This document shows positions 1-64,000 of a DNA stretch of 64,000 nucleotides, one piece after another. The position numbers and the translations under genes were made by a program. The notes beneath the pieces were generated by a model. That model was not told the origin of the DNA and ran no database searches. It saw only the letters and a program-made list of their open reading frames with translations. The DNA comes from Flavobacterium jumunjinense (GTDB lineage: Bacteria > Bacteroidota > Bacteroidia > Flavobacteriales > Flavobacteriaceae). The stretch's first letter is position 1. The number at the start of each line of letters is the position of its first letter. The stretch spans positions 496,001-560,000 of the forward strand of contig NZ_CP091285.1 in assembly GCF_021650975.2 (NCBI RefSeq). Direction: 5' to 3'.

Positions 1-58
1 CAGCACGGAAGCGTGAAAGTGATTAAAAAATAAAAATTGAAAAATTAAAAGACATACA

Positions 59-3000
59 ATGAAAATAACAAAACTGCTAGGTATTGCATTGATTGGAATA
101 TTAGGGTTTGGACAACAAAATTCTGTTCAATTACCCTCTTTTGATCTACCCACACCAGAAGCTTATGCTTTTCAAAAACAGATTGATATTCCTGTTTCTC
201 ATTATACTGGAATACCCACTATTAACATCCCTATATACAACATCAATTCAGGAAACATTTCTGTCCCTGTTGGACTAAGCTATAACGCACAAGGAATACG
301 TGTCGACGAAATTGCTACCCGATTTGGACTCGGTTGGAATTTACAAGCGGGCGGTGCTATTGTTAGAGAAGTAAAAGACAAAGTCGATGAATTCAATTAC
401 CTGAATCCAAACAGTCAATTTGGCTATTTTAATTTTGACAATATCGTAAATGATCGAGCAAAATTAATTGCTTTTCACGACTTGTATTTCAGTAACCCTC
501 AAACTACATGCGACTTAGAACCCGATTTGTTTAGTTTTAATTGTGGAGGTTTATCAGGTAAATTCTTTTTTGACCAAACAACAAAACTACCTGTTTTTCA
601 AAGTTTTGAAGATTTAAAAATAGAAGTTATTTGGAATGGGACATTAATGGACGGCTTCATCATAACCGATACTCAAGGCACGGCTTATTATTTCGGAAAA
701 AACAAACTAAAGACCATTACTGGGATTGAAAAAAGCGAACAAATTGCAACTGAGTATTATAACTTTAAAACAGGAGAATTATATACTGGAAACGCTACTG
801 GAGGAGAAACCCGCATTAAATGGGATTTATTAGAAATCATAGATACTAATGGTAATATCGTGACTTTTACCTATGATTTTGAGCAATTGAAATATAAAAA
901 ACGCATGTTTGATGGACCATTAAGCCAGGGACCTCCTAGTGTCGACTCAGGAGACGTGCAATCTATCCCACTTGTGTCTATGTATGGTCAAGTGAATGGT
1001 TTGCAACGCTTTTTAAGAAAAATAGAGTTTAAAAATGGAAAAGTAGAGTTCGTCTCTGCAACTGCTGCAAGATTAGACATGGGACCACCAAGTACCTTAA
1101 GTAGTATTTCACCACGAGCTATGGAGTTTGTCAATGTGTATGACAAAAAAGACAATTTGATCACCTCTCACAAACTTAATTTTGAATACATAGAGAGTAA
1201 CGATATTTCAAACACACTCGCTTTTTATCAAAACGAACCTAAAAAACGCCTATTTTTAAAATCGGTACAGCAAACTAAAGAAGGAGTAAGTCTTAATCCC
1301 TATGAGTTTGTATATTCTGATATTATTTTACCCAATCGTTTTTCAAATGCTATCGATTGGTGGGGTTTTTATAATGGAATGAGCAATGGGATATCTTATT
1401 TCCCATCAAACACCGCAATTCCAAATCGTTTAGAATATGCGCTAAATGGAGGAAGGGAAGTAAATCCAATACTAATGCAAGCTGGTTTGTTAAAAAAAGT
1501 AATTTACCCTACCAAAGGCTATTCTGAATATACTTATGAAGCTAACGAATGTAAGACGCCTCTTTTTATGACAGACACGTATAATTTATTCAGTAACCCA
1601 ACGATCCCTAAGTCGGTGAATTTTTTCGAGTCAGATGATTTCAAAACAAGTCCTCCAGGCACACCTTGGTATCTACAAACCTATGAAACTCCATTGTTTT
1701 TCGTAAAACGCAGATACCCTAACGCATTCGTTGGAAACTCAACCTATATTTATGGTAGCAATCAATCTGGTTTTGGTTTAGAGATGGGAGATCCAGGAAG
1801 TAATCCAGATACTGGCTTACCTTTTAATTTACAATTAGTCCCTTCCAATGCTAGTAATTTGAATCCACCAATTCCTTTTAACTTTCCTGCTTTTGATTTG
1901 ATTCGATCTACAGAAGCAGGCGCTTACACGTTAAAAGCGCAACGTATTAAAGAAAAACAAGGTGCATTTAATGAATTTACTATGGCAATGCACTGGAGAG
2001 AAGAAGTAATCCCTTCTAGTGAAAAAATGATTATTGGTGGAAATAGAGTAAAAGAAATTATAACAGTAGATAATAATGGAAACCAAACAAAAAAAAGATA
2101 TGAATACAATAAAAAAGAGCCTTATGATTCATTTGGCATTACAACTTCAAGTGGTTTACTTTTTGGTTTTGAAGATTTGCGTGTAAGTCATGGTACACTC
2201 CCAAATACAGATGTTCCTATTATAGGACTATCTGTTAATTATTTACATCCAACACCAAAAAATCATGCAGGCTATTCTGAAGTAACAGAGTTTATTGAAT
2301 CGCCTAATGAAACACACAAAATAGAATATAAATTTACTAAGTATGTAAATGAAGGTCAATTCTATAATTACCCTTTAATTCCGCAGACCGATAATGAATG
2401 GCTAAGAGGGAAACCCCTAGAAGTTAAATATTACAAACAAAATAGTCCTACTGATTTTTCTCTTATAAAAGAAATTATAACAAATTATAACATCCCAAAT
2501 TATGTGGGTAGTGGTTGGATAGATCCTACTGTTGATGGCTATCCATCATCAGCAAATAATGTTACAATCTTAAACCAACAGAGCACACCTAAAGAATATT
2601 ATTATTCTTTTGTAAAACCTTTTATGCTATCTACTACAGTACCTGATATTGATTTTGGACATAATGGTAAAATCTACAAATTCAAACACTACTACATTGG
2701 AGGCGGTGTTATGAATGTAAAATCGGTAACCGAAAAAGAACACCTTCCAACAGGAATTTTTGAAACAAAAACAGAATACAAATACAATAGTCCTATTCAT
2801 AATCTTTTAAAAGAACAATGGGTTACCAATTCTAACAACGAAACCTTAAAAAGTACGTTTTTCTATCCGATGGATCCAGAAACAGCAACAGAACCAGTTG
2901 TACAAGGTTTAAAAAACCAGCACAAAATAGGCACACCATTAGTTACGCAGTCCTTTAAAGGTACTGAAAAACTAGCCGAACAAAAGACCATTTACAAAGA

Positions 3001-3475
3001 CTGGGGCAATGGCATTTTAGCTCCTAAAGAAGTAAAAACAGCCAAAGGAAGTGCTATTACAGAAACAAGAGTGAAATATAATGTACTAGATAATACAAAT
3101 GGTAATCCTCTAGAAGTGCAACAAGAAGGCGGACACCCTATTTGCTACATTTGGGGCTATAACAAAACCCTACCTATTGCAAAAATAGAAAACGCAACCT
3201 ATGCACAAGTGCAAAGTTATGTAGCCAATTTGCAAACACTTTCTAATGGTACCAATGAAGGCAATTTAATTACTGCATTAGATGCTTTACGAGTTGCTTT
3301 ACCCAATGCAATGGTTACTACCTACACACACAAACCGCTCATTGGTCTAAGCACTGTAACCGATCCTAAAGGAGATAAAATCACCTATCATTATGATAAT
3401 TTTAATCGTTTACAATTTGTAAAAGATAAAAACGAAAATATTTTAAGTGAGAACGAATATCATTATAAAAATTAA
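59..3475 (+). CDS. Secreted RHS/YD-repeat N-terminal partner protein
   Basis: A 1,138-residue protein with a short Sec signal (charged MKITK start, hydrophobic stretch to about residue 18). It begins with a SpvB/YD-type beta-rich region and is full of Tyr/Asp-rich strand repeats. Its end (SENEYHYKN) is the usual end of the first protein of a two-gene Bacteroidota RHS pair; there is no RHS core and no toxin tip. By family knowledge such proteins form part of a hollow beta-cocoon around a toxin. The DUF6443-type RHS gene that normally follows directly is displaced to 4427 by repeats and a DUF559 gene. The ATG at 59 is the start because the signal peptide follows at once. RHS-family membership is solid; its exact partnership with 4427 is inference. 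Confidence 0.8.
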   Translation: MKITKLLGIALIGILGFGQQNSVQLPSFDLPTPEAYAFQKQIDIPVSHYTGIPTINIPIYNINSGNISVPVGLSYNAQGIRVDEIATRFGLGWNLQAGGAIVREVKDKVDEFNYLNPNSQFGYFNFDNIVNDRAKLIAFHDLYFSNPQTTCDLEPDLFSFNCGGLSGKFFFDQTTKLPVFQSFEDLKIEVIWNGTLMDGFIITDTQGTAYYFGKNKLKTITGIEKSEQIATEYYNFKTGELYTGNATGGETRIKWDLLEIIDTNGNIVTFTYDFEQLKYKKRMFDGPLSQGPPSVDSGDVQSIPLVSMYGQVNGLQRFLRKIEFKNGKVEFVSATAARLDMGPPSTLSSISPRAMEFVNVYDKKDNLITSHKLNFEYIESNDISNTLAFYQNEPKKRLFLKSVQQTKEGVSLNPYEFVYSDIILPNRFSNAIDWWGFYNGMSNGISYFPSNTAIPNRLEYALNGGREVNPILMQAGLLKKVIYPTKGYSEYTYEANECKTPLFMTDTYNLFSNPTIPKSVNFFESDDFKTSPPGTPWYLQTYETPLFFVKRRYPNAFVGNSTYIYGSNQSGFGLEMGDPGSNPDTGLPFNLQLVPSNASNLNPPIPFNFPAFDLIRSTEAGAYTLKAQRIKEKQGAFNEFTMAMHWREEVIPSSEKMIIGGNRVKEIITVDNNGNQTKKRYEYNKKEPYDSFGITTSSGLLFGFEDLRVSHGTLPNTDVPIIGLSVNYLHPTPKNHAGYSEVTEFIESPNETHKIEYKFTKYVNEGQFYNYPLIPQTDNEWLRGKPLEVKYYKQNSPTDFSLIKEIITNYNIPNYVGSGWIDPTVDGYPSSANNVTILNQQSTPKEYYYSFVKPFMLSTTVPDIDFGHNGKIYKFKHYYIGGGVMNVKSVTEKEHLPTGIFETKTEYKYNSPIHNLLKEQWVTNSNNETLKSTFFYPMDPETATEPVVQGLKNQHKIGTPLVTQSFKGTEKLAEQKTIYKDWGNGILAPKEVKTAKGSAITETRVKYNVLDNTNGNPLEVQQEGGHPICYIWGYNKTLPIAKIENATYAQVQSYVANLQTLSNGTNEGNLITALDALRVALPNAMVTTYTHKPLIGLSTVTDPKGDKITYHYDNFNRLQFVKDKNENILSENEYHYKN

Positions 3476-3477
3476 TC

Positions 3478-3652
3478 CAACCCTTCCCCTCCTTTGGAGG
3501 GGTGTCCGAAGGACGGAGTGGTTAAAAACATGATAGAAAAATAAAACACACAACGTTCAATTCCCCTCCCATGGAGGGGTGCCTGAAAGGCGGGGTGGTT
3601 AAAAATAGAATACAATAAAAAACAGAAAAGCATCCGAAAGACGAGGTGTTTA
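3478..3652 (+). repeat. Palindromic GC-rich repeats, plus orientation (two full, one partial)
   Basis: Two copies of a roughly 45-bp element (3478-3523 and 3556-3605) and a truncated third (3630-3652) lie between the first RHS gene and the DUF559 gene. The core is a C4CTCC...GGAGGGG hairpin followed by GTGCCTGAAAGGCGGGGTGG, then an A-rich tail. The same family occurs inverted and in tandem at 4088-4403 and inside the CHC2 genes at 10087 and 20019. Seen directly in the sequence; function unknown. Confidence 0.85.
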
Positions 3653-3665
3653 AAAAATACAAGCC

Positions 3666-4085
3666 ATGCAAACAAAAATAACAGCCAAAATAAACGACAA
3701 ATCCATTAAAGAAAATGTTCTAAAACTTCCTTATAATCCTGAATTAAAAAACAGAGCAAAGTCCCTTAGAAAAGGATATAATTTTGCCGAAGTTGTGTTT
3801 TGGAAACAAGTTAGAAACAAAAGTTTTTGGGGAATTGATTTTGATAGACAAAAAATTATAGGAAACTATATCGTTGACTTTTATATAAAAAAGCTAGGAC
3901 TTGTTATTGAAATAGATGGTGAAAGCCACAATAATAAAGAAAACTATGATTTAAAAAGAGAAAACTATATGCTATCTCAAGGTGTACTTATTTTTAAAAC
4001 CACAAATTTTAGAATACTACACGATTTAGACAACGTTATGAAAGAATTAGAACATTTTATTATTGAAAAATACGGGTGTAATTAA
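3666..4085 (+). CDS. DUF559 (Vsr/restriction-like fold) endonuclease
   Basis: A 139-residue protein carrying the DUF559 pattern. An N-terminal helix reads AEVVFWKQVRNK. Next comes the strand FWGIDFDRQKIIGNYIVDFY with the acidic residue of the VDFY motif, then LGLVIEIDGESH with the E-x-D catalytic pair, and a late strand GVLIFKTTNFRI. The family shares the very-short-patch-repair / PD-(D/E)xK fold; substrates are not established. The gene stands alone between two RHS genes. It is bracketed by palindromic repeats pointing toward it on the left and inverted on the right, so it may be the mobile or enzymatic part of that repeat system (inference). There is no signal peptide, so it acts in the cytoplasm. 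Confidence 0.85.
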   Translation: MQTKITAKINDKSIKENVLKLPYNPELKNRAKSLRKGYNFAEVVFWKQVRNKSFWGIDFDRQKIIGNYIVDFYIKKLGLVIEIDGESHNNKENYDLKRENYMLSQGVLIFKTTNFRILHDLDNVMKELEHFIIEKYGCN

Positions 4086-4087
4086 GT

Positions 4088-4403
4088 AAACCACCCCGCC
4101 CGATGGGCACCCCTCCAAAGGAGGGGAATAAAAACATAGTAGAACAACAAAACGCAAAAATAAAAACACACAGCGTTCAATTCCCCTCTCTCAGAGGGGT
4201 GCCTGAAAGGCGGGGTGTTTAAAAACACAATAGAACAGCAAAACGCAAAAATAAAAACACACAGCATTCAATTCCCCTCTCTTAGAGGGGTGCCTGAAAG
4301 GCGGGGTGTTTAAAAAAACAATAGAACAGCAAAACGCAAAAATAAAAACACACAGCATTCAATTCCCCTCTCTTAGAGGGGTGCCTGAAAGGCGGGGTGT
4401 TTA
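4088..4403 (+). repeat. Inverted palindromic repeat plus 91-bp tandem repeats
   Basis: 4088-4129 holds one minus-orientation copy of the GC-rich palindromic element. It is followed by plus-orientation copies embedded in a 91-bp direct tandem repeat: units 4141-4231, 4232-4322 and 4323-4403, the last incomplete. Each unit carries AGAACARCAAAACGC, a CCCCTCT...AGAGGGG hairpin and the GCCTGAAAGGCGGGGTG box. The array ends 23 bases before the start of the main RHS gene, so it forms that gene's leader and could influence its expression. The repeats are seen directly; any regulatory effect is inference. Confidence 0.88.
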
Positions 4404-4426
4404 ATAAATGAGATAAATTATTATTT

Positions 4427-7400
4427 ATGAAAAAAATAGTATACATACTAACCCTTATCCCAATTCTTGCTTTAAGCCAAAGTCAAGATCAAAACTGGGT
4501 GAAAAGCAAAACTTACAAGCAAGCCACTACATCGGCTATAACCAGTCCCGATGTAAGCGTTGCTAACGTACAAGTGAGTTACTTTGACGGACTTGGAAGA
4601 CCCATTCAACAAATTGCACACCAACAATCCAACACAGGGAAAGACATAGTTACCCACATAGCCTATGATAACTTTGGAAGACAAATTGAAGAATATTTAC
4701 CCTTTCCAAATAAAACCCCTAGTTTAAACTATACCGATGGGGCAACAACCCTTACCGAATTAAGTACTTTTTATAGTTCCTACAACGGTGGAACAACCAA
4801 TCCTTTTAGTAAAAAAGAACTAGAACCTTCTCCTTTAGGACGTGTCTTCAAGCAAGCAGCTCCTGGAGACGCTTGGGCAATGGGAAGCGGTAAAGAAATT
4901 AAATTCGATTACCAAACCAATACAACAAACGACCAAGTTAGGCTTTTTTACGCTACAGCTACCTGGAATGCAACATTAGGATTATTTAACACATCTATTC
5001 ATGATAACGGTTATTATCAAGTTGATGAGTTATATAAGACCATTACTAAAGATGAAAATTGGACATCAGGTAAAAATAACACTACCGAAGAGTACAAAAA
5101 CAAAGAAGGTCAAGTGGTACTAAAACGCGCTTATAATAACGGAGATCCCCATGAAACCTACTACATCTACGACCAATTTGGTAATTTAACATATGTTGCT
5201 CCACCACTATCAGAACCAAGTCAATCCATCACTTGGTCCGATATAGATGGCTTATATTACCAATACAAATACGATTATCGTAACCGTTTAGTAGAAAAAA
5301 AATTACCCGGAAAACAATGGGAGTTTATTATCTATGACAAACTAGACCGACCTGTAGCTACAGGACCCGCTTTCACACCCTATGGAGGAGCAACTATTGG
5401 CTGGATGGTTACCGAATATGACACCTTTGGAAGAGTAACACAAACCGGTTGGAAACAAATGCCCGTTTCACAAAACTACAGAAAAAGCAATCAAAATAGC
5501 ATTACTGCGGGAGTAAATACTTTTGCTTTAAATGCCAATGACATATTAACCAAAAACTACTATGACAATTATGATTTCTTAACAGTACCACTTCCAACAC
5601 AAATTGAAGGACAAAACACGGTTGCAACAGCGAGTAAGTTAAAAGGACTACCAACAGGTTCTTGGGTAAAAGTGTTAGATGTAAACAATCCAAACGCTTC
5701 CGAAGTATCATATACTGTTTACGACGATCGTTACAGACCCATACGCAGTCATACCGACAACTATTTAGGTGGTTTTACCGAAGTAGATAGCAAACTCGAT
5801 TGGGCTGGAAAAACAGAATATACCATTACTAAGCATAAATATGACACCAACGGTTCAACAACAACAATTACCGATCGTTTCTCCTACTCTGCTCAAGACC
5901 GTTTAACGCTACACAAACAGCAAATTAACAGTCTGCCAGAGCAATTAATTAGCAAAAACACCTACGACGAACTAGGACAGTTGATTAGCAAAAACGTAGG
6001 CGGTGAAGATGTTAACGCAACTGCTAATGGACTACAAAAAGTAGATTACACTTACAACATTAGAGGATGGCTGAAAGCCATTAATGATGTAGACAATATA
6101 GGTACCGATTTATTTGCTTTTAAAATTAGCTATGAAAACCCAACTGATGCTTCGAAAGCCTTGTTCAACGGAAACATAGCCGAGACCTACTGGAAAACCA
6201 GTAGCGATAATAAACTAAGAAAATACGAATACACCTATGATGGTTTAAATCGATTGTTAGACGCGAACTATTCTAAAGTAGGAGAAGTAACAGCACTAAA
6301 CGATTATAAAGAAGCTTTAACTTACGATAAAAATGGAAACATTAAAACATTAAACCGATTTGGAACTGTAAATGACCCTGGATATAGTCCAAATATCGAT
6401 AACTTAGTATACACTTACGATACCAATATTAAAAACCAATTGGTAAAAGTAGACGACAGTTCCAATTCGCCACAAGGCTTTAAAGACGGAACCAATACCG
6501 ACAATGACTTTTTCTATGATGCCAATGGAAACATGACCAAAGACAACAACAAAGGCATTACTAACATACAATATAATCATCTTAATTTACCAACAAAAAT
6601 AGTTGTAGGAACCAATAGAATTGAATATATTTACAATGCAACAGGACAAAAAGTAAGCAAAATAGTGATCGAAAACACAACAACAACCAATACCAATTAT
6701 CTCGCAGGTGGATTTCAATACAAAAACAATGTATTGCAATTTTTTCCACAAGCAGAAGGCTATGTTAAAAACACAGCAGGTGCTTACAGTTACGTTTTCA
6801 ATTACACCGATCATTTAGGTAATGTTAGAGTGAGCTATTCGGACATTGACGGTAACGATAGTATTCAAGCCGATGAAATCTTAGAAGAAAGTCATTACTA
6901 CCCATTTGGACTGAAACATGAAGGGTATAATTCTAATAATCAACAACCTAATTATAACTATAAATACAACGGACAGGAGTGGCAAAGTGAATTAGGGCTT
7001 AATGTTACCGCTATGGATTATCGTCAATATGATCCTGCTATTGGTAGGTTTAATTCAATAGACAAACTTAGTGAATTCACACATTCAATAACTCCCTATC
7101 GTTTTGCTCTAAACAACCCTCTTTATTTTAATGACCCTTCTGGCTTAAGCGAGTTTATAGAAAACAACAAAATTTCAGATTACTACCGTGACAATAGAGG
7201 TAATGTTATTTTTGATCCAAATGTAAACAAAAACACTATCCTACCTAATGATTATGAATACATTGGACCTACATATACAGACCCTAATAATGGTGTAGTC
7301 TGGGATAATAATGGAGACCCTACTTATCCACTTAATGAAGTTGTTGTGACAGGGAAATCAAAAGCAAGTTCAGGTGCAGATTATCATCAAATATCATTGA

Positions 7401-7840
7401 TGTTCAGAAGTCTTTCTGGAAAATCTAAAATCATTCAAAAACCACTAGAGGCTGCTTATTTAAGCGGAACAAGATATGCTTCTCAATTATATTCAGGCCA
7501 TACTTCAAATGTTGTTTTTGAAAAGGTAATTTTAAGCAAAAAAATTTATGTTCCTTTAGGAAATTATAATACAGCAACTATAGGTAAATTATCCAAAACT
7601 CTCAAAATAACAGGAAGAACCTTAGGAGCTGTTGGAGTCGGTTTAGCTGTTTATGACATTGCAAATAATGGATTAAATATATCAAATGGATTAGATACAA
7701 CAATGGCAGTTTTAGCTCTTTCTCCAACTGGAGTTGGACAAGCTATTGCAGGAGTTTATTTTATATCTAATTTTGTTTTGGCTGTAACATTTGACACAAG
7801 CATAGGAGAAATCATTGAAAAACAAATAGATGGAAAATAG
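4427..7840 (+). CDS. Full-length secreted RHS toxin protein with tip CT1
   Basis: A 1,137-residue protein and the only complete RHS protein with its own signal peptide in the locus (MKKIVYILTLIPILALSQ). The N-terminal 100 or so residues match the DUF6443 domain (VSYFDGLGRPIQQIAHQQS). Many YD repeats follow, then the RHS-associated core (YTDHLGNVRVSYSD, YYPFGLKHEGYN, YNGQEWQSELGL, DYRQYDPAIGRFNSID) ending at about DPSGL near residue 905. The remaining 230 residues are the variable tip CT1. Its last 80 residues are glycine-rich and strongly hydrophobic, which suggests a membrane-acting toxin (inference). Imm1 overlaps its 3' end by 11 bases. From base 6882 onward the gene is duplicated at 16814. 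This is likely the expressed copy that orphan tips can recombine with. Confidence 0.88.
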   Translation: MKKIVYILTLIPILALSQSQDQNWVKSKTYKQATTSAITSPDVSVANVQVSYFDGLGRPIQQIAHQQSNTGKDIVTHIAYDNFGRQIEEYLPFPNKTPSLNYTDGATTLTELSTFYSSYNGGTTNPFSKKELEPSPLGRVFKQAAPGDAWAMGSGKEIKFDYQTNTTNDQVRLFYATATWNATLGLFNTSIHDNGYYQVDELYKTITKDENWTSGKNNTTEEYKNKEGQVVLKRAYNNGDPHETYYIYDQFGNLTYVAPPLSEPSQSITWSDIDGLYYQYKYDYRNRLVEKKLPGKQWEFIIYDKLDRPVATGPAFTPYGGATIGWMVTEYDTFGRVTQTGWKQMPVSQNYRKSNQNSITAGVNTFALNANDILTKNYYDNYDFLTVPLPTQIEGQNTVATASKLKGLPTGSWVKVLDVNNPNASEVSYTVYDDRYRPIRSHTDNYLGGFTEVDSKLDWAGKTEYTITKHKYDTNGSTTTITDRFSYSAQDRLTLHKQQINSLPEQLISKNTYDELGQLISKNVGGEDVNATANGLQKVDYTYNIRGWLKAINDVDNIGTDLFAFKISYENPTDASKALFNGNIAETYWKTSSDNKLRKYEYTYDGLNRLLDANYSKVGEVTALNDYKEALTYDKNGNIKTLNRFGTVNDPGYSPNIDNLVYTYDTNIKNQLVKVDDSSNSPQGFKDGTNTDNDFFYDANGNMTKDNNKGITNIQYNHLNLPTKIVVGTNRIEYIYNATGQKVSKIVIENTTTTNTNYLAGGFQYKNNVLQFFPQAEGYVKNTAGAYSYVFNYTDHLGNVRVSYSDIDGNDSIQADEILEESHYYPFGLKHEGYNSNNQQPNYNYKYNGQEWQSELGLNVTAMDYRQYDPAIGRFNSIDKLSEFTHSITPYRFALNNPLYFNDPSGLSEFIENNKISDYYRDNRGNVIFDPNVNKNTILPNDYEYIGPTYTDPNNGVVWDNNGDPTYPLNEVVVTGKSKASSGADYHQISLMFRSLSGKSKIIQKPLEAAYLSGTRYASQLYSGHTSNVVFEKVILSKKIYVPLGNYNTATIGKLSKTLKITGRTLGAVGVGLAVYDIANNGLNISNGLDTTMAVLALSPTGVGQAIAGVYFISNFVLAVTFDTSIGEIIEKQIDGK

Positions 7841-8255
7841 AAAAATATACTTCATAGATGTGGTTTACTACAACTGTTATTCTTTTTATAGGAGATATGA
7901 AAAAGACTTAAATGAATTTTCAGGTCAAGCTTTAACAGTAGCATGTTTATCTTTAAATGGCATTGCGGCTTTGATTTCAATACAATATTTTTTCAATTTA
8001 TTGCTTTTTGAAAATAAATGGTATACTTTATTTATCTCATTACCTATTTTACTTTTTATAGTTATTAGATATAACAAACACATAAACATAGTCGAGATTG
8101 AAGATGCTTTGCGTAGTAAAGAACAATACAAAATTAAAAGATTAAACTTTATTGCAGGTATTTATATTATAATTTCATTGTTCGGTTCAATTATTTTAGC
8201 AATTATTTTAGGAGAATTAAACAACCCACCACCTTTTTGGGAAACATGGAATTAA
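7830..8255 (+). CDS. Imm1: membrane immunity protein candidate for CT1
   Basis: A 141-residue protein whose ATG lies inside the last codons of the RHS gene, an 11-base overlap typical of toxin-immunity pairs. Three hydrophobic segments can be seen at about residues 35-60 (ALTVACLSLNGIAALISI), 65-80 (WYTLFISLPILLFIVI) and 108-128 (FIAGIYIIISLFGSIILAII), so it should sit in the inner membrane. I do not recognise a named family. A polytopic immunity protein fits a pore-forming or membrane-targeting toxin, which agrees with the hydrophobic end of CT1; that link is inference from position. Confidence 0.6.
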   Translation: MENRKIYFIDVVYYNCYSFYRRYEKDLNEFSGQALTVACLSLNGIAALISIQYFFNLLLFENKWYTLFISLPILLFIVIRYNKHINIVEIEDALRSKEQYKIKRLNFIAGIYIIISLFGSIILAIILGELNNPPPFWETWN

Positions 8256-8256
8256 C

Positions 8257-8700
8257 CCAGCTCGGCTAAGTGTTCTCATGAAACCGTGATGCTCTACGAT
8301 GGTCACACCAGCTGCGCAAAGTGTCCTCACTTTGAGCTATAAATAAAAAAGCAAAAAGCACTCTTGTAAAAAAGGGTGCTTTTGTTGTTTTATAGAAAAA
8401 GATTATTAAAAACAGTAGTAAAAAAACATATTACATCTTTACATTTTTAAGACTACGGTTTGCCGTAAGGAAATACAAAACATATTCAAGTAATTTGTTT
8501 TTAAGAATAAGAAAGCGTTGTTAAAGCAGAAGCTAGTTAGTAAAGCAATCTTAAACTTAGAAATAATATTTAATAATTAATCAAAAACCAGCTCTTCGAG
8601 GTGTTCTTATGAAACCGTGATGCTCTACGATGGTCTCCCCAGCTCTTCGAGGAGTTCTAATGAAAACGAATAGCTCTACGATGGTCTCCTGACCTCGTAG
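8257..8700 (+). repeat. Family A intergenic repeats (three copies) in a gene-free stretch
   Basis: No gene is visible from 8256 to 8752. Three copies of a repeat of about 48 bp occur at 8257-8305, 8588-8637 and 8639-8700, with the core ATGAAACCGTGATGCTCTAC followed by GATGGTC. The first is followed by a hairpin at 8310-8338 (CAAAGTG/CACTTTG, loop TCCT). The last ends in a hairpin, CTACGA-T-GGTC / GACC-TCGTAG. The rest (8383-8580) is AT-rich with nothing I can name. The same family follows other immunity genes at 30003 and 30643. Role unknown; possibly a transcription end or recombination spot. Confidence 0.8.
8353..8382 (+). terminator. Rho-independent terminator after RHS/Imm1
   Basis: An AAAAGCAC / GTGCTTTT hairpin followed by TTGTTGTTTT lies about 100 bases after the stop of Imm1 and would end the RHS-Imm1 transcript. 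The same hairpin type recurs after other tip-immunity modules (18285 and 30721). Confidence 0.75.
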
Positions 8701-8716
8701 CAAATAATAAAAAAGC

Positions 8717-8746
8717 AAAAACCACTCTGTAAAAAGGAGTGGTTTT
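8717..8746. terminator. Bidirectional terminator between RHS module and XRE gene
   Basis: An AAAACCACTC / GAGTGGTTTT hairpin with A-rich and T-rich flanks sits between the plus-strand RHS module and the 3' end of the minus-strand XRE gene at 8753, so it can serve both strands. Confidence 0.75.
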
Positions 8747-8752
8747 GCTGTT

Positions 8753-9112
8753 TTATATATTCATTGCATTACTCAAAGCTTCTTTAAGTCTTTTATTTGC
8801 AATAGCAGTATCTATCATAGTGCAAATAGAACTTTTTTGTATTTCATCTAATTCATCTAATAATTTTGCTCTTTGTAAAGTAGGCTCATCAATAGAATGA
8901 ATTTCTTTATTATTCTTTTTAGCTTCAAAAAATTGCACAACTTCAATTTCTAAAACATCTGCAATTCTTTGTAGAATATTCATTGTTGGATCACTCTTTC
9001 CTGTTTCTATGCGATTATATTGCACTCTATTCATTGAAAGCTTATCTGCAACATCTTGTTGAGAAAACCCTTTTTCTTTTCTAATCTTCTTTATTTGTTC
9101 TGCAATATCCAT
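8753..9112 (-). CDS. XRE-family helix-turn-helix repressor
   Basis: A 119-residue regulator if read from MDIAEQIKKIRKEKG; an upstream in-frame Met would add 14 residues unlike the family and is not preferred. Residues 3-60 form a classic HTH_3 domain (GFSQQDVADKLSMNRVQYNR, with the turn and recognition helix visible). The rest is a short helical tail. It is transcribed divergently from the SymE-like/CHC2/recombinase operon and probably represses that operon and itself. A TAACTTTG box, matching the Bacteroidota -7 consensus TAnnTTTG, lies on the minus strand at 9133-9140. An identical copy is at 18685-19044. Confidence 0.85.
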   Translation of the reverse strand: MDIAEQIKKIRKEKGFSQQDVADKLSMNRVQYNRIETGKSDPTMNILQRIADVLEIEVVQFFEAKKNNKEIHSIDEPTLQRAKLLDELDEIQKSSICTMIDTAIANKRLKEALSNAMNI

Positions 9113-9130
9113 AATCTTTCTTTTTGACAC

Positions 9131-9262
9131 TACAAAGTTACAAAATAGCAACAATTAAGCAATATGTAAAAAAATAAGAAATAAATATGTAACAATATAA
9201 TTACTTTTTATATTTTTGCTGTGTAAAAAAAATGTAACATATTTTTTAATAAAATTTCACAC
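9131..9262. promoter_or_regulatory. Divergent control region with repeated GTAAC-type sites
   Basis: Between the XRE gene and the SymE-like gene lie several related short sites: GTTACAA at 9137, TATGTAACAATAT at 9186-9198 and AATGTAACAT at 9231-9240. They look like operators for the adjacent regulator. A plus-strand TATTTTTG at 9211-9218 fits the Bacteroidota -7 box TAnnTTTG for the operon. The TATGTAAC site lies just upstream of that box and AATGTAAC just downstream, which would suit autoregulated repression. The motifs are seen; their role is inference. Confidence 0.5.
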
Positions 9263-9445
9263 ATGAAAACAAAACAACTCAAAGTCTATAGCAAATACAG
9301 CCCGAGAGCCTATAGAAAAAGCAAACACGTAGCCGAAATACGTTTAAACGGAATATGGTTAGAAGAACTAGGATTTATAGCAAATACCACCATGATAGTA
9401 CGCTATGAAAACGAAAAAATTATCCTAACACCACAAAAAGCATGA
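9263..9445 (+). CDS. SymE-like small protein (type I toxin family fold)
   Basis: A 60-residue protein. Its second half (IRLNGIWLEELGFIANTTM, then IVRYENEKIILTP) matches the SymE toxin pattern LxGxWLxxAGFxxGxxVxVxxxxGxIxLxP, a swapped-hairpin AbrB-like fold. E. coli SymE is an SOS-induced toxin held in check by an antisense RNA. Here the gene is first in an operon, its stop overlaps the start of the CHC2 gene by 4 bases (ATGA), and an XRE gene lies upstream. Toxin or DNA-binding accessory are both possible; only the fold assignment is well supported. Copy at 19195-19377. Confidence 0.7.
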   Translation: MKTKQLKVYSKYSPRAYRKSKHVAEIRLNGIWLEELGFIANTTMIVRYENEKIILTPQKA

Positions 9446-11862
9446 GCATAGAAGAAATAAAATCAAGGCTAACAATTGCGGAAGTACTACAACACTACAA
9501 TCTAAATCCAAACAAAAACAACATGCTCCGTTGTCCGTTTCATGAGGATAAAACAGCGAGTTTACAAGTAAGTTTTACCCAAAATAAATACAAATGCCAC
9601 GCTTGCGATAAAAAAGGCGATGTTATCCAATTTGTTCAAGACTATGAAAAGTTAACCAAACACGAAGCCATTTTAAAATGTGCCAGTTTAGCCAATGAGT
9701 CAATGAGCCAATTACAACCAATACCAACAACAACAGCAAAACATATAACTCACAACCTAGAACATATAACGTTCTTAGAAAAAATGTATTTAAGTTTTAG
9801 AAAAGCCATATTTAATAGTCCACCAGCTAAAGAATATTGCAGCAGCAGAAATTTAGACTTTGAAAAATTAGACATAGGTTTTAACTCTGGGCAGTTCCAT
9901 CATGGAGCAAGAAAAGATGAAAAGCTAATTAATACTTGTTTAGAATACGGATTGTTAAGCAAAGGCGGTACAAACTCAAGAACAGGCGGACAAGCCTACA
10001 AACCTTTTGGAAATCGCTCAATTGTCTTTCCATTAAAAAACAAAGAAAATCAAATCGTTAGCTTTTATTTTAGATCGATTGTCACAACTTCCCCTCCTTT
10101 GGAGGGGTGCCTAAAAGGCGGGGTGGTTAGTAAACATTTTTATCTGAAGAACCGACAAGGTTTATATCCTAATTATCCCAACCCAGACACAAAGAAATTA
10201 CTACTTACTGAAGCTATTATTGATACAGCTAGTTTATTACAAATCGATGCAATCGCAGCAAACTACTCACTATTAACCTGCTACGGAACTAACGGACTAA
10301 ACGAAGAAATCCTAAACGCTTTAAAACCCTTAAAACAGTTAGAAGAAATCATTTTCTTTTTTGATGGCGATAAAGCAGGAAACGAAGCCGTTACCAAATA
10401 CGCTGAAATACTGCGAGAGTTACACCCAAAAGCCAAAATAAGCCAAGTAGAAACACCACAAGAAGAAGACATCAATAGTTTATTACAAGGTCATGAAAGT
10501 GAAATACTAACACACTTAATCGAACAAAGAAAGGATGTCATTGCGACTACGAGAGAAACGAAGCAGGAAGCAATCTCTTCTTTTTCAATTGAAGACACGA
10601 GCCATTTTAATGGCGAACTGGCGAAGCAAACTATAAAAGTTGAACCAAAACAGGAAGTACAAAAAGCTACTCCAGAATCCAAAAAACAGATAACCAATAA
10701 CGGACAACCGATAACCTTTCTACAACAAGAAAACCTACTACAAGAATTGAACAAACTGATAGAACAAAGCGGAATAGTTGGAGAAGAAAACAGCAGACTA
10801 TTACTATTTATTATTGCCAGTTCCTACAAAACAAAACAACCCTTACACGCAATCGTACAAGGTTCAAGCGGAAGCGGAAAAACACATTTAATCAGTAAAA
10901 TAGCCGATATTATACCACAAGAAGACGTACTTCGATTTACAAGAATAACAGAAAGTTCTTTATACAATTGGGGCGAATATGAACTGGTAAACAAACTCTT
11001 AATTATAGAAGATTTAGACGGACTAAAAGAAGAAGCCATGTTTGCCATGCGAGAGTTAATCAGTAATCAAAGGTTATCCAGTTCGGTAAGTATCAAAGAC
11101 AAAAAAGGCAATATCAAATCGACAAAAAAAGAAGTAAAAGGCGTGTTTAGTAGTTTATCAGCCACCACAAAGGGAGAAATTTACGAAGACAATATGAGTA
11201 GAAGTTTTTTATTAGCAATCGATGAAAGCACAGCACAAAGCAGAAGAATTATTGACTATCAAAACAAAAAATATGCTGGAGAAATTGAACCAAAAGACCA
11301 GGAGAAAGCACGCAATAAACTACAACAAATAGTTAGAGCATTACAAAATTATGACGTCATAAACCCTTATGCAACTAAGCTAGAACTACCACAAGAAGTA
11401 CACAAAATAAGACGATTAAACGAAATGTTCCAAAGCATTGTGAGGCAAATCACCCTTTTAAATCAGAGAGATAGAGCACTTAAAAACGATAAATTAATCA
11501 CACAAATCGAAGATTTACAACAAGCTACAGAAGTCCTTTTTGAAAGCATCATTTTAAAAGTAGATGAACTCGACGGCTCTTTAAGACAGTTCTTTGAAAA
11601 ACTAAAAAAACACCTCAAAACACAAGAGAAAGACTTTACACAAAGAGAAATTAGACAAGCGTTTAATATGAGTAAAAGTCAATGTAGTCGTTTTATCATT
11701 CAATTAGTAGAACTAGAATATTTAATTACAATGAACAAAGGAAACTTAAGAAAAATATGTTACAAAGTAGACTATTGGGATGATTATCAAAAACTTAGAA
11801 TTAAAATAAAAGAAAAATTATTATTACAAATTGAGAAGCTACGACCAAACACAACAGAATAG
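9442..11862 (+). CDS. CHC2 zinc-finger / Toprim / P-loop ATPase replication protein
   Basis: An 806-residue protein. Residues 31-55 hold a DnaG-type CHC2 zinc finger (CPFH...CHAC). The Toprim domain covers about 250-330, with Glu257 in LLLTEAIID and the DGD triad at 308-310 (FFFDGDKAGNEA). After a linker, Walker A is GSSGSGKT (about 474-481) and Walker B is LLIIEDLD (about 520). A C-terminal helix-turn-helix-like segment ends the protein. By family this is a primase fused to an ATPase as found in mobile elements; it probably primes or helps replicate the island. Residues about 215-230 (TSPPLEGCLKGGVVSK) are the translation of an inserted palindromic repeat. The start overlaps the SymE-like gene, suggesting coupled translation. 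Confidence 0.82.
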   Translation: MSIEEIKSRLTIAEVLQHYNLNPNKNNMLRCPFHEDKTASLQVSFTQNKYKCHACDKKGDVIQFVQDYEKLTKHEAILKCASLANESMSQLQPIPTTTAKHITHNLEHITFLEKMYLSFRKAIFNSPPAKEYCSSRNLDFEKLDIGFNSGQFHHGARKDEKLINTCLEYGLLSKGGTNSRTGGQAYKPFGNRSIVFPLKNKENQIVSFYFRSIVTTSPPLEGCLKGGVVSKHFYLKNRQGLYPNYPNPDTKKLLLTEAIIDTASLLQIDAIAANYSLLTCYGTNGLNEEILNALKPLKQLEEIIFFFDGDKAGNEAVTKYAEILRELHPKAKISQVETPQEEDINSLLQGHESEILTHLIEQRKDVIATTRETKQEAISSFSIEDTSHFNGELAKQTIKVEPKQEVQKATPESKKQITNNGQPITFLQQENLLQELNKLIEQSGIVGEENSRLLLFIIASSYKTKQPLHAIVQGSSGSGKTHLISKIADIIPQEDVLRFTRITESSLYNWGEYELVNKLLIIEDLDGLKEEAMFAMRELISNQRLSSSVSIKDKKGNIKSTKKEVKGVFSSLSATTKGEIYEDNMSRSFLLAIDESTAQSRRIIDYQNKKYAGEIEPKDQEKARNKLQQIVRALQNYDVINPYATKLELPQEVHKIRRLNEMFQSIVRQITLLNQRDRALKNDKLITQIEDLQQATEVLFESIILKVDELDGSLRQFFEKLKKHLKTQEKDFTQREIRQAFNMSKSQCSRFIIQLVELEYLITMNKGNLRKICYKVDYWDDYQKLRIKIKEKLLLQIEKLRPNTTE
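10087..10130 (+). repeat. Palindromic repeat inserted in frame in the CHC2 gene
   Basis: One copy of the GC-rich palindromic element seen at 3478-4403 (CCCCTCC...GGAGGGG, then GCCTAAAAGGCGGGGTGG) lies inside the coding region and stays in frame. It adds about 15 residues between two conserved strands, FYFRSIV and HFYLKNRQGLYPN. Duplicated at 20019-20062. Confidence 0.88.
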
Positions 11863-12050
11863 TGAGACAATTTGGGACAATCTTGGGACAATTAAAATTA
11901 ACACAACTTACTAATTACTAGTCACTAACAACTAATTACTAGTTTATTGTCTCAATTCCCAAAAAGTCACAACCTAAAACCTAACGAAGTGGTTCGTGAA
12001 TACCATAGGTAAACAATAAAAACTAATGAACAAACAATCATAGGTATACT
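11863..12050 (+). other. Intergenic spacer with short direct repeats
   Basis: A 188-base gap between the CHC2 gene and the recombinases. It contains a 13-bp direct repeat, ACTAATTACTAGT, at 11910-11922 and 11931-11943. It also has a TGAGACAAT / ATTGTCTCA inverted pair (11863-11871 and 11946-11954) and two GGGACAAT words. It could be a recombinase binding region or a promoter for the recombinase pair; I see no clear promoter. Confidence 0.45.
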
Positions 12051-12902
12051 ATGGAAGACATTATTTTCAACTTTAGAAAAGAATTACAAAACTTAGGCTA
12101 TAGCAAAAATGCAGTAAATGAATATCCGAAATTTGTAAAAAAACTACTCCATTACAGCAAAGAAAATCCACAAAAAATAAAACCAAAACACATAGCAAAC
12201 TATCATCGCTATTTACAAGAAAAACCAAAAACAAGAGGCATTGGAAAACTCAGTGAAGCCTACATAAAAAGTCAACTACTCGCTATAAAACTCTTTTTTG
12301 AATACTTAGAAAGAACACAACAAATCAATAAAAATCCGTTCCTATTAAAAGTAAAAACACCACAAAATAAAACAAGAGCAACGCTCACTGTAGAAGAGAT
12401 AAAAATCCTTTACGCTTCTTGTCAAAACCAACTAGAAACCACCATTATACACTTGTGTTATGGTTGTGGACTCAGAAGAACCGAAGTACAAAATTTGAAT
12501 ATAAAAGACATTCATTTTTCTAAAAAATTACTCTTTATAAGAAAAGGAAAAGGCAAGAAAAGAAGAGTTATTCCATTAACAAAAAGCATCACCAAAGACT
12601 TAAAAAAATACTATGTAGAAAGTTTTCAATACAGAAAAAAAGACCAAGATAGTTTTTTAATTACTCCAGATGGAAACCGATTATTAGGCAATAGTATTTA
12701 CAATCAATTTAAGAAAATAAGCAAAAGAAATCTGCTTTTAAAACAACAAAAAATCTGTTTACACTCGCTTCGACATTCCATTGCAACCCATTTATTAGAA
12801 AACGATATGAGCGTAGAAATGGTGCGGGATTTTTTAGGACATGACCAACTAAAGACAACTCAAATTTATACTAAAATAAACCACCTAAAACTAAAACAAT
12901 GA
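12051..12902 (+). CDS. Tyrosine recombinase Int1 (catalytically complete)
   Basis: A 283-residue XerC/D-size recombinase. An N-terminal SAM-like core-binding domain (about 1-100) is followed by a catalytic domain with the full set of residues: Arg142 in CGLRRTE, a lysine-rich beta hairpin RKGKGKKRRVIPL, His238 and Arg241 in LHSLRHSIA, His264 in LGHDQ and the nucleophile Tyr273 in TQIYTK. It is followed after 3 bases by a second, degenerate recombinase, so the two probably act as a pair. It could integrate or excise the island or act on the nearby iterons and hairpins (inference). Copy at 21983-22834. Confidence 0.9.
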   Translation: MEDIIFNFRKELQNLGYSKNAVNEYPKFVKKLLHYSKENPQKIKPKHIANYHRYLQEKPKTRGIGKLSEAYIKSQLLAIKLFFEYLERTQQINKNPFLLKVKTPQNKTRATLTVEEIKILYASCQNQLETTIIHLCYGCGLRRTEVQNLNIKDIHFSKKLLFIRKGKGKKRRVIPLTKSITKDLKKYYVESFQYRKKDQDSFLITPDGNRLLGNSIYNQFKKISKRNLLLKQQKICLHSLRHSIATHLLENDMSVEMVRDFLGHDQLKTTQIYTKINHLKLKQ

Positions 12903-12905
12903 CAC

Positions 12906-13766
12906 ATGAATTTACACGATTATTTACACCAAAACTTACAACCATCGACAGTCAAAAACTACAATTATGAAATACAAAAATTTAGAAGCATCAATAAAAA
13001 TACAGAAAAATACAACTATCAAAAAATAATGGAATATGTAGCTCATTTACGAAAAAACTACAATCCGAAAAGTACAAACAGAGCTGTAGCAGCACTCAAA
13101 AAATACTATCAGTTTTTAATTGAAACAGGCAAACGAAAAGACAATCCAACCCTAAGCATAAAACTAAGAGACAGCAAAGAAGACCCAATACAATTACAAG
13201 ATTTATTCACAGAAAAAGAGCTCGAACTACTACTCCAACCTAGAAAAGAACGTTATCCTATTTTAGAAAAAAGAAACAAAATTATACTGAGTTTACTAGT
13301 CAATCAAGCTTTAAAACCTGGAGAAATACAACAACTCAAAACAAACGATATTGATCTAGAAAAAGCACAAATACACATTGCAAAAACAGGATTAACCAAT
13401 AGTAGAATTTTACCACTCAAAGCCGAGCAAATCTTTTTACTACATCAATACCTCACTAAAGACAGAAATGAGCTAAAAACACTTAGAAACGATAAAAACG
13501 CTTTACTATTAGGTAAATTAGGCACACCCATAACAACAGATGACATTCATTATTTAGTGACAACGTATCAAAATCAGTTCAATAAAAAGTTAACAAGCAT
13601 CACCATTAGACAAAGTGTAATCACCAATTTATTAGCCAAAAACAACAACTTAAGAATAGTACAAGAATTTGCAGGACACAAACATTTAGACACTACAGAA
13701 AAATACAAACAATCCGGAATAAAAGCCCTGCAAAATGCAATACAAATTCATCATCCAATGAAATAA
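12906..13766 (+). CDS. Tyrosine recombinase-like Int2 (degenerate active site)
   Basis: A 286-residue partner of Int1 with the same architecture but altered catalysis. The first Arg is replaced by Lys137 (QALKPGE), and the HxxR motif reads I-T-I-R with Arg235 kept and His lost. His258 (AGHKH) and the nucleophile position Tyr267 (TEKYKQ) remain. It may be a structural or regulatory half of a heteromeric recombinase, as XerC/XerD subunits take turns in catalysis. Loss of function by decay is less likely because the frame is intact and the duplicate at 22838 is identical, although the duplication looks recent. Confidence 0.8.
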   Translation: MNLHDYLHQNLQPSTVKNYNYEIQKFRSINKNTEKYNYQKIMEYVAHLRKNYNPKSTNRAVAALKKYYQFLIETGKRKDNPTLSIKLRDSKEDPIQLQDLFTEKELELLLQPRKERYPILEKRNKIILSLLVNQALKPGEIQQLKTNDIDLEKAQIHIAKTGLTNSRILPLKAEQIFLLHQYLTKDRNELKTLRNDKNALLLGKLGTPITTDDIHYLVTTYQNQFNKKLTSITIRQSVITNLLAKNNNLRIVQEFAGHKHLDTTEKYKQSGIKALQNAIQIHHPMK

Positions 13767-13782
13767 ATAAAAAACTACTACT

Positions 13783-13838
13783 CCGTATCAAAGCCGTATT
13801 AAAGCCGTATCAAAGTCATATCAAAGCCATAGATAAAG
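13783..13838 (+). repeat. 11-bp iteron-like direct repeats
   Basis: Four head-to-tail 11-mers with exact period: CCGTATCAAAG (13783), CCGTATTAAAG (13794), CCGTATCAAAG (13805), TCATATCAAAG (13816). A degenerate fifth follows, CCATAGATAAAG (13827). They start 17 bases after the recombinase pair. Such iterons commonly bind replication initiators or recombinase arm domains; which of these applies is unknown. Duplicated at 23715-23770. Confidence 0.75.
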
Positions 13839-13904
13839 TATAACCCTCATTTAACTTTTAGTCTTTAATCACAAAAAGCAATAAAACAAAAGGCAATCAA
13901 GCGG

Positions 13905-14400
13905 TCTCCCTTCGGTCGTTCACTTTGCTTCGCTCGGCTGTTCCAGTCGTTCGTGCCTCTCTCCATTCCACAGACCACTTGCCACCATCAAAAAAGCCTC
14001 TTGACTTCAAGAAGCTTTTTTGTTGTTGGCTGCGCTCCTCGTCTTCGCACGTTCACTACCCTACGCTCGTCGGGGCTACTACATCAAAAAAGACCACAAA
14101 ACTCCGACAAGCTACGTTTTGCCGTCTTTCTCGCTGTCGCCCCTTGTGTTTTGGGCGGTTGCTCTCTGCTACAGCCATCCACTCGGCAAGGTGTGGCAGA
14201 GCCACTAGTTTGATTATTGTTTTCCTCGTGTCCGTTACACGCTCACAGCCCTTCACAAAACTGCACTCCGTTACGTTTTGTTCACGGTCTGTGGTGGCTT
14301 TTGCATTGCCGCAACACCGACCCGACGCTCCTCAAAAAAACTCCACTTCGTTACGTCTTTTTTGCGGTGCTTGGGGGTGTTAGCACAAAAACCGATTAAG
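13905..14400. ncRNA. GC-rich hairpin-rich noncoding block (candidate structured RNA or ori/att DNA)
   Basis: About 500 bases clearly richer in G+C than the surrounding AT-rich DNA. Open frames here are low-complexity and overlap each other in several frames, so none is credible as a gene. A hairpin followed by T's lies at 13990-14021 (AAAAAAGC / GCTTTTTT). Three look-alike hairpins follow: 14089-14129 (AAAGAC..CAAAAC / GTTTTG..GTCTTT), 14256-14280 (CAAAAC / GTTTTG) and 14333-14364 (CAAAAAA / TTTTTTG). Their loops share CTCC...TACG. It could be a structured RNA on either strand or single-strand DNA folding for recombination. Duplicated at 23837-24332. Confidence 0.45.
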
Positions 14401-14404
14401 TAAA

Positions 14405-14484
14405 GCTCTCTTTTTTTATACGATTGCTACCACCTTTTTCTTTCAATTGAAAATAAAATTGGCAATCGTATAAAAAAAGAGAGC
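14405..14484. repeat. Perfect 23-bp inverted repeat around a CAATTG palindrome
   Basis: Arms at 14405-14427 and 14462-14484 are exact reverse complements (GCTCTC, seven T, ATACGATTGC and its mirror). The 34-base middle contains the palindrome TTTCAATTGAAA. A second hairpin with the same TTTTCAATTGAAAATAAAA word (ATCTTTTT / AAAAAGAT) lies at about 14740-14768, just before the next RHS tip. No gene lies between 14400 and 14779. Candidate binding site or end of the island. Duplicated at 24337-24416. Confidence 0.8.
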
Positions 14485-14579
14485 GAACCGTTTTAACATA
14501 GCAGCCAACTAACGGGAAACGCAGTAAAATCAGTATTTACCTGAAATTGTAACCTGGAGAAATAAAAGTAATAAATTAA

Positions 14580-14607
14580 AAAAGTGAGACCGTAAAGCCT
14601 CACTTTT
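14580..14607 (+). terminator. Hairpin terminator before the orphan RHS tip
   Basis: An AAAAGTGAG / CTCACTTTT stem with flanking A and T tracts, in the gene-free stretch between the GC-rich block and the next RHS tip; it would work on either strand. Duplicated at 24512-24539. Confidence 0.6.
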
Positions 14608-14779
14608 AATCTCCTTGCAAGAGTAAGTAATATTAATTTATAAAATTCTTAAATGAGAAGAATCAAAACAAATCTAAACATATTTATTGAAATCACAAAC
14701 ACGAATACAAAGCGAATAACTCAAAAATAAAGCAACATCTTTTTTTTTCAATTGAAAATAAAAAGATTATTTTTAAGCA

Positions 14780-15802
14780 ATGGGATGTCTAAAATTACAT
14801 ACTTACACGCATTTACATATTGCTCACACGAGCAATACGGAACACTCGCGCGAGAAAAAAAGCGATGCAGGACGATACCAGTATAAATACAACGGTAAAG
14901 AACTACAAACAGAGTTAGGATTGAATATGTATGACATGGATATGAGAGACTATGACCCTGCTATTGGGCGTTGGGTAAATCAAGATCCTATTGTGCATTT
15001 TGGCATGTCCCCATATAGTGCATTTGATAATAACCCTGTGTTTTGGGCTGACCCTTCTGGGGCAGATTCCGAAATGCCAAGTTGGATGCAGGATGCATGG
15101 AATAATTCAGGAAGCGGAACAACTCATTGGGTTAACAATGGTAATGGCGAATTTAAAAAAGCTAAACAGAACAAGAAATTAGGTGGTCCAGGATTTGATT
15201 TTGATTCAATTGATACAGCCGCAATTGATTTTGCAATGCAGTATAATGGAATTTCTATTATCAATAAAACAGAATTAGGAGCTGCTATTTACAAAAAGAA
15301 GAATGGAAAGTATTCTTACACAAGTCCTAAAGGACAAGTTGTATATAGTAAAAGTGCTAAAAAAAATAAAGGGACAGTATATCCTATTCTATTTGGATTA
15401 GATGATGTTCCTGATTTTGCTGAATTAGCAGGATTAATACATACACATGGTGATGAAGATGATCCTGGAGATAACAAATTACAATCTGATTCTGGAGACA
15501 CAGCTCCAGCTCAATTTGGCGGAGGAATTGATTTTAGAGGAAAAAGAGGAGTTCGAATTCCAGTTTATTTAGTTACACCAAATGGACAACTATTTGTTCA
15601 TGATGTTTATCAAAAAGGAGGCTCTCCTATTAGATCAACAAAAAAAAATATAGGAGGAGTAAATATTCCCAGCCAACCAGGAAGTACAGGAAGAGTAAAC
15701 CTAGTTAGCCCAAATGTAAGACCACTTGTCGACCCTACGATCATTGATAGTTCAACAGGACTCCCTCTACAATTACGCTATACTTATGACAACAATAAAT
15801 AA
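14780..15802 (+). CDS. Orphan RHS tip CT2 with DUF4329/JAB-like toxin domain
   Basis: A 340-residue protein starting MGCLKLHTYTHLHIAH, a lead often seen at the start of short Bacteroidota RHS tips, joined to the end of the RHS core (YQYKYNGKELQTELGLNMYD, YDPAIGRW, ADPSG). The tip, from about residue 95, contains LAGLIHTHGDED, an Asp/Ser cluster (LQSDSGDT) and VYLVTPNGQLFVHDV. This is the layout of DUF4329, a JAB-like metallo-domain found in polymorphic toxins. It has no signal peptide and no full RHS shell, so it looks like a silent donor cassette. The sequence diverges from the copy at 24712 exactly in the core (base 14905). A secreted immunity-like gene follows. Confidence 0.75.
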   Translation: MGCLKLHTYTHLHIAHTSNTEHSREKKSDAGRYQYKYNGKELQTELGLNMYDMDMRDYDPAIGRWVNQDPIVHFGMSPYSAFDNNPVFWADPSGADSEMPSWMQDAWNNSGSGTTHWVNNGNGEFKKAKQNKKLGGPGFDFDSIDTAAIDFAMQYNGISIINKTELGAAIYKKKNGKYSYTSPKGQVVYSKSAKKNKGTVYPILFGLDDVPDFAELAGLIHTHGDEDDPGDNKLQSDSGDTAPAQFGGGIDFRGKRGVRIPVYLVTPNGQLFVHDVYQKGGSPIRSTKKNIGGVNIPSQPGSTGRVNLVSPNVRPLVDPTIIDSSTGLPLQLRYTYDNNK

Positions 15803-15830
15803 TAAAACCAACCTTATTAAAATACAATCT

Positions 15831-16271
15831 ATGAGATCATCAATTATTATATTTTATTTTCTAATTACAATTAATACTTTTTCACAAGAAAAGGAATTGA
15901 ATTCAACTAGATATTCTATGATAAGTTTAATAGCTAATCCTGAAAAATATGATGGTAAATGGGTTTCAACAACAGGATTTCTTAAATATATTGAAGGAGA
16001 AGAAATTAGATTGTTTTTGTCAAAAGATGATTTATATTATAACAACATGAAAAATTGTTTTGTTTTATACTTAGATAAAAGTAAAATAAATGAAAAAAAT
16101 ATTTCATATTTTAACGGACATTATGTAGGTCTTATTGGTTATTTCGGCAATATTAAACACTATTTTTATGGAGGAGCAATTGAAAACATATCTGACATAA
16201 TAAGCATAGACGATATTAAAGCAGAAGAAAAGGTTATTGAAATAGAGCAAAGAGGAAAATCTAAAGATTGA
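15831..16271 (+). CDS. Imm2: secreted immunity candidate for CT2
   Basis: A 146-residue protein if started at MRSSIIIFYFLITINTFSQ, which gives a clear Sec signal cut after FSQ or nearby; upstream in-frame starts run inside the CT2 gene and are disfavoured. The mature part reads like a small OB/beta domain (LIANPEKYDGKWVSTTGFLK). It begins 28 bases after CT2. Position makes it the immunity partner; I recognise no family. A periplasmic location fits an immunity protein acting outside the cytoplasm. Confidence 0.55.
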   Translation: MRSSIIIFYFLITINTFSQEKELNSTRYSMISLIANPEKYDGKWVSTTGFLKYIEGEEIRLFLSKDDLYYNNMKNCFVLYLDKSKINEKNISYFNGHYVGLIGYFGNIKHYFYGGAIENISDIISIDDIKAEEKVIEIEQRGKSKD

Positions 16272-16285
16272 AATAAAAACTTTAG

Positions 16286-16328
16286 CCCCCACGCTGGCGC
16301 AAGCATCTTGCTTGTGCCCACAACGTAA
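16286..16328 (+). repeat. Family B hairpin repeat
   Basis: A 42-base element with the nested hairpin ACG..TGG..GGCGCAAGCA / TGCTTGTGCC..CCA..CGT, directly after Imm2. Other copies lie at 26119-26160, 26199-26240, 27998-28039 and 28078-28119, always after immunity genes and next to a terminator. Confidence 0.85.
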
Positions 16329-16333
16329 AAAAG

Positions 16334-16364
16334 CAAAACCACTCTGTAAAAAGGAGTGGTTTTG
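16334..16364 (+). terminator. Terminator after CT2/Imm2
   Basis: A CAAAACCACTC / GAGTGGTTTTG hairpin followed by TTGTTTT, immediately after the family B repeat. Confidence 0.75.
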
Positions 16365-16447
16365 TTGTTTTATAAAGTGGCTACGCTTTTATTTTTAAAA
16401 ACAAATCAATACTGTATCAAAAATTATTATAAAATCAACGTTTTTTC

Positions 16448-16816
16448 TATATTTACAATGCAATAGGAACAAAACTAGAAAAAAGAGTGACATCAACACC
16501 AGAAGCTACATGGGACAATCCTTTTCCTACACCTGTAACCAATAAGACTACTTATTTGGCTGGCTTCCAGTACAAAGACAACCGATTAGAGTTTTTTCCA
16601 CACGCAGAAGGCTATGTAAAATACCAATATAGCGAAAACAGCTATAGTTATGTATTCAACTATACAGACCACTTAGGAAACATTAGGGTGAGCTATTCGG
16701 ACATTGACAAAAATGGAATTTTAGGTAATGAACACATACAGGAATTGCCCGATAGAAACGACAGAAAGGCAACCATCCTCCATGTGCAAGACTTATACGT
16801 TTCAGTGCGATTCTAG
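16448..16816 (+). pseudogene. RHS core fragment, start-less and frameshifted
   Basis: RHS core sequence begins abruptly at TATATTTACAATGCA (homologous to 6626 in the full-length gene). There is no ATG, and an in-frame stop lies just upstream; the first possible start is GTG at 16487. It reads TTYLAGFQYKDNRLEFFPHAEGYVKY and YTDHLGNIRVSYSDID, then differs from its sister at 28239 in a variable stretch (16740-16805) and ends in a frameshift at 16816. The following core and CT1 copy is in another frame. Likely a scar where two RHS tips recombined. Confidence 0.75.
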
Positions 16817-17772
16817 AAGAAAGTCATTACTACCCATTTGGACTGAAACATGAAGGGTATAATTCTAATAATGCACAACCTAATTATAACTATAAATACA
16901 ACGGACAGGAGTGGCAAAGTGAATTAGGGCTTAATGTTACCGCTATGGATTATCGTCAATATGATCCTGCTATTGGTAGGTTTAATTCAATAGACAAACT
17001 TAGTGAATTCACACATTCAATAACTCCCTATCGTTTTGCTCTAAACAACCCTCTTTATTTTAATGACCCTTCTGGCTTAAGCGAGTTTATAGAAAACAAC
17101 AAAATTTCAGATTACTACCGTGACAATAGAGGTAATGTTATTTTTGATCCAAATGTAAACAAAAACACTATCCTACCTAATGATTATGAATACATTGGAC
17201 CTACATATACAGACCCTAATAATGGTGTAGTCTGGGATAATAATGGAGACCCTACTTATCCACTTAATGAAGTTGTTGTGACAGGGAAATCAAAAGCAAG
17301 TTCAGGTGCAGATTATCATCAAATATCATTGATGTTCAGAAGTCTTTCTGGAAAATCTAAAATCATTCAAAAACCACTAGAGGCTGCTTATTTAAGCGGA
17401 ACAAGATATGCTTCTCAATTATATTCAGGCCATACTTCAAATGTTGTTTTTGAAAAGGTAATTTTAAGCAAAAAAATTTATGTTCCTTTAGGAAATTATA
17501 ATACAGCAACTATAGGTAAATTATCCAAAACTCTCAAAATAACAGGAAGAACCTTAGGAGCTGTTGGAGTCGGTTTAGCTGTTTATGACATTGCAAATAA
17601 TGGATTAAATATATCAAATGGATTAGATACAACAATGGCAGTTTTAGCTCTTTCTCCAACTGGAGTTGGACAAGCTATTGCAGGAGTTTATTTTATATCT
17701 AATTTTGTTTTGGCTGTAACATTTGACACAAGCATAGGAGAAATCATTGAAAAACAAATAGATGGAAAATAG
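16810..17772 (+). CDS. Orphan RHS tip CT1, second copy
   Basis: The reading frame is open from the shared core ILEESHYYPFGLKHEGYN to the CT1 end; the first Met is only at 16945 (MDYRQYDPAIGR). The last 275 residues are identical to the end of the full-length RHS protein at 4427. Because it lacks signal peptide, shell and a proper start, it is probably not made as a toxin in this place and serves as a spare copy of CT1. One N-to-A type change near residue 20 (GCA for CAA at 16873) separates it from copy 1. Confidence 0.75.
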   Translation: MLEESHYYPFGLKHEGYNSNNAQPNYNYKYNGQEWQSELGLNVTAMDYRQYDPAIGRFNSIDKLSEFTHSITPYRFALNNPLYFNDPSGLSEFIENNKISDYYRDNRGNVIFDPNVNKNTILPNDYEYIGPTYTDPNNGVVWDNNGDPTYPLNEVVVTGKSKASSGADYHQISLMFRSLSGKSKIIQKPLEAAYLSGTRYASQLYSGHTSNVVFEKVILSKKIYVPLGNYNTATIGKLSKTLKITGRTLGAVGVGLAVYDIANNGLNISNGLDTTMAVLALSPTGVGQAIAGVYFISNFVLAVTFDTSIGEIIEKQIDGK

Positions 17773-18187
17773 AAAAATATACTTCATAGATGTGGTTTAC
17801 TACAACTGTTATTCTTTTTATAGGAGATATGAAAAAGACTTAAATGAATTTTCAGGTCAAGCTTTAACAGTAGCATGTTTATCTTTAAATGGCATTGCGG
17901 CTTTGATTTCAATACAATATTTTTTCAATTTATTGCTTTTTGAAAATAAATGGTATACTTTATTTATCTCATTACCTATTTTACTTTTTATAGTTATTAG
18001 ATATAACAAACACATAAACATAGTCGAGATTGAAGATGCTTTGCGTAGTAAAGAACAATACAAAATTAAAAGATTAAACTTTATTGCAGGTATTTATATT
18101 ATAATTTCATTGTTCGGTTCAATTATTTTAGCAATTATTTTAGGAGAATTAAACAACCCACCACCTTTTTGGGAAACATGGAATTAA
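17762..18187 (+). CDS. Imm1, second copy
   Basis: Identical to the 141-residue membrane protein at 7830-8255, with the same 11-base overlap with the CT1 reading frame. It could be translated from its own start even if the tip is silent, giving extra immunity dosage (inference). Confidence 0.6.
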   Translation: MENRKIYFIDVVYYNCYSFYRRYEKDLNEFSGQALTVACLSLNGIAALISIQYFFNLLLFENKWYTLFISLPILLFIVIRYNKHINIVEIEDALRSKEQYKIKRLNFIAGIYIIISLFGSIILAIILGELNNPPPFWETWN

Positions 18188-18188
18188 C

Positions 18189-18632
18189 CCAGCTCGGCTA
18201 AGTGTTCTCATGAAACCGTGATGCTCTACGATGGTCACACCAGCTGCGCAAAGTGTCCTCACTTTGAGCTATAAATAAAAAAGCAAAAAGCACTCTTGTA
18301 AAAAAGGGTGCTTTTGTTGTTTTATAGAAAAAGATTATTAAAAACAGTAGTAAAAAAACATATTACATCTTTACATTTTTAAGACTACGGTTTGCCGTAA
18401 GGAAATACAAAACATATTCAAGTAATTTGTTTTTAAGAATAAGAAAGCGTTGTTAAAGCAGAAGCTAGTTAGTAAAGCAATCTTAAACTTAGAAATAATA
18501 TTTAATAATTAATCAAAAACCAGCTCTTCGAGGTGTTCTTATGAAACCGTGATGCTCTACGATGGTCTCCCCAGCTCTTCGAGGAGTTCTAATGAAAACG
18601 AATAGCTCTACGATGGTCTCCTGACCTCGTAG
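18189..18632 (+). repeat. Family A repeats, second copy of the cluster
   Basis: Copies at 18189-18237, 18520-18569 and 18571-18632 in a gene-free stretch (18188-18684), identical to 8257-8700. Terminator hairpins of this copy are at 18285-18314 and 18649-18678. Confidence 0.8.
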
Positions 18633-18684
18633 CAAATAATAAAAAAGCAAAAACCACTCTGTAAAAAGGAGTGGTTTTGCTGTT

Positions 18685-19044
18685 TTATATATTCATTGCA
18701 TTACTCAAAGCTTCTTTAAGTCTTTTATTTGCAATAGCAGTATCTATCATAGTGCAAATAGAACTTTTTTGTATTTCATCTAATTCATCTAATAATTTTG
18801 CTCTTTGTAAAGTAGGCTCATCAATAGAATGAATTTCTTTATTATTCTTTTTAGCTTCAAAAAATTGCACAACTTCAATTTCTAAAACATCTGCAATTCT
18901 TTGTAGAATATTCATTGTTGGATCACTCTTTCCTGTTTCTATGCGATTATATTGCACTCTATTCATTGAAAGCTTATCTGCAACATCTTGTTGAGAAAAC
19001 CCTTTTTCTTTTCTAATCTTCTTTATTTGTTCTGCAATATCCAT
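18685..19044 (-). CDS. XRE-family repressor, second copy
   Basis: Identical to 8753-9112. The divergent control region with GTAAC-type sites and the TATTTTTG box is repeated at 19063-19194. Two identical repressors serving identical operators would cross-regulate both islands. Confidence 0.85.
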   Translation of the reverse strand: MDIAEQIKKIRKEKGFSQQDVADKLSMNRVQYNRIETGKSDPTMNILQRIADVLEIEVVQFFEAKKNNKEIHSIDEPTLQRAKLLDELDEIQKSSICTMIDTAIANKRLKEALSNAMNI

Positions 19045-19194
19045 AATCTTTCTTTTTGACACTACAAAGTTACAAAATAGCAACAATTAAGCAATATGTA
19101 AAAAAATAAGAAATAAATATGTAACAATATAATTACTTTTTATATTTTTGCTGTGTAAAAAAAATGTAACATATTTTTTAATAAAATTTCACAC

Positions 19195-19377
19195 ATGAAA
19201 ACAAAACAACTCAAAGTCTATAGCAAATACAGCCCGAGAGCCTATAGAAAAAGCAAACACGTAGCCGAAATACGTTTAAACGGAATATGGTTAGAAGAAC
19301 TAGGATTTATAGCAAATACCACCATGATAGTACGCTATGAAAACGAAAAAATTATCCTAACACCACAAAAAGCATGA
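19195..19377 (+). CDS. SymE-like small protein, second copy
   Basis: Identical to the 60-residue protein at 9263-9445, again overlapping the CHC2 gene by 4 bases. Confidence 0.7.
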   Translation: MKTKQLKVYSKYSPRAYRKSKHVAEIRLNGIWLEELGFIANTTMIVRYENEKIILTPQKA

Positions 19378-21794
19378 GCATAGAAGAAATAAAATCAAGG
19401 CTAACAATTGCGGAAGTACTACAACACTACAATCTAAATCCAAACAAAAACAACATGCTCCGTTGTCCGTTTCATGAGGATAAAACAGCGAGTTTACAAG
19501 TAAGTTTTACCCAAAATAAATACAAATGCCACGCTTGCGATAAAAAAGGCGATGTTATCCAATTTGTTCAAGACTATGAAAAGTTAACCAAACACGAAGC
19601 CATTTTAAAATGTGCCAGTTTAGCCAATGAGTCAATGAGCCAATTACAACCAATACCAACAACAACAGCAAAACATATAACTCACAACCTAGAACATATA
19701 ACGTTCTTAGAAAAAATGTATTTAAGTTTTAGAAAAGCCATATTTAATAGTCCACCAGCTAAAGAATATTGCAGCAGCAGAAATTTAGACTTTGAAAAAT
19801 TAGACATAGGTTTTAACTCTGGGCAGTTCCATCATGGAGCAAGAAAAGATGAAAAGCTAATTAATACTTGTTTAGAATACGGATTGTTAAGCAAAGGCGG
19901 TACAAACTCAAGAACAGGCGGACAAGCCTACAAACCTTTTGGAAATCGCTCAATTGTCTTTCCATTAAAAAACAAAGAAAATCAAATCGTTAGCTTTTAT
20001 TTTAGATCGATTGTCACAACTTCCCCTCCTTTGGAGGGGTGCCTAAAAGGCGGGGTGGTTAGTAAACATTTTTATCTGAAGAACCGACAAGGTTTATATC
20101 CTAATTATCCCAACCCAGACACAAAGAAATTACTACTTACTGAAGCTATTATTGATACAGCTAGTTTATTACAAATCGATGCAATCGCAGCAAACTACTC
20201 ACTATTAACCTGCTACGGAACTAACGGACTAAACGAAGAAATCCTAAACGCTTTAAAACCCTTAAAACAGTTAGAAGAAATCATTTTCTTTTTTGATGGC
20301 GATAAAGCAGGAAACGAAGCCGTTACCAAATACGCTGAAATACTGCGAGAGTTACACCCAAAAGCCAAAATAAGCCAAGTAGAAACACCACAAGAAGAAG
20401 ACATCAATAGTTTATTACAAGGTCATGAAAGTGAAATACTAACACACTTAATCGAACAAAGAAAGGATGTCATTGCGACTACGAGAGAAACGAAGCAGGA
20501 AGCAATCTCTTCTTTTTCAATTGAAGACACGAGCCATTTTAATGGCGAACTGGCGAAGCAAACTATAAAAGTTGAACCAAAACAGGAAGTACAAAAAGCT
20601 ACTCCAGAATCCAAAAAACAGATAACCAATAACGGACAACCGATAACCTTTCTACAACAAGAAAACCTACTACAAGAATTGAACAAACTGATAGAACAAA
20701 GCGGAATAGTTGGAGAAGAAAACAGCAGACTATTACTATTTATTATTGCCAGTTCCTACAAAACAAAACAACCCTTACACGCAATCGTACAAGGTTCAAG
20801 CGGAAGCGGAAAAACACATTTAATCAGTAAAATAGCCGATATTATACCACAAGAAGACGTACTTCGATTTACAAGAATAACAGAAAGTTCTTTATACAAT
20901 TGGGGCGAATATGAACTGGTAAACAAACTCTTAATTATAGAAGATTTAGACGGACTAAAAGAAGAAGCCATGTTTGCCATGCGAGAGTTAATCAGTAATC
21001 AAAGGTTATCCAGTTCGGTAAGTATCAAAGACAAAAAAGGCAATATCAAATCGACAAAAAAAGAAGTAAAAGGCGTGTTTAGTAGTTTATCAGCCACCAC
21101 AAAGGGAGAAATTTACGAAGACAATATGAGTAGAAGTTTTTTATTAGCAATCGATGAAAGCACAGCACAAAGCAGAAGAATTATTGACTATCAAAACAAA
21201 AAATATGCTGGAGAAATTGAACCAAAAGACCAGGAGAAAGCACGCAATAAACTACAACAAATAGTTAGAGCATTACAAAATTATGACGTCATAAACCCTT
21301 ATGCAACTAAGCTAGAACTACCACAAGAAGTACACAAAATAAGACGATTAAACGAAATGTTCCAAAGCATTGTGAGGCAAATCACCCTTTTAAATCAGAG
21401 AGATAGAGCACTTAAAAACGATAAATTAATCACACAAATCGAAGATTTACAACAAGCTACAGAAGTCCTTTTTGAAAGCATCATTTTAAAAGTAGATGAA
21501 CTCGACGGCTCTTTAAGACAGTTCTTTGAAAAACTAAAAAAACACCTCAAAACACAAGAGAAAGACTTTACACAAAGAGAAATTAGACAAGCGTTTAATA
21601 TGAGTAAAAGTCAATGTAGTCGTTTTATCATTCAATTAGTAGAACTAGAATATTTAATTACAATGAACAAAGGAAACTTAAGAAAAATATGTTACAAAGT
21701 AGACTATTGGGATGATTATCAAAAACTTAGAATTAAAATAAAAGAAAAATTATTATTACAAATTGAGAAGCTACGACCAAACACAACAGAATAG
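19374..21794 (+). CDS. CHC2/Toprim/ATPase replication protein, second copy
   Basis: Identical to 9442-11862, including the in-frame palindromic repeat at 20019-20062. The shared insertion shows that the repeat entered the gene before the 8-kb block was duplicated. Confidence 0.82.
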   Translation: MSIEEIKSRLTIAEVLQHYNLNPNKNNMLRCPFHEDKTASLQVSFTQNKYKCHACDKKGDVIQFVQDYEKLTKHEAILKCASLANESMSQLQPIPTTTAKHITHNLEHITFLEKMYLSFRKAIFNSPPAKEYCSSRNLDFEKLDIGFNSGQFHHGARKDEKLINTCLEYGLLSKGGTNSRTGGQAYKPFGNRSIVFPLKNKENQIVSFYFRSIVTTSPPLEGCLKGGVVSKHFYLKNRQGLYPNYPNPDTKKLLLTEAIIDTASLLQIDAIAANYSLLTCYGTNGLNEEILNALKPLKQLEEIIFFFDGDKAGNEAVTKYAEILRELHPKAKISQVETPQEEDINSLLQGHESEILTHLIEQRKDVIATTRETKQEAISSFSIEDTSHFNGELAKQTIKVEPKQEVQKATPESKKQITNNGQPITFLQQENLLQELNKLIEQSGIVGEENSRLLLFIIASSYKTKQPLHAIVQGSSGSGKTHLISKIADIIPQEDVLRFTRITESSLYNWGEYELVNKLLIIEDLDGLKEEAMFAMRELISNQRLSSSVSIKDKKGNIKSTKKEVKGVFSSLSATTKGEIYEDNMSRSFLLAIDESTAQSRRIIDYQNKKYAGEIEPKDQEKARNKLQQIVRALQNYDVINPYATKLELPQEVHKIRRLNEMFQSIVRQITLLNQRDRALKNDKLITQIEDLQQATEVLFESIILKVDELDGSLRQFFEKLKKHLKTQEKDFTQREIRQAFNMSKSQCSRFIIQLVELEYLITMNKGNLRKICYKVDYWDDYQKLRIKIKEKLLLQIEKLRPNTTE

Positions 21795-21982
21795 TGAGAC
21801 AATTTGGGACAATCTTGGGACAATTAAAATTAACACAACTTACTAATTACTAGTCACTAACAACTAATTACTAGTTTATTGTCTCAATTCCCAAAAAGTC
21901 ACAACCTAAAACCTAACGAAGTGGTTCGTGAATACCATAGGTAAACAATAAAAACTAATGAACAAACAATCATAGGTATACT

Positions 21983-22834
21983 ATGGAAGACATTATTTTC
22001 AACTTTAGAAAAGAATTACAAAACTTAGGCTATAGCAAAAATGCAGTAAATGAATATCCGAAATTTGTAAAAAAACTACTCCATTACAGCAAAGAAAATC
22101 CACAAAAAATAAAACCAAAACACATAGCAAACTATCATCGCTATTTACAAGAAAAACCAAAAACAAGAGGCATTGGAAAACTCAGTGAAGCCTACATAAA
22201 AAGTCAACTACTCGCTATAAAACTCTTTTTTGAATACTTAGAAAGAACACAACAAATCAATAAAAATCCGTTCCTATTAAAAGTAAAAACACCACAAAAT
22301 AAAACAAGAGCAACGCTCACTGTAGAAGAGATAAAAATCCTTTACGCTTCTTGTCAAAACCAACTAGAAACCACCATTATACACTTGTGTTATGGTTGTG
22401 GACTCAGAAGAACCGAAGTACAAAATTTGAATATAAAAGACATTCATTTTTCTAAAAAATTACTCTTTATAAGAAAAGGAAAAGGCAAGAAAAGAAGAGT
22501 TATTCCATTAACAAAAAGCATCACCAAAGACTTAAAAAAATACTATGTAGAAAGTTTTCAATACAGAAAAAAAGACCAAGATAGTTTTTTAATTACTCCA
22601 GATGGAAACCGATTATTAGGCAATAGTATTTACAATCAATTTAAGAAAATAAGCAAAAGAAATCTGCTTTTAAAACAACAAAAAATCTGTTTACACTCGC
22701 TTCGACATTCCATTGCAACCCATTTATTAGAAAACGATATGAGCGTAGAAATGGTGCGGGATTTTTTAGGACATGACCAACTAAAGACAACTCAAATTTA
22801 TACTAAAATAAACCACCTAAAACTAAAACAATGA
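21983..22834 (+). CDS. Tyrosine recombinase Int1, second copy
   Basis: Identical to 12051-12902 with all catalytic residues kept. Confidence 0.9.
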   Translation: MEDIIFNFRKELQNLGYSKNAVNEYPKFVKKLLHYSKENPQKIKPKHIANYHRYLQEKPKTRGIGKLSEAYIKSQLLAIKLFFEYLERTQQINKNPFLLKVKTPQNKTRATLTVEEIKILYASCQNQLETTIIHLCYGCGLRRTEVQNLNIKDIHFSKKLLFIRKGKGKKRRVIPLTKSITKDLKKYYVESFQYRKKDQDSFLITPDGNRLLGNSIYNQFKKISKRNLLLKQQKICLHSLRHSIATHLLENDMSVEMVRDFLGHDQLKTTQIYTKINHLKLKQ

Positions 22835-22837
22835 CAC

Positions 22838-23698
22838 ATGAATTTACACGATTATTTACACCAAAACTTACAACCATCGACAGTCAAAAACTACAATTAT
22901 GAAATACAAAAATTTAGAAGCATCAATAAAAATACAGAAAAATACAACTATCAAAAAATAATGGAATATGTAGCTCATTTACGAAAAAACTACAATCCGA
23001 AAAGTACAAACAGAGCTGTAGCAGCACTCAAAAAATACTATCAGTTTTTAATTGAAACAGGCAAACGAAAAGACAATCCAACCCTAAGCATAAAACTAAG
23101 AGACAGCAAAGAAGACCCAATACAATTACAAGATTTATTCACAGAAAAAGAGCTCGAACTACTACTCCAACCTAGAAAAGAACGTTATCCTATTTTAGAA
23201 AAAAGAAACAAAATTATACTGAGTTTACTAGTCAATCAAGCTTTAAAACCTGGAGAAATACAACAACTCAAAACAAACGATATTGATCTAGAAAAAGCAC
23301 AAATACACATTGCAAAAACAGGATTAACCAATAGTAGAATTTTACCACTCAAAGCCGAGCAAATCTTTTTACTACATCAATACCTCACTAAAGACAGAAA
23401 TGAGCTAAAAACACTTAGAAACGATAAAAACGCTTTACTATTAGGTAAATTAGGCACACCCATAACAACAGATGACATTCATTATTTAGTGACAACGTAT
23501 CAAAATCAGTTCAATAAAAAGTTAACAAGCATCACCATTAGACAAAGTGTAATCACCAATTTATTAGCCAAAAACAACAACTTAAGAATAGTACAAGAAT
23601 TTGCAGGACACAAACATTTAGACACTACAGAAAAATACAAACAATCCGGAATAAAAGCCCTGCAAAATGCAATACAAATTCATCATCCAATGAAATAA
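22838..23698 (+). CDS. Tyrosine recombinase-like Int2, second copy
   Basis: Identical to 12906-13766 with the same Lys and Ile replacements in the active site. Confidence 0.8.
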   Translation: MNLHDYLHQNLQPSTVKNYNYEIQKFRSINKNTEKYNYQKIMEYVAHLRKNYNPKSTNRAVAALKKYYQFLIETGKRKDNPTLSIKLRDSKEDPIQLQDLFTEKELELLLQPRKERYPILEKRNKIILSLLVNQALKPGEIQQLKTNDIDLEKAQIHIAKTGLTNSRILPLKAEQIFLLHQYLTKDRNELKTLRNDKNALLLGKLGTPITTDDIHYLVTTYQNQFNKKLTSITIRQSVITNLLAKNNNLRIVQEFAGHKHLDTTEKYKQSGIKALQNAIQIHHPMK

Positions 23699-24711
23699 AT
23701 AAAAAACTACTACTCCGTATCAAAGCCGTATTAAAGCCGTATCAAAGTCATATCAAAGCCATAGATAAAGTATAACCCTCATTTAACTTTTAGTCTTTAA
23801 TCACAAAAAGCAATAAAACAAAAGGCAATCAAGCGGTCTCCCTTCGGTCGTTCACTTTGCTTCGCTCGGCTGTTCCAGTCGTTCGTGCCTCTCTCCATTC
23901 CACAGACCACTTGCCACCATCAAAAAAGCCTCTTGACTTCAAGAAGCTTTTTTGTTGTTGGCTGCGCTCCTCGTCTTCGCACGTTCACTACCCTACGCTC
24001 GTCGGGGCTACTACATCAAAAAAGACCACAAAACTCCGACAAGCTACGTTTTGCCGTCTTTCTCGCTGTCGCCCCTTGTGTTTTGGGCGGTTGCTCTCTG
24101 CTACAGCCATCCACTCGGCAAGGTGTGGCAGAGCCACTAGTTTGATTATTGTTTTCCTCGTGTCCGTTACACGCTCACAGCCCTTCACAAAACTGCACTC
24201 CGTTACGTTTTGTTCACGGTCTGTGGTGGCTTTTGCATTGCCGCAACACCGACCCGACGCTCCTCAAAAAAACTCCACTTCGTTACGTCTTTTTTGCGGT
24301 GCTTGGGGGTGTTAGCACAAAAACCGATTAAGTAAAGCTCTCTTTTTTTATACGATTGCTACCACCTTTTTCTTTCAATTGAAAATAAAATTGGCAATCG
24401 TATAAAAAAAGAGAGCGAACCGTTTTAACATAGCAGCCAACTAACGGGAAACGCAGTAAAATCAGTATTTACCTGAAATTGTAACCTGGAGAAATAAAAG
24501 TAATAAATTAAAAAAGTGAGACCGTAAAGCCTCACTTTTAATCTCCTTGCAAGAGTAAGTAATATTAATTTATAAAATTCTTAAATGAGAAGAATCAAAA
24601 CAAATCTAAACATATTTATTGAAATCACAAACACGAATACAAAGCGAATAACTCAAAAATAAAGCAACATCTTTTTTTTTCAATTGAAAATAAAAAGATT
24701 ATTTTTAAGCA
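23699..24711. other. Second copy of iterons, GC-rich hairpin block and inverted repeat
   Basis: A gene-free stretch identical to 13767-14779: iterons at 23715-23770, GC-rich hairpins at 23837-24332, the 23-bp inverted repeat at 24337-24416, a terminator hairpin at 24512-24539 and the CAATTG hairpin at about 24672-24700. Confidence 0.8.
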
Positions 24712-25686
24712 ATGGGATGTCTAAAATTACATACTTACACGCATTTACATATTGCTCACACGAGCAATACGGAACACTCGCGCGAGAAAAAAAGCGATGC
24801 AGGACGATACCAGTATAAATACAACGGTAAAGAACTGCAAACGGAGCTTGGGCTTAACATGTACGACTACGGTGCTAGGAATTACGACCCCGCTTTAGGT
24901 AGATGGATGAATATAGATCCGTTGGCGGAGAAAACCCAAGAGGTATATAGTTATGTGTGGAACAACCCAATTATGAATATTGACCCTGATGGTAGAAGTG
25001 GTGAAAGTACACACACAGATAAAGACGGAAACGTATTAGCTGTATTCAATGATGGCGACAATAGTGTCTACAAACATGATACCGCTGAATCAAAAGACGA
25101 TGTTGAAAAATTGAGAAATGAAAAATCAAACAATTCTGGAGGTGGAACCAAAATGGGAGAAACTGAACATTGGGATGAATTTGTAAGCCCTGAAACTGGT
25201 AAAACTATGACAAATTACAGGATTCAATTTGGTAAATCATTTGACCCTATTATAGGCAAATTAAATTTTGAATCAAAAAAAATGGATTTGAAAGAAATAG
25301 CATTAAATTCTAGAGGAGGAGGAATATTTGATTTAAAAAAAGACTTTAAAAATGTTGGAGCATTATTAGAAGGAAAATATGCTACTTCTAGGTCTGCTGG
25401 TAATTTTTTAGCTGGATTAAATGCAGAAGGAGGAAGGATGTTCGGAGTAGGCGTGAATTTCGAGACTTTTCAAAAGCTTGCTGGCGCATTACATATAGAA
25501 GAAAGCAATGGGAACAAGCTATCAAGTAGTCAAATGAAAGAAATAGTTGTAAAAGGGACTTATAATAGCTCAAATATTTCTAATTTTGCAGCTCCAACAT
25601 GGGGTGAAGTTAATTATCAATATAGAATGAGTAGAGCTGGTTGGTTTAAAGCAGAAAATTCAGGTGTTATGACTCTTAATTATTAA
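24712..25686 (+). CDS. Orphan RHS tip CT3 with MGCLKL start, copy 1
   Basis: A 324-residue protein. The first 42 residues are the same MGCLKL lead and core as at 14780; it then switches to NMYDYGARNYDPALGRWMNI and the junction DPDGRSG. CT3 (about 230 residues) contains GALLEGKYATSRSAGNFLAG and ends with FAAPTWGEVNYQYRMSRAGW. That end is a form I associate with Bacteroidota RHS tips. A faint resemblance to the Ntox44 (bacterial toxin 44) group is possible but unproven. No signal peptide. Followed by a lipoprotein immunity gene. Confidence 0.7.
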   Translation: MGCLKLHTYTHLHIAHTSNTEHSREKKSDAGRYQYKYNGKELQTELGLNMYDYGARNYDPALGRWMNIDPLAEKTQEVYSYVWNNPIMNIDPDGRSGESTHTDKDGNVLAVFNDGDNSVYKHDTAESKDDVEKLRNEKSNNSGGGTKMGETEHWDEFVSPETGKTMTNYRIQFGKSFDPIIGKLNFESKKMDLKEIALNSRGGGIFDLKKDFKNVGALLEGKYATSRSAGNFLAGLNAEGGRMFGVGVNFETFQKLAGALHIEESNGNKLSSSQMKEIVVKGTYNSSNISNFAAPTWGEVNYQYRMSRAGWFKAENSGVMTLNY

Positions 25687-25691
25687 TTAAC

Positions 25692-26117
25692 ATGAAAAAG
25701 ACAATATTATTTTCATTAGCTATATTGATAATTTCTTGTAAAATTAACCGCAACGAAATATCAGAACCTTTAAACAAGGAAAAAGTTGTCAAATTATCTT
25801 TTGACAATAGAGAATTCTTTTTTCTAAAAACAGATATTCATGGAATTGCAGGAAATCACCAACAAATAACCCTATCAATTAAAGATGATAAAGTCTACAA
25901 TAAAGGAACAGATTTTATATTCTATTCGCCTGAGGTTTATTACAAAAAAACTAAAGATTCGCTGATAATATATGCCCCAGAATGTTGTTTTTTAGAACCA
26001 GTTGACAAAAAGTATAAAACAATTATCATGATAACTGGCCTAAAAAAAGCAAGTGATATTGATAATTATGAGAAAAATTACAAACAATATGGCCTTGAAA
26101 GACTCAGTGTTTATTAA
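25692..26117 (+). CDS. Imm3: lipoprotein immunity candidate for CT3, copy 1
   Basis: A 141-residue protein with a lipoprotein signal (MKKTILFSLAILIISC, Cys at residue 16). It starts 5 bases after CT3. The mature part is small and beta-rich with no family I recognise. A membrane-anchored, periplasm-facing immunity protein implies that CT3 acts or is met outside the cytoplasm (inference). Identical copy at 27571. Confidence 0.6.
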   Translation: MKKTILFSLAILIISCKINRNEISEPLNKEKVVKLSFDNREFFFLKTDIHGIAGNHQQITLSIKDDKVYNKGTDFIFYSPEVYYKKTKDSLIIYAPECCFLEPVDKKYKTIIMITGLKKASDIDNYEKNYKQYGLERLSVY

Positions 26118-26118
26118 T

Positions 26119-26275
26119 CCCCACGCTGGCGCAAGCATCTTGCTTGTGCCCACAACGTAAATAAAAACAAAAACCACTCTGTAAAAAAGGAGTGGTTTCC
26201 CCACGCTGGCGCAAGCATCTTGCTTGTGCCCACAACGTAAAAAAGCAAAACCACTCTGTAAAAAGGAGTGGTTTT
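26119..26275 (+). repeat. Two family B repeats with terminators
   Basis: Family B copies at 26119-26160 and 26199-26240 each precede an AAACCACTC / GAGTGGTTT hairpin (26169-26197 and 26246-26275). The tandem arrangement suggests repeated insertion or recombination at this element. Confidence 0.82.
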
Positions 26276-26375
26276 GTTGTTTTATAAAGTGGCTACGCTT
26301 TTATTTTTAAAAACAAATCAATACTGTATCAAAAATTATTATAAAATCAACGTTTTTTCTATATTTACAATGCAA
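26276..26375 (+). repeat. Shared leader before start-less RHS tips
   Basis: A roughly 95-base sequence (GTGGCTACGC, then AT-rich, ending ATATTTACAATGCAA) precedes each of the three start-less RHS fragments (16370-16460, 26276-26375, 28155-28254). It carries an in-frame stop 15 bases before the RHS homology starts and no ribosome site with an ATG, so it is a junction rather than a gene start. Confidence 0.7.
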
Positions 26376-27565
26376 CAGGACAAAAAGTAAGCAAAATAGT
26401 GATCGAAAACACAACAACAACCAATACCAATTATCTCGCAGGTGGATTTCAATACAAAAACAATGTATTGCAATTTTTTCCACAAGCAGAAGGCTATGTT
26501 AAAAACACATCAGGTGCTTACAGTTACGTTTTCAATTACACCGATCATTTAGGTAATGTTAGAGTGAGCTATTCGGACATTGACGGTAACGATAGTATTC
26601 AAGCCGATGAAATCTTAGAAGAAAGTCATTACTACCCATTTGGACTGAAACATGAAGGGTATAATTCTAATAATCAACAACCAAATTATAACTATAAATA
26701 CAACGGAAAAGAACTGCAAACTGAACTAGGATTGAATATGTATGACTTCGGTGCACGAAATTACGACCCCGCTTTAGGTAGATGGATGAATATAGATCCG
26801 TTGGCGGAGAAAACCCAAGAGGTATATAGTTATGTGTGGAACAACCCAATTATGAATATTGACCCTGATGGTAGAAGTGGTGAAAGTACACACACAGATA
26901 AAGACGGAAACGTATTAGCTGTATTCAATGATGGCGACAATAGTGTCTACAAACATGATACCGCTGAATCAAAAGACGATGTTGAAAAATTGAGAAATGA
27001 AAAATCAAACAATTCTGGAGGTGGAACCAAAATGGGAGAAACTGAACATTGGGATGAATTTGTAAGCCCTGAAACTGGTAAAACTATGACAAATTACAGG
27101 ATTCAATTTGGTAAATCATTTGACCCTATTATAGGCAAATTAAATTTTGAATCAAAAAAAATGGATTTGAAAGAAATAGCATTAAATTCTAGAGGAGGAG
27201 GAATATTTGATTTAAAAAAAGACTTTAAAAATGTTGGAGCATTATTAGAAGGAAAATATGCTACTTCTAGGTCTGCTGGTAATTTTTTAGCTGGATTAAA
27301 TGCAGAAGGAGGAAGGATGTTCGGAGTAGGCGTGAATTTCGAGACTTTTCAAAAGCTTGCTGGCGCATTACATATAGAAGAAAGCAATGGGAACAAGCTA
27401 TCAAGTAGTCAAATGAAAGAAATAGTTGTAAAAGGGACTTATAATAGCTCAAATATTTCTAATTTTGCAGCTCCAACATGGGGTGAAGTTAATTATCAAT
27501 ATAGAATGAGTAGAGCTGGTTGGTTTAAAGCAGAAAATTCAGGTGTTATGACTCTTAATTATTAA
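26360..27565 (+). CDS. Orphan RHS tip CT3, copy 2 (start-less)
   Basis: The frame begins without ATG at 26360 (first possible start GTG at 26399). About 130 residues of RHS core are nearly identical to the full-length gene (YLAGGFQYKNNVLQFFPQAE, YTDHLGNVRVSYSD, YYPFGLKHEGYN), followed by the same CT3 as at 24712. Only one residue (Ser for Ala in KNTSGAYS) stands out in the upstream core. The long stretch of core identity would give recombination with the expressed gene at 4427 a large target. Confidence 0.72.
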   Translation, partial: YIYNATGQKVSKIVIENTTTTNTNYLAGGFQYKNNVLQFFPQAEGYVKNTSGAYSYVFNYTDHLGNVRVSYSDIDGNDSIQADEILEESHYYPFGLKHEGYNSNNQQPNYNYKYNGKELQTELGLNMYDFGARNYDPALGRWMNIDPLAEKTQEVYSYVWNNPIMNIDPDGRSGESTHTDKDGNVLAVFNDGDNSVYKHDTAESKDDVEKLRNEKSNNSGGGTKMGETEHWDEFVSPETGKTMTNYRIQFGKSFDPIIGKLNFESKKMDLKEIALNSRGGGIFDLKKDFKNVGALLEGKYATSRSAGNFLAGLNAEGGRMFGVGVNFETFQKLAGALHIEESNGNKLSSSQMKEIVVKGTYNSSNISNFAAPTWGEVNYQYRMSRAGWFKAENSGVMTLNY

Positions 27566-28254
27566 TTAACATGAAAAAGACAATATTATTTTCATTAGCT
27601 ATATTGATAATTTCTTGTAAAATTAACCGCAACGAAATATCAGAACCTTTAAACAAGGAAAAAGTTGTCAAATTATCTTTTGACAATAGAGAATTCTTTT
27701 TTCTAAAAACAGATATTCATGGAATTGCAGGAAATCACCAACAAATAACCCTATCAATTAAAGATGATAAAGTCTACAATAAAGGAACAGATTTTATATT
27801 CTATTCGCCTGAGGTTTATTACAAAAAAACTAAAGATTCGCTGATAATATATGCCCCAGAATGTTGTTTTTTAGAACCAGTTGACAAAAAGTATAAAACA
27901 ATTATCATGATAACTGGCCTAAAAAAAGCAAGTGATATTGATAATTATGAGAAAAATTACAAACAATATGGCCTTGAAAGACTCAGTGTTTATTAATCCC
28001 CACGCTGGCGCAAGCATCTTGCTTGTGCCCACAACGTAAATAAAAACAAAAACCACTCTGTAAAAAAGGAGTGGTTTCCCCACGCTGGCGCAAGCATCTT
28101 GCTTGTGCCCACAACGTAAAAAAGCAAAACCACTCTGTAAAAAGGAGTGGTTTTGTTGTTTTATAAAGTGGCTACGCTTTTATTTTTAAAAACAAATCAA
28201 TACTGTATCAAAAATTATTATAAAATCAACGTTTTTTCTATATTTACAATGCAA
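26759..28254 (+). repeat. 1.5-kb CT3/Imm3 duplication, copy 2
   Basis: Second copy of 24880-26375, including family B repeats at 27998-28039 and 28078-28119 and their terminators (28048-28076 and 28125-28154). Confidence 0.92.
27571..27996 (+). CDS. Imm3 lipoprotein, copy 2
   Basis: Identical to 25692-26117, with the lipobox Cys at residue 16, starting 5 bases after the second CT3. Confidence 0.6.
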   Translation: MKKTILFSLAILIISCKINRNEISEPLNKEKVVKLSFDNREFFFLKTDIHGIAGNHQQITLSIKDDKVYNKGTDFIFYSPEVYYKKTKDSLIIYAPECCFLEPVDKKYKTIIMITGLKKASDIDNYEKNYKQYGLERLSVY

Positions 28255-29546
28255 TAGGAACAAAACTAGAAAAAAGAGTGACATCAACACCAGAAGCTAC
28301 ATGGGACAATCCTTTTCCTACACCTGTAACCAATAAGACTACTTATTTGGCTGGCTTCCAGTATAAAGACAACTGCTTAGAATTTTTTCCACACGCAGAA
28401 GGTTATGTAAAATACCAATATAGCGAAAACAGCTATAGTTATGTCTTTAACTATACAGACCACTTAGGAAATGTTAGAGTAAGCTATTCGGACATTGACA
28501 AAAATGGTCTTTTAGGTAGTGAACACATACAGGAATGTCCTAAACAAATAGGGCCCACACCTCCTCCATGTCAAGACTTATACGTTTCTGCTATTCTAGA
28601 AGAAAGTCATTACTACCCATTTGGACTGAAACATGAAGGGTATAATTCTAATAATCAACAATCTAATTATAACTATAAATACAACGGTAAAGAACTGCAA
28701 ACAGAACTTGGACTTAACATGTATGACTACGGGGCTAGGAATTATGACCCAGCAATTGGTAGATGGATGAATATTGATCCATTAGCAGAGAAATATATAG
28801 ATTACAGTCCTTATAACTATGTATTAAATAATCCTGTAAAATTTGTTGACCCTGATGGAATGCAAGTAGACAACATTTATGGTTTAAACACAGAATCTGG
28901 AGACATAACACTTCTAGAAACAAATGATGATAAGACAGATACTTTAATTGATACTTCTAACCAAGAAGTCATATCAGACGATGTTGACAAAGGTTTATTA
29001 TATGATGGACAAAATATTATGGAAGACGGACTCCAAACAAGAAATTACAAAGGAGGAATAAAATTAATCTACGATATTTCTTTACATACACATGACGAGA
29101 TTGGCGGAATGATTTACAAAAACAGTAAAGGAGAAAAATACCTAAACGTATTACCTTACACACATAGCAAGATAGAAGTAGATGAAAACGGAGTAAGCAT
29201 GATAGCTGGTTTCTCTCAAAAATTAGATTCTCCTTTTTTTACTTCTAAGGACAAAACTTTTTCGGGAACAATTTCAATTATGTTTCATACACATCCAGGA
29301 CACCCCGACTATCCAAAATTAGGATACGCATTTCCGTCTCCTGGTGATTACTCAATAGCCTTAGATAACCACGACCTTATAGGTTCTAAAAATGGTCATT
29401 CAGATATTTATAAAAAAATTAAATATTTTGTTTTTGGCGCCAAAACAGAGACAAAAGGAGGAAAAACTTCAAATGTAGGATCATATAGATATGGACTAGG
29501 AAGAGAATTACATTCAAAAAATTTTAACGAACTAATGTCAAATTAA
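28239..29546 (+). CDS. Orphan RHS tip CT4 with JAB-like metalloprotease domain
   Basis: The frame starts without ATG at 28239 (GTG possible at 28278). RHS core (TTYLAGFQYKDNCLEFFPHA, YTDHLGNVRVSYSD, YNGKELQTELGLNMYD, YDPAIGRWMNIDPLAEK) runs to DPDGMQ. The tip of about 230 residues contains IMFHTHPGHPD and FPSPGDYS. This matches the JAMM/JAB signature HxHP...SxxD, with an upstream Glu (for example in DEIGGMIYKNS) as the possible catalytic acid. JAB domains cleave isopeptide or peptide bonds and occur in polymorphic toxins. No signal peptide; silent or donor cassette is likely. Confidence 0.75.
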   Translation, partial: YIYNAIGTKLEKRVTSTPEATWDNPFPTPVTNKTTYLAGFQYKDNCLEFFPHAEGYVKYQYSENSYSYVFNYTDHLGNVRVSYSDIDKNGLLGSEHIQECPKQIGPTPPPCQDLYVSAILEESHYYPFGLKHEGYNSNNQQSNYNYKYNGKELQTELGLNMYDYGARNYDPAIGRWMNIDPLAEKYIDYSPYNYVLNNPVKFVDPDGMQVDNIYGLNTESGDITLLETNDDKTDTLIDTSNQEVISDDVDKGLLYDGQNIMEDGLQTRNYKGGIKLIYDISLHTHDEIGGMIYKNSKGEKYLNVLPYTHSKIEVDENGVSMIAGFSQKLDSPFFTSKDKTFSGTISIMFHTHPGHPDYPKLGYAFPSPGDYSIALDNHDLIGSKNGHSDIYKKIKYFVFGAKTETKGGKTSNVGSYRYGLGRELHSKNFNELMSN

Positions 29547-29551
29547 TTTCC

Positions 29552-29998
29552 ATGAAAAAAAACCTCTTTTTTTTAATTATTTGTGTTTTAAATTCATGTA
29601 GTCCTACTGAAAAAATTAAAACAGAAAACAAATCGTGCATTATTTTAGCAGAAAAAACTATTAATCATCTTTTCCAAAAAGAAAGTTTAAGTAAAATTAA
29701 ATTTAGCTCCGAAGTTTTTTTTCATATTAATTTAAAAAAACTAAATTCAAACTATTATCTAACAAAAATTTCATTAAATGGACTAAAGCCTAAAACATAT
29801 TCATATAAAATTAATTGTCAAAATTTTAAAACTTTTATTTACAACAGTAATAATTTAAACACTGATTACGATCCTGCTTTTTTTGTTCCAGATTCAAGAA
29901 GTTGGTTATTGTTACTACATGTAAAAAACAATGAAATAATATATGTAAAAAAAATAGAAAACTTTGAGTTAACTGATAATAATGATTTCGAATTATAA
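29552..29998 (+). CDS. Imm4: lipoprotein immunity candidate for CT4
   Basis: A 148-residue protein with the lipoprotein signal MKKNLFFLIICVLNSC, starting 5 bases after CT4. The mature protein is Lys-rich and beta-like; no family recognised. Assigned by position only. Confidence 0.55.
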   Translation: MKKNLFFLIICVLNSCSPTEKIKTENKSCIILAEKTINHLFQKESLSKIKFSSEVFFHINLKKLNSNYYLTKISLNGLKPKTYSYKINCQNFKTFIYNSNNLNTDYDPAFFVPDSRSWLLLLHVKNNEIIYVKKIENFELTDNNDFEL

Positions 29999-30002
29999 AA
30001 CC

Positions 30003-30051
30003 CCAGCTCTTCGAGGTATTCCTATGAAACCGTGATGCTCTACGATGGTCT
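30003..30051 (+). repeat. Family A repeat after Imm4
   Basis: A copy of the CAGCTCTTCGAGG...GATGCTCTACGATGGTC element directly after the Imm4 stop. It is fused on its right to the coding remnant of another toxin, so the repeat marks a deletion or recombination junction. Confidence 0.82.
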
Positions 30052-30171
30052 TCGATTTCAAAAGGGAGTCATGAGAGATCTACTACTGAAAGAATAGCAA
30101 ATTATTTATGTGGGGCTTATTTTAATAACTTAACTTTAAAAAATCGTTATAGATTCAGTAAAACATATTAA
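30052..30171 (+). pseudogene. C-terminal remnant of a lost RHS toxin tip
   Basis: After the repeat, the frame reads SHERSTTERIANYLCGAYF, NNLTLKNRYRFSKTY and a stop at 30169-30171, three bases before the start of the next lipoprotein. This is exactly where a toxin C-terminus would sit relative to an immunity gene. No RHS core is left upstream. Too short to name the domain. Confidence 0.55.
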
Positions 30172-30174
30172 AAT

Positions 30175-30630
30175 ATGAAAAAAGCACTAGTAATTTTGAT
30201 ATTATTATCGTTAATATCTTGTGATCCTTTCGATAATAGATTGATTATAAATAATAAATCAAACGAGGATATATATATAAAAGTTGCAAATATTGTTAAT
30301 GACAGTATTGTATCCGAAACAATGCTTAGTTTTGGTAAAGTAAATACTAAATCTAATATTAAAACAAAAATTATTTCAACTTGGGAAAGTGAATTTGATA
30401 ATATTTATCCTGATTCAACTTTAACAATTTTAATAATATATGAAAACCTTAAGACAAATCCTGATATTCTAAATCTTAATTTATACCTTAAAAAAGGGCA
30501 ATATGAATATGTTAACTATACTATCAGTGATTTTAAATCTAAAGATTGGATTATTGAATATCCAAGTAGAGAATTTTTAAAAGGGAACAAAATTATTAAT
30601 ATAGACAGTACAGGTAATATTATTTACTGA
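30175..30630 (+). CDS. Orphan lipoprotein immunity candidate
   Basis: A 151-residue lipoprotein (MKKALVILILLSLISC, Cys at residue 16). Its partner toxin is reduced to the 40-codon remnant just upstream. It ends in a strand-rich region and is followed by a family A repeat. Retaining an immunity gene without its toxin would protect against kin or neighbours that still carry the toxin (inference). Confidence 0.55.
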   Translation: MKKALVILILLSLISCDPFDNRLIINNKSNEDIYIKVANIVNDSIVSETMLSFGKVNTKSNIKTKIISTWESEFDNIYPDSTLTILIIYENLKTNPDILNLNLYLKKGQYEYVNYTISDFKSKDWIIEYPSREFLKGNKIINIDSTGNIIY

Positions 30631-30642
30631 AAAGGATATGTC

Positions 30643-30990
30643 CCCAGCTCTTCGAGGTGTTCTTATGAAACCGTGATGCTCTACGATGGTCTCCTGACCT
30701 CGTAACAAATTAAAAAAACAAAAAGCACTCTTGTAAAAAAGGGTGCTTTTGTTGTTTTAAGCGGAAGTATTGATGTAAGCTTTTAAATGCGTCTATAACA
30801 GGTATTACTACAGCTATATACACTATTGCACTTGGATTTATAGTAGGTTACTATAGATAGATGTACTGCTACACTTGTCTTTTGATGATACAGTATGCCT
30901 TTAAAGTAAAAAACTAAAGGGCAGACTCTCGACATTAAACGATAAATAAAAAAGCATCCTTTTTTACAGGATGCTTTTTTATATAATTTC
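30643..30990 (+). repeat. Family A repeat, terminators and toxin remnant in the locus tail
   Basis: A gene-free stretch. Family A copy at 30643-30704, ending in the CTACGA / TCGTAA-type hairpin. Terminator AAAAGCAC / GTGCTTTT at 30721-30750. A short open stretch at 30786-30860 reads ASITGITTAIYTIALGFIV and ends in a stop; it may be the tail of a lost hydrophobic toxin (weak). A strong hairpin at 30949-30980 is listed separately. Confidence 0.6.
30949..30980. terminator. Bidirectional terminator between RHS locus and msr gene
   Basis: An AAAAAAGCATCC / GGATGCTTTTTT hairpin ends both the plus-strand RHS region and the minus-strand methionine sulfoxide reductase gene at 30991. Confidence 0.85.
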
Positions 30991-32049
30991 CTATTTCAAT
31001 AATTCTGGAAACTGCGTAATTGCTTTTTTATACCTAGGAATTGAGACACCACGAACATAGCCTTGGTTTGGGTTATGCTTCACATAATCTTGATGGTAAT
31101 CTTCTGCAACATAAAATTTTTTATTTGCAACAACTTCAACCGCTATTTTTTTAGTATAGTTGCCCGACTGGTTTAATTTTTGAATATAATTTTCTGCTGC
31201 TTTTTTCTGTGTTTCATTATTATAAAAAACAATAGAACGATATTGTTTCCCTACATCATTTCCTTGTCCGTTTACTTGTGTAATGTCGCCAGAATTAAAA
31301 TATACTTTTAATAATTCTTCATAGGATATTACGGAAGAATCATACGTTACTTCTATCGCTTCTGCATGTGCTGTACTTCCACTACCTACTTCTTCATAGG
31401 TTGGGTTCTTTTCTTTTCCTCCTGCATAACCAGAAATTACTTCTTTTACTCCTTTTACAGCTTCAAATATATGTTCTGTACACCAAAAACAACCTTGTGC
31501 AAAAACCACTTTTTCTAGTTTTTGTGCAGCTTGAAACTTTAAGGCAATTCCATCAATACAATACCTTAAACCTGTTGGTTGTGGTCCATCATTAAAAACA
31601 TGACCTAAGTGTGCATTACATCGCGCACAACTCACTTCGTCTCTACTCATTCCTTCCGAATCGTCCTGACCTACCTTTACACTTTTGCTAAAATAGGGTG
31701 CATAGAAACTCGGCCATCCTGTTCCTGAATTGAATTTTGTTGTTTTTCCAAAAAGTGGATTATCACATGAAACACATAGAAAAACTCCTTTTTCTTTTAC
31801 ATCATTAAACTCATGTGTAAAGGGTCTTTCTGTTCCTTGCTCTCTCGTAATATGATATTGATCCTCTGTTAAGACCGATTTCCATTCTGCGTCTGTCTTG
31901 ATTACTTTTTGTTTCCAATTGGTGTCTATTTCTGTTGTATGATCTGACAAATGACTAACAACTTCAATACTCTTTTCCGATTTTTGTGCACAGCTGATAA
32001 TGCTAAATGCTACTGTTAAACCCACTACTGCAATTTTAAGTATTCTCAT
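30991..32049 (-). CDS. msrBA: Fused methionine sulfoxide reductase MsrB-MsrA lipoprotein
   Basis: A 352-residue protein when started at MRILKIAVVGL; the lipobox SIISC follows at about residue 20, so the upstream Met is rejected. The MsrB domain comes first: zinc pairs CVSC and CARC, GTGWPSF, and catalytic Cys in LRYCIDG. The MsrA domain follows with the signature GCFWCTEHIFE, GYAGG and the EDYHQDY stretch. It reduces both R- and S-methionine sulfoxide in proteins, here likely anchored to a membrane facing the periplasm for oxidative repair. Single gene with its own terminator at 30949. Confidence 0.93.
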   Translation of the reverse strand: MRILKIAVVGLTVAFSIISCAQKSEKSIEVVSHLSDHTTEIDTNWKQKVIKTDAEWKSVLTEDQYHITREQGTERPFTHEFNDVKEKGVFLCVSCDNPLFGKTTKFNSGTGWPSFYAPYFSKSVKVGQDDSEGMSRDEVSCARCNAHLGHVFNDGPQPTGLRYCIDGIALKFQAAQKLEKVVFAQGCFWCTEHIFEAVKGVKEVISGYAGGKEKNPTYEEVGSGSTAHAEAIEVTYDSSVISYEELLKVYFNSGDITQVNGQGNDVGKQYRSIVFYNNETQKKAAENYIQKLNQSGNYTKKIAVEVVANKKFYVAEDYHQDYVKHNPNQGYVRGVSIPRYKKAITQFPELLK

Positions 32050-32267
32050 TTTTAAGTGTTTTTCAATTAATACTTTTTCATGTAACAACCTCTTCTACTC
32101 TCTTTAATTTACTTTAATTGTTATAATATCATTTATCACTAAAGATAGTAAATGCTTTTTGAAGTTCAAAACAGGTTTTATTTACAAGACAAAACTACAG
32201 CAATGATAATGCTCTTTATGTTGTATAGCTTACAATTATGTTTAATTAAGAAAATATTATAACAAAA

Positions 32268-32292
32268 AAAGTACAGCTTTCAACTGTACTTT
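32268..32292 (-). terminator. Terminator of the 32314 gene
   Basis: An AAAGTACAG / CTGTACTTT hairpin 22 bases beyond the stop of the minus-strand gene at 32314. Confidence 0.75.
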
Positions 32293-32313
32293 CTTTATTT
32301 GTTAATCTCTCTT

Positions 32314-32883
32314 TTATTTTTTTACAACTGGTTTTATATATTTTTTCTTATTTTTCACTCTAAATGAATGAAGCATTTTATCCATTGCTTTTTCATGATC
32401 TAGTTTCTTGCTTAATAATGTCCAAGACATAATTTGATAATAATTATCTACACCATCAACATAGGCCATTTTATAAAAAACATCATATCCTTGAACCTTA
32501 CCGTTAAAGTTAATGATCTTCGCATTGAAAGAATTAATAATAGTATCTTTTTGACTTCTATTTGTTGTAGGGATAGCTTTATTGAAATTTTCTGACATTA
32601 GTTTTACATAACCATCAAAATCATTAGAATAAATATTTCCAAATCCGTTCATTGCCATTGCATAACGAACATCTGTTTTCGTTTCGTCTATTACAATAAT
32701 ATATAATTCTTTAAATGCATTTTGGTATTGTAAAGAAGCATTTTCGTTTAAGTTATTTACTTCCGAAAGATGTGATGGAATATCTAAAGAATAGTTTTTT
32801 ACTTTAATAGTTTCGTAAATATCTGTTTCCTGACAAGAAACAAAACAAGCAGCTATTGCTAATAGAAAAAATAGTTTTTTCAT
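32314..32883 (-). CDS. Small lipoprotein of unknown function
   Basis: A 189-residue lipoprotein (MKKLFFLLAIAACFVSC, Cys at 17). The mature part (YSLDIPSHLSEVNNLNENAS, YNNAF-like strands, then YDVFYKMAYVDG and a basic C-terminus) has the feel of PsbP/DUF1795-like domains. These handle substrates at the membrane, but I cannot confirm the family. It stands alone with its own terminator. Confidence 0.6.
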   Translation of the reverse strand: MKKLFFLLAIAACFVSCQETDIYETIKVKNYSLDIPSHLSEVNNLNENASLQYQNAFKELYIIVIDETKTDVRYAMAMNGFGNIYSNDFDGYVKLMSENFNKAIPTTNRSQKDTIINSFNAKIINFNGKVQGYDVFYKMAYVDGVDNYYQIMSWTLLSKKLDHEKAMDKMLHSFRVKNKKKYIKPVVKK

Positions 32884-32979
32884 TATTGTTATTTAGAAAT
32901 GCTAAAATAAAAAAATAAGAACAAATGAAGCTTAGATTTTATTACTAAATTCCATTTGTTCCTATATAATTTTAAACTA

Positions 32980-34902
32980 TTAGGTTTCAATACTCATTGG
33001 CCATTGATGAATTTGTGCTGAATTTGCAGGGCGATTTGGAATTTTATTTCGTTCTGTATATGTTTCAATAAATGCAATTAATTTATTTCTAAAAACGACC
33101 AAATCGGTATTAATTGGATTATCCATACCTCCTTCAAAAAAGAGTTGACCTTCTACTCCAGATAAGGGTATAATTGGTTCATAGGGAGCCGAATCTACAA
33201 AAGTGAAATAGAATGTTATCATTTCACCGATTGTTCCTGTATTGGGTAAATATTCTAATAACTCTTGCGTATTGAATTCACTCGATGGATTTGGAATATG
33301 TGTACTTTGCAAACATGGAGGAAAATTACCTACGAATGTCATTCCTGGATTAGCTGTATTATCTAATCTAGAAATTCCATGAGCGGTTATTCTATACAAA
33401 ATGCTCGTTAGAACTTTCGTTAAAGAGGCTCTAGAATTCATAACTGGAAGCCCTTTTATATTACCGCCATCTTGTTTGCCCGAAACTTCAATCCATTCTT
33501 GTAGTTCTTTATCATTAATCACACTATTATCTGTTGGATAAGCAGTGCGAACAAACTGAGTTACATATTCTTCCACAATATCCCAAATAGAGAACAGATA
33601 GCCAACAATTGGATAACAATCCCAAGATTCGGTAATGGTAAAATCTGCTTCATCTAATCCTAATTTTTCAATGGTTATTTTAGGGTCATCGTCGAAAAAA
33701 TTTCTTCCTTTTGCAAATACATCTATTAGTTCTAAAAATTGATGTGCTGTTTTTATTGAAGTTGGTGGTGCTGCTTTTTTCCAAAGTAACAATAAGACAT
33801 CGTTAAAACCTATAATATGCTTCGATTGTGGAGCTAGCATTTTACTAATAGGATTAGTGTCTGAAAATGAATTATACATCGTCATGACCATAGTTGCGGT
33901 TACCAAATGCCAATGATAGACATGTCCTAACCAAATACCGTAAACTGTAACAGCTGTTTTTACAGCTTGCAAAGCATATAGCCAAGCAGCACTACTCGAT
34001 GAAGCATACCTGTAAAACTGTTCATTATTTCTATTATAGCCTGAAACATGAATTGCAAATGGTGTTATTTTTTTAGTTTTACTATCTCTTTTCAGCCAAG
34101 TAAATGTAGCTGGCGTAAACCTATCAAAACCTTCCGATTGTTGTGCTTCTAAAATAGTGTATATTCTTAGATCAATTATATATAGATTTTCTTCTTGATA
34201 TAATTGATCCATATCTACTGTCCAAAATGATGAAAAGTAATCTTTATAGGCTGTATAATTTTTATCTGTTACCTTCTGAAGTATTAATAAGTTATAAGCC
34301 ACTCCATATTTTGCAATAATTGGAAAAAAAGCTTCAGTTGCAACTTTTGCATCTGTTAATGTTGTTGACCATTCTGGTAATAATTCAGTAGACGCATCGC
34401 GATAGGTATTTCCAAAAGTAGTCCATGAAAGCGAAAATTGTTCTGGATGATCTAATGACAACGTGGTTAATTGTTCACTTCCGAATGCCTTGTATGGAGT
34501 GCCTTCTTTTTTTAACTTAGTTTCTACAAATGATGCGTTTTTATAGAACACGTCACTGCTTTTCTTCACTTCGCTTAATAAATCTTTTATCGATTCTTCT
34601 TTTGTATTCGATTCATTTTTACCAAAAGCAAAAGAATAAGCATTTGCAGTGAAATTCTTAATTGTAAATATCGTAGACAAACCCCATTTTGCTTGTGTTA
34701 TTTCCCTACTTCTTCCCAATAGGTTTACTAATGTTTCTGCAACTTCTGTTAAGACAATAGGAAAAGCGGGTACATTTTTGAAGCCTAATTCTTGTAATGG
34801 TAAATGCAGAATGGTTCTTTCTTTTTTAATATATTTCCTGTAGAGTATCCAAAGGATTATTCCTACTAGAGAAACACAAAGTACGGTTAATAAAGTTTTC
34901 AT
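32980..34902 (-). CDS. Lipoxygenase-like iron oxygenase with N-terminal membrane anchor
   Basis: A 640-residue protein. One N-terminal transmembrane helix (about 3-20) is followed by a lipoxygenase-type catalytic body. The metal-binding helix reads WLGHVYHWHLVTATM, with His327 and His332 in the HxxxxH spacing, followed by the typical PISKMLAPQSKHIIGFND. A third His lies in YRITAHGISR (His508). Next comes NPGMTFVGNFPP, which matches the family's FGQYPYAGYLPNRP region. Plant and animal enzymes oxygenate polyunsaturated fatty acids. Oddities: the fourth ligand position (usually Asn or His) is Arg here, and the C-terminus is SIET rather than a terminal Ile. Activity is therefore uncertain. Confidence 0.75.
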   Translation of the reverse strand: MKTLLTVLCVSLVGIILWILYRKYIKKERTILHLPLQELGFKNVPAFPIVLTEVAETLVNLLGRSREITQAKWGLSTIFTIKNFTANAYSFAFGKNESNTKEESIKDLLSEVKKSSDVFYKNASFVETKLKKEGTPYKAFGSEQLTTLSLDHPEQFSLSWTTFGNTYRDASTELLPEWSTTLTDAKVATEAFFPIIAKYGVAYNLLILQKVTDKNYTAYKDYFSSFWTVDMDQLYQEENLYIIDLRIYTILEAQQSEGFDRFTPATFTWLKRDSKTKKITPFAIHVSGYNRNNEQFYRYASSSSAAWLYALQAVKTAVTVYGIWLGHVYHWHLVTATMVMTMYNSFSDTNPISKMLAPQSKHIIGFNDVLLLLWKKAAPPTSIKTAHQFLELIDVFAKGRNFFDDDPKITIEKLGLDEADFTITESWDCYPIVGYLFSIWDIVEEYVTQFVRTAYPTDNSVINDKELQEWIEVSGKQDGGNIKGLPVMNSRASLTKVLTSILYRITAHGISRLDNTANPGMTFVGNFPPCLQSTHIPNPSSEFNTQELLEYLPNTGTIGEMITFYFTFVDSAPYEPIIPLSGVEGQLFFEGGMDNPINTDLVVFRNKLIAFIETYTERNKIPNRPANSAQIHQWPMSIET

Positions 34903-35117
34903 ATTTCATAGAATTTGTTTATACATCAAAACTATAAAATTTCACTGCTTTTATTATGCGTATAAATACCTGTTTTGATCCTTCTATAAAGCTAAACACC
35001 TAAATATGCTTGCTTTCATTTATTTTAAATTCCTATTTTTTCAGAAAGCGCCATCTATTCTCATTTGGATACTTTTTATGTATTACTATTTCAGGGCAAA
35101 AAATAATCTAAATAAAA

Positions 35118-35143
35118 AAGCAACTCAAAAAATGAGTTGCTTT
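35118..35143 (-). terminator. Terminator of the APC transporter gene
   Basis: An AAAGCAACTCA / TGAGTTGCTTT hairpin 12 bases past the stop of the gene at 35155. Confidence 0.8.
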
Positions 35144-35154
35144 AATTATAAAGA

Positions 35155-37386
35155 CTATTTAATTAATTTACTATGTCGTGTGTTAACGAATAAAACATTT
35201 CCTAGTCCATTATAAGTATTAAAAATTTCTATTCCTTTCGTCTTTAGATTACTTTCATGAAACCCTAGAATCGTTAAATCTGCCGATTTCGAGGTTTCAT
35301 TAATCAACTGAATTTTATCAACATTTTCATCTATTGGCAACATAATAATATTATTAGGTGAAATTGGTAAACGTCCAGTAGTAGTTAATTCAATCAAACT
35401 ATCCTTTTCTTTTTCGATATTCGCTTTATCAACAACTGCAAAAATCTTAATCTCCGATTTTTTCCAATCTGGATGACCTAAGATAATATAAGACAACAAG
35501 ATCATTAAATTTGCGTTTTCAAAATCTTCTTTCTTTATCCAAACATGAATTTCACTTCTATATCCAAAATTACGGTCTGAACTCGCTAAAATACATAAAT
35601 CGTAATCAGCTGAGGCAATTAAATTATAATTATCCACAACATCAGTCAACCATTCTGTAGTTCCCTTTTTAAATTCAAAAAGCATCATATTATTATCATG
35701 ACCTGAAATTCCTGGTTGTTGAATAGCCTGAACAATCGCATTTGTATTAGAAGGACTTATTATCGTTTCTAAAAAAACATTTGATTTTGTTGTATTTGCC
35801 ATTTCAATCAATTTACTCAATTTTTCATCGGCAGTTTGTCTTGTTGCTTTAGAAAAATATCCTTTCTCAAAATGAATATACGTACCAAAACCATAACGAT
35901 GAGAAATCCATTTCATCATATCAAAAGCAGCTAACCTTTCAAAACTATCTTTATTTAAACAAATAACTCCTGGCCTCCAATAATCATCAGAATTTTCTTT
36001 TTCTGTCTTTTGAAGAAAAACCTGAAGATTTCTACTAAATTGATGAATAACACCTTGAAAAATATTAGCCATACCTTTCTTATTACTGTTATTGAATGTA
36101 ATATAAAAATAAATTCCAACCATCAATAAAATTGAAGCAACAGCATATACTGCATTAACTTTAAACATTAGATAGATACATAAAACAGCACCTAATAATG
36201 ACAAATACCATTTTGATTTAAATGAAGGTCTATAGGATGGATCTGCAGCAAAATGTTGCATAAATGAAATTAAACATAAAGAACCATATGTAACCATAAA
36301 AAACATAGATATAACTTCGGCAACAGCATTAACATCGCCCATTAAAACGAAAACCAAAGCAATTACACTTGTTATAATAGTTGCATTTTTAGGTTCGTTA
36401 TTTTTTGCAGTTCCTGCAGCTACAAATTCATTTACTTTCTTGTTTGGAATCACATTATCAGAACCAATAGCCTGAAGCGTTCTTGGAGCTACCATAAATG
36501 AACCTAATGCCGACGATATTGTAGCAGCTGCAAGTCCTAAAGGAATTATAGGTCCCCACAATGCAATTTTACTCATGATCAATTGATCATTAACCAAATC
36601 ATCAGGTGAAGCAGAATAAACTAGCTTCAAGGCAATAAAAACATAAAGAACCATTCCTACAATTGTTGCTGCAAGTGTTCCCATTGGTATAGACTTCTTT
36701 GGATCTTTTAAATCTCCAGACAAGCCAACACCAGCAGTCATACCTGTAAATGCAGGAAATATAATTGCGAAAACAAAGAAAAATCCTTTTTCAGAGTCTA
36801 CATTTTTAAAAATCAAGGAGCTATCGTACACATTAGAATAATCTGTTGATCCTAAAAAAAACATTACTAAGGAAACAAAAAGAATAGCTACAACAACATA
36901 TAGAGCTTTCATTCCTAAATCTGCACCTTTAGTCACCATCAATCCAATTAACAATAATAATGCAGGTACACTGAAAATTCTATTGTCCGTAATTGTGTAC
37001 CCAAGTTCACTACTTACCCATGGTTTAATAGCTTCAAATGATTCGGCAAAAGCTATTATATAAAACGCTACACTAATTGCTTGAGATAAATAAAGAGCCA
37101 ATCCGATAGAAGAGCCTATATTTAAACCAAACGAACGTGAAATAATAAAATACTCGCCTCCACCTTCAACTTTTTGGTTAGTTGCAATTTCTGCCAAAGC
37201 CATTGCTGTTGGTATTGTCACTAAATGCCCTATTAAAATAATAAGTAAAGTCCCCATAAAACCAACTTCGCCTACTGCATATCCAAACCTTAAGAACATA
37301 ACTGCTCCTAAAATAGTTGAAATAGCAGTTAGAAAAACCGGTAAAGTACCAAAATTAGCTTTAAAGGATTGTAGTTTATTTTCCAT
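35155..37386 (-). CDS. SLC12-like (cation-chloride cotransporter type) APC permease
   Basis: A 743-residue protein starting at MENKLQSFKANFGTLP; the upstream Met adds 14 unlikely residues. About 12 membrane helices cover residues 15-430. TM1 reads ILGAVMFLRFGYAVGE, and FPAFTGMTAGVGLSGDLKDP is the best clue, matching the FFPAATGILAGANISGDL motif of SLC12 transporters. A soluble C-terminal domain of about 300 residues follows, also like that family. It probably moves cations with chloride, or amino acids; the substrate cannot be read from the sequence. Monocistronic. Confidence 0.8.
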   Translation of the reverse strand: MENKLQSFKANFGTLPVFLTAISTILGAVMFLRFGYAVGEVGFMGTLLIILIGHLVTIPTAMALAEIATNQKVEGGGEYFIISRSFGLNIGSSIGLALYLSQAISVAFYIIAFAESFEAIKPWVSSELGYTITDNRIFSVPALLLLIGLMVTKGADLGMKALYVVVAILFVSLVMFFLGSTDYSNVYDSSLIFKNVDSEKGFFFVFAIIFPAFTGMTAGVGLSGDLKDPKKSIPMGTLAATIVGMVLYVFIALKLVYSASPDDLVNDQLIMSKIALWGPIIPLGLAAATISSALGSFMVAPRTLQAIGSDNVIPNKKVNEFVAAGTAKNNEPKNATIITSVIALVFVLMGDVNAVAEVISMFFMVTYGSLCLISFMQHFAADPSYRPSFKSKWYLSLLGAVLCIYLMFKVNAVYAVASILLMVGIYFYITFNNSNKKGMANIFQGVIHQFSRNLQVFLQKTEKENSDDYWRPGVICLNKDSFERLAAFDMMKWISHRYGFGTYIHFEKGYFSKATRQTADEKLSKLIEMANTTKSNVFLETIISPSNTNAIVQAIQQPGISGHDNNMMLFEFKKGTTEWLTDVVDNYNLIASADYDLCILASSDRNFGYRSEIHVWIKKEDFENANLMILLSYIILGHPDWKKSEIKIFAVVDKANIEKEKDSLIELTTTGRLPISPNNIIMLPIDENVDKIQLINETSKSADLTILGFHESNLKTKGIEIFNTYNGLGNVLFVNTRHSKLIK

Positions 37387-37730
37387 AATAATCAAATAAT
37401 TGTTGTGCAATTTAGAAACATTAATCAATAAAAAGTCACAATATCAATCAAAATATACAAAAAAAGAACAAGAAAGGTTTAAATTAGAAATAAAGAAACA
37501 AACTGATAAAATCTATTTTTAGAAATTGATTTTCCTTAATTACAAAAACATTTTAAACTGTTTTTAACAACCAAAATACGATTGCTTCACTATTACTATC
37601 CGTTCAGTGCTAAAATAAAAGTTTTCAGATCGCAATTTACGAGGTGTGAAAAAAAATGTATTTTTCTAATTTAGATTATCTAATCTTTTTTACCTAATCC
37701 CCAACTCTTGCCCTTAATCCAAAATACACA
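37387..37730. other. Gene-free AT-rich spacer
   Basis: About 340 bases between the transporter gene and the island edge. I see no credible gene. It should contain the promoter of the minus-strand transporter, but I cannot pick one box with confidence. Confidence 0.5.
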
Positions 37731-37816
37731 AAATGAAAAGATATAAAAAGAAAAACCCCTTTAAATCATATGATTAAAGGGGTTTAGTTTATTTTGAGTC
37801 GTACTCTGCGGAGAAA
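37731..37816 (+). repeat. Left att-like direct repeat of the tRNA-Ser island
   Basis: An 86-base imperfect copy of 50229-50315: AAATGAAAAG, an A-rich run, a CCCCTTTAA / TTAAAGGGG terminator hairpin (37753-37785) and the tRNA-Ser 3' end CTCTGCGGAGAAA at 37804-37816. After this core the two sequences differ. It marks the far end of an element integrated at the 3' end of tRNA-Ser. Confidence 0.8.
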
Positions 37817-38705
37817 TAGTAACGGTACTACAGGTAATGATTACAGAACTACAGTTAAGAAATTTAATAATACGAGCTACTACTTAAATAGTTTAGAATT
37901 TGAAACCTCTATTTACAAGGATGCTTTAGATCCAAACTCTCCTGATGCAAATTTGTATTCAAGAATACGCAATGAATATAAAGTTTATGAACTTGATAGA
38001 AGCAATGGAAATAATCGTATTTTATCAAGTTCTGGTAATTTAGTCGCTTTGCCTTTGCCTTTTGATATTGGAGAGAGTGAAAGTAGAAAGCAGGCCATTG
38101 TATTGTTAAAGAAAACTAATACTATTGTTAAAGAGCTTAGTACAGATTTTATTGAAAACGAGATTCAGTTTAGTTATGATATATATGGGCGGGTAATTAA
38201 GTATGATGATCTTGGTGATTTACAAAATGGGCAAGACAATTATTATACTGAAATTGGATACCATGTATTATATAATAATATTTTGAATGTACCAAAAGCA
38301 CTCAAAGCATTTGAGGGCTCGACTTTAAAAAGACATCGAACAACGGAAGTTTTAAATTCTAACACTGGAAATATTACTAAGATTAAAGCATGGATTAATG
38401 GTTCGGATTTTAGTAAAACTAATATTCCCTATGATTCTTATGGTAATCTTAAAAAAATTATTTACCCACCAAATGCTAGCGGGCAATCTATGTTTTATGA
38501 ATATAGCTATGGTTCAACTTTAAATAAGTATATGGTGGGCATTAACGATGCTTTTGGTTATGAATCAAAAACAGTTTATAATTTTAATTTTGATGTTGTA
38601 TTAAGCACAACTGATTTAGCTAGTAATGTGATGAAATATTCATATGATTCATTTGGTAGAATGAATACAATTGTTGCTCCAAAAGAAGCAAACAATACCA
38701 ATTAA
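37794..38705 (+). pseudogene. 5'-truncated RHS/YD-repeat gene fragment
   Basis: The frame enters directly from the att core with no real start (only TTG at 37794). It carries YD repeats (FSYDIYGRVIKYDDLGD, MKYSYDSFGRMN). It ends at a stop at 38705, after which RHS sequence continues in another frame. This is therefore a truncated and frameshifted remnant of a large RHS gene that is cut off by the island edge. Confidence 0.75.
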
Positions 38706-38707
38706 GT

Positions 38708-39982
38708 ATGAGTTATAATAATACTCATGGAATTGTTACAAAAACACAATTACACACACAAGATAATGTAAACAACCCAACCAATACATATTCTAATAAG
38801 TACGATTATTATTCGGGTACACATAAAGTAAAAGAAATTGTAGATTTAGGCACTAATTTTACAGAAAATTTTGAATATGATTTTAATGGAAACCTAGTTA
38901 ATAAAAGCAATTCAGATGGCGATACTAGAAGATTGTTTTGGGATGAAAGTAATAGATTACGTGTAATAGATGAAAACAATCAAATGCAACATTATATCTA
39001 TGATGCAGCAGGAGAACACACATTAAAAGCTAGTTCACATGTAGAGCAAGTATATGAAAACGGACAACTCGTAAACAGTAGTACTATAACTTTTAGCAGC
39101 TATACTACCTACCCAAGTGCTTTTATAGTAATAGATGCCAACCAACAGTATAGCAAACATTATTATGCAGGATCACAACGCATTGTAAGTAAACTAGGAG
39201 AGCAAGATATAAGCATTTTTGCAGCAAAAAGGAAACCCTCTACAGCTTTAGAAAAAGAGGCTAAAGAGCCTAATGTATCATACGAAACTATTAAGCAAAC
39301 ACAAATTACCGATCTACAGGCTATTTTAGACAAAGCCAAACGAGGTAAAGTTTTGTTTAAAGAATATAAAACAGAAAACGAACCTGTAGTGGATAATGAT
39401 GGTATCGAGAAGGAAAAGAGACCAAGTCAAGTAGGCATTTACTTTTTCCACCCAGACCATTTAGGTAGCAGTACTTTTTTAACAGATGGAAGTGGGAATC
39501 CTTATCAATTTTTCATAAATTTACCTTTTGGAGAGACCATGTATGAGCAACATAGTTATAGTGAAAACTTTATAAACCCATACAAGTTTAACGGAAAAGA
39601 GCAAGATATAGAAATAGGCTTGTATTATTATGGAGCTCGTTATTATGACCCTAAAACCAGTATTTGGTTGAGTGTTGACCCACTGGCGGAAAAATTCCCT
39701 AATTGGAATCCGTATAATTATACCATGCAGAACCCTATTAATTTAACGGATCCGACGGGAATGGCTCCTGAAGAAGGAACTGAAAACAAGCAACCATTTA
39801 ATGAGAAGGATACAAAAAAAATTAATCAAGCAAAGGAGTATATAGGTGGTATTATTGACAAAAAAAACGATAAAATTGATAGATTAAATTCTAAAATTAA
39901 TAAGTTAAAAAGTAAACAAGATGAAAAGTTCAAAGAAAGTAGAGAAAAAAGAATAGAAAGGAAAAACAATAAAAATAACTGA
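38708..39982 (+). pseudogene. RHS core fragment leading to the metallopeptidase tip
   Basis: A 424-residue fragment with YD repeats, FFHPDHLGSSTFLTDGSGN, KFNGKEQDIEIGLYYYGARY, YDPKTSIWLSVDPLAEK and the junction LTDPTGMAPEE. After the junction a Lys/Glu-rich coiled coil (KNDKIDRLNSKINKLKSKQ) runs to a stop at 39982. The next frame, open from at least 39978, carries the rest of the tip, so a single frameshift in an A-rich run around 39960-39980 splits the gene. Confidence 0.75.
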
Positions 39983-40037
39983 ACAAAATTACCATATAAT
40001 ACAGCTAAAAAATACTATCAGTAAAATTAACATTCTA

Positions 40038-40418
40038 ATGGATCCATCAAAACATAATTATAATTTTAAAATAGGATCTGATATTGGAAGAGATATGGGA
40101 GATAATATTCAAGAGGCAGGAAATATAATGTGGGGAACTACTAGTAATGATATAACTGTCAATACAAACGGTTCTGTAGGCACTCTAATACATGAACTGA
40201 GTCATTTATATGATGCAGTATTCAATAAATTTCATCACACACCTTTTTCTGCTAACACTAATATCAGTTTTTATAATGTATACAGTGAAGTAGTTGCTTA
40301 TAAATTGACGTACGCATTAGGAGGAAGTCTACCCGCTCCAGTTACAGGAGGTATCCAAGGAATAAATGAAGATTGGTTTAATGATAAATTAAAAAAGAAT
40401 TATTCTAAAAAGAACTAA
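40038..40418 (+). pseudogene. Detached RHS tip CT5: HExxH metallopeptidase domain
   Basis: 126 residues from the first Met; the frame is open upstream to 39978. The zinc motif HELSH sits in VGTLIHELSHLYDAVFNKFH, followed by a likely third ligand in YNVYSEVVAYKLTYAL (Glu). This is a zincin-type toxin tip, in the frame one shift away from the RHS core upstream. As written it lacks a delivery shell. A sequencing error in the A-run is possible. Confidence 0.7.
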
Positions 40419-40419
40419 A

Positions 40420-41103
40420 ATGAAAAAAAGTATTTTGATGTTTTTAGTATTGCTTTCTTGTGCTTCATCAAATGCACAAAAAGTAAATATGATAGGTTGC
40501 TATGTTAATAATGATTCTGATTTTTGTTTTGATAACGATGGCAATTTTACTTATTATGATTATTCAATTTACAGATCAGATGTAAATATTGTTTTTTGTA
40601 ATGAATGGAGTAAAGGAACGTGGAAAATAGTTGAGGGTTCTATTCAATTAAACTCCGAGTTTCATACGAATCCTATTAAAATTACTATAACCAAAACTAT
40701 TGATAGGAATTTAAGTGAAAATGTTATAATTGATTTTAGAGGATTCAAAGAAAATTATAAAATATTTTTAGCGAAAAAAAATAGTGATGAATTAATTGAA
40801 GTCAATTTAAATAGCCCGTCTTTAACTATTTCTGGAGGTGATTATTACTTCAAGTTATATCCATTTAAAGAAAATCTAGAAAAAAGTATGATTATTAAGA
40901 ATGAGAATTTTGATTCGGATAATTTCACTATTAAGAATGATGAAAATTATATTATTTCTATAGATTTTCCTCAGAATATATTTGCATTTAGAACCTTTAA
41001 TAATTATATGTTAAAAGTAAAAAAAAATGCGATAATTTTTGACAAATGGAAATACAAAAAAAAACCAGATGGTTATAAATCTAAATTGTCAAAATTTTAT
41101 TAA
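40420..41103 (+). CDS. Imm5: exported immunity candidate for the metallopeptidase tip
   Basis: A 227-residue protein with an N-terminal signal (MKKSILMFLVLLSCASSNAQ) that can be read as a lipobox (LLSC) or as an ordinary signal cut after SNA. It starts one base after the CT5 stop. The mature protein is beta-rich and of no family I recognise. Confidence 0.55.
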   Translation: MKKSILMFLVLLSCASSNAQKVNMIGCYVNNDSDFCFDNDGNFTYYDYSIYRSDVNIVFCNEWSKGTWKIVEGSIQLNSEFHTNPIKITITKTIDRNLSENVIIDFRGFKENYKIFLAKKNSDELIEVNLNSPSLTISGGDYYFKLYPFKENLEKSMIIKNENFDSDNFTIKNDENYIISIDFPQNIFAFRTFNNYMLKVKKNAIIFDKWKYKKKPDGYKSKLSKFY

Positions 41104-41205
41104 ACTTATTTGTGTTACAAAAGGAAGTGTTGTTATCTAAACTTCTTTTGCAAATAATTTTATAAAAAGCACTACTTTACCAGATGGATTGCAGGTTGAT
41201 GACCA

Positions 41206-41970
41206 TTGAAAGACACACTATATATTGACCCACTGGCGGAAAAATCCCCTAATTGGAACCCGTATAATTATACCATGCAGAATCCTATTAATTTAACGGA
41301 TCCTACGGGTATGGCTCCTGAAGGTGGTGAAACTGATCCTCGACAAGGTACATATTTGATTGTCTATGGAGCGGGGTCGGACAACCCAGTTTTCAAAACG
41401 CACAATGTGGCTGATGGATTTAAAATTAATGCAGAAGCTCAAAAAGAAAAATTGATTAAAAGTGGTGTTCCTGAAAGTTCTATTGTGTTAGTTCAGGCAC
41501 TAACAGAAAATGATTTTTTAACAGCTACAAATACAGAATATGATAGTGGAAAAATTGTACAAATGGATGTTTATGCGCATATGTCTTATAATGCAATTAA
41601 TTTTGGAGGAGACTCAAATAGCGAAAATTGGGATTCCACCGAAGGAGCTAAAGACTATAGACTATTAAATAATGGTGATACAAGTAAATATAATCCAGAT
41701 AACGATAATGAAGTTTTAAAAATAAACGCTTCGAATTTTGAGAAAAATGCAAAAATCACGTTATGGGGATGTTTAGCAGGATATGATTATATTGGGATTG
41801 CTCAAGATTTTGCAAATCATCTTAATAGTAATCTTGTATATGAATTTAATAACTTCTCAAGATTTAAAACAACTCCAAAAGGAAAAAATATATATGATGG
41901 TACTATGATTAGAGAAAAAGATAAAAAAAATCAAAAAGTAAATTTAACTAAATTTAAACCTAATAACTAG
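41206..41970 (+). CDS. Orphan RHS tip CT6 with caspase-like cysteine peptidase domain
   Basis: A 254-residue frame with no ATG start (TTG at 41206). It begins inside the RHS core end (YIDPLAEKSPNWNPYNYTMQ, LTDPTGMAPEGG), nearly the same as at 39676. The tip reads TYLIVYGAGSDNP, then MDVYAHMSYNAINFGG and ITLWGCLAGYDYIGIAQDF. Paired His in a YAHxxxxxxxFGG strand and Cys in LWGCLAG resemble the HG...GC dyad of the CD-clan (caspase/DUF4347-like) fold. A protease toxin is a reasonable reading (inference). Silent cassette; the exported gene that follows would be immunity. Confidence 0.65.
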   Translation: MKDTLYIDPLAEKSPNWNPYNYTMQNPINLTDPTGMAPEGGETDPRQGTYLIVYGAGSDNPVFKTHNVADGFKINAEAQKEKLIKSGVPESSIVLVQALTENDFLTATNTEYDSGKIVQMDVYAHMSYNAINFGGDSNSENWDSTEGAKDYRLLNNGDTSKYNPDNDNEVLKINASNFEKNAKITLWGCLAGYDYIGIAQDFANHLNSNLVYEFNNFSRFKTTPKGKNIYDGTMIREKDKKNQKVNLTKFKPNN

Positions 41971-41971
41971 A

Positions 41972-42607
41972 ATGAATAAACTTAGTTTTCTTCTTATTTT
42001 TAGCACTTGCTTATTATTTTCACAAACGAATAGTAATAATAATTTAGATGTTATATCTAATCTAAATACTGCTAACAATGATAGTTTATATATAGACTTA
42101 AGTGAATTAAATAGCATTGTTAAATCATTTAATGATGGTGAGATAGCGGTTTTTTTAAAAAAATCATCAAAATCAACTAAATATAAGTCAGTTGTAGATA
42201 AATATTTAAATAATTTGAAATATTACAAAAGATATAGTTTTGCGACCTACTTCTCAGATCTTTTAATTGAAAAGAGTAATTCGGATTTGCTTGAGTTTTT
42301 AGAGGATTATAAAAGAATTATAAAAACGATAAAGCCAATTATTGACATAAAAGAATCTAAAATTATTAGTTGTTCAGTTTTTTTAAAGCCAAAATACTTA
42401 GATTTTAATTATTATTATTGCGAAATTAGAAGTAATAAGTATTTAAGTTCTGCAAACACTTTGCTTTCATATGAAAAATTAGAATTCAATCATAAAGATA
42501 TTAAAATAATGGTTATGAAGAATTTAACACAAATCAATTACCCAATTATTTTAAATAATGATTATTACGGTAATTTAATAATTTGGTATGAACGAGAAAA
42601 ACAATAA
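41972..42607 (+). CDS. Imm6: secreted immunity candidate for CT6
   Basis: A 211-residue protein with a Sec signal (MNKLSFLLIFSTCLLFSQ). It starts one base after the CT6 stop. No family recognised. The close spacing and signal peptide match the other tip-immunity pairs here. Confidence 0.55.
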   Translation: MNKLSFLLIFSTCLLFSQTNSNNNLDVISNLNTANNDSLYIDLSELNSIVKSFNDGEIAVFLKKSSKSTKYKSVVDKYLNNLKYYKRYSFATYFSDLLIEKSNSDLLEFLEDYKRIIKTIKPIIDIKESKIISCSVFLKPKYLDFNYYYCEIRSNKYLSSANTLLSYEKLEFNHKDIKIMVMKNLTQINYPIILNNDYYGNLIIWYEREKQ

Positions 42608-42631
42608 TCAAAACCCAGTAGAATTTATAGA

Positions 42632-43383
42632 ATGAGAGTATTAAACACAATAATTATTTTTTTTATTTCTACTTTGTTGTATTCGCAAAGTGAATTAAAA
42701 GAATTGCTTAATTATATAGAAACGAATCAAAAACAATTATCTGATTTTGAAAGTTATGAGAAAATTAGTGATACTATTGTTTATTGTAACCAGTTTAATT
42801 TTTTAGATTTTACATATAAAAAATTAAACTGGTTACAATATTTAAATTGCATTATCTAAATGATGAGATAAAACTTATAAAATTTAAAAGAGGAAATTAT
42901 AATTATAAAATTTCTATATTTGATTATAAGGATTATAAGTTATGGATTTTTTTATCAGGCGATTTTTGCTTGATAAAAGATGAGAAAGTTTTATTTTTTC
43001 ATCCTGATTTACAGTTAGGTGATAATGAAACTGTGAAAGTAAATGGTGTTAATGAAGTTTATCTTATGGATTCTAATTTTAATCCATTACGCTCACTCGA
43101 ATTAAGTAGTGGTTTAGTTTTATCAAGTTCTGTTTTTAAGTATTCAAAAGATAAAACTTATGAAAAAATTATAATCGCTGATGGTAATACTAAGAAAAAG
43201 AACTGCTTTAATGTTTATGAAAAGAATATTAATTCTTTATTTTTAAAATTAAATTATGACTTCCCTGGCATTTGTTCCTATTTTAAAGAATTTACTATTG
43301 AGCTTGAAGATCATAATAAATCGTTTTTATGGTTTTTAATTAGGAAACAGAAAATAGACCATAATATAAATGACAAATATTAA
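42632..43383 (+). pseudogene. Frameshifted secreted immunity-like gene
   Basis: Two frames (42632-42859 with a signal peptide, and 42847-43383) together match the intact paralogue at 43370. For example, FDYKDYKLWIFLSGDF corresponds to LDYENFKLIVSNF, and NPLRSLELSSGLVLSSS to NPLSTLYIENFELSNSS. The break falls just after a perfect 23-bp inverted repeat at 42782-42840. Both parts are otherwise well preserved, so the break is recent. Confidence 0.75.
42782..42840. repeat. Perfect 23-bp inverted repeat at a frameshift
   Basis: Arms 42782-42804 and 42818-42840 are exact reverse complements, with a 13-base spacer (AGATTTTACATAT). It lies in coding sequence at the point where the frame breaks. A perfect coding palindrome of this length next to a frameshift fits template switching during replication. 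Confidence 0.88.
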
Positions 43384-44194
43384 AAATAGTTTATATATAT
43401 TCTTTTTGCTTTCTTTCAATTTAATTTACTCAAAGAATTATCAAGAAAATCCAAGTGTAAAAACTATAGTCGAATATATTGTTGATAATCAAAAAAAAAT
43501 ATTTGGCAAAAAAGATGAAATCTATACGGACAGTATTTGTGTTAAAGATTTTAATTTCACAAACTTTAAATATTCTAACAAAACAAGTTTTGAGAATAGG
43601 AATGGATTTAAATTATATTTTGTGGATAAGATTCTAAAGAAAGTATCTTTTACTCACAATAAGAAAATAATTAATTTGAACATCTTAGATTATGAAAATT
43701 TTAAATTAATTGTTTCTAATTTTATAAGATATGATGTTATAGTAAATGATATCGTAAATGAAAAATCATTTTATTTTAATTTTGAATACAATACGATAAA
43801 GTATTACGCAGATGACATAGATCTTAGAATTGAAATCGCTGATTTAAAAAGAATATTACTTTTAGATGGTAAGCTTAACCCATTATCTACCTTATATATT
43901 GAAAACTTTGAACTTAGCAATTCCTCGAAATTTTTTTATTATCAGGATAAAATTTATGAAGAAATTGTTATCGTAAAAAAAAATGCTAGATGTAGTGAAT
44001 TATATAACATTAAATATATAAATTTTTCAGATTTATATTTAATGCTAAAAAACCCTTTTGGGAGTTATTGTGAAGTTTTCAACAGATATCAGATTGAAAT
44101 AACTAAAGGTAATCCTGATATTTTTTTTTGGTTTTTATATTATCGGCAAAAGGAAATAGATATACCTGACACTTCATTACATAAAAATAATTGA
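43370..44194 (+). CDS. Secreted immunity-like protein, intact paralogue
   Basis: A 274-residue protein with a Sec signal (MTNIKNSLYIFFLLSFNLIYS), overlapping the end of the broken paralogue by 14 bases. Conserved blocks shared with that gene include the segment from LLLDGKLNPLSTLYI to EEIVIVKKNARCSELYNI and the end FFWFLYYRQKE. No family recognised. It probably belongs to an expanded immunity set without a local toxin. Confidence 0.6.
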   Translation: MTNIKNSLYIFFLLSFNLIYSKNYQENPSVKTIVEYIVDNQKKIFGKKDEIYTDSICVKDFNFTNFKYSNKTSFENRNGFKLYFVDKILKKVSFTHNKKIINLNILDYENFKLIVSNFIRYDVIVNDIVNEKSFYFNFEYNTIKYYADDIDLRIEIADLKRILLLDGKLNPLSTLYIENFELSNSSKFFYYQDKIYEEIVIVKKNARCSELYNIKYINFSDLYLMLKNPFGSYCEVFNRYQIEITKGNPDIFFWFLYYRQKEIDIPDTSLHKNN

Positions 44195-44245
44195 TGATAA
44201 TTAGAAATTATCATCGAAAAACGTAAAAAATAATTTAATTTAGAA

Positions 44246-44653
44246 TTGAAAAAAATACTATTAATTTTAATCATTAGTTTACAAAATTTGTCTTGTAAAA
44301 CAGAAGAAAACTGTGTTGATAGTTTTTTTTTCAAAAGAACTTATGATGCTCCTACTCCGGATAAAATATCATTTAAATCAAAACTGACGAAAGAGTACAG
44401 AGATAAAATTTCGGATGATATTTTTTGCCATATAAACTTTTATATCAATGATAAAAAAATATTTGTAACTCATGATGTATTTATATATAATGAAAAGGAT
44501 TCATGTCGTTTTGTTATTAAAACAACAAATTTCATGAAAGAAAACTTTAAAGAAGAAGATTTTTATAAGTTAATCGATTCGTCTAAATCTTTAAAAGTAG
44601 AACTTGTTTATGATGATACTGGAGAAACATTTACTTTTACAAAGTGTAGGTAA
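44246..44653 (+). CDS. Small lipoprotein, immunity-like
   Basis: A 135-residue protein reading MKKILLILIISLQNLSC from a TTG start at 44246; the lipobox Cys at 17 supports this unusual start. It contains several Cys (CVDSFFF, CHINFY, CRFVIKT). Followed by a terminator at 44693. Function unknown; position suggests immunity. Confidence 0.55.
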   Translation: MKKILLILIISLQNLSCKTEENCVDSFFFKRTYDAPTPDKISFKSKLTKEYRDKISDDIFCHINFYINDKKIFVTHDVFIYNEKDSCRFVIKTTNFMKENFKEEDFYKLIDSSKSLKVELVYDDTGETFTFTKCR

Positions 44654-44692
44654 AATGAACATTCTTTTTATCTACGTGAACATAGTAAGCTT

Positions 44693-44726
44693 AAAAGAGG
44701 TTGTCTTGTAATCAATAGCCTCTTTT
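44693..44726 (+). terminator. Terminator closing the immunity-gene run
   Basis: An AAAAGAGG / CCTCTTTT hairpin followed by AATTTATTTA, 40 bases after the stop at 44653. Confidence 0.7.
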
Positions 44727-44767
44727 AATTTATTTACTAATGCTATACTTTACGTATTTTTACTCTT

Positions 44768-44900
44768 AACTAAACTTCCACTTTCAAGACTTATTAAATT
44801 AAATATGTTTCGGATTCTAGAACGCAAGCAATTGCCACAGTACTTTTCAATTTATAATTCAACGAAAATATTTGCAGTAATGTGTGCAATTGAATTGTTA
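44768..44900 (-). pseudogene. Decayed copy of the DnaC-like gene 3' end
   Basis: This stretch is similar, with many changes, to 45670-45801, the 3' end of the DnaC-like ATPase gene; shared words include TTCTAGAACGCAAGC and GTAATGTGTG. It is a remnant of a duplication or of an older related element at the same spot. Confidence 0.7.
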
Positions 44901-44945
44901 CTCGTATTTTAGATAAAAAAAATAAAATATTGCTCATCATAGAAA

Positions 44946-45602
44946 TTATATACTTATTTTTTTATAAACTATACAAGAATATAAATAGGCTATGTTTTCA
45001 TCTAGTTCTATGAGCTTTACTAAATTCTTTGGATTTTTTGGTATTGGTTTGATTTCAATATTTTTCAGATGTTTTTTAAATGCCACTTCACCAATTGCAA
45101 AAACTATCATTGTTTCTATTTCCTTGTGAATCCCTTTTCTTTCCTTGCAAGGATGAAAAACAGTGATGTTTATTTTTTTTGAAGTAGTATTGAAATCTTC
45201 TAATTGTATATAAAGGTCGCTTATTTTTACTTTAATTTCTGAAAAAATATAATAGTCGTCTTGCTTATTTTTGTATGGTTCTTTGTCTGTTATTGGTTTT
45301 ATAAATACTATAGGTTTTAATTGATTAAGCAAAGGCACCGTTTCTTCTAATGCTATTAATTTTGTAAATAGCTTTTTATATCCAAAGGCTGTTAGGTATA
45401 ATTTCAATCCCGCTTTTTCATTCACAATTATGTAGCCAATTCTTTTGGAAACGTAGTTGAGGTTTCTTTCTAGGTGTTGTATAACTTCTTCTATCTTTAT
45501 ACCTAAGACCATTGCATTATAGATGTTTGCTTCGTTATCTTTTATCCAATTCCAGAAATTTTGGATGGTTTTTAGTTGTTTTGCGTTTAGTATTTTGTTC
45601 AT
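44946..45602 (-). CDS. Hypothetical island protein
   Basis: A 218-residue protein, cytoplasmic by appearance (no signal or membrane helices). The N-terminal half is helical (LKTIQNFWNWIKDNEANIYN) and a beta-rich middle follows (KVKISDLYIQLEDFN). I do not recognise it. It is the last gene of the island's replication segment, just downstream of the DnaC-like gene on the same strand. Confidence 0.55.
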   Translation of the reverse strand: MNKILNAKQLKTIQNFWNWIKDNEANIYNAMVLGIKIEEVIQHLERNLNYVSKRIGYIIVNEKAGLKLYLTAFGYKKLFTKLIALEETVPLLNQLKPIVFIKPITDKEPYKNKQDDYYIFSEIKVKISDLYIQLEDFNTTSKKINITVFHPCKERKGIHKEIETMIVFAIGEVAFKKHLKNIEIKPIPKNPKNLVKLIELDENIAYLYSCIVYKKISI

Positions 45603-45659
45603 GATTTTAATAGTTATGATTTAAAATCTTACGACTTTGTTTTGTTTTTTTATCCTAAT

Positions 45660-46317
45660 TTACTTCCTTTTATCTAAACTTTCACTTTGAAAACTAATTA
45701 GATTGAACATGTTTCTCATTCTAGAACGCAAGCGATTGCCATAGTGCTTTTCAATCTCTGAAGCGGAAAGATTTGTAGTAATGTGTGTAATTGAATTGTT
45801 TTCTATGAAGTTTTCGTAACGACTTATTAGAATTTCTGCCATTACATTGCAATCGTTGCCGAAGTGTTTTATTTGTTGTTCGGTTCCTAAATCGTCGAAA
45901 CAGAAGCCTGATAATCTAGCTTGATTCATCGTTTTCATTGTGTATGGCTGTAACGCTTCATAGCCATTTTTTGCAAACTCATAGGATATTTCTCTACAGG
46001 TTTTAATTTTGTATTCGTATTTTTGATACATGAAGGGTTTTAATAAATGCATAATTGACGTTTTACCGCACCCAATAGGTCCTGAAAGCAAAATACTTAT
46101 TGATATCTAATCCTAGCTGTAAAGCATTCGATTTGTCTCTAATAGCGTAGATTAATAGTTTAAAGATAATTGGCTTGTCTTCTTCTTGTATTTTGAAGGT
46201 TTGACCATAGGTTTGTTTTCCATGGTATTCTAAAAAATTATAACATTGCTGTAAATCATAAATTTTACAGTTTTTCATAACTGCGAATGTGTTTTCAATT
46301 TTAAAGTGGCTCTCCAT
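45660..46317 (-). pseudogene. DnaC-like AAA+ ATPase gene with a frameshift
   Basis: The N-terminal frame (46317-46063) ends in ALQLGLDINKYFAF, and the C-terminal frame (46091-45660) starts MLSGPIGCGKTS. A single base change would give DINK-ILLSGPIGCGKTS. The Walker A (GPIGCGKT), Walker B (GFCFDDLG) and a TTNLS sensor segment place it with DnaC/IstB-type helicase loaders. Either a pseudogene or a sequencing error in the T-rich stretch near 46085-46095. Confidence 0.75.
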
Positions 46318-47158
46318 AATTTTTATGTATTGAAGTTTGTAAATGTTGCGGTTGAGGTTTGTTTGTTCCTGAGAAGCTTTGTGTTGCTTGTTTACTAAAG
46401 TTTTGACTATTTAAAATCCAATTGCGTATGGCTGCTTTCCAATCTTTCATTTTTGTTTTACCACCGACTAGCCAGCCATTACTTTCAAAATGATTGTAAA
46501 ATTTTTCTGCTTCAATGGTTGGAGTATTTTTTTCTTTGAAATAAGCAATCACCTCATTTTTATCTGGAGGAATTGATTGCTCTATTTTGTTCTTTTTTTC
46601 GTATCGCTTTTTTTGAATTTCTTTTTGTTCTGTATCTTCTTTATTTTTGATTTCTTTTCTTTTATTTTTTTGAATTTGCTCGTTTGCAATGTTTATACTG
46701 TTTGTATTGTTTATATAAGGTACATGTTTAGCACTTGTTTGATACTTGTTTACTGCTTGTTCATTAACCTGTTTATCAACTTGTTCGTTAACTAGATTGA
46801 ATTCTAACTGGGTTTTTGCTTTATTTTTGATTTTTTTAATATCTTTTTTTGCAATTGGTTTTGTATAAAAATCAAGATTTAAAACATTCAATGTTGAACC
46901 TTTAAATGGGTTGAAAGATGGGTTATATTCAATGTATTCTCTTTCCTGTAATTCTTTAATGCATTTATGATATGTTGCTGTTGATGCAATTTTACTTATT
47001 CTCATTAATTCATCTCTTGAAATAGAAATTGGATTTTGGAAACGGTTTTGATTCCATAATTGAAAAATAGCCATGTATAGACTTATGTGTGTTGGGTTGA
47101 GGTCGTAATCGGTACTTACTTTTTCAAAAAATCCTGTTAGGTGTTTGATGTAGTTCAT
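46301..47158 (-). CDS. Winged-helix replication/regulatory protein (DnaD-like layout)
   Basis: A 285-residue protein. The N-terminal winged helix (HISLYMAIFQLWNQN, ISISRDELMRISKIASTATY) is followed by a long Lys/Gln/Asn-rich linker and a C-terminal WLVGGKTKMKDWKAAIRNW motif. The latter is typical of phage and plasmid replisome-organiser proteins. Its neighbour is a DnaC-like loader, and the two overlap by 17 bases, so they likely start replication of the island. Confidence 0.65.
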   Translation of the reverse strand: MNYIKHLTGFFEKVSTDYDLNPTHISLYMAIFQLWNQNRFQNPISISRDELMRISKIASTATYHKCIKELQEREYIEYNPSFNPFKGSTLNVLNLDFYTKPIAKKDIKKIKNKAKTQLEFNLVNEQVDKQVNEQAVNKYQTSAKHVPYINNTNSINIANEQIQKNKRKEIKNKEDTEQKEIQKKRYEKKNKIEQSIPPDKNEVIAYFKEKNTPTIEAEKFYNHFESNGWLVGGKTKMKDWKAAIRNWILNSQNFSKQATQSFSGTNKPQPQHLQTSIHKNYGEPL

Positions 47159-47280
47159 TTTGTGAGTGATTTGTTATTCTTATTTGAGCTTCTCGATACT
47201 ATTTTTAAAAGTAAAAATTGGCATTTTTACTTTTAAAAATCACTCGAAGTGACAGTTCAATAGTGTTATTTTCTTTACTT

Positions 47281-47583
47281 TTATTGATTTAGCATCTTTT
47301 CTATGTCATTGTATTTGTAGTAGATAATACCTCCAATACGTTTATAATTTAGTGTGCCGTTTACTCGAAGATTTTGTAAAGTACCTGGGGAAATTTTCAG
47401 CAGTTTTCTTACCTCCACAGACTTTAGCCACTGTGCAGGTTTTTCTGCTTGGTTTGTGTTGTTTCTGATTTCGCTTAGGAGTGCATTACCAAAATTTAAT
47501 AGGTCCTTTTTGGTTACCACTTGATGGTTTAATAATTCGATGTTGTCGATTTCTGGGAAAAGTTTTTTAGGATGTAAATTCAT
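47281..47583 (-). CDS. MerR/excisionase-type helix-turn-helix protein
   Basis: A 100-residue protein with a C-terminal HTH_17 domain: WLKSVEVRKLLKISPGTLQN, then NGTLNYKRIGGIIYYKYNDI. Such proteins are excision factors or small regulators in Bacteroidota elements. It lies between the integrase/RteC and the replication genes. Confidence 0.8.
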   Translation of the reverse strand: MNLHPKKLFPEIDNIELLNHQVVTKKDLLNFGNALLSEIRNNTNQAEKPAQWLKSVEVRKLLKISPGTLQNLRVNGTLNYKRIGGIIYYKYNDIEKMLNQ

Positions 47584-47880
47584 TTTTCAGTAATTAATGA
47601 TTAGTATTTAGTAAATAATCAAAAGGAGCAGTAAATAGTATTGGTTTGATTTTTATACTCTTTTGATTTGTTTTATTATGATACAAATCAACTTCATTTG
47701 GTGCATTTTTATTCCCAAGTAGTACCCAAGTTGGGAACGATTTTTATGCAAGTTGTAAGGAAGTGAGGAAAAATAAAGCTTTACATAGCGATTGATTGTA
47801 AAGCAATTATAAATAAGCTGAAAAATGAGGCTAAAATTGGCTATAAATGAAAAATTCCCAACTTGGGTAAGGGCTGGGAA
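47584..47880. promoter_or_regulatory. Regulatory-type spacer with paired 15-bp inverted sites
   Basis: A gene-free stretch of 297 bases. TACCCAAGTTGGGAA at 47723-47737 and its exact reverse complement at 47855-47869 face each other 117 bases apart; each is itself almost palindromic. It suits operator or recombinase/relaxase sites upstream of the HTH gene. Seen directly; function inferred. Confidence 0.6.
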
Positions 47881-48714
47881 TTACTTTTCTTCTTCATTTA
47901 TTTTATGGTTCAGTGTGTCTGATAGCTGTTTGAGAAATTTGGTTCTGTCAATTTTCCTTGATTTAATATCGAGATAACTTCTATAAATTGAATCTTCAAT
48001 TTCTATATTAAACATTTTACTGAAGTATGCAGCTATTTCTTTGATATCTGAATTACCATTATTAAATGCTTTTGAGTGATGTAATGAATACACCAATTCT
48101 ACTAAGTCTACTTTTGAACCAGACCAGTTTAAAACGGTATTATTAGGAAGAATTGTGGAGTAGTTTTTTTCTAATTCTTCAATTCTGTTTTCTAAATATT
48201 CAGTAAGCATATCGTTTGCAATCATTTTCGCCATAATGTAGTCATGAGATGTAGATAATTTAGAATCTAAATTAATACAATTGCAATCTTGTTTAAATAT
48301 TACTTTCTTTTTTGATCTTACAAAATAAAGCGCATCATTATAAGTTGCTCTAGATCTATAGTATGTGTAAAATGTTTTATTCTCTTTTGAATATCTATAG
48401 ATATTATTTATAGCTTTTTCATAAGCTCTAATTTTGTTTTTTTTAGAGTTAGGTAAGTCTATCTCTATATTTAGTATTGTTTTATAATAGATGAGTTTAG
48501 CAACAATAGTTGGTTTTATAACTTTAAAAAAATAAATTTCATCACTTATTTCATCAAACTTATGTTTTCTAATTCTTAAAAATAAATCTTCTAATTTTTT
48601 CTCTATAAATTCTATAACAGCATAACACTTTTTGATTATGTTTGTGTAAGTTATTTTAATTTTTTGATACTCAAATTCAAATTCATTAATAAATATATTA
48701 CAAAAGGTATTCAT
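47881..48714 (-). CDS. rteC: RteC-like mobile-element regulator
   Basis: A 277-residue protein starting at MNTFCNIFINEFEFEY; the upstream Met adds 24 hydrophobic residues not seen in the family. It carries FFKVIKPTIVAKLIYYKTIL, FYTYYRSRATYNDALYFVRS, TVLNWSGSKVDLVELVYSLH and FNNGNSDIKEIAAYF, the hallmarks of RteC. RteC controls excision genes in Bacteroides conjugative transposons. It lies just downstream of the integrase gene. Confidence 0.88.
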   Translation of the reverse strand: MNTFCNIFINEFEFEYQKIKITYTNIIKKCYAVIEFIEKKLEDLFLRIRKHKFDEISDEIYFFKVIKPTIVAKLIYYKTILNIEIDLPNSKKNKIRAYEKAINNIYRYSKENKTFYTYYRSRATYNDALYFVRSKKKVIFKQDCNCINLDSKLSTSHDYIMAKMIANDMLTEYLENRIEELEKNYSTILPNNTVLNWSGSKVDLVELVYSLHHSKAFNNGNSDIKEIAAYFSKMFNIEIEDSIYRSYLDIKSRKIDRTKFLKQLSDTLNHKINEEEK

Positions 48715-48811
48715 AATAATTGGGATTGGGAATATAATGCTATCCCAAATTAAACTAAAACCTCTTAATTTTATTGTTAAACTCACTATAAAAAAAAGCT
48801 AAAAAATTCAT

Positions 48812-50056
48812 TTACAAGCTTGAAACTTTATTTTCATTGTTTTTGATAGCAAATTTTGATTTTAACACCATCATATCCTCACTTATTTTTTTATCTAGAA
48901 TCTTTGCATAATGCTGCGTTGTTTTCAAATTTGTATGTCCAAGCATCTTACTTACTGTTTCCAAAGGAACTCCATTTGAAAGTGTTACCGAAGTAGCAAA
49001 TGTATGTCTGGCAATATGGAAAGTTAGTTCTTTACTTATACCACAAACATCTGCAATTTCTTTAAGATAGGCATTCATTTTTTGATTAGAAAGGATTGGC
49101 AACACTCTTTTTTCATTAACAGAAGCTGGATGATTTTTGTATTTTTCGATAATCTGTTGAGCGGTTGGTAATAATGGAATTTTTGAGATAGTTTCTGTTT
49201 TTTGTCGGTTTTTAAAAATCCATTTATCTCCATCTATACCAATACTAATATTATCATTAGTTAATTGTTTTACATCAATATAAGCCAATCCTGTAAAACA
49301 GCTAAATATAAAAATGTCTCTTACTAGTTTTAATCTTTCTGACACAAATTCTTTATTGCATATTATTTCTATTTCCTCTTCTGTCAAAAACTCTCTAACG
49401 ACTTCTTTTACTTTTGCTTTGTAGTTAGCAAAAGGATCTTTGTTTAACCATCCATTAGCTAAGCATATGTTGATGATTTTATGAAAGTTTTTAATGTATT
49501 TAACCGCAGTATTATTTGCGCATTTACGTTCACTTCTTAAATAAAACTCATACTCTGTCACAAATGAATGATCTATCTTTTCAATATTAACATCTGTAAT
49601 ATTATACTTCCATAAAAGAAAATCTTTAGTATGCTTTAATGACGTCTCATATCGTTCTAAAGTTCCAGAAGCATACTCAATACCAACTAACTCTTTTATC
49701 TTACGATTATGCTCTTTAAAAATAGGAATCAACATTCGTTCTTTTTCTTTAATACCTAAATACTCATTTTTGAAATTTTCAAATGTCAAAGACATGTCTC
49801 TTTTCAACATTGATTTTTCAATTTCAAAAACATTTATTCTTAATAATTCAAGATGATTATTTAACAAACGGCTTTCTTCATTAGTGCCTTTCATTTTACT
49901 ACTTTCTGAATTCCATCTACTAGCATCTATAAATTTACCAATACTTTTATCTAATCTTTTACCATCTATTGTAATTCTAAGAAAAATAGGTGTTAAGCCT
50001 TTCGCATTGGTTTTTACTCTCTTGAGATAGAAAATAACATTAATTGTTGCATTCAT
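48812..50056 (-). CDS. Tyrosine integrase of the tRNA-Ser island
   Basis: A 414-residue integrase of the Bacteroidota CTn type. It has an N-terminal arm-binding strand domain (FYLKRVKTNAKGLTPIFLRI), a SAM-like core-binding domain, and a catalytic domain with HIARHTFATS, MLGHTNLKTTQHYAKI (nucleophile Tyr) and the KTETISKIPLLP strand. The first catalytic Arg is absent (FTGLAYIDVKQL), as in IntDOT-type enzymes. It sits 250 bases from tRNA-Ser and probably recombines at its 3' end. Confidence 0.9.
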   Translation of the reverse strand: MNATINVIFYLKRVKTNAKGLTPIFLRITIDGKRLDKSIGKFIDASRWNSESSKMKGTNEESRLLNNHLELLRINVFEIEKSMLKRDMSLTFENFKNEYLGIKEKERMLIPIFKEHNRKIKELVGIEYASGTLERYETSLKHTKDFLLWKYNITDVNIEKIDHSFVTEYEFYLRSERKCANNTAVKYIKNFHKIINICLANGWLNKDPFANYKAKVKEVVREFLTEEEIEIICNKEFVSERLKLVRDIFIFSCFTGLAYIDVKQLTNDNISIGIDGDKWIFKNRQKTETISKIPLLPTAQQIIEKYKNHPASVNEKRVLPILSNQKMNAYLKEIADVCGISKELTFHIARHTFATSVTLSNGVPLETVSKMLGHTNLKTTQHYAKILDKKISEDMMVLKSKFAIKNNENKVSSL

Positions 50057-50228
50057 TGTTGGTGACCTTTAAATTGATAAATAAGTTCTTAAAAAATCAA
50101 TCAAAAGTCAAGTTGTTCATTTACTAAACTGCCTGAAAATATTAGAGTATTCAAACAAGAGGGGCACTTTTTATATTTATTATATAGTACCCCTAATTGT
50201 ACCCCTTTATTATGAAAAAATATATACG

Positions 50229-50315
50229 AAATGAAAAGGTATAAAAAGAAAAAACCCTTTAAATCATATGATTTAAAGGGTTTTAGTTGATTTTGAGCCG
50301 AGCTCTGCGGAGAAA
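50229..50315 (+). repeat. Right att-like direct repeat at tRNA-Ser
   Basis: The partner of 37731-37816. It contains the tRNA terminator hairpin (CCCTTTAAA / TTTAAAGGG, about 50253-50282) and the core CTCTGCGGAGAAA at 50303-50315, which is the 3' end of the tRNA. Confidence 0.8.
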
Positions 50316-50392
50316 GAGGGATTCGAACCCCCGGACCTGTTACAGTCAACAGTTTTCAAGACTGCCGCATTCGACCACTCTGCCATTTCTCC
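50308..50392 (-). tRNA. tRNA-Ser (anticodon TGA)
   Basis: An 85-base cloverleaf on the minus strand. The acceptor stem GGAGAAA / TTTCTCC is followed by discriminator G. The anticodon loop is CTTGAAA in a GCAGT / ACTGT stem, and a long variable arm typical of tRNA-Ser follows. The T arm is GGGGGTTCGAATCCC-like. CCA is not encoded (GCA follows). It reads UCA codons. Its 3' end is the insertion site of the island. Confidence 0.95.
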
Positions 50393-50543
50393 AGTAATAA
50401 TCGCTTTACTTCCGTATTGCGAGTGCAAATATAGACGCTTTTTTTTAGTTTCAAAAAGAAATTCGAATAAATTTTAAAATATTTTTACATTAAAAAAACA
50501 AATATTTAATAATGAGAACATTAGAGTTTGAAATATATTAAAA

Positions 50544-50588
50544 AAAATAACGACCCATTGTAGAAATCCACAACAAGATCGTTATTTT
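50544..50588 (-). terminator. Terminator of hppA
   Basis: An AAAATAACGA / TCGTTATTTT stem with a 25-base loop, 22 bases beyond the hppA stop. Confidence 0.65.
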
Positions 50589-50609
50589 ATGTTATTTTTT
50601 AATAAATCA

Positions 50610-53126
50610 TTATTCTTTTAATGCTGCAATTTTTGCATCTACTTCTAATTCGCTACCTTCAAATACTTTTTCTTCAACAACTTCTTTACCATCGATATTT
50701 GATTTAACAACAACTAGAGCTTTAACCAAACCATCATCACCTTTCTGCTTATCAATTTTTATATCAATAATTTTCTTTTCTATAGTATGGTTACAATTTG
50801 GTCCATGCACATGTGCTACTTCTCCTCCTTGTAGTATTGCACAATTTGGATTTACACATCCTTTCTTTTCACACTCAGAAATACTTTTCGAATGACATTC
50901 AACCAATTCTCCATGCTTATGACAACAAGAACCCGATGTTGTTGCCGCAGAATGACCACCTAATATTGGAGCCACAACTAAACCTATTAAACATGTAAGT
51001 TTAATTAATATATTCATTGAAGGCCCAGAAGTATCTTTAAAAGGATCTCCGACAGTATCTCCAGTAACGGCAGCTTTATGTGCATCTGAACCTTTAAAAG
51101 TCATCTCTCCATTAATTTCAACACCAGCTTCAAAAGATTTTTTCGCATTATCCCAAGCTCCACCAGCATTATTCTGGAAAATTGCCCAAAGCACACCACT
51201 AACAGTAACACCCGCCATATAACCACCTAGCATTTCTGCAATTGCTAATTTCTCCATTCCAAATAACAATGGAACAAAAGCAATTAGCAAAGGAAAACCA
51301 ATTGTTAACATACCTGGCAACATCATTTCTCTTAAGGCTGCTTTAGTTGAAATATCAACACATTTAGCATAATCTGGCTTCCCAGTACCTTCCATGATCC
51401 CTGGAATTTCTTTGAATTGACGACGCACTTCATATACCATATCCATTGCTGCTTTACCAACAGAATTCATTGCTAACGCAGAAAAGACTACAGGTACCAT
51501 TCCTCCGACAAATAACATCGCTAAAACGGGCGCTTTAAAGATATTAATCCCATCAATTCCTGTAAAAGTAACATAGGCAGCAAACAACGCTAAAGAAGTT
51601 AATGCAGCCGAAGCAATTGCAAAACCTTTACCTGTTGCAGCTGTTGTATTTCCAACTGAATCTAAAATATCTGTACGTTCTCTAACAATTGGATCTTGTT
51701 CACTCATTTCAGCTATTCCACCTGCATTATCTGCAATTGGTCCGAATGCATCAATCGCTAATTGCATAGCCGTTGTTGCCATCATTGCTGAAGCAGCTAA
51801 AGCCACACCATAAAAACCAGCTAAAGCATATGAAGCCCATATTGCTGCGGCAAATATTAATACAGTTGGAAATGTAGAAATCATTCCAGTTGCTAAACCT
51901 GCAATTACGTTTGTACCCGCTCCTGTTGATGATTTTTGTACAATTGCCAATACTGGTTTTGTACCTAATCCTGTATAGTATTCTGTAATTGAAGAAATAA
52001 CTCCTCCAACAACTAACCCAACAATAGTAGCATAAAACACTCTCATTGAAGATATGTCTTTAATCCCCTCTCCAAAGAAACTCATTTTCATTGTTTCTGG
52101 TAACATATATTGCACTAAGAAATAACATGAAACAAGTGTTAAAACAATAGAAACCCAGTTTCCAATATTTAAAGCACCTTGAACTAGTTTTTCTTTTGCT
52201 TCATTATCTTTAATCTTCACTAGCAATGTACCGATAATAGAGAATATAATTCCAAAACCAGCAATAGCCATAGGCAACAAAATAGGACCAATTCCGCCAA
52301 AAACGTCATCAATCTTTCCATCCATATCTTTTATCACGTAGTTACCAAGAACCATAGCTGCTAAAACTGTTGCCACATAAGAACCAAATAAATCAGCGCC
52401 CATACCTGCAACATCTCCAACATTATCCCCTACATTATCAGCAATTGTAGCTGGATTACGAGGGTCATCTTCTGGAATACCTGCTTCAACTTTACCAACT
52501 AAATCTGCACCAACATCAGCCGCTTTAGTATAAATACCTCCACCTACACGTGCAAACAAAGCAATTGATTCAGCTCCAAGAGAAAAACCTGCTAATGTTT
52601 CCAAAACAATGGTCATTTTATCAGTTCCTCCATTTGCCCAATCACCACCCATAAAATAATGGAAAAAGAAAATAAAGAAACCTGTTAAACCCAAAACTGC
52701 TAAACCAGCAACCCCAAGTCCCATAACTGTACCACCACCAAAAGAAACTTTTAATGCTTGTGGCAAACTCGTACGAGCTGCTTGTGTAGTTCTTACGTTT
52801 GTCTTAGTCGCAATTTTCATCCCCATATTTCCCGCTAATGCAGAAAAAATAGCACCAAAAACAAATGCAACTACAATTAATATGTGTGTAGTAGGCACTA
52901 AAAATGAAATCCCTGCAAGCACGATACTTGCTCCTATTACGAAAAATGTTAACAATCTGTATTCTGCTTTTAAGAACGCTAATGCTCCTTCATAAATGTA
53001 ATCTGAAATTTCTTTCATCTTTCCGTCACCTGCATCTTGTTTTAAAACCCAAGCTCTTTTATACCACATAAAAAGAAGCCCAACCAGCGCCATTGCAATT
53101 GGCAAATAAATCATTATTGAATTCAT
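50610..53126 (-). CDS. hppA: K+-dependent membrane-bound ion-pumping pyrophosphatase
   Basis: An 838-residue, many-helix membrane protein that couples hydrolysis of pyrophosphate to H+ or Na+ transport. The pyrophosphate site is clear ([63 protein letters not shown]). [18 protein letters not shown] has Ala rather than Lys at the key position, the K+-dependent type. An odd C-terminal tail of about 110 residues follows the last helix. It is rich in Cys and His ([24 protein letters not shown]) and may bind metal. Soluble pyrophosphatase is the next gene upstream. Confidence 0.95.
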
Positions 53127-53182
53127 AAATTTTCAGTTGTTTTTTTGTTAAAAATTAGTAATCATCATTAACAAAAATAAAC

Positions 53183-53218
53183 AAAAAAGGCAATATTCCT
53201 AATGAATATTGCCTTTTT
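53183..53218 (-). terminator. Terminator of ppa
   Basis: An AAAAAAGGCAATATTC / GAATATTGCCTTTTTT hairpin directly after the ppa stop. It separates the ppa and hppA transcripts. Confidence 0.88.
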
Positions 53219-53236
53219 TACGAATTATACTGAAAA

Positions 53237-53767
53237 TTACTTAATACTAAATAATCCTTCTGGTCTATTTTCTATTTGATCAAAACGTTGTTTACATTTA
53301 ATATAAATTTCTTTCGCTTCATTTATATCTCCCCAACCTTCAACATCAACTTGTTTATTTTCTAAATCTTTATATACTTGGAAAAAATGCTCAATCTCTT
53401 TTAATAAATGAGAGTTCATATCTCCTAAATCATTTAATTTATTCCAAATAGGATCTGAAACTGGTACACAAATCACTTTTTCATCTGGACCTTTATCGTC
53501 TGCCATATGAAAAACACCAATAGGTTTTACTTCCATTACACAACCAGGAAAAGTTGGTTCTGTAACCAAAACTAAAACATCTAATGGGTCACCATCAAGA
53601 GCAAGTGTTTCAGGTATAAATCCGTAATCTGCTGGATACATCATAGATGAAAACAACATTCTATCGTAACGGATTTTTTTTAAATCAAAATCATATTCAT
53701 ATTTGTTTCTACTTCCTTTTGGAATCTCAATAAGTACATCAAATGTAGTAACTTTATCTGCTGTCAT
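53237..53767 (-). CDS. ppa: Soluble inorganic pyrophosphatase
   Basis: A 176-residue family I pyrophosphatase. The metal site DGDPLDVLVLV and flanking YPADYGFIPET, KVICVPVSDP and the C-terminal WGDINEAKE are typical. It hydrolyses pyrophosphate in the cytoplasm, so the cell has both a wasting and an energy-saving enzyme side by side. Confidence 0.95.
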   Translation of the reverse strand: MTADKVTTFDVLIEIPKGSRNKYEYDFDLKKIRYDRMLFSSMMYPADYGFIPETLALDGDPLDVLVLVTEPTFPGCVMEVKPIGVFHMADDKGPDEKVICVPVSDPIWNKLNDLGDMNSHLLKEIEHFFQVYKDLENKQVDVEGWGDINEAKEIYIKCKQRFDQIENRPEGLFSIK

Positions 53768-53840
53768 TTTTTATTATATTTTTATAAAGGAGTGCAAAGA
53801 TAATGAAACATTCGCTATTTCTTGTAGAAGAAACATTTTT

Positions 53841-54446
53841 TTAATATACCAAAGGTTTCCTGTTTCTTTTTTCTAAATAATAATGCCATAAAAAAAACGA
53901 AGCCATTGTTCTATATGGCTTCCATTTATTTGAAACCTCAAGGATTTGCTCATCTGAACTACAGCTATATAACTCTTTAATTGTATTTTTTATCGCAATA
54001 TCACCTAAAGGAATAACGTTTTCTTTATGTAAAGAAAACATCAAATAGACATCGATAGTCCAATTACCAATTCCTTTAATTTTTATTAATTCCTTTCTAA
54101 CTTCATCTGAAGATTTCAACGATAAAGTTTGTAAATCGATTTCTTTTTCAAGAATTGCGTTTGAAAGCGCTTTTAAATAGATTACTTTTTGTCTACTAAC
54201 CGAATTCGCATTCAAGTCTTCACTAGAAGCTTTACTAATTGTTGTTGGAGTTATTTCTCCAAGAAACAATTTCAATCTTAAATAACATGCTTTTGCTGAC
54301 GCCAAAGAAACTTGCTGTTCCAGAATCAATTTACACAAAGTTTCAAATCCTTCAGGTCTAGTTGAAATGTATGGTTTTTTATATTTATTATACAATTGAT
54401 CAATTACAGGATCAATTGCTATTAAATATTCAATTGCTTTATCCAT
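53841..54446 (-). CDS. HhH-GPD DNA glycosylase (AlkA/3-methyladenine type)
   Basis: A 201-residue protein with LILEQQVSLASAKACYLRL, the hairpin LIKIKGIGNWTIDVYLMF and the catalytic Asp in IPLGDIAIKN. These are hallmarks of the DNA-3-methyladenine glycosylase II group. It removes alkylated bases. It starts 3 bases past the stop of the DUF5686 gene, so the two are likely co-transcribed. It is shorter than E. coli AlkA because it lacks the N-terminal beta domain. Confidence 0.88.
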   Translation of the reverse strand: MDKAIEYLIAIDPVIDQLYNKYKKPYISTRPEGFETLCKLILEQQVSLASAKACYLRLKLFLGEITPTTISKASSEDLNANSVSRQKVIYLKALSNAILEKEIDLQTLSLKSSDEVRKELIKIKGIGNWTIDVYLMFSLHKENVIPLGDIAIKNTIKELYSCSSDEQILEVSNKWKPYRTMASFFLWHYYLEKRNRKPLVY

Positions 54447-54449
54447 TTC

Positions 54450-56930
54450 TTAGAAATAAAAACCAAATGAAGCCTTAACTCCAAACTTCCTAGCATTAGG
54501 CATGTCTAAATAATTCCCTCTCCAAGCAAAATCAATTCTAAGCACCTTAAATATATTACCAACACCTGCGTGATATTCCCAATATAGATCATCTGGAGCT
54601 ATATAGTTCAACCCAGAAGCGTTAATCATTATATTATTATCTGAAACCCTACCATAAACCCCTTTAACCCCTATAATCTCTCTAAGATTCAATTTTCTTA
54701 ACAAAGGAATCCTAGAAAACAGTCTTCCATTAAAATGATGTTCAAAATGTAGCGATGCATATTCATCTGCAACAAAATCATAATAATCCAAAAGATTGTA
54801 TGTGTTTTCAATTATAAAATAGGATTGATTTCCTGGAACAATACCCATTAAACCTAAAGGAACTGTACCAAATATTTTTCCTGTTTCAAAAGTAGTGAAC
54901 AATCTACCAAACCCACCAACCAAAACTGGTTGCCTATAGTAGAATTGTAGTTTTTGATAATCAAAATCACTATCTAAAACTCCTTTCAGTCCTTGACTAT
55001 AACTTAGAAACAATCTAGCATAATTGTTGTCAACTTCCATTCTTTCTACACCGTAACCAACTGTCTTTCTATTTGGCGTATATTCTAATTGGAAATTAAT
55101 TTCAGATTGCTTCACTTCACTTTTCACCTTAGTTTGAGTTAAATCTTCATAATAATCCAAACTAAAATCGTTTGAAGCTGATTTCAATGTTCTATACGAC
55201 AAATTGGTTTGAAAGGTGAAATTTTTAACAAATTCTATCTCAGCTCCAATATTCGTTAAACTAATATTCGTTAATTGATTATTTACACCACCAGCAAACA
55301 ATGCAGAAGAAGCAAAACTTCTACCCAACACATCATTTGAAGTAGTTAAACTAACCCCAATTTGCTCAACATCCCTTCTATTTCCAAGAGACAGAATTAA
55401 TCTATTTTTAGGATTCACCATCCATCTACCTGAAATTCCGTATTTTACCTTATCATCTTTAAAACCATAAGCTGTATATCCTTGAATCCTCCATTTATCA
55501 TTTGGACCATAATAAGTTCTACCTCCCACTCTAATTCTTTGCCCTTCTACATCATTAAATCCAAAAGTTGAAAAAATTGGACCGTAATCAAAATTACCGA
55601 TCTGAATATAACCACTTCCAAGTATACTGGCCAAATTATATATTCTCTTAAACTTAGGAACCGTTTGCAAAGTGTCCAACATCTTATAGATCCCGAGTTC
55701 ATTATTATTCAGACGTTCAAATCTGTTTTCATTCCAAAAATCATCAGGTCTATTAAAAACAGAATTATCATAGAAATTCACTTCTTCTCTATAAAACTTA
55801 TCTTCTTTAGGTATATTGAATTTATGATTTCTAAAGATACTTGTCCTTTTCCCATAAACCCCTTTAGACTCTTCTTTCTTAGAAAAACTAAAATCCGACA
55901 TCATATAATCTCTTTTCAACAAGAAAACAGAATCATTCAAAACATCAAATTCTTGTTCAATATAGATTTCTTTAACCCAGTTAATATTTGCACTTTTACT
56001 TGCTTCAAGATTTATTTTCTTTATTGCAAAAGTTGAATCATTAACCCAAAAATCACCTTTAAAGGTTAACTCATTCTTTCGTCTCGGATAATAAACAATA
56101 TTATAACACCACTTATTATCAATATACATACTATCACTTAAAACATAATTATAGACATTGATACCTGTTCTAGACAATGGACTCACAAAATTCTTATCGA
56201 AAAATTTTAGATAATTATCATAAATATCATATTCAGCATATAAATCCTTAATAAATGTATTCACTCCATCTCCATCTCCAAAACCAGAATTCTTAGTTGC
56301 TTTTAGAATTTCCTTTTCTCTTTTCGCAACATTATCACCATACACCTCACTTAGTCCTTCATTAATAAAAATAGGTAAAAATGATTTTCCTGTAATCTTA
56401 GAAGTATCCATATTATTAAAAACAAATTCCATGCCTTTGAATATTTTATTATTCATAAAGGTACTATCGATTGTATTCATGTCGAATTCAACCTTTTCAT
56501 ATTTATCATATTGATATTGATCAAACATCCTAAGACCGTTCTTTCTCTTTCTTTCCCAAATTTTTCGTAATATCACTAAAGCTGGATTGTCTTTCTTCGA
56601 AGTCTTACCTGAATAAATAACAACCTCCTTCAACTGAGTTCCTTCCTTTAGAACAATTTTAAGATTCTTATTTAACCCTGGTTTCAATAGAAATTCGTTT
56701 TTTTCAAACCCCATAAACGAAACTATTACATGAGTATAGCTTTCTGTAGATTCAAAATAGAAATCTCCATTCTCATCTGTAATCACTCCTTCTTTAGAGT
56801 TTTTAAAAATGACATTCGCAAATGGTATTGGCTCATTATACTCGTCTACCACTTTTCCACCAACTTTTGTCTGCGATATCCCTAAAAAAGAGAAAAAGAA
56901 GAACAAAATGACAATTTTTTTAATTTCCAT
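54450..56930 (-). CDS. DUF5686/carboxypeptidase-like-domain outer-membrane protein
   Basis: An 826-residue protein starting at MEIKKIVILFFFFSFLGISQ (signal peptide). Residues about 22-100 form a CarboxypepD_reg-like plug domain (VGGKVVDEYNEPIPFANVIF, GVITDENGDFYF). The rest matches DUF5686, ending in a run of beta-barrel strands and a terminal Phe (VKASFGFYF), as in outer-membrane proteins. Role unknown; the family is common in Bacteroidota and resembles a receptor or translocation pore. Confidence 0.82.
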   Translation of the reverse strand: MEIKKIVILFFFFSFLGISQTKVGGKVVDEYNEPIPFANVIFKNSKEGVITDENGDFYFESTESYTHVIVSFMGFEKNEFLLKPGLNKNLKIVLKEGTQLKEVVIYSGKTSKKDNPALVILRKIWERKRKNGLRMFDQYQYDKYEKVEFDMNTIDSTFMNNKIFKGMEFVFNNMDTSKITGKSFLPIFINEGLSEVYGDNVAKREKEILKATKNSGFGDGDGVNTFIKDLYAEYDIYDNYLKFFDKNFVSPLSRTGINVYNYVLSDSMYIDNKWCYNIVYYPRRKNELTFKGDFWVNDSTFAIKKINLEASKSANINWVKEIYIEQEFDVLNDSVFLLKRDYMMSDFSFSKKEESKGVYGKRTSIFRNHKFNIPKEDKFYREEVNFYDNSVFNRPDDFWNENRFERLNNNELGIYKMLDTLQTVPKFKRIYNLASILGSGYIQIGNFDYGPIFSTFGFNDVEGQRIRVGGRTYYGPNDKWRIQGYTAYGFKDDKVKYGISGRWMVNPKNRLILSLGNRRDVEQIGVSLTTSNDVLGRSFASSALFAGGVNNQLTNISLTNIGAEIEFVKNFTFQTNLSYRTLKSASNDFSLDYYEDLTQTKVKSEVKQSEINFQLEYTPNRKTVGYGVERMEVDNNYARLFLSYSQGLKGVLDSDFDYQKLQFYYRQPVLVGGFGRLFTTFETGKIFGTVPLGLMGIVPGNQSYFIIENTYNLLDYYDFVADEYASLHFEHHFNGRLFSRIPLLRKLNLREIIGVKGVYGRVSDNNIMINASGLNYIAPDDLYWEYHAGVGNIFKVLRIDFAWRGNYLDMPNARKFGVKASFGFYF

Positions 56931-56956
56931 ATCTTGATAATTCAATAAAGCAAAAA

Positions 56957-56983
56957 AACTTCATCAATTGGGTGATGAAGTTT
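56957..56983 (-). terminator. Terminator of pdhB
   Basis: An AAACTTCATCA / TGATGAAGTTT hairpin 20 bases past the stop at 57004. Confidence 0.82.
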
Positions 56984-57003
56984 CAAATATAGTAAGTTTC
57001 TAT

Positions 57004-57981
57004 TTATTTATAAGCAACTTTCTTAACAGCCTTAACAACATCACTTGCATTTGGCAACCATTCTTTCAATAAAGCTGGAGAATAAGGAGCCGGTGTATCT
57101 GCTGTAGTGATTCTTTGAATTGGTGCATCTAAATAATCAAATGCTTTTTCTTGAACCATATATGTAATCTCAGATGCAACACTTGCAAAAGGCCATGCCT
57201 CTTCCAATATTACTAATCTATTCGTTTTCTTAACAGATGCTAAAATTGTATCATAATCTAAAGGTCTAACTGTTCTTAAATCGATAATTTCGCAAGATAT
57301 ACCTTCTTTAGCCAATTCATCAGCAGCAATAAAAGCTTCTTTAATAATTTTACCGAAAGAAACAATAGTTACATCTGTCCCTTCTCTTTTTACATCTGCA
57401 ACACCTAAAGGCAAAGTATATTCTCCTTCTGGAACTTCTCCTTTATCCCCATACATTTGTTCAGATTCCATAAAAATAACTGGATCGTTATCACGTATAG
57501 CCGATTTCAGAAGTCCTTTAGCATCATAAACATTTGATGGCACAACTACTTTTAAACCAGGACAATTTGCATACCAACTTTCAAAAGCTTGAGAATGTGT
57601 AGCCGCTAGCTGACCCGCTGAAGCTGTTGGCCCACGAAAAACAATAGGAATATTAAATTGACCACCAGACATTTGACGCATTTTTGCTGCGTTATTAATA
57701 ATCTGATCTATTCCCACTAAAGAGAAGTTAAAAGTCATAAATTCAACAATTGGACGATTTCCATTCATTGCAGAACCAACAGCAATACCTGCAAAACCTA
57801 ACTCAGCAATTGGAGCATCAATAACTCTTTTTGCACCAAATTCATCTAACATACCTTTAGATGCCTTATAAGCCCCATTGTATTCTGCAACTTCTTCACC
57901 TATTAAATATATAGACTCATCACGACGCATCTCTTCGCTCATCGCTTCACAAATTGCTTCTCTAAATTGGATTGTTTTCAT
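57004..57981 (-). CDS. pdhB: Pyruvate dehydrogenase E1 component, beta subunit
   Basis: A 325-residue protein from MKTIQFREAICEAMSEEMRR; the upstream Met adds 11 atypical residues. Family features: YLIGEEVAEYNGAYKASKGM, DAPIAELGFAGIAVGSAMNG, MTFNFSLVGIDQIINNAAKM, HSQAFESWYANCPGLKVVVP and ERG-like end motifs. With an alpha subunit encoded elsewhere it decarboxylates pyruvate using thiamine diphosphate, feeding acetyl-CoA into the TCA cycle. Confidence 0.95.
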   Translation of the reverse strand: MKTIQFREAICEAMSEEMRRDESIYLIGEEVAEYNGAYKASKGMLDEFGAKRVIDAPIAELGFAGIAVGSAMNGNRPIVEFMTFNFSLVGIDQIINNAAKMRQMSGGQFNIPIVFRGPTASAGQLAATHSQAFESWYANCPGLKVVVPSNVYDAKGLLKSAIRDNDPVIFMESEQMYGDKGEVPEGEYTLPLGVADVKREGTDVTIVSFGKIIKEAFIAADELAKEGISCEIIDLRTVRPLDYDTILASVKKTNRLVILEEAWPFASVASEITYMVQEKAFDYLDAPIQRITTADTPAPYSPALLKEWLPNASDVVKAVKKVAYK

Positions 57982-58147
57982 TCTATCTTTTTTAAATTCA
58001 AATTGTAATTTCAATATTCATTAAATTACTGCTTGATATCTTATTTTATTTTTAAGAAAGCAAAAATAGCAAATTTTTGAATTAATACATTATTAATATT
58101 TAAAATTCACTTTTCAACTATCAAATATTACTCAACACTATTTTTGA

Positions 58148-59152
58148 TTAAAAATAATGTTTATGCTTTTTATCAACATTAATCACCCTAATACAATCTT
58201 CTGTATCTTTCTGAATCCTAACATCTTTAACCCTATCACCTTTTTTCTTAACAGCATTAAAAAATTCTCTTAAAGTACTCGTTTTAGCATCTTTATAGAT
58301 AACAATTGGCAAATTATACTTACAAAAATGTTTTAGAAAATTATCATAACTCGTTTTACCTTTAGCAACAGATTCAAGAAGACTTTCTAATTTCCCATCA
58401 TCTGTACCTCCAATTTCCGGACCTTTACTCACTTTTACTGGAGCATTTACATCTTCAGGGGGTGCATCTGGTATGTTTTGAAATGGATTATGAGGGATAT
58501 CACTTTTATATTTTTCGATTTTTATTTTCTCTTCCTTTTTAGGAACAACAAAGATTTCTTTAACAGTTACATGCTTATAGTCATTATTTACAATTAAGGA
58601 AATACTTTTCACCCCAGGAGAAGTAAACATATAAGAGCATTTTTCATCAAACGAATCCACCTTGCCACTTTCCCCAAATCTCCATTCCCAAGATTTTGCA
58701 CCTTCAGTCCTATCTTCAAAATCAATTTTCTCACCTTCCAAAACATGACTTGCCACACTAAAAACAGGCATTTTAGAATTGTCAATTGCATTTTTCTTCG
58801 GCACAATAGTTACTAACTTCTCTATAGAACATTCATTATTAACAATTAACCGAATTAAGTATTCACCTTCTTTCATAAATATATGTCCTACTTTAGATCT
58901 AAAAGAAATTTGCGAATTATCACCAAAGTACCATCTCCAAGAATGAGCGTTTTGAGAAACATCAGAAAAGATAATCAATTCACCAACTTCTAATGATGTT
59001 GCTTCAACTTTAAACTCTCTTACACGACATTCTTCATCATTATTTAAATTAATAATAATAACAAAACTTGAAAGTAAAAAAACTGATAAAAAAACAAGAA
59101 CAACTTTAATATCAAAGTAACCCTTTAGTTTCCCAAAAACAAACATACCCAT
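58148..59152 (-). CDS. Membrane-anchored tandem PKD-domain protein next to T6SS
   Basis: A 334-residue protein. One membrane helix (about 17-35, VVLVFLSVFLLSSFVIIINL) is followed by two PKD domains, each with the WRWYFGDN or WEWRFGES turn and a GHIFMKEGEYLI or YMFTSPGVKSI closing strand. A Pro-rich linker and a C-terminal domain of about 90 residues (LESLLESVAKGKTSYDNFLK) complete it. It is divergent from the T6SSiii operon that starts 240 bases away. I infer a role in that apparatus, for example at the cell wall, but the sequence alone does not prove it. Confidence 0.65.
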   Translation of the reverse strand: MGMFVFGKLKGYFDIKVVLVFLSVFLLSSFVIIINLNNDEECRVREFKVEATSLEVGELIIFSDVSQNAHSWRWYFGDNSQISFRSKVGHIFMKEGEYLIRLIVNNECSIEKLVTIVPKKNAIDNSKMPVFSVASHVLEGEKIDFEDRTEGAKSWEWRFGESGKVDSFDEKCSYMFTSPGVKSISLIVNNDYKHVTVKEIFVVPKKEEKIKIEKYKSDIPHNPFQNIPDAPPEDVNAPVKVSKGPEIGGTDDGKLESLLESVAKGKTSYDNFLKHFCKYNLPIVIYKDAKTSTLREFFNAVKKKGDRVKDVRIQKDTEDCIRVINVDKKHKHYF

Positions 59153-59329
59153 TTACTTGTTTAGATGAATTGTAATTTAAACTCGTCTATGTTAGAGAGT
59201 TTTAATTTTCAAAAATAAGAATTTTCTTTTTCATAATTACACTTCGTATCTTATTTATCTTTCTTTCTTACAAAAGTTTAAAAAAGCAACTAACATTTTT
59301 TTTTTAAGGAATATTTTATAAAGAAATAC

Positions 59330-59360
59330 TTGCTTTTTTTAATAAAAACTCATACTATTG
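59330..59360 (+). promoter_or_regulatory. Candidate promoter of the T6SS operon
   Basis: TTG at 59330-59332 and TACTATTG at 59353-59360, about 20 bases apart, are one base off the Bacteroidota consensus TTG-N19-TAnnTTTG. They lie 35 bases before the first gene. Weak but well placed. Confidence 0.35.
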
Positions 59361-59394
59361 TAGTTAGTTTTAAACTAAAAATGAGACAATAAAA

Positions 59395-59985
59395 ATGAGA
59401 CTAATTGCTTTTCTTTTCATTTCGTCTTTATTAATTAGTTGTGGCTCTAAAAAGAACACAAGCATTTATAATGACGAAAGTATTAATCCCGAATCTCCCG
59501 AAAACACCAGCAATTATGTTGTTTATGAGCCTGTACGAGAAGAAGACAAAGTCTATTTTGCAAACAAGCTAGGCGTAAACAAGAGTGAAATTTTAAATGG
59601 TAAACTCTACTCATTCATTAAAGAATGGGAAGGAACTAGGTATGTTTATGGAGGAGAAACAAAGGCAGGCATTGATTGTTCTGCCCTAATGCAACATTTA
59701 TTTAAAAGAGTCTACAACTGTGTTCTACCAAGAACAGCGGAAGAGATGGGACTAAATGAAAAATTTGACTTATTTAAATCTACCAAACACCTACAGGAAG
59801 GTGATTTAGTATTTTTTAGAATTAATAACGACAGAATGATTACACATGTAGGAATTTACCTAAAAAATAATAAATTTTTCAATGCTAATTTATCTGGTGG
59901 CGCTTCAATTTCTGATTTAAAAAACAGTTACTGGAAAAAGTTCTATGTAGTATCTGGTAGATTAAAAACTCCAGCAAGCAAATGA
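59395..59985 (+). CDS. NlpC/P60 lipoprotein (cell-wall hydrolase)
   Basis: A 196-residue lipoprotein (MRLIAFLFISSLLISC, Cys at 16). The NlpC/P60 domain shows catalytic Cys in GIDCSALMQHL, His in ITHVGIYLKNN and a downstream polar residue in FFNANLSGG. It cuts peptide stems in peptidoglycan. It is first in the operon and overlaps tssG by 4 bases (ATGA), so it may open the wall for the secretion apparatus (inference). Confidence 0.85.
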   Translation: MRLIAFLFISSLLISCGSKKNTSIYNDESINPESPENTSNYVVYEPVREEDKVYFANKLGVNKSEILNGKLYSFIKEWEGTRYVYGGETKAGIDCSALMQHLFKRVYNCVLPRTAEEMGLNEKFDLFKSTKHLQEGDLVFFRINNDRMITHVGIYLKNNKFFNANLSGGASISDLKNSYWKKFYVVSGRLKTPASK

Positions 59986-60908
59986 CAGAAGAACAATATT
60001 TCATAGACAATCAGAAGAAACTAACTACTTTTGACTTGAGAGTTGAGTTACTTTTAGAATCCTTACTAAAAAACAATGTAGATGATTTAAATATCGTATT
60101 AAACACTAAAGGTCTTTTCTATAGAAAATTTAGCAAAGACAAAATGCATTTATCGAATGATTCTATAGACAAAGAAATTTTAAACATTGAGATTAGTCGT
60201 GATGGATTTTATGATGTTCTGCCCGAAAGCATTTCTCATAACTTCAGAAACTCGAATCATTCAAACGATGTTGTTGCTGAATTTAAAGCAAGACGAAAAG
60301 AAGAAAAAGAGGCTAGGCATTTTTTTAATCCGATTGAAAACGAGCTTTTTAGATTTAGACATTCAATAGAGAAAAATGAGTCTGAATTCTTTTCAAATTT
60401 AAGCGCAAACGGAATTGTAGACATTATAAAAACAATTTTAGTTTTTAAAGAAAACATTCCTGATGAACTTGTGGTTAAAATGTTCTATGCTGTTTTACAA
60501 CAGAAAGACAATGCTAATCAAAACATAAGTAGTATTGTTACTACTTTAGAACAAATACTTGAAGAAAAAATAACATATAAAACCGAAAATATAAAACTAG
60601 AAAGCCTTGTTGACAATGTTGAGAAATCTAACGATTTCATTATGGGAATCAACACTACATTAGAAAGCAATGAGGAAATTTATCTAAAAAAATACATTTT
60701 TACAATTGGTCCACTGAAAAATTCAGAGAATTTAAATCTTTACTTTAAAAATGAAGTTATGGATTCTTTTTTAAATAACTTTTTTAATTTATTTTTACCC
60801 TTTCATGTTCAGTTTGATTTTGAGCTAATTTTAAATAAAGAAGATGAGCTTTTTTCAATGGACGACAAACAATATAAATCAAGACTAGGAATATCAACTT
60901 TACTATAA
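59982..60908 (+). CDS. tssG: T6SSiii baseplate protein TssG
   Basis: A 308-residue protein. ISRDGFYDVLPESISHN resembles the TssG N-terminal motif (R..xxYxxLPxxxxH), and the C-terminus FLPFHVQFDFELIL...SRLGISTLL matches the family's end. TssG is a wedge protein of the T6SS baseplate. The start overlaps the NlpC/P60 gene, and the next gene begins immediately after its stop. The assignment rests on these motifs and the operon order. Confidence 0.72.
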   Translation: MTEEQYFIDNQKKLTTFDLRVELLLESLLKNNVDDLNIVLNTKGLFYRKFSKDKMHLSNDSIDKEILNIEISRDGFYDVLPESISHNFRNSNHSNDVVAEFKARRKEEKEARHFFNPIENELFRFRHSIEKNESEFFSNLSANGIVDIIKTILVFKENIPDELVVKMFYAVLQQKDNANQNISSIVTTLEQILEEKITYKTENIKLESLVDNVEKSNDFIMGINTTLESNEEIYLKKYIFTIGPLKNSENLNLYFKNEVMDSFLNNFFNLFLPFHVQFDFELILNKEDELFSMDDKQYKSRLGISTLL

Positions 60909-61772
60909 ATGAGAAAGTACTTAAATCAAGTTAACGGAGGTGAAGAACTAATATATTTATTATTAATTCTTTCATTCGGCTTAATAATTAGCATATTAAT
61001 TGGAACTAAAATTCCAAAATTCAAACAATCAAAGAAAAAATATTTTATCTATGTTTTAATACAATCTTTGTTGTTTGCTATATTTTCAATTATTCTTTAC
61101 AATTTAAAAGAGACAACACTTAATCAACGTTTCATATCTCTACAGGTCTACATGGGTATTGCTGGAATATTTCATTTGAAGTTTTTCCACGATTACTTTA
61201 AGAAATTCGAATTTGAGAAGTTTCTTGGAGAAGTTGTGATTGCAATAAATACTGTTGTTTTTATAGCGGCATTTGCTGTTGTAACTACTAAATATTTTGG
61301 TGAGAATAGTTTTGTTTTCTATGTATTAACCACTCTATTATTTTTTATATTACCAACATTATGTTTCAAACTATTTGAATATTCAATTTCAATACCTGTT
61401 AAGCTACATAAAAGATGGTTTTACCCAATGAATGACAGATATCCTTCACCAAAAATTTCTGAGATGAAAAATATAATCATCTTAAACTTGGTTTTTCAGA
61501 AAAAAGCGAACGATGACCAAATAATCAATTTTAAAGTTAAAGCACCTAGAGCAATCGATTTTGGTAGACTTTTTTATTACTTCATTAATGATTACAACGA
61601 AAAGAACCCTAATAGTCAGATTAATTTTGTTGATGAAAAGAACCAACCTTATGGATGGTATTTTTATACTAAACCAAAATGGTTCAGCTCATCTGAATAT
61701 ATAGACCCCGAATTAGCAATCGATACAAACAACATAATAGACGGAGCAACAATTATTTGTCAACGCATATAA
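60909..61772 (+). CDS. tssN: T6SSiii membrane protein TssN
   Basis: A 287-residue protein with about five membrane helices in the first 165 residues, then a cytoplasmic domain (RWFYPMNDRYPSPKISEMKN, APRAIDFGRLFYYFINDYN, YGWYFYTKPKWF) typical of TssN. TssN belongs to the Bacteroidota-only membrane set that replaces TssJLM. Its start codon abuts the tssG stop. Confidence 0.88.
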   Translation: MRKYLNQVNGGEELIYLLLILSFGLIISILIGTKIPKFKQSKKKYFIYVLIQSLLFAIFSIILYNLKETTLNQRFISLQVYMGIAGIFHLKFFHDYFKKFEFEKFLGEVVIAINTVVFIAAFAVVTTKYFGENSFVFYVLTTLLFFILPTLCFKLFEYSISIPVKLHKRWFYPMNDRYPSPKISEMKNIIILNLVFQKKANDDQIINFKVKAPRAIDFGRLFYYFINDYNEKNPNSQINFVDEKNQPYGWYFYTKPKWFSSSEYIDPELAIDTNNIIDGATIICQRI

Positions 61773-61779
61773 ACAAACT

Positions 61780-62970
61780 ATGGCAGAAAATATCAAACAT
61801 TTTCCAGTGAATTGGATTGATGGAATGAAAATCAACAAAAATCATTTCATTGAATTACAAGACAACATTGAAGATTTAATTAGAGATGCTAGAAATCTAG
61901 AAGTAAATGAGTTAAATTATGGACTCCTACCAACACTTTTAAGCAGACCTTTTAACTATACAATTTCTATTGATACTCATAACGAATTGAGTGTTACTAT
62001 CAAAATGCTAAAGGCTATAACACCTGCTGGAGGAAGAATAGAAATTACAGATTTAACAGGTGAGTTTTCTGAAAAAATAGAATTGAAAGATTTGAATAAT
62101 AAAGAGACTAACTTCTTTTTATTACTAAATGTAGATCCATACTCAAGAGTTCCTTCTGGAGAACAAAACATGGAAGAAGTGCCACCAAGGTTTCCACATG
62201 CGCTTTCAAAATACACTTTAACTTGTGTTGCTGAAACAGAAGTAAATCAGAATAATATAGGCGCTCTACAGTTCCCAATTGCAAAATTCAAGTCTAACGG
62301 AGATAGTTACGAAGTAATGACAAGCTATATACCTCCAAGTTTAACATTAAATAGCCATCCAAGCTTGGTGAATTTATTTGAAACTTATGACTTATTTTTC
62401 AAGCAATTAGAGTTTTATTCCATTCAAATAAATCGTAAAATAAAGTTCAGAACCAATAATGAAGACGAAAACATGATTGCCAATATGGTATTTGATGTTT
62501 GCGATAAAGCATTACGTTTTGTTGAACTTCAGATTACTAGAAACAAATGGACTAATTACAACTTAAAACCTATTGAATTACTTGATAATATTGTATCCTT
62601 TAGCCGTTCATTAAAGAATAGTTTTGATTATTTTTCAGGAGATGGAAAAGAAATGTTATTCAATTATTTTTCTGAATGGACAGACATTTCTAGTGGTGAT
62701 TATGAAAGACTTTTTACAGACACTATCAATGTTAAATATAATGCATACGATATTGAACCTGTAGTTTTACAAATTAGAGATTTTGCATTAAAAATGGATC
62801 AGTTATTCTCCGTCCTTAACCAATTAGATTATATTGGTAAAAAACGTGATGCGGGAATATTTGTAAACGAAAACATATTGAAAAACGACAGAAAATCAAG
62901 TAGTATTTTTGGGAATGATAACGAAGATAGAGATACACCTCCTTCGTCTCCAACATTTTTAGCAGACTAA
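61780..62970 (+). CDS. tssK: T6SSiii baseplate-to-membrane connector TssK
   Basis: A 396-residue protein with the TssK N-terminal shell (PVNWIDGMKINKNHFIELQD, NYGLLPTLLSRPFNY, ITPAGGRIEI) and a helical middle. TssK links the baseplate to the membrane complex. Located 7 bases after tssN. Confidence 0.88.
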   Translation: MAENIKHFPVNWIDGMKINKNHFIELQDNIEDLIRDARNLEVNELNYGLLPTLLSRPFNYTISIDTHNELSVTIKMLKAITPAGGRIEITDLTGEFSEKIELKDLNNKETNFFLLLNVDPYSRVPSGEQNMEEVPPRFPHALSKYTLTCVAETEVNQNNIGALQFPIAKFKSNGDSYEVMTSYIPPSLTLNSHPSLVNLFETYDLFFKQLEFYSIQINRKIKFRTNNEDENMIANMVFDVCDKALRFVELQITRNKWTNYNLKPIELLDNIVSFSRSLKNSFDYFSGDGKEMLFNYFSEWTDISSGDYERLFTDTINVKYNAYDIEPVVLQIRDFALKMDQLFSVLNQLDYIGKKRDAGIFVNENILKNDRKSSSIFGNDNEDRDTPPSSPTFLAD

Positions 62971-63008
62971 CAAACAATTTATAGACTTTTTAAACAAACA
63001 GATATATC

Positions 63009-63524
63009 ATGGATATTTTAAATAAGAAAGAACGATTCAATGCGTTCATGTTATTTTTAGTAATGTTTTTTATTACAACAGGTGTTTTAATAACAGCGAT
63101 ATTTTTCAATTTCAAGTTACCTCTAAAAGAGAATGAAGTTCTTAAAAAAGAGAATGATAAAATGAATGCTCAATTTACATTCAACAAAGAATTTTCAGAA
63201 AAAATTGAAGAAATTGGAAAACTTATCGATTCTTTAGACAAAGCTCCAGAAAGTTTTCAATTCATTTCGCAATCTATAAACTATGAATTAGTAGAATTAA
63301 AAGAAAAAATTCCTAATGATAGTGTTGTGAACCCTGCTTTATATGAAAATTTCATTATTACTACCAGCGAATATGTTAACACAAAGAAGAAATTATTTTT
63401 AATAAATGATTCTAAAAAAGAAGTAGATGATTTAAAAGATGATTTAAAAGAATTGCAAGCTGAAAATAAAGACTTAGCGAACAAGCTTCAAATGTGTGAA
63501 ATTGTTAGTAAAATGAATAAATAA
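63009..63524 (+). CDS. tssO: T6SSiii transmembrane protein TssO
   Basis: A 171-residue protein with one N-terminal membrane helix (about 14-33) and long periplasmic coiled-coil segments (at 35-60 and 135-165, KKEVDDLKDDLKELQAENKD). This fits TssO, part of the Bacteroidota-specific membrane complex. 38 bases after tssK. Confidence 0.82.
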   Translation: MDILNKKERFNAFMLFLVMFFITTGVLITAIFFNFKLPLKENEVLKKENDKMNAQFTFNKEFSEKIEEIGKLIDSLDKAPESFQFISQSINYELVELKEKIPNDSVVNPALYENFIITTSEYVNTKKKLFLINDSKKEVDDLKDDLKELQAENKDLANKLQMCEIVSKMNK

Positions 63525-63528
63525 AAAA

Positions 63529-64000
63529 ATGTCTGAAACAACATCTCAAATAATTCATATTGCAAAACAATATGCAAAAGAAAATTTTAATTCTAAATAT
63601 TATGCTGCGCACATACTGAAAGCGCTTTTAAATCAACAATTTGATTTTTTAAAAGAATTAGACGCTAAAGGTATCGATGTCTTCTATTTAGATGAATGGG
63701 CTGATATTAGAATTAGTGAATATCAAAAAGCAAATAAACATTCGGATTCTCCAGAAGCCGATTCTAGTGCAATAATAGTATTAGAAGAAGCTGAAAACAT
63801 TGAAAAAAATTCTGGAATTGATTCTGAGTTTGCATGTCTCCTAAGTGCATTATTAACACCAGGAGTTGGTTTCTCTCATGATCAATTAAAATCATTACCT
63901 GTTAGTCCAACAAGTATCATAGAATTATATCAATCTGGCGGAAAAATAGTAAATCCATCAATTGATTTATCAAACCCTGCTACAACCACTTCAAAAGGTT
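63529..64000 (+). CDS. tssH: TssH/ClpV ATPase, N-terminal part (runs off the window)
   Basis: At least 157 codons, starting MSETTSQIIHIAKQYAKENF at 63529. The N-terminal helical repeats (NSKYYAAHILKALLNQQFDF, then SGIDSEFACLLSALLTPGV) resemble the double-Clp-N region of T6SS sheath-recycling ATPases. The AAA+ domains lie beyond base 64000. It follows tssO by 4 bases. Confidence 0.78.
   Translation, partial: MSETTSQIIHIAKQYAKENFNSKYYAAHILKALLNQQFDFLKELDAKGIDVFYLDEWADIRISEYQKANKHSDSPEADSSAIIVLEEAENIEKNSGIDSEFACLLSALLTPGVGFSHDQLKSLPVSPTSIIELYQSGGKIVNPSIDLSNPATTTSKG

What the first reader, a model, noticed from the sequence alone, without database searches (positions are those of the whole stretch)
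4427..29998. RHS tip-switching locus: one expressed RHS gene plus a chain of silent toxin-immunity cassettes carrying their own paired-recombinase island
Only 4427-7840 has a signal peptide and full RHS shell. Downstream are five further tip modules (CT2, CT1 copy, CT3, CT3 copy, CT4), each starting inside the same conserved core and each with an immunity gene. A 6.5-kb island with a recombinase pair is embedded between tips, and the whole unit is duplicated. Swapping of orphan RHS tips by homologous recombination is established for enterobacterial RHS. A linked recombinase/replication island inside the chain is, to my knowledge, not described.
Basis: partly seen in the sequence, partly recalled or inferred. 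Interest (0 to 1): 0.82.

Follow-up and report, generated by a model that had tools for sequence, protein, structure and literature searches.

The report
Mobile element that swaps toxin tips
This stretch holds copies of a small mobile element that appears to insert at the exact point of a bacterial toxin gene where the toxic tip begins, so that its own tip and matching antidote take over and the old tip is pushed downstream; related elements sit at the same kind of site in many Bacteroidota.

Summary
The unit is not an island lodged among RHS tips. It is one integrative element: toxin tip CT1 + immunity ORF + XRE regulator + SymE-like ORF + primase/AAA + two tyrosine recombinases + right end. 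Three copies in this genome (two here, one 553 kb away) are identical over 7,923 bp and begin and end at the codons Y-K-Y-N-G of the RHS core, beside three different old tips. Of 35 related loci with at least 9 kb downstream, 32 have a same-strand RHS junction; 0 of 20 control recombinases do. In a later set, 18 of 22 do. Recombinases 76-93% identical carry unrelated tips in 24 of 25 pairs. One contig closes on itself as tip + immunity + machinery without RHS shell. REC1 keeps all catalytic residues; REC2 has conservedly lost two. Larger relatives carry relaxase/MobC and defence-type genes, including Cas9. Best reading: site-specific integration swaps the weapon in frame and stacks old tips. 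Excision, transfer and toxicity are inferred, not shown.

The parts
4427..6958 (+). RHS gene, conserved shell/core (DUF6443 + RHS repeat), up to the attachment codons
   Evidence: ORF 4427-7840, PF20041 1.3e-43, RHS_repeat 1.2e-05
6959..6972 (+). left junction (attL-like): TATAAATACAACGG, codons Y-K-Y-N-G, start of the 7,923-bp unit, copy 1
6959..7840 (+). tip CT1, in frame with the RHS core (element payload)
   Evidence: no Pfam family matched in the tip part
7830..8255 (+). immunity-size ORF for CT1 (141 aa)
8753..9154 (-). XRE-type regulator
   Evidence: HTH_3 2.4e-15
9263..9445 (+). SymE-family small ORF (60 aa)
   Evidence: PF08845 4.3e-08
9442..11862 (+). CHC2/Toprim primase with AAA-type ATPase part (806 aa)
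12051..12902 (+). REC1, tyrosine recombinase with the full catalytic set
   Evidence: R142, K167, H238, R241, H264, Y273 in 29 of 29 aligned
12906..13766 (+). REC2, partner recombinase lacking Arg I and His II
   Evidence: Arg I in 1 of 28, His II in 0 of 28; R235, H258, Y267 in 28 of 28
13767..14881 (+). right end, taken as non-coding (a 152-aa ORF at 13925-14383 has no Pfam match): hairpin 14405-14484, MGCLKL leader from 14780, ending AAAAAAAGCGATGCAGGACGATACCAG
14882..14895 (+). right junction (attR-like): TATAAATACAACGG; RHS core resumes here
14780..15802 (+). leader plus displaced tip CT2 (DUF4329)
   Evidence: PF14220 8.4e-12
15726..16271 (+). immunity-size ORF for CT2 (ORF as listed; true start may lie further in)
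16287..16890 (+). partial RHS core of an orphan module before copy 2; its ORF ends at 16816, in another frame than the CT1 copy
16891..24813 (+). unit copy 2: CT1, immunity ORF, XRE, SymE-like, primase, REC1, REC2, right end; identical to 6959-14881
   Evidence: 0 mismatches in 7,923 bp
24712..25686 (+). leader plus displaced tip CT3 (junction at 24814)
25692..26117 (+). immunity-size ORF for CT3
26199..27996 (+). orphan module: partial core, CT3 copy and immunity-size ORF (no element)
28078..29998 (+). orphan module: partial core, CT4 and immunity-size ORF (no element)
30175..30630 (+). further small ORF of immunity size at the end of the chain

Best explanation
The 7,923-bp unit is a site-specific integrative element whose attachment site is the stretch of RHS codons (Y-K-Y-N-G-K/Q-E) where the conserved shell passes into the variable toxin tip. 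Its left end is itself a toxin tip plus immunity gene that reads in frame with the resident RHS core. Inferred steps: (1) REC1 with its degenerate partner REC2 recombines the circle's att site with the RHS codons. (2) The core is thereby fused in frame to the element's tip, immunity arrives in the same step, and the machinery follows. (3) The former tip is pushed behind the right end and becomes an orphan. (4) Repeated integration at the same codons stacks elements and tips, last in first expressed. (5) Excision would give back the previous tip. The primase/AAA probably copies the excised circle or resolves a recombination intermediate. Shown by sequence: unit ends, identity of copies, target codons, in-frame fusion, linkage of tip with machinery, recurrence in Bacteroidota, and contigs that close on themselves. 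Inferred: integration and excision reactions, transfer, expression switching, toxicity.
For: Three copies in this genome are identical over 7,923 bp (0 mismatches). Counted from the first base of the right core they part after 23 (A1/A2) and 11 bases (A1/B, A2/B); 65 and 42 of the next 150 bases differ (A1/A2, A1/B). They sit beside three different old tips at two loci. Association: 32 of 35 loci with at least 9 kb downstream (43 of 49 with at least 2.5 kb) have a same-strand RHS junction; 0 of 20 control recombinases (18 with the full 10 kb) do. Sharp right end: of 48 loci with a downstream core hit, 46 have one that starts at model position 3 or less, and 45 of these 46 have a stop codon within 45 codons upstream in frame instead of RHS core. 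Later test set: 18 of 22. Recombinases 76-93% identical with unrelated tips in 24 of 25 pairs; an immunity-size ORF behind 31 of 34 left-end tips. Named toxin/immunity pairs as payload: AHH nuclease with Imm11 in L151 and L149. Tandem units: L136, L147, L165, L173, G170; G488, G218, G220 with 0 mismatches over 7,300, 7,000 and 7,600 bp; Aureibacter plasmid pAT2 in its PLSDB/RefSeq annotation. Self-closing contigs: 2 of 32 tested, L149 and L164. Stacks: five elements in G136, five recombinase pairs in G273 C54.
Against: No excision, circle or switch was observed in living cells. Self-closing contigs could come from perfect tandem arrays. Three of 35 loci had no RHS junction within 10 kb downstream; L201 has one 13.3 kb downstream, L144 and L145 remain exceptions. 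Four of 22 failed in the later set, one of them (G352) with the recombinases in another order. In L136 the tandem copies differ up to 35 bases into the tip side, so not every breakpoint lies in the core codons. In this genome the left flank is RHS core in all three copies (identical for 16 or 77 bases), so the left breakpoint is not sharp there; it is sharper in L165 and G218. The left-junction check found in-frame RHS core upstream in only 14 of 35 loci; the rest are contig edges, right ends of neighbouring elements or unresolved. The compact class has no relaxase, so its route of transfer is unknown. Related elements that do not share tips mean that tips are also exchanged between elements by some other process.
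Confidence: 0.88

Rival explanations
1. Tips accumulate by ordinary homologous recombination between RHS cores, as in enterobacterial RHS, and the island is a passenger that was copied along.
For: Orphan modules at 26199-27996 and 28078-29998 contain partial cores and no element. Re-expression of an orphan tip by recombination is described for Salmonella Rhs (PMC3967940, abstract), and breakpoints without a specific site for Vibrio cholerae T6SS loci (PMC5361080, section 12). The three own copies could in principle have spread by recombination in the flanking core.
Against: Right-end breakpoints fall at the same codons in 46 loci, with no upstream core in 45. The island is linked to RHS in many genera. 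The unit encodes recombinases, and identical copies part within 23 bases of the start of the att core.
Confidence: 0.07
2. The element inserts downstream of an immunity gene and does not carry the tip; tip and machinery only look linked because RHS loci are full of tips.
For: Recombinases up to 93% identical sit next to unrelated tips in 24 of 25 pairs.
Against: Three own copies include tip and immunity in the identical unit. Tandem units in L165, G488, G218 and G220 start at or just before the tip. The self-closing contig L149 holds tip, immunity and machinery with one junction. Contigs L134, L139 and L172 start at the tip junction and end at the right end.
Confidence: 0.04
3. A phage satellite or plasmid-derived element that happens to use RHS as attachment site.
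For: XRE regulator, primase and recombinases resemble satellite modules (the resemblance is recalled). Larger relatives have relaxase and MobC. One relative lies on a megaplasmid.
Against: No match in 50,697 phage records at E <= 1e-20 nor in viral contigs; 1 of 72,556 plasmid records. It would not explain a tip plus immunity-size ORF at the left end.
Confidence: 0.05

Closest known systems
RHS orphan tips / C-terminal displacement (PMC3967940, abstract; PMC5727410, passages)
   Same: One complete toxin gene followed by shell-less tips with immunity genes; rearrangement can re-express a stored tip.
   Different: There the exchange is by recombination between cores; here it has fixed codon boundaries, dedicated recombinases and a unit that carries the tip. 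PMC5727410 noted integrase-like genes near Rhs in bee-gut bacteria and suggested they might help transfer and capture; the passages seen define no unit or site.
rAID gene clusters of Bacteroidales (PMC12247911, passages)
   Same: Bacteroidota, tyrosine recombinase, immunity genes, conserved intergenic motifs.
   Different: rAID is described as an array of orphan immunity genes with one predicted recombinase; here toxin tips with immunity ORFs, two recombinases, a primase and an RHS attachment site.
XerC/D genes beside polyimmunity loci (PMC3482391, one passage)
   Same: Recombinase next to immunity genes, with accumulation suggested.
   Different: No toxin-tip unit and no attachment site in the passage seen.
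Integrative and mobilizable elements
   Same: Integration by tyrosine recombinases; larger relatives (G136) encode relaxase and MobC and carry defence-type cargo.
   Different: Target is the core-tip codons of a toxin gene, the payload replaces that gene's 3' end by one of different function, and a pair of recombinases is used of which one is degenerate. The window element has no relaxase.
Shufflons (recalled, no call)
   Same: Site-specific recombination changes the C-terminus of a surface protein.
   Different: Shufflons invert segments in one locus; here autonomous elements integrate and stack.
Tn554 and RIT elements (PMC3414803, passages)
   Same: Two or three adjacent tyrosine recombinases on one element.
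   Different: No third recombinase or TnpC-like neighbour here; primase and toxin payload instead; other target.
bcpAIOB megacircle of Burkholderia (PMC6350997, abstract)
   Same: A toxin-immunity system on a mobile circle.
   Different: A ~210-kb IS-bounded element that moves the whole system, not a tip.

Membership tests
Site-specific integrative element (tyrosine recombinase type) | Recombinase with full catalytic set | tested here: met
   REC1 in 29 of 29 aligned
Site-specific integrative element (tyrosine recombinase type) | Fixed attachment site with a short shared core at both ends | tested here: met
   exception L136
Site-specific integrative element (tyrosine recombinase type) | Excised circular form | tested here: inconclusive
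   Self-closing contigs L149 and L164, 2 of 32 tested, could also come from tandem arrays
Integrative and mobilizable element | Own relaxase or origin of transfer | tested here: not met
   No relaxase among the ORFs of the window unit; origin of transfer not tested. G136 relatives have relaxase and MobC
rAID cluster | Array of orphan immunity genes next to one tyrosine recombinase | tested here: not met
   Tips with immunity-size ORFs, paired recombinases
RHS orphan array made by core-core homologous recombination | Variable breakpoints with core homology on both sides | tested here: not met
   For element-bearing modules: 45 of 46 right ends lack upstream core. Fits only the element-free orphans at 26199-29998
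Integron | IntI-specific domain, attI and attC sites | not tested
   REC1 profile scores XerC-like, XerA and XerD chains above IntI4; attC structure was not searched for
Tn554 / RIT | TnpA-TnpB-TnpC or three adjacent recombinases | tested here: not met
   Two recombinases; neighbours are the primase and the right end
Phage or phage satellite | Presence among phages, packaging genes | tested here: not met
   0 phage records, 0 viral contigs, no Pfam match to a structural protein in the unit
Polymorphic toxin tip with immunity | Known toxin and immunity domains in the payload | tested here: met
   In relatives only, of ten tips: AHH, Peptidase_M91 (one above, one below cut-off), Toxin-JAB1; of ten neighbours: Imm11; AHH with Imm11 in L149. 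In the window CT1, CT3 and CT4 have no domain, CT2 has DUF4329

The most novel reading that the evidence does not exclude
A phylum-wide class of warhead-swapping elements: autonomous circles that each carry one toxin, its antidote and often phage-defence genes, and that enter a cell's RHS weapon gene at the shell-tip codons. Integration re-arms the recipient and makes it immune to donor kin in one step, while old warheads are kept as a last-in-first-out stack that excision reloads. The half-degenerate recombinase pair would make only one strand exchange, and the element's primase would finish the reaction by replication.
Probability: 0.35. Interest if true: 0.95.

Novelty: categorically new. 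Interest (0 to 1): 0.88.

Why it matters
How bacteria acquire new toxin tips without killing themselves, and why shell-less tips pile up behind one weapon gene, is usually put down to homologous recombination between cores. A dedicated element that brings tip and antidote together and joins them in frame at a fixed site gives a testable mechanism for rapid weapon turnover. It ties toxin competition to mobile elements and, in larger relatives, to phage defence (HEC-01, PDC-M71, Cas9). The recombinase pair with one conservedly degenerate partner, beside an element primase, is also an enzymological question. The parts are known (Xer-type recombinases, orphan tips). If every tyrosine-recombinase element counts as one kind, this is a new variant of it; the combination of attachment site, payload and effect has no counterpart in what I could search.

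Tried and rejected
Considered and rejected: (a) passenger island, rejected by the association test; (b) integron-like cassette array built on the 51-nt repeats (CCAGCTCTTCGAGG...): they lie behind some immunity ORFs and occur 21 times in the genome (pattern with up to one mismatch), but the unit ends are not at them, so they stay unexplained; (c) structured RNA: no Rfam family reached its threshold in 4000-31000; (d) promoter in the right end driving the displaced tip: promoter-like sites not above shuffles (2 against a mean of 2.4); (e) empty-site search with the CT2 tip in the genus: the listed matches in other genomes cover at most residues 1-184 of 306 and mostly only the junction part; the list was cut, so absence is not shown; (f) plasmid, phage and viral collections: 1, 0 and 0 records. 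I did not use structure prediction. Limits: the core model was built from 29 junction sequences of the window and of genus genomes, some of which reappear among the 75 named loci; one search lists 75 loci from the best 80 of 127 relatives. The family-level set is the independent test: stretches from all 13 other genomes with a hit, but 3 of their 26 listed matches (G442 C14, G377 C122, G352 C21) were not fetched. The 20 controls were picked by hand, mostly Xer-like genes of genomes that have RHS junctions. No chance rate was computed for the immunity-size ORFs. One of the 75 loci (L197) bears a Rhizobium MAG title, possibly a binning error. Ten literature searches of the open-licence PMC library showed no description in their listings; subscription papers and most preprints were not searchable.


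Full report
WHAT IS THERE. The window lies at C1:496001-560000 of a 4.68-Mb genome. The host is probably a Flavobacterium: contigs of the 'same genus' genome G153 have the lengths of F. restrictum contigs (inference). The full RHS gene 4427-7840 ends in tip CT1 and is followed by an immunity-size ORF. Then come an XRE regulator, a SymE-family ORF, a CHC2/Toprim/AAA primase, two tyrosine recombinases (REC1, REC2) and 1.1 kb that I take as non-coding, with a long hairpin; a 152-aa ORF in it has no Pfam match. Next comes a leader MGCLKLHTYTHL... that runs into RHS core only at the codons Y-K-Y-N-G and continues as tip CT2. A partial-core orphan module further on is interrupted at the same codons by a second copy, whose right end runs into CT3. 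Two element-free orphans (CT3 copy, CT4) follow. A second locus 553 kb away (L017+L018) has its own full RHS gene with the same CT1 and a third copy, running into yet another tip.

THE UNIT. Aligned from one TATAAATACAACGG to the next, the three copies are identical over 7,923 bp: 0 mismatches in each of the three comparisons. Counted from the first base of the right core, they part after 23 bases (A1/A2) or 11 bases (A1/B and A2/B). In the 150 bases right of the core, 65 (A1/A2) and 42 (A1/B) differ. To the left all three have RHS core, identical for 16 bases (A1/A2, A2/B) or 77 (A1/B), so the left limit is not sharp in this genome. The identical unit contains the tip, the immunity ORF and the machinery.

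RELATIVES IN THE GENUS. The primase has a relative in 18 of 199 genus genomes (E <= 1e-20). Stretches were fetched from all 17 others. One search lists 17 right-side junctions in 8 genomes, this one included; 15 of the 17 follow a recombinase pair, the other two (G136 at 106688, G021 at 10823) follow other tip units. In the remaining stretches the pattern found no junction, because contigs are short or the tip differs. In G136 one full RHS gene is followed by five recombinase-bearing elements, in G057 by two, with tips and immunity-size ORFs between them (one G136 junction was seen only by BLAST). In G136 the elements encode relaxase and MobC. Of ten cargo proteins given to PADLOC seven matched (HEC-01A, HEC-01B, PDC-M71A, PDC-M71B, PDC-M29A, Cas9, PDC-M58A) and three did not. 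Of those three, two match zeta toxin and SocA in Pfam, the third has no match. An OLD-type ATPase next to a UvrD helicase in G136 resembles Gabija; that name is my inference.

RELATIVES IN THE PHYLUM. A scan with the REC2 alignment gave 136 pattern matches, 127 relatives and 75 listed loci, from Flavobacterium, Chryseobacterium, Chitinophaga, Cyclobacterium, Belliella, Fulvivirga, Brumimicrobium, Saprospiraceae and others; one record is titled Rhizobium MAG. REC2 has 1,821 relatives at E <= 1e-40 in the protein collection. Of 49 loci with at least 2.5 kb downstream of REC2, 43 have a same-strand RHS junction and 41 start at model position 3 or less; of 35 with at least 9 kb, 32 and 31. A junction on the other strand was seen in 1 of the 49 and 0 of the 35. 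Twenty control tyrosine recombinases from genus genomes, 18 with the full 10 kb, have none, nor do four neighbourhoods of other recombinases of this genome; the rest of the window gives two hits, from another RHS remnant. Of the three exceptions among the 35, L201 has a same-strand junction 13.3 kb downstream and a full RHS gene upstream in the same contig; L144 and L145 remain exceptions.

SHARP RIGHT END. Over the 75 loci 48 have a same-strand core hit downstream. In 46 a hit with model start 3 or less could be used; 45 of these have a stop codon within 45 codons upstream in frame, the 46th (L175) has YYAFG-like core upstream. Compact elements share a right-end consensus around TTGTGCAGG before the junction, loosely (16 of 27 by my motif list); the window has GATGCAGG there.

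INDEPENDENT SET. In the family, 14 of 299 genomes have REC2 at E <= 1e-50, including this one. I fetched stretches from all 13 others, covering 23 of their 26 listed matches. Of 22 REC2 genes with at least 2.5 kb downstream, 18 have a same-strand junction before the next recombinase; the exceptions are G273 C54 at 36599, G284, G469 and G352. In the three tandem pairs aligned there (G488, G218, G220) the boundary lies some 20-25 codons earlier, at N-Y-Y-P-F-G (AACTACTATCCNTTTGG), and the units are identical over 7,300 of 7,300, 7,000 of 7,000 and 7,600 of 7,600 bases. So at least two target positions exist, both just before the tip.

TANDEMS AND CIRCLES. Tandem copies at 98% or more also occur in L136, L147, L165, L173 and G170. 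In L165 the only two differences in about 7.87 kb are bases just left of TATGGGTTTAATGG. In L136 differences reach 35 bases into the tip, against a single fixed breakpoint. On Aureibacter plasmid pAT2 the annotation independently shows RHS, hypothetical, HTH, CHC2, two recombinases, an RHS tip, the same set again, then a polymorphic toxin type 47 tip (Ntox47 5.4e-13). Of 32 loci that are whole contigs, 2 have a long terminal overlap. L149 overlaps by 141 bp, the k in its contig name, giving 7,865 bp. It holds AHH toxin, Imm11 immunity, XRE, primase and REC2, with REC1 running across the contig ends, one junction and no further RHS core. L164 overlaps by 299 bp and starts exactly at the junction; L134, L139 and L172 start at the junction and end at the right end. 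Perfect tandem arrays could give the same pattern.

TIPS ARE THE VARIABLE PART. Among 48 elements, 25 pairs other than the own copies have recombinase DNA at least 75% identical (lowest 76.0%, highest 93.0%). In 24 the tips show no similarity; in one, 44% over 136 aa. An immunity-size ORF follows the left-end tip in 31 of 34.

RECOMBINASES. REC1 keeps Arg I, Lys, His II, Arg II, His III and Tyr in 29 of 29. REC2 has Arg I in 1 of 28 and His II in 0 of 28, but Arg II, His III and Tyr in 28 of 28. Residue roles are recalled and placed by the alignment to XerD. A conserved pair with one degenerate partner suggests that REC2 is structural or makes an asymmetric complex. That only one strand exchange occurs and the primase resolves it is speculation.

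HOW IT WORKS. See Best explanation. Shown: unit, ends, target codons, in-frame fusion (shell and CT1 are one ORF in both own loci; likewise G136 21831-27092 and G057 19507-24696), linkage, recurrence. Inferred: the reactions, transfer, silence of downstream tips, toxicity. The MGCLKL leader could start translation of the displaced tip in the compact class; similar leaders occur at 4 of 46 right ends (L143, L147, L161, L175). So displaced tips may not always be silent.

AGAINST KNOWN SYSTEMS. Core recombination in Salmonella (PMC3967940, abstract) and in Vibrio (PMC5361080, section 12: no specific sites) differs by lacking fixed ends. A bee-gut study (PMC5727410, passages) saw integrase-like genes near Rhs and suggested a role in capture. 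A 2012 survey (PMC3482391, one passage) saw XerC/D beside polyimmunity loci. rAID (PMC12247911, passages) has one recombinase and immunity arrays. In the parts I saw, none describes a unit that carries the tip and uses the core-tip codons as its site. The ten searches are listed in Tried and rejected.

Noticed in passing
L017:1250-1927 and L018:10937-11488 (locus B): The last orphan module of locus B is fused to a 3' fragment of an rsmI-like gene, while an intact copy stands at the left of the locus; 676 bp at 94% identity are shared (the gene name is judged by eye).
   Followed up: partly
window 8254-8755, 18186-18687, 29976-30051, 30617-30742: A 51-nt repeat (CCAGCTCTTCGAGG...) lies behind several immunity ORFs and 21 times in the genome (up to one mismatch; 15 forward, 6 reverse; reversed-pattern control 0), including the 11-kb contig C2.
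   Followed up: partly
window 10085-10137 and 3483-4408: A GGGGTG-type repeat found around the DUF559 gene (3666-4085) also lies inside the primase ORF.
   Followed up: no
G057 C1, L071:12712-17076: An element of this class carries a Cas9 gene just behind REC2, with neighbours that look like Cas1/Cas2 and a repeat array before the junction (the neighbours were judged by eye).
   Followed up: partly
G136a 135931-136590, G057 59214-59891 (stitched coordinates): An IS1-like transposase ORF (DDE_Tnp_IS1 2.6e-23 for the G136 one) ends 98 bp before a tip junction in both genomes; possibly a second kind of tip-linked unit.
   Followed up: no
window 37794-42607: Another RHS gene remnant with tips and immunity-size ORFs, apart from the chain.
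   Followed up: no
L017:2731-4362 and G136a 16694-18355: A protein with a DILWEKSYGG motif, in L017 with what looks like a type IX secretion sorting tail, precedes the RHS pair in both genomes (judged by eye).
   Followed up: no
window 13880-14400; L151:10963-11217: The right end of the window unit and of a Chitinophaga element translate to similarly biased strings, hinting at a shared non-coding hairpin region such as a transfer or replication origin (judged by eye).
   Followed up: no
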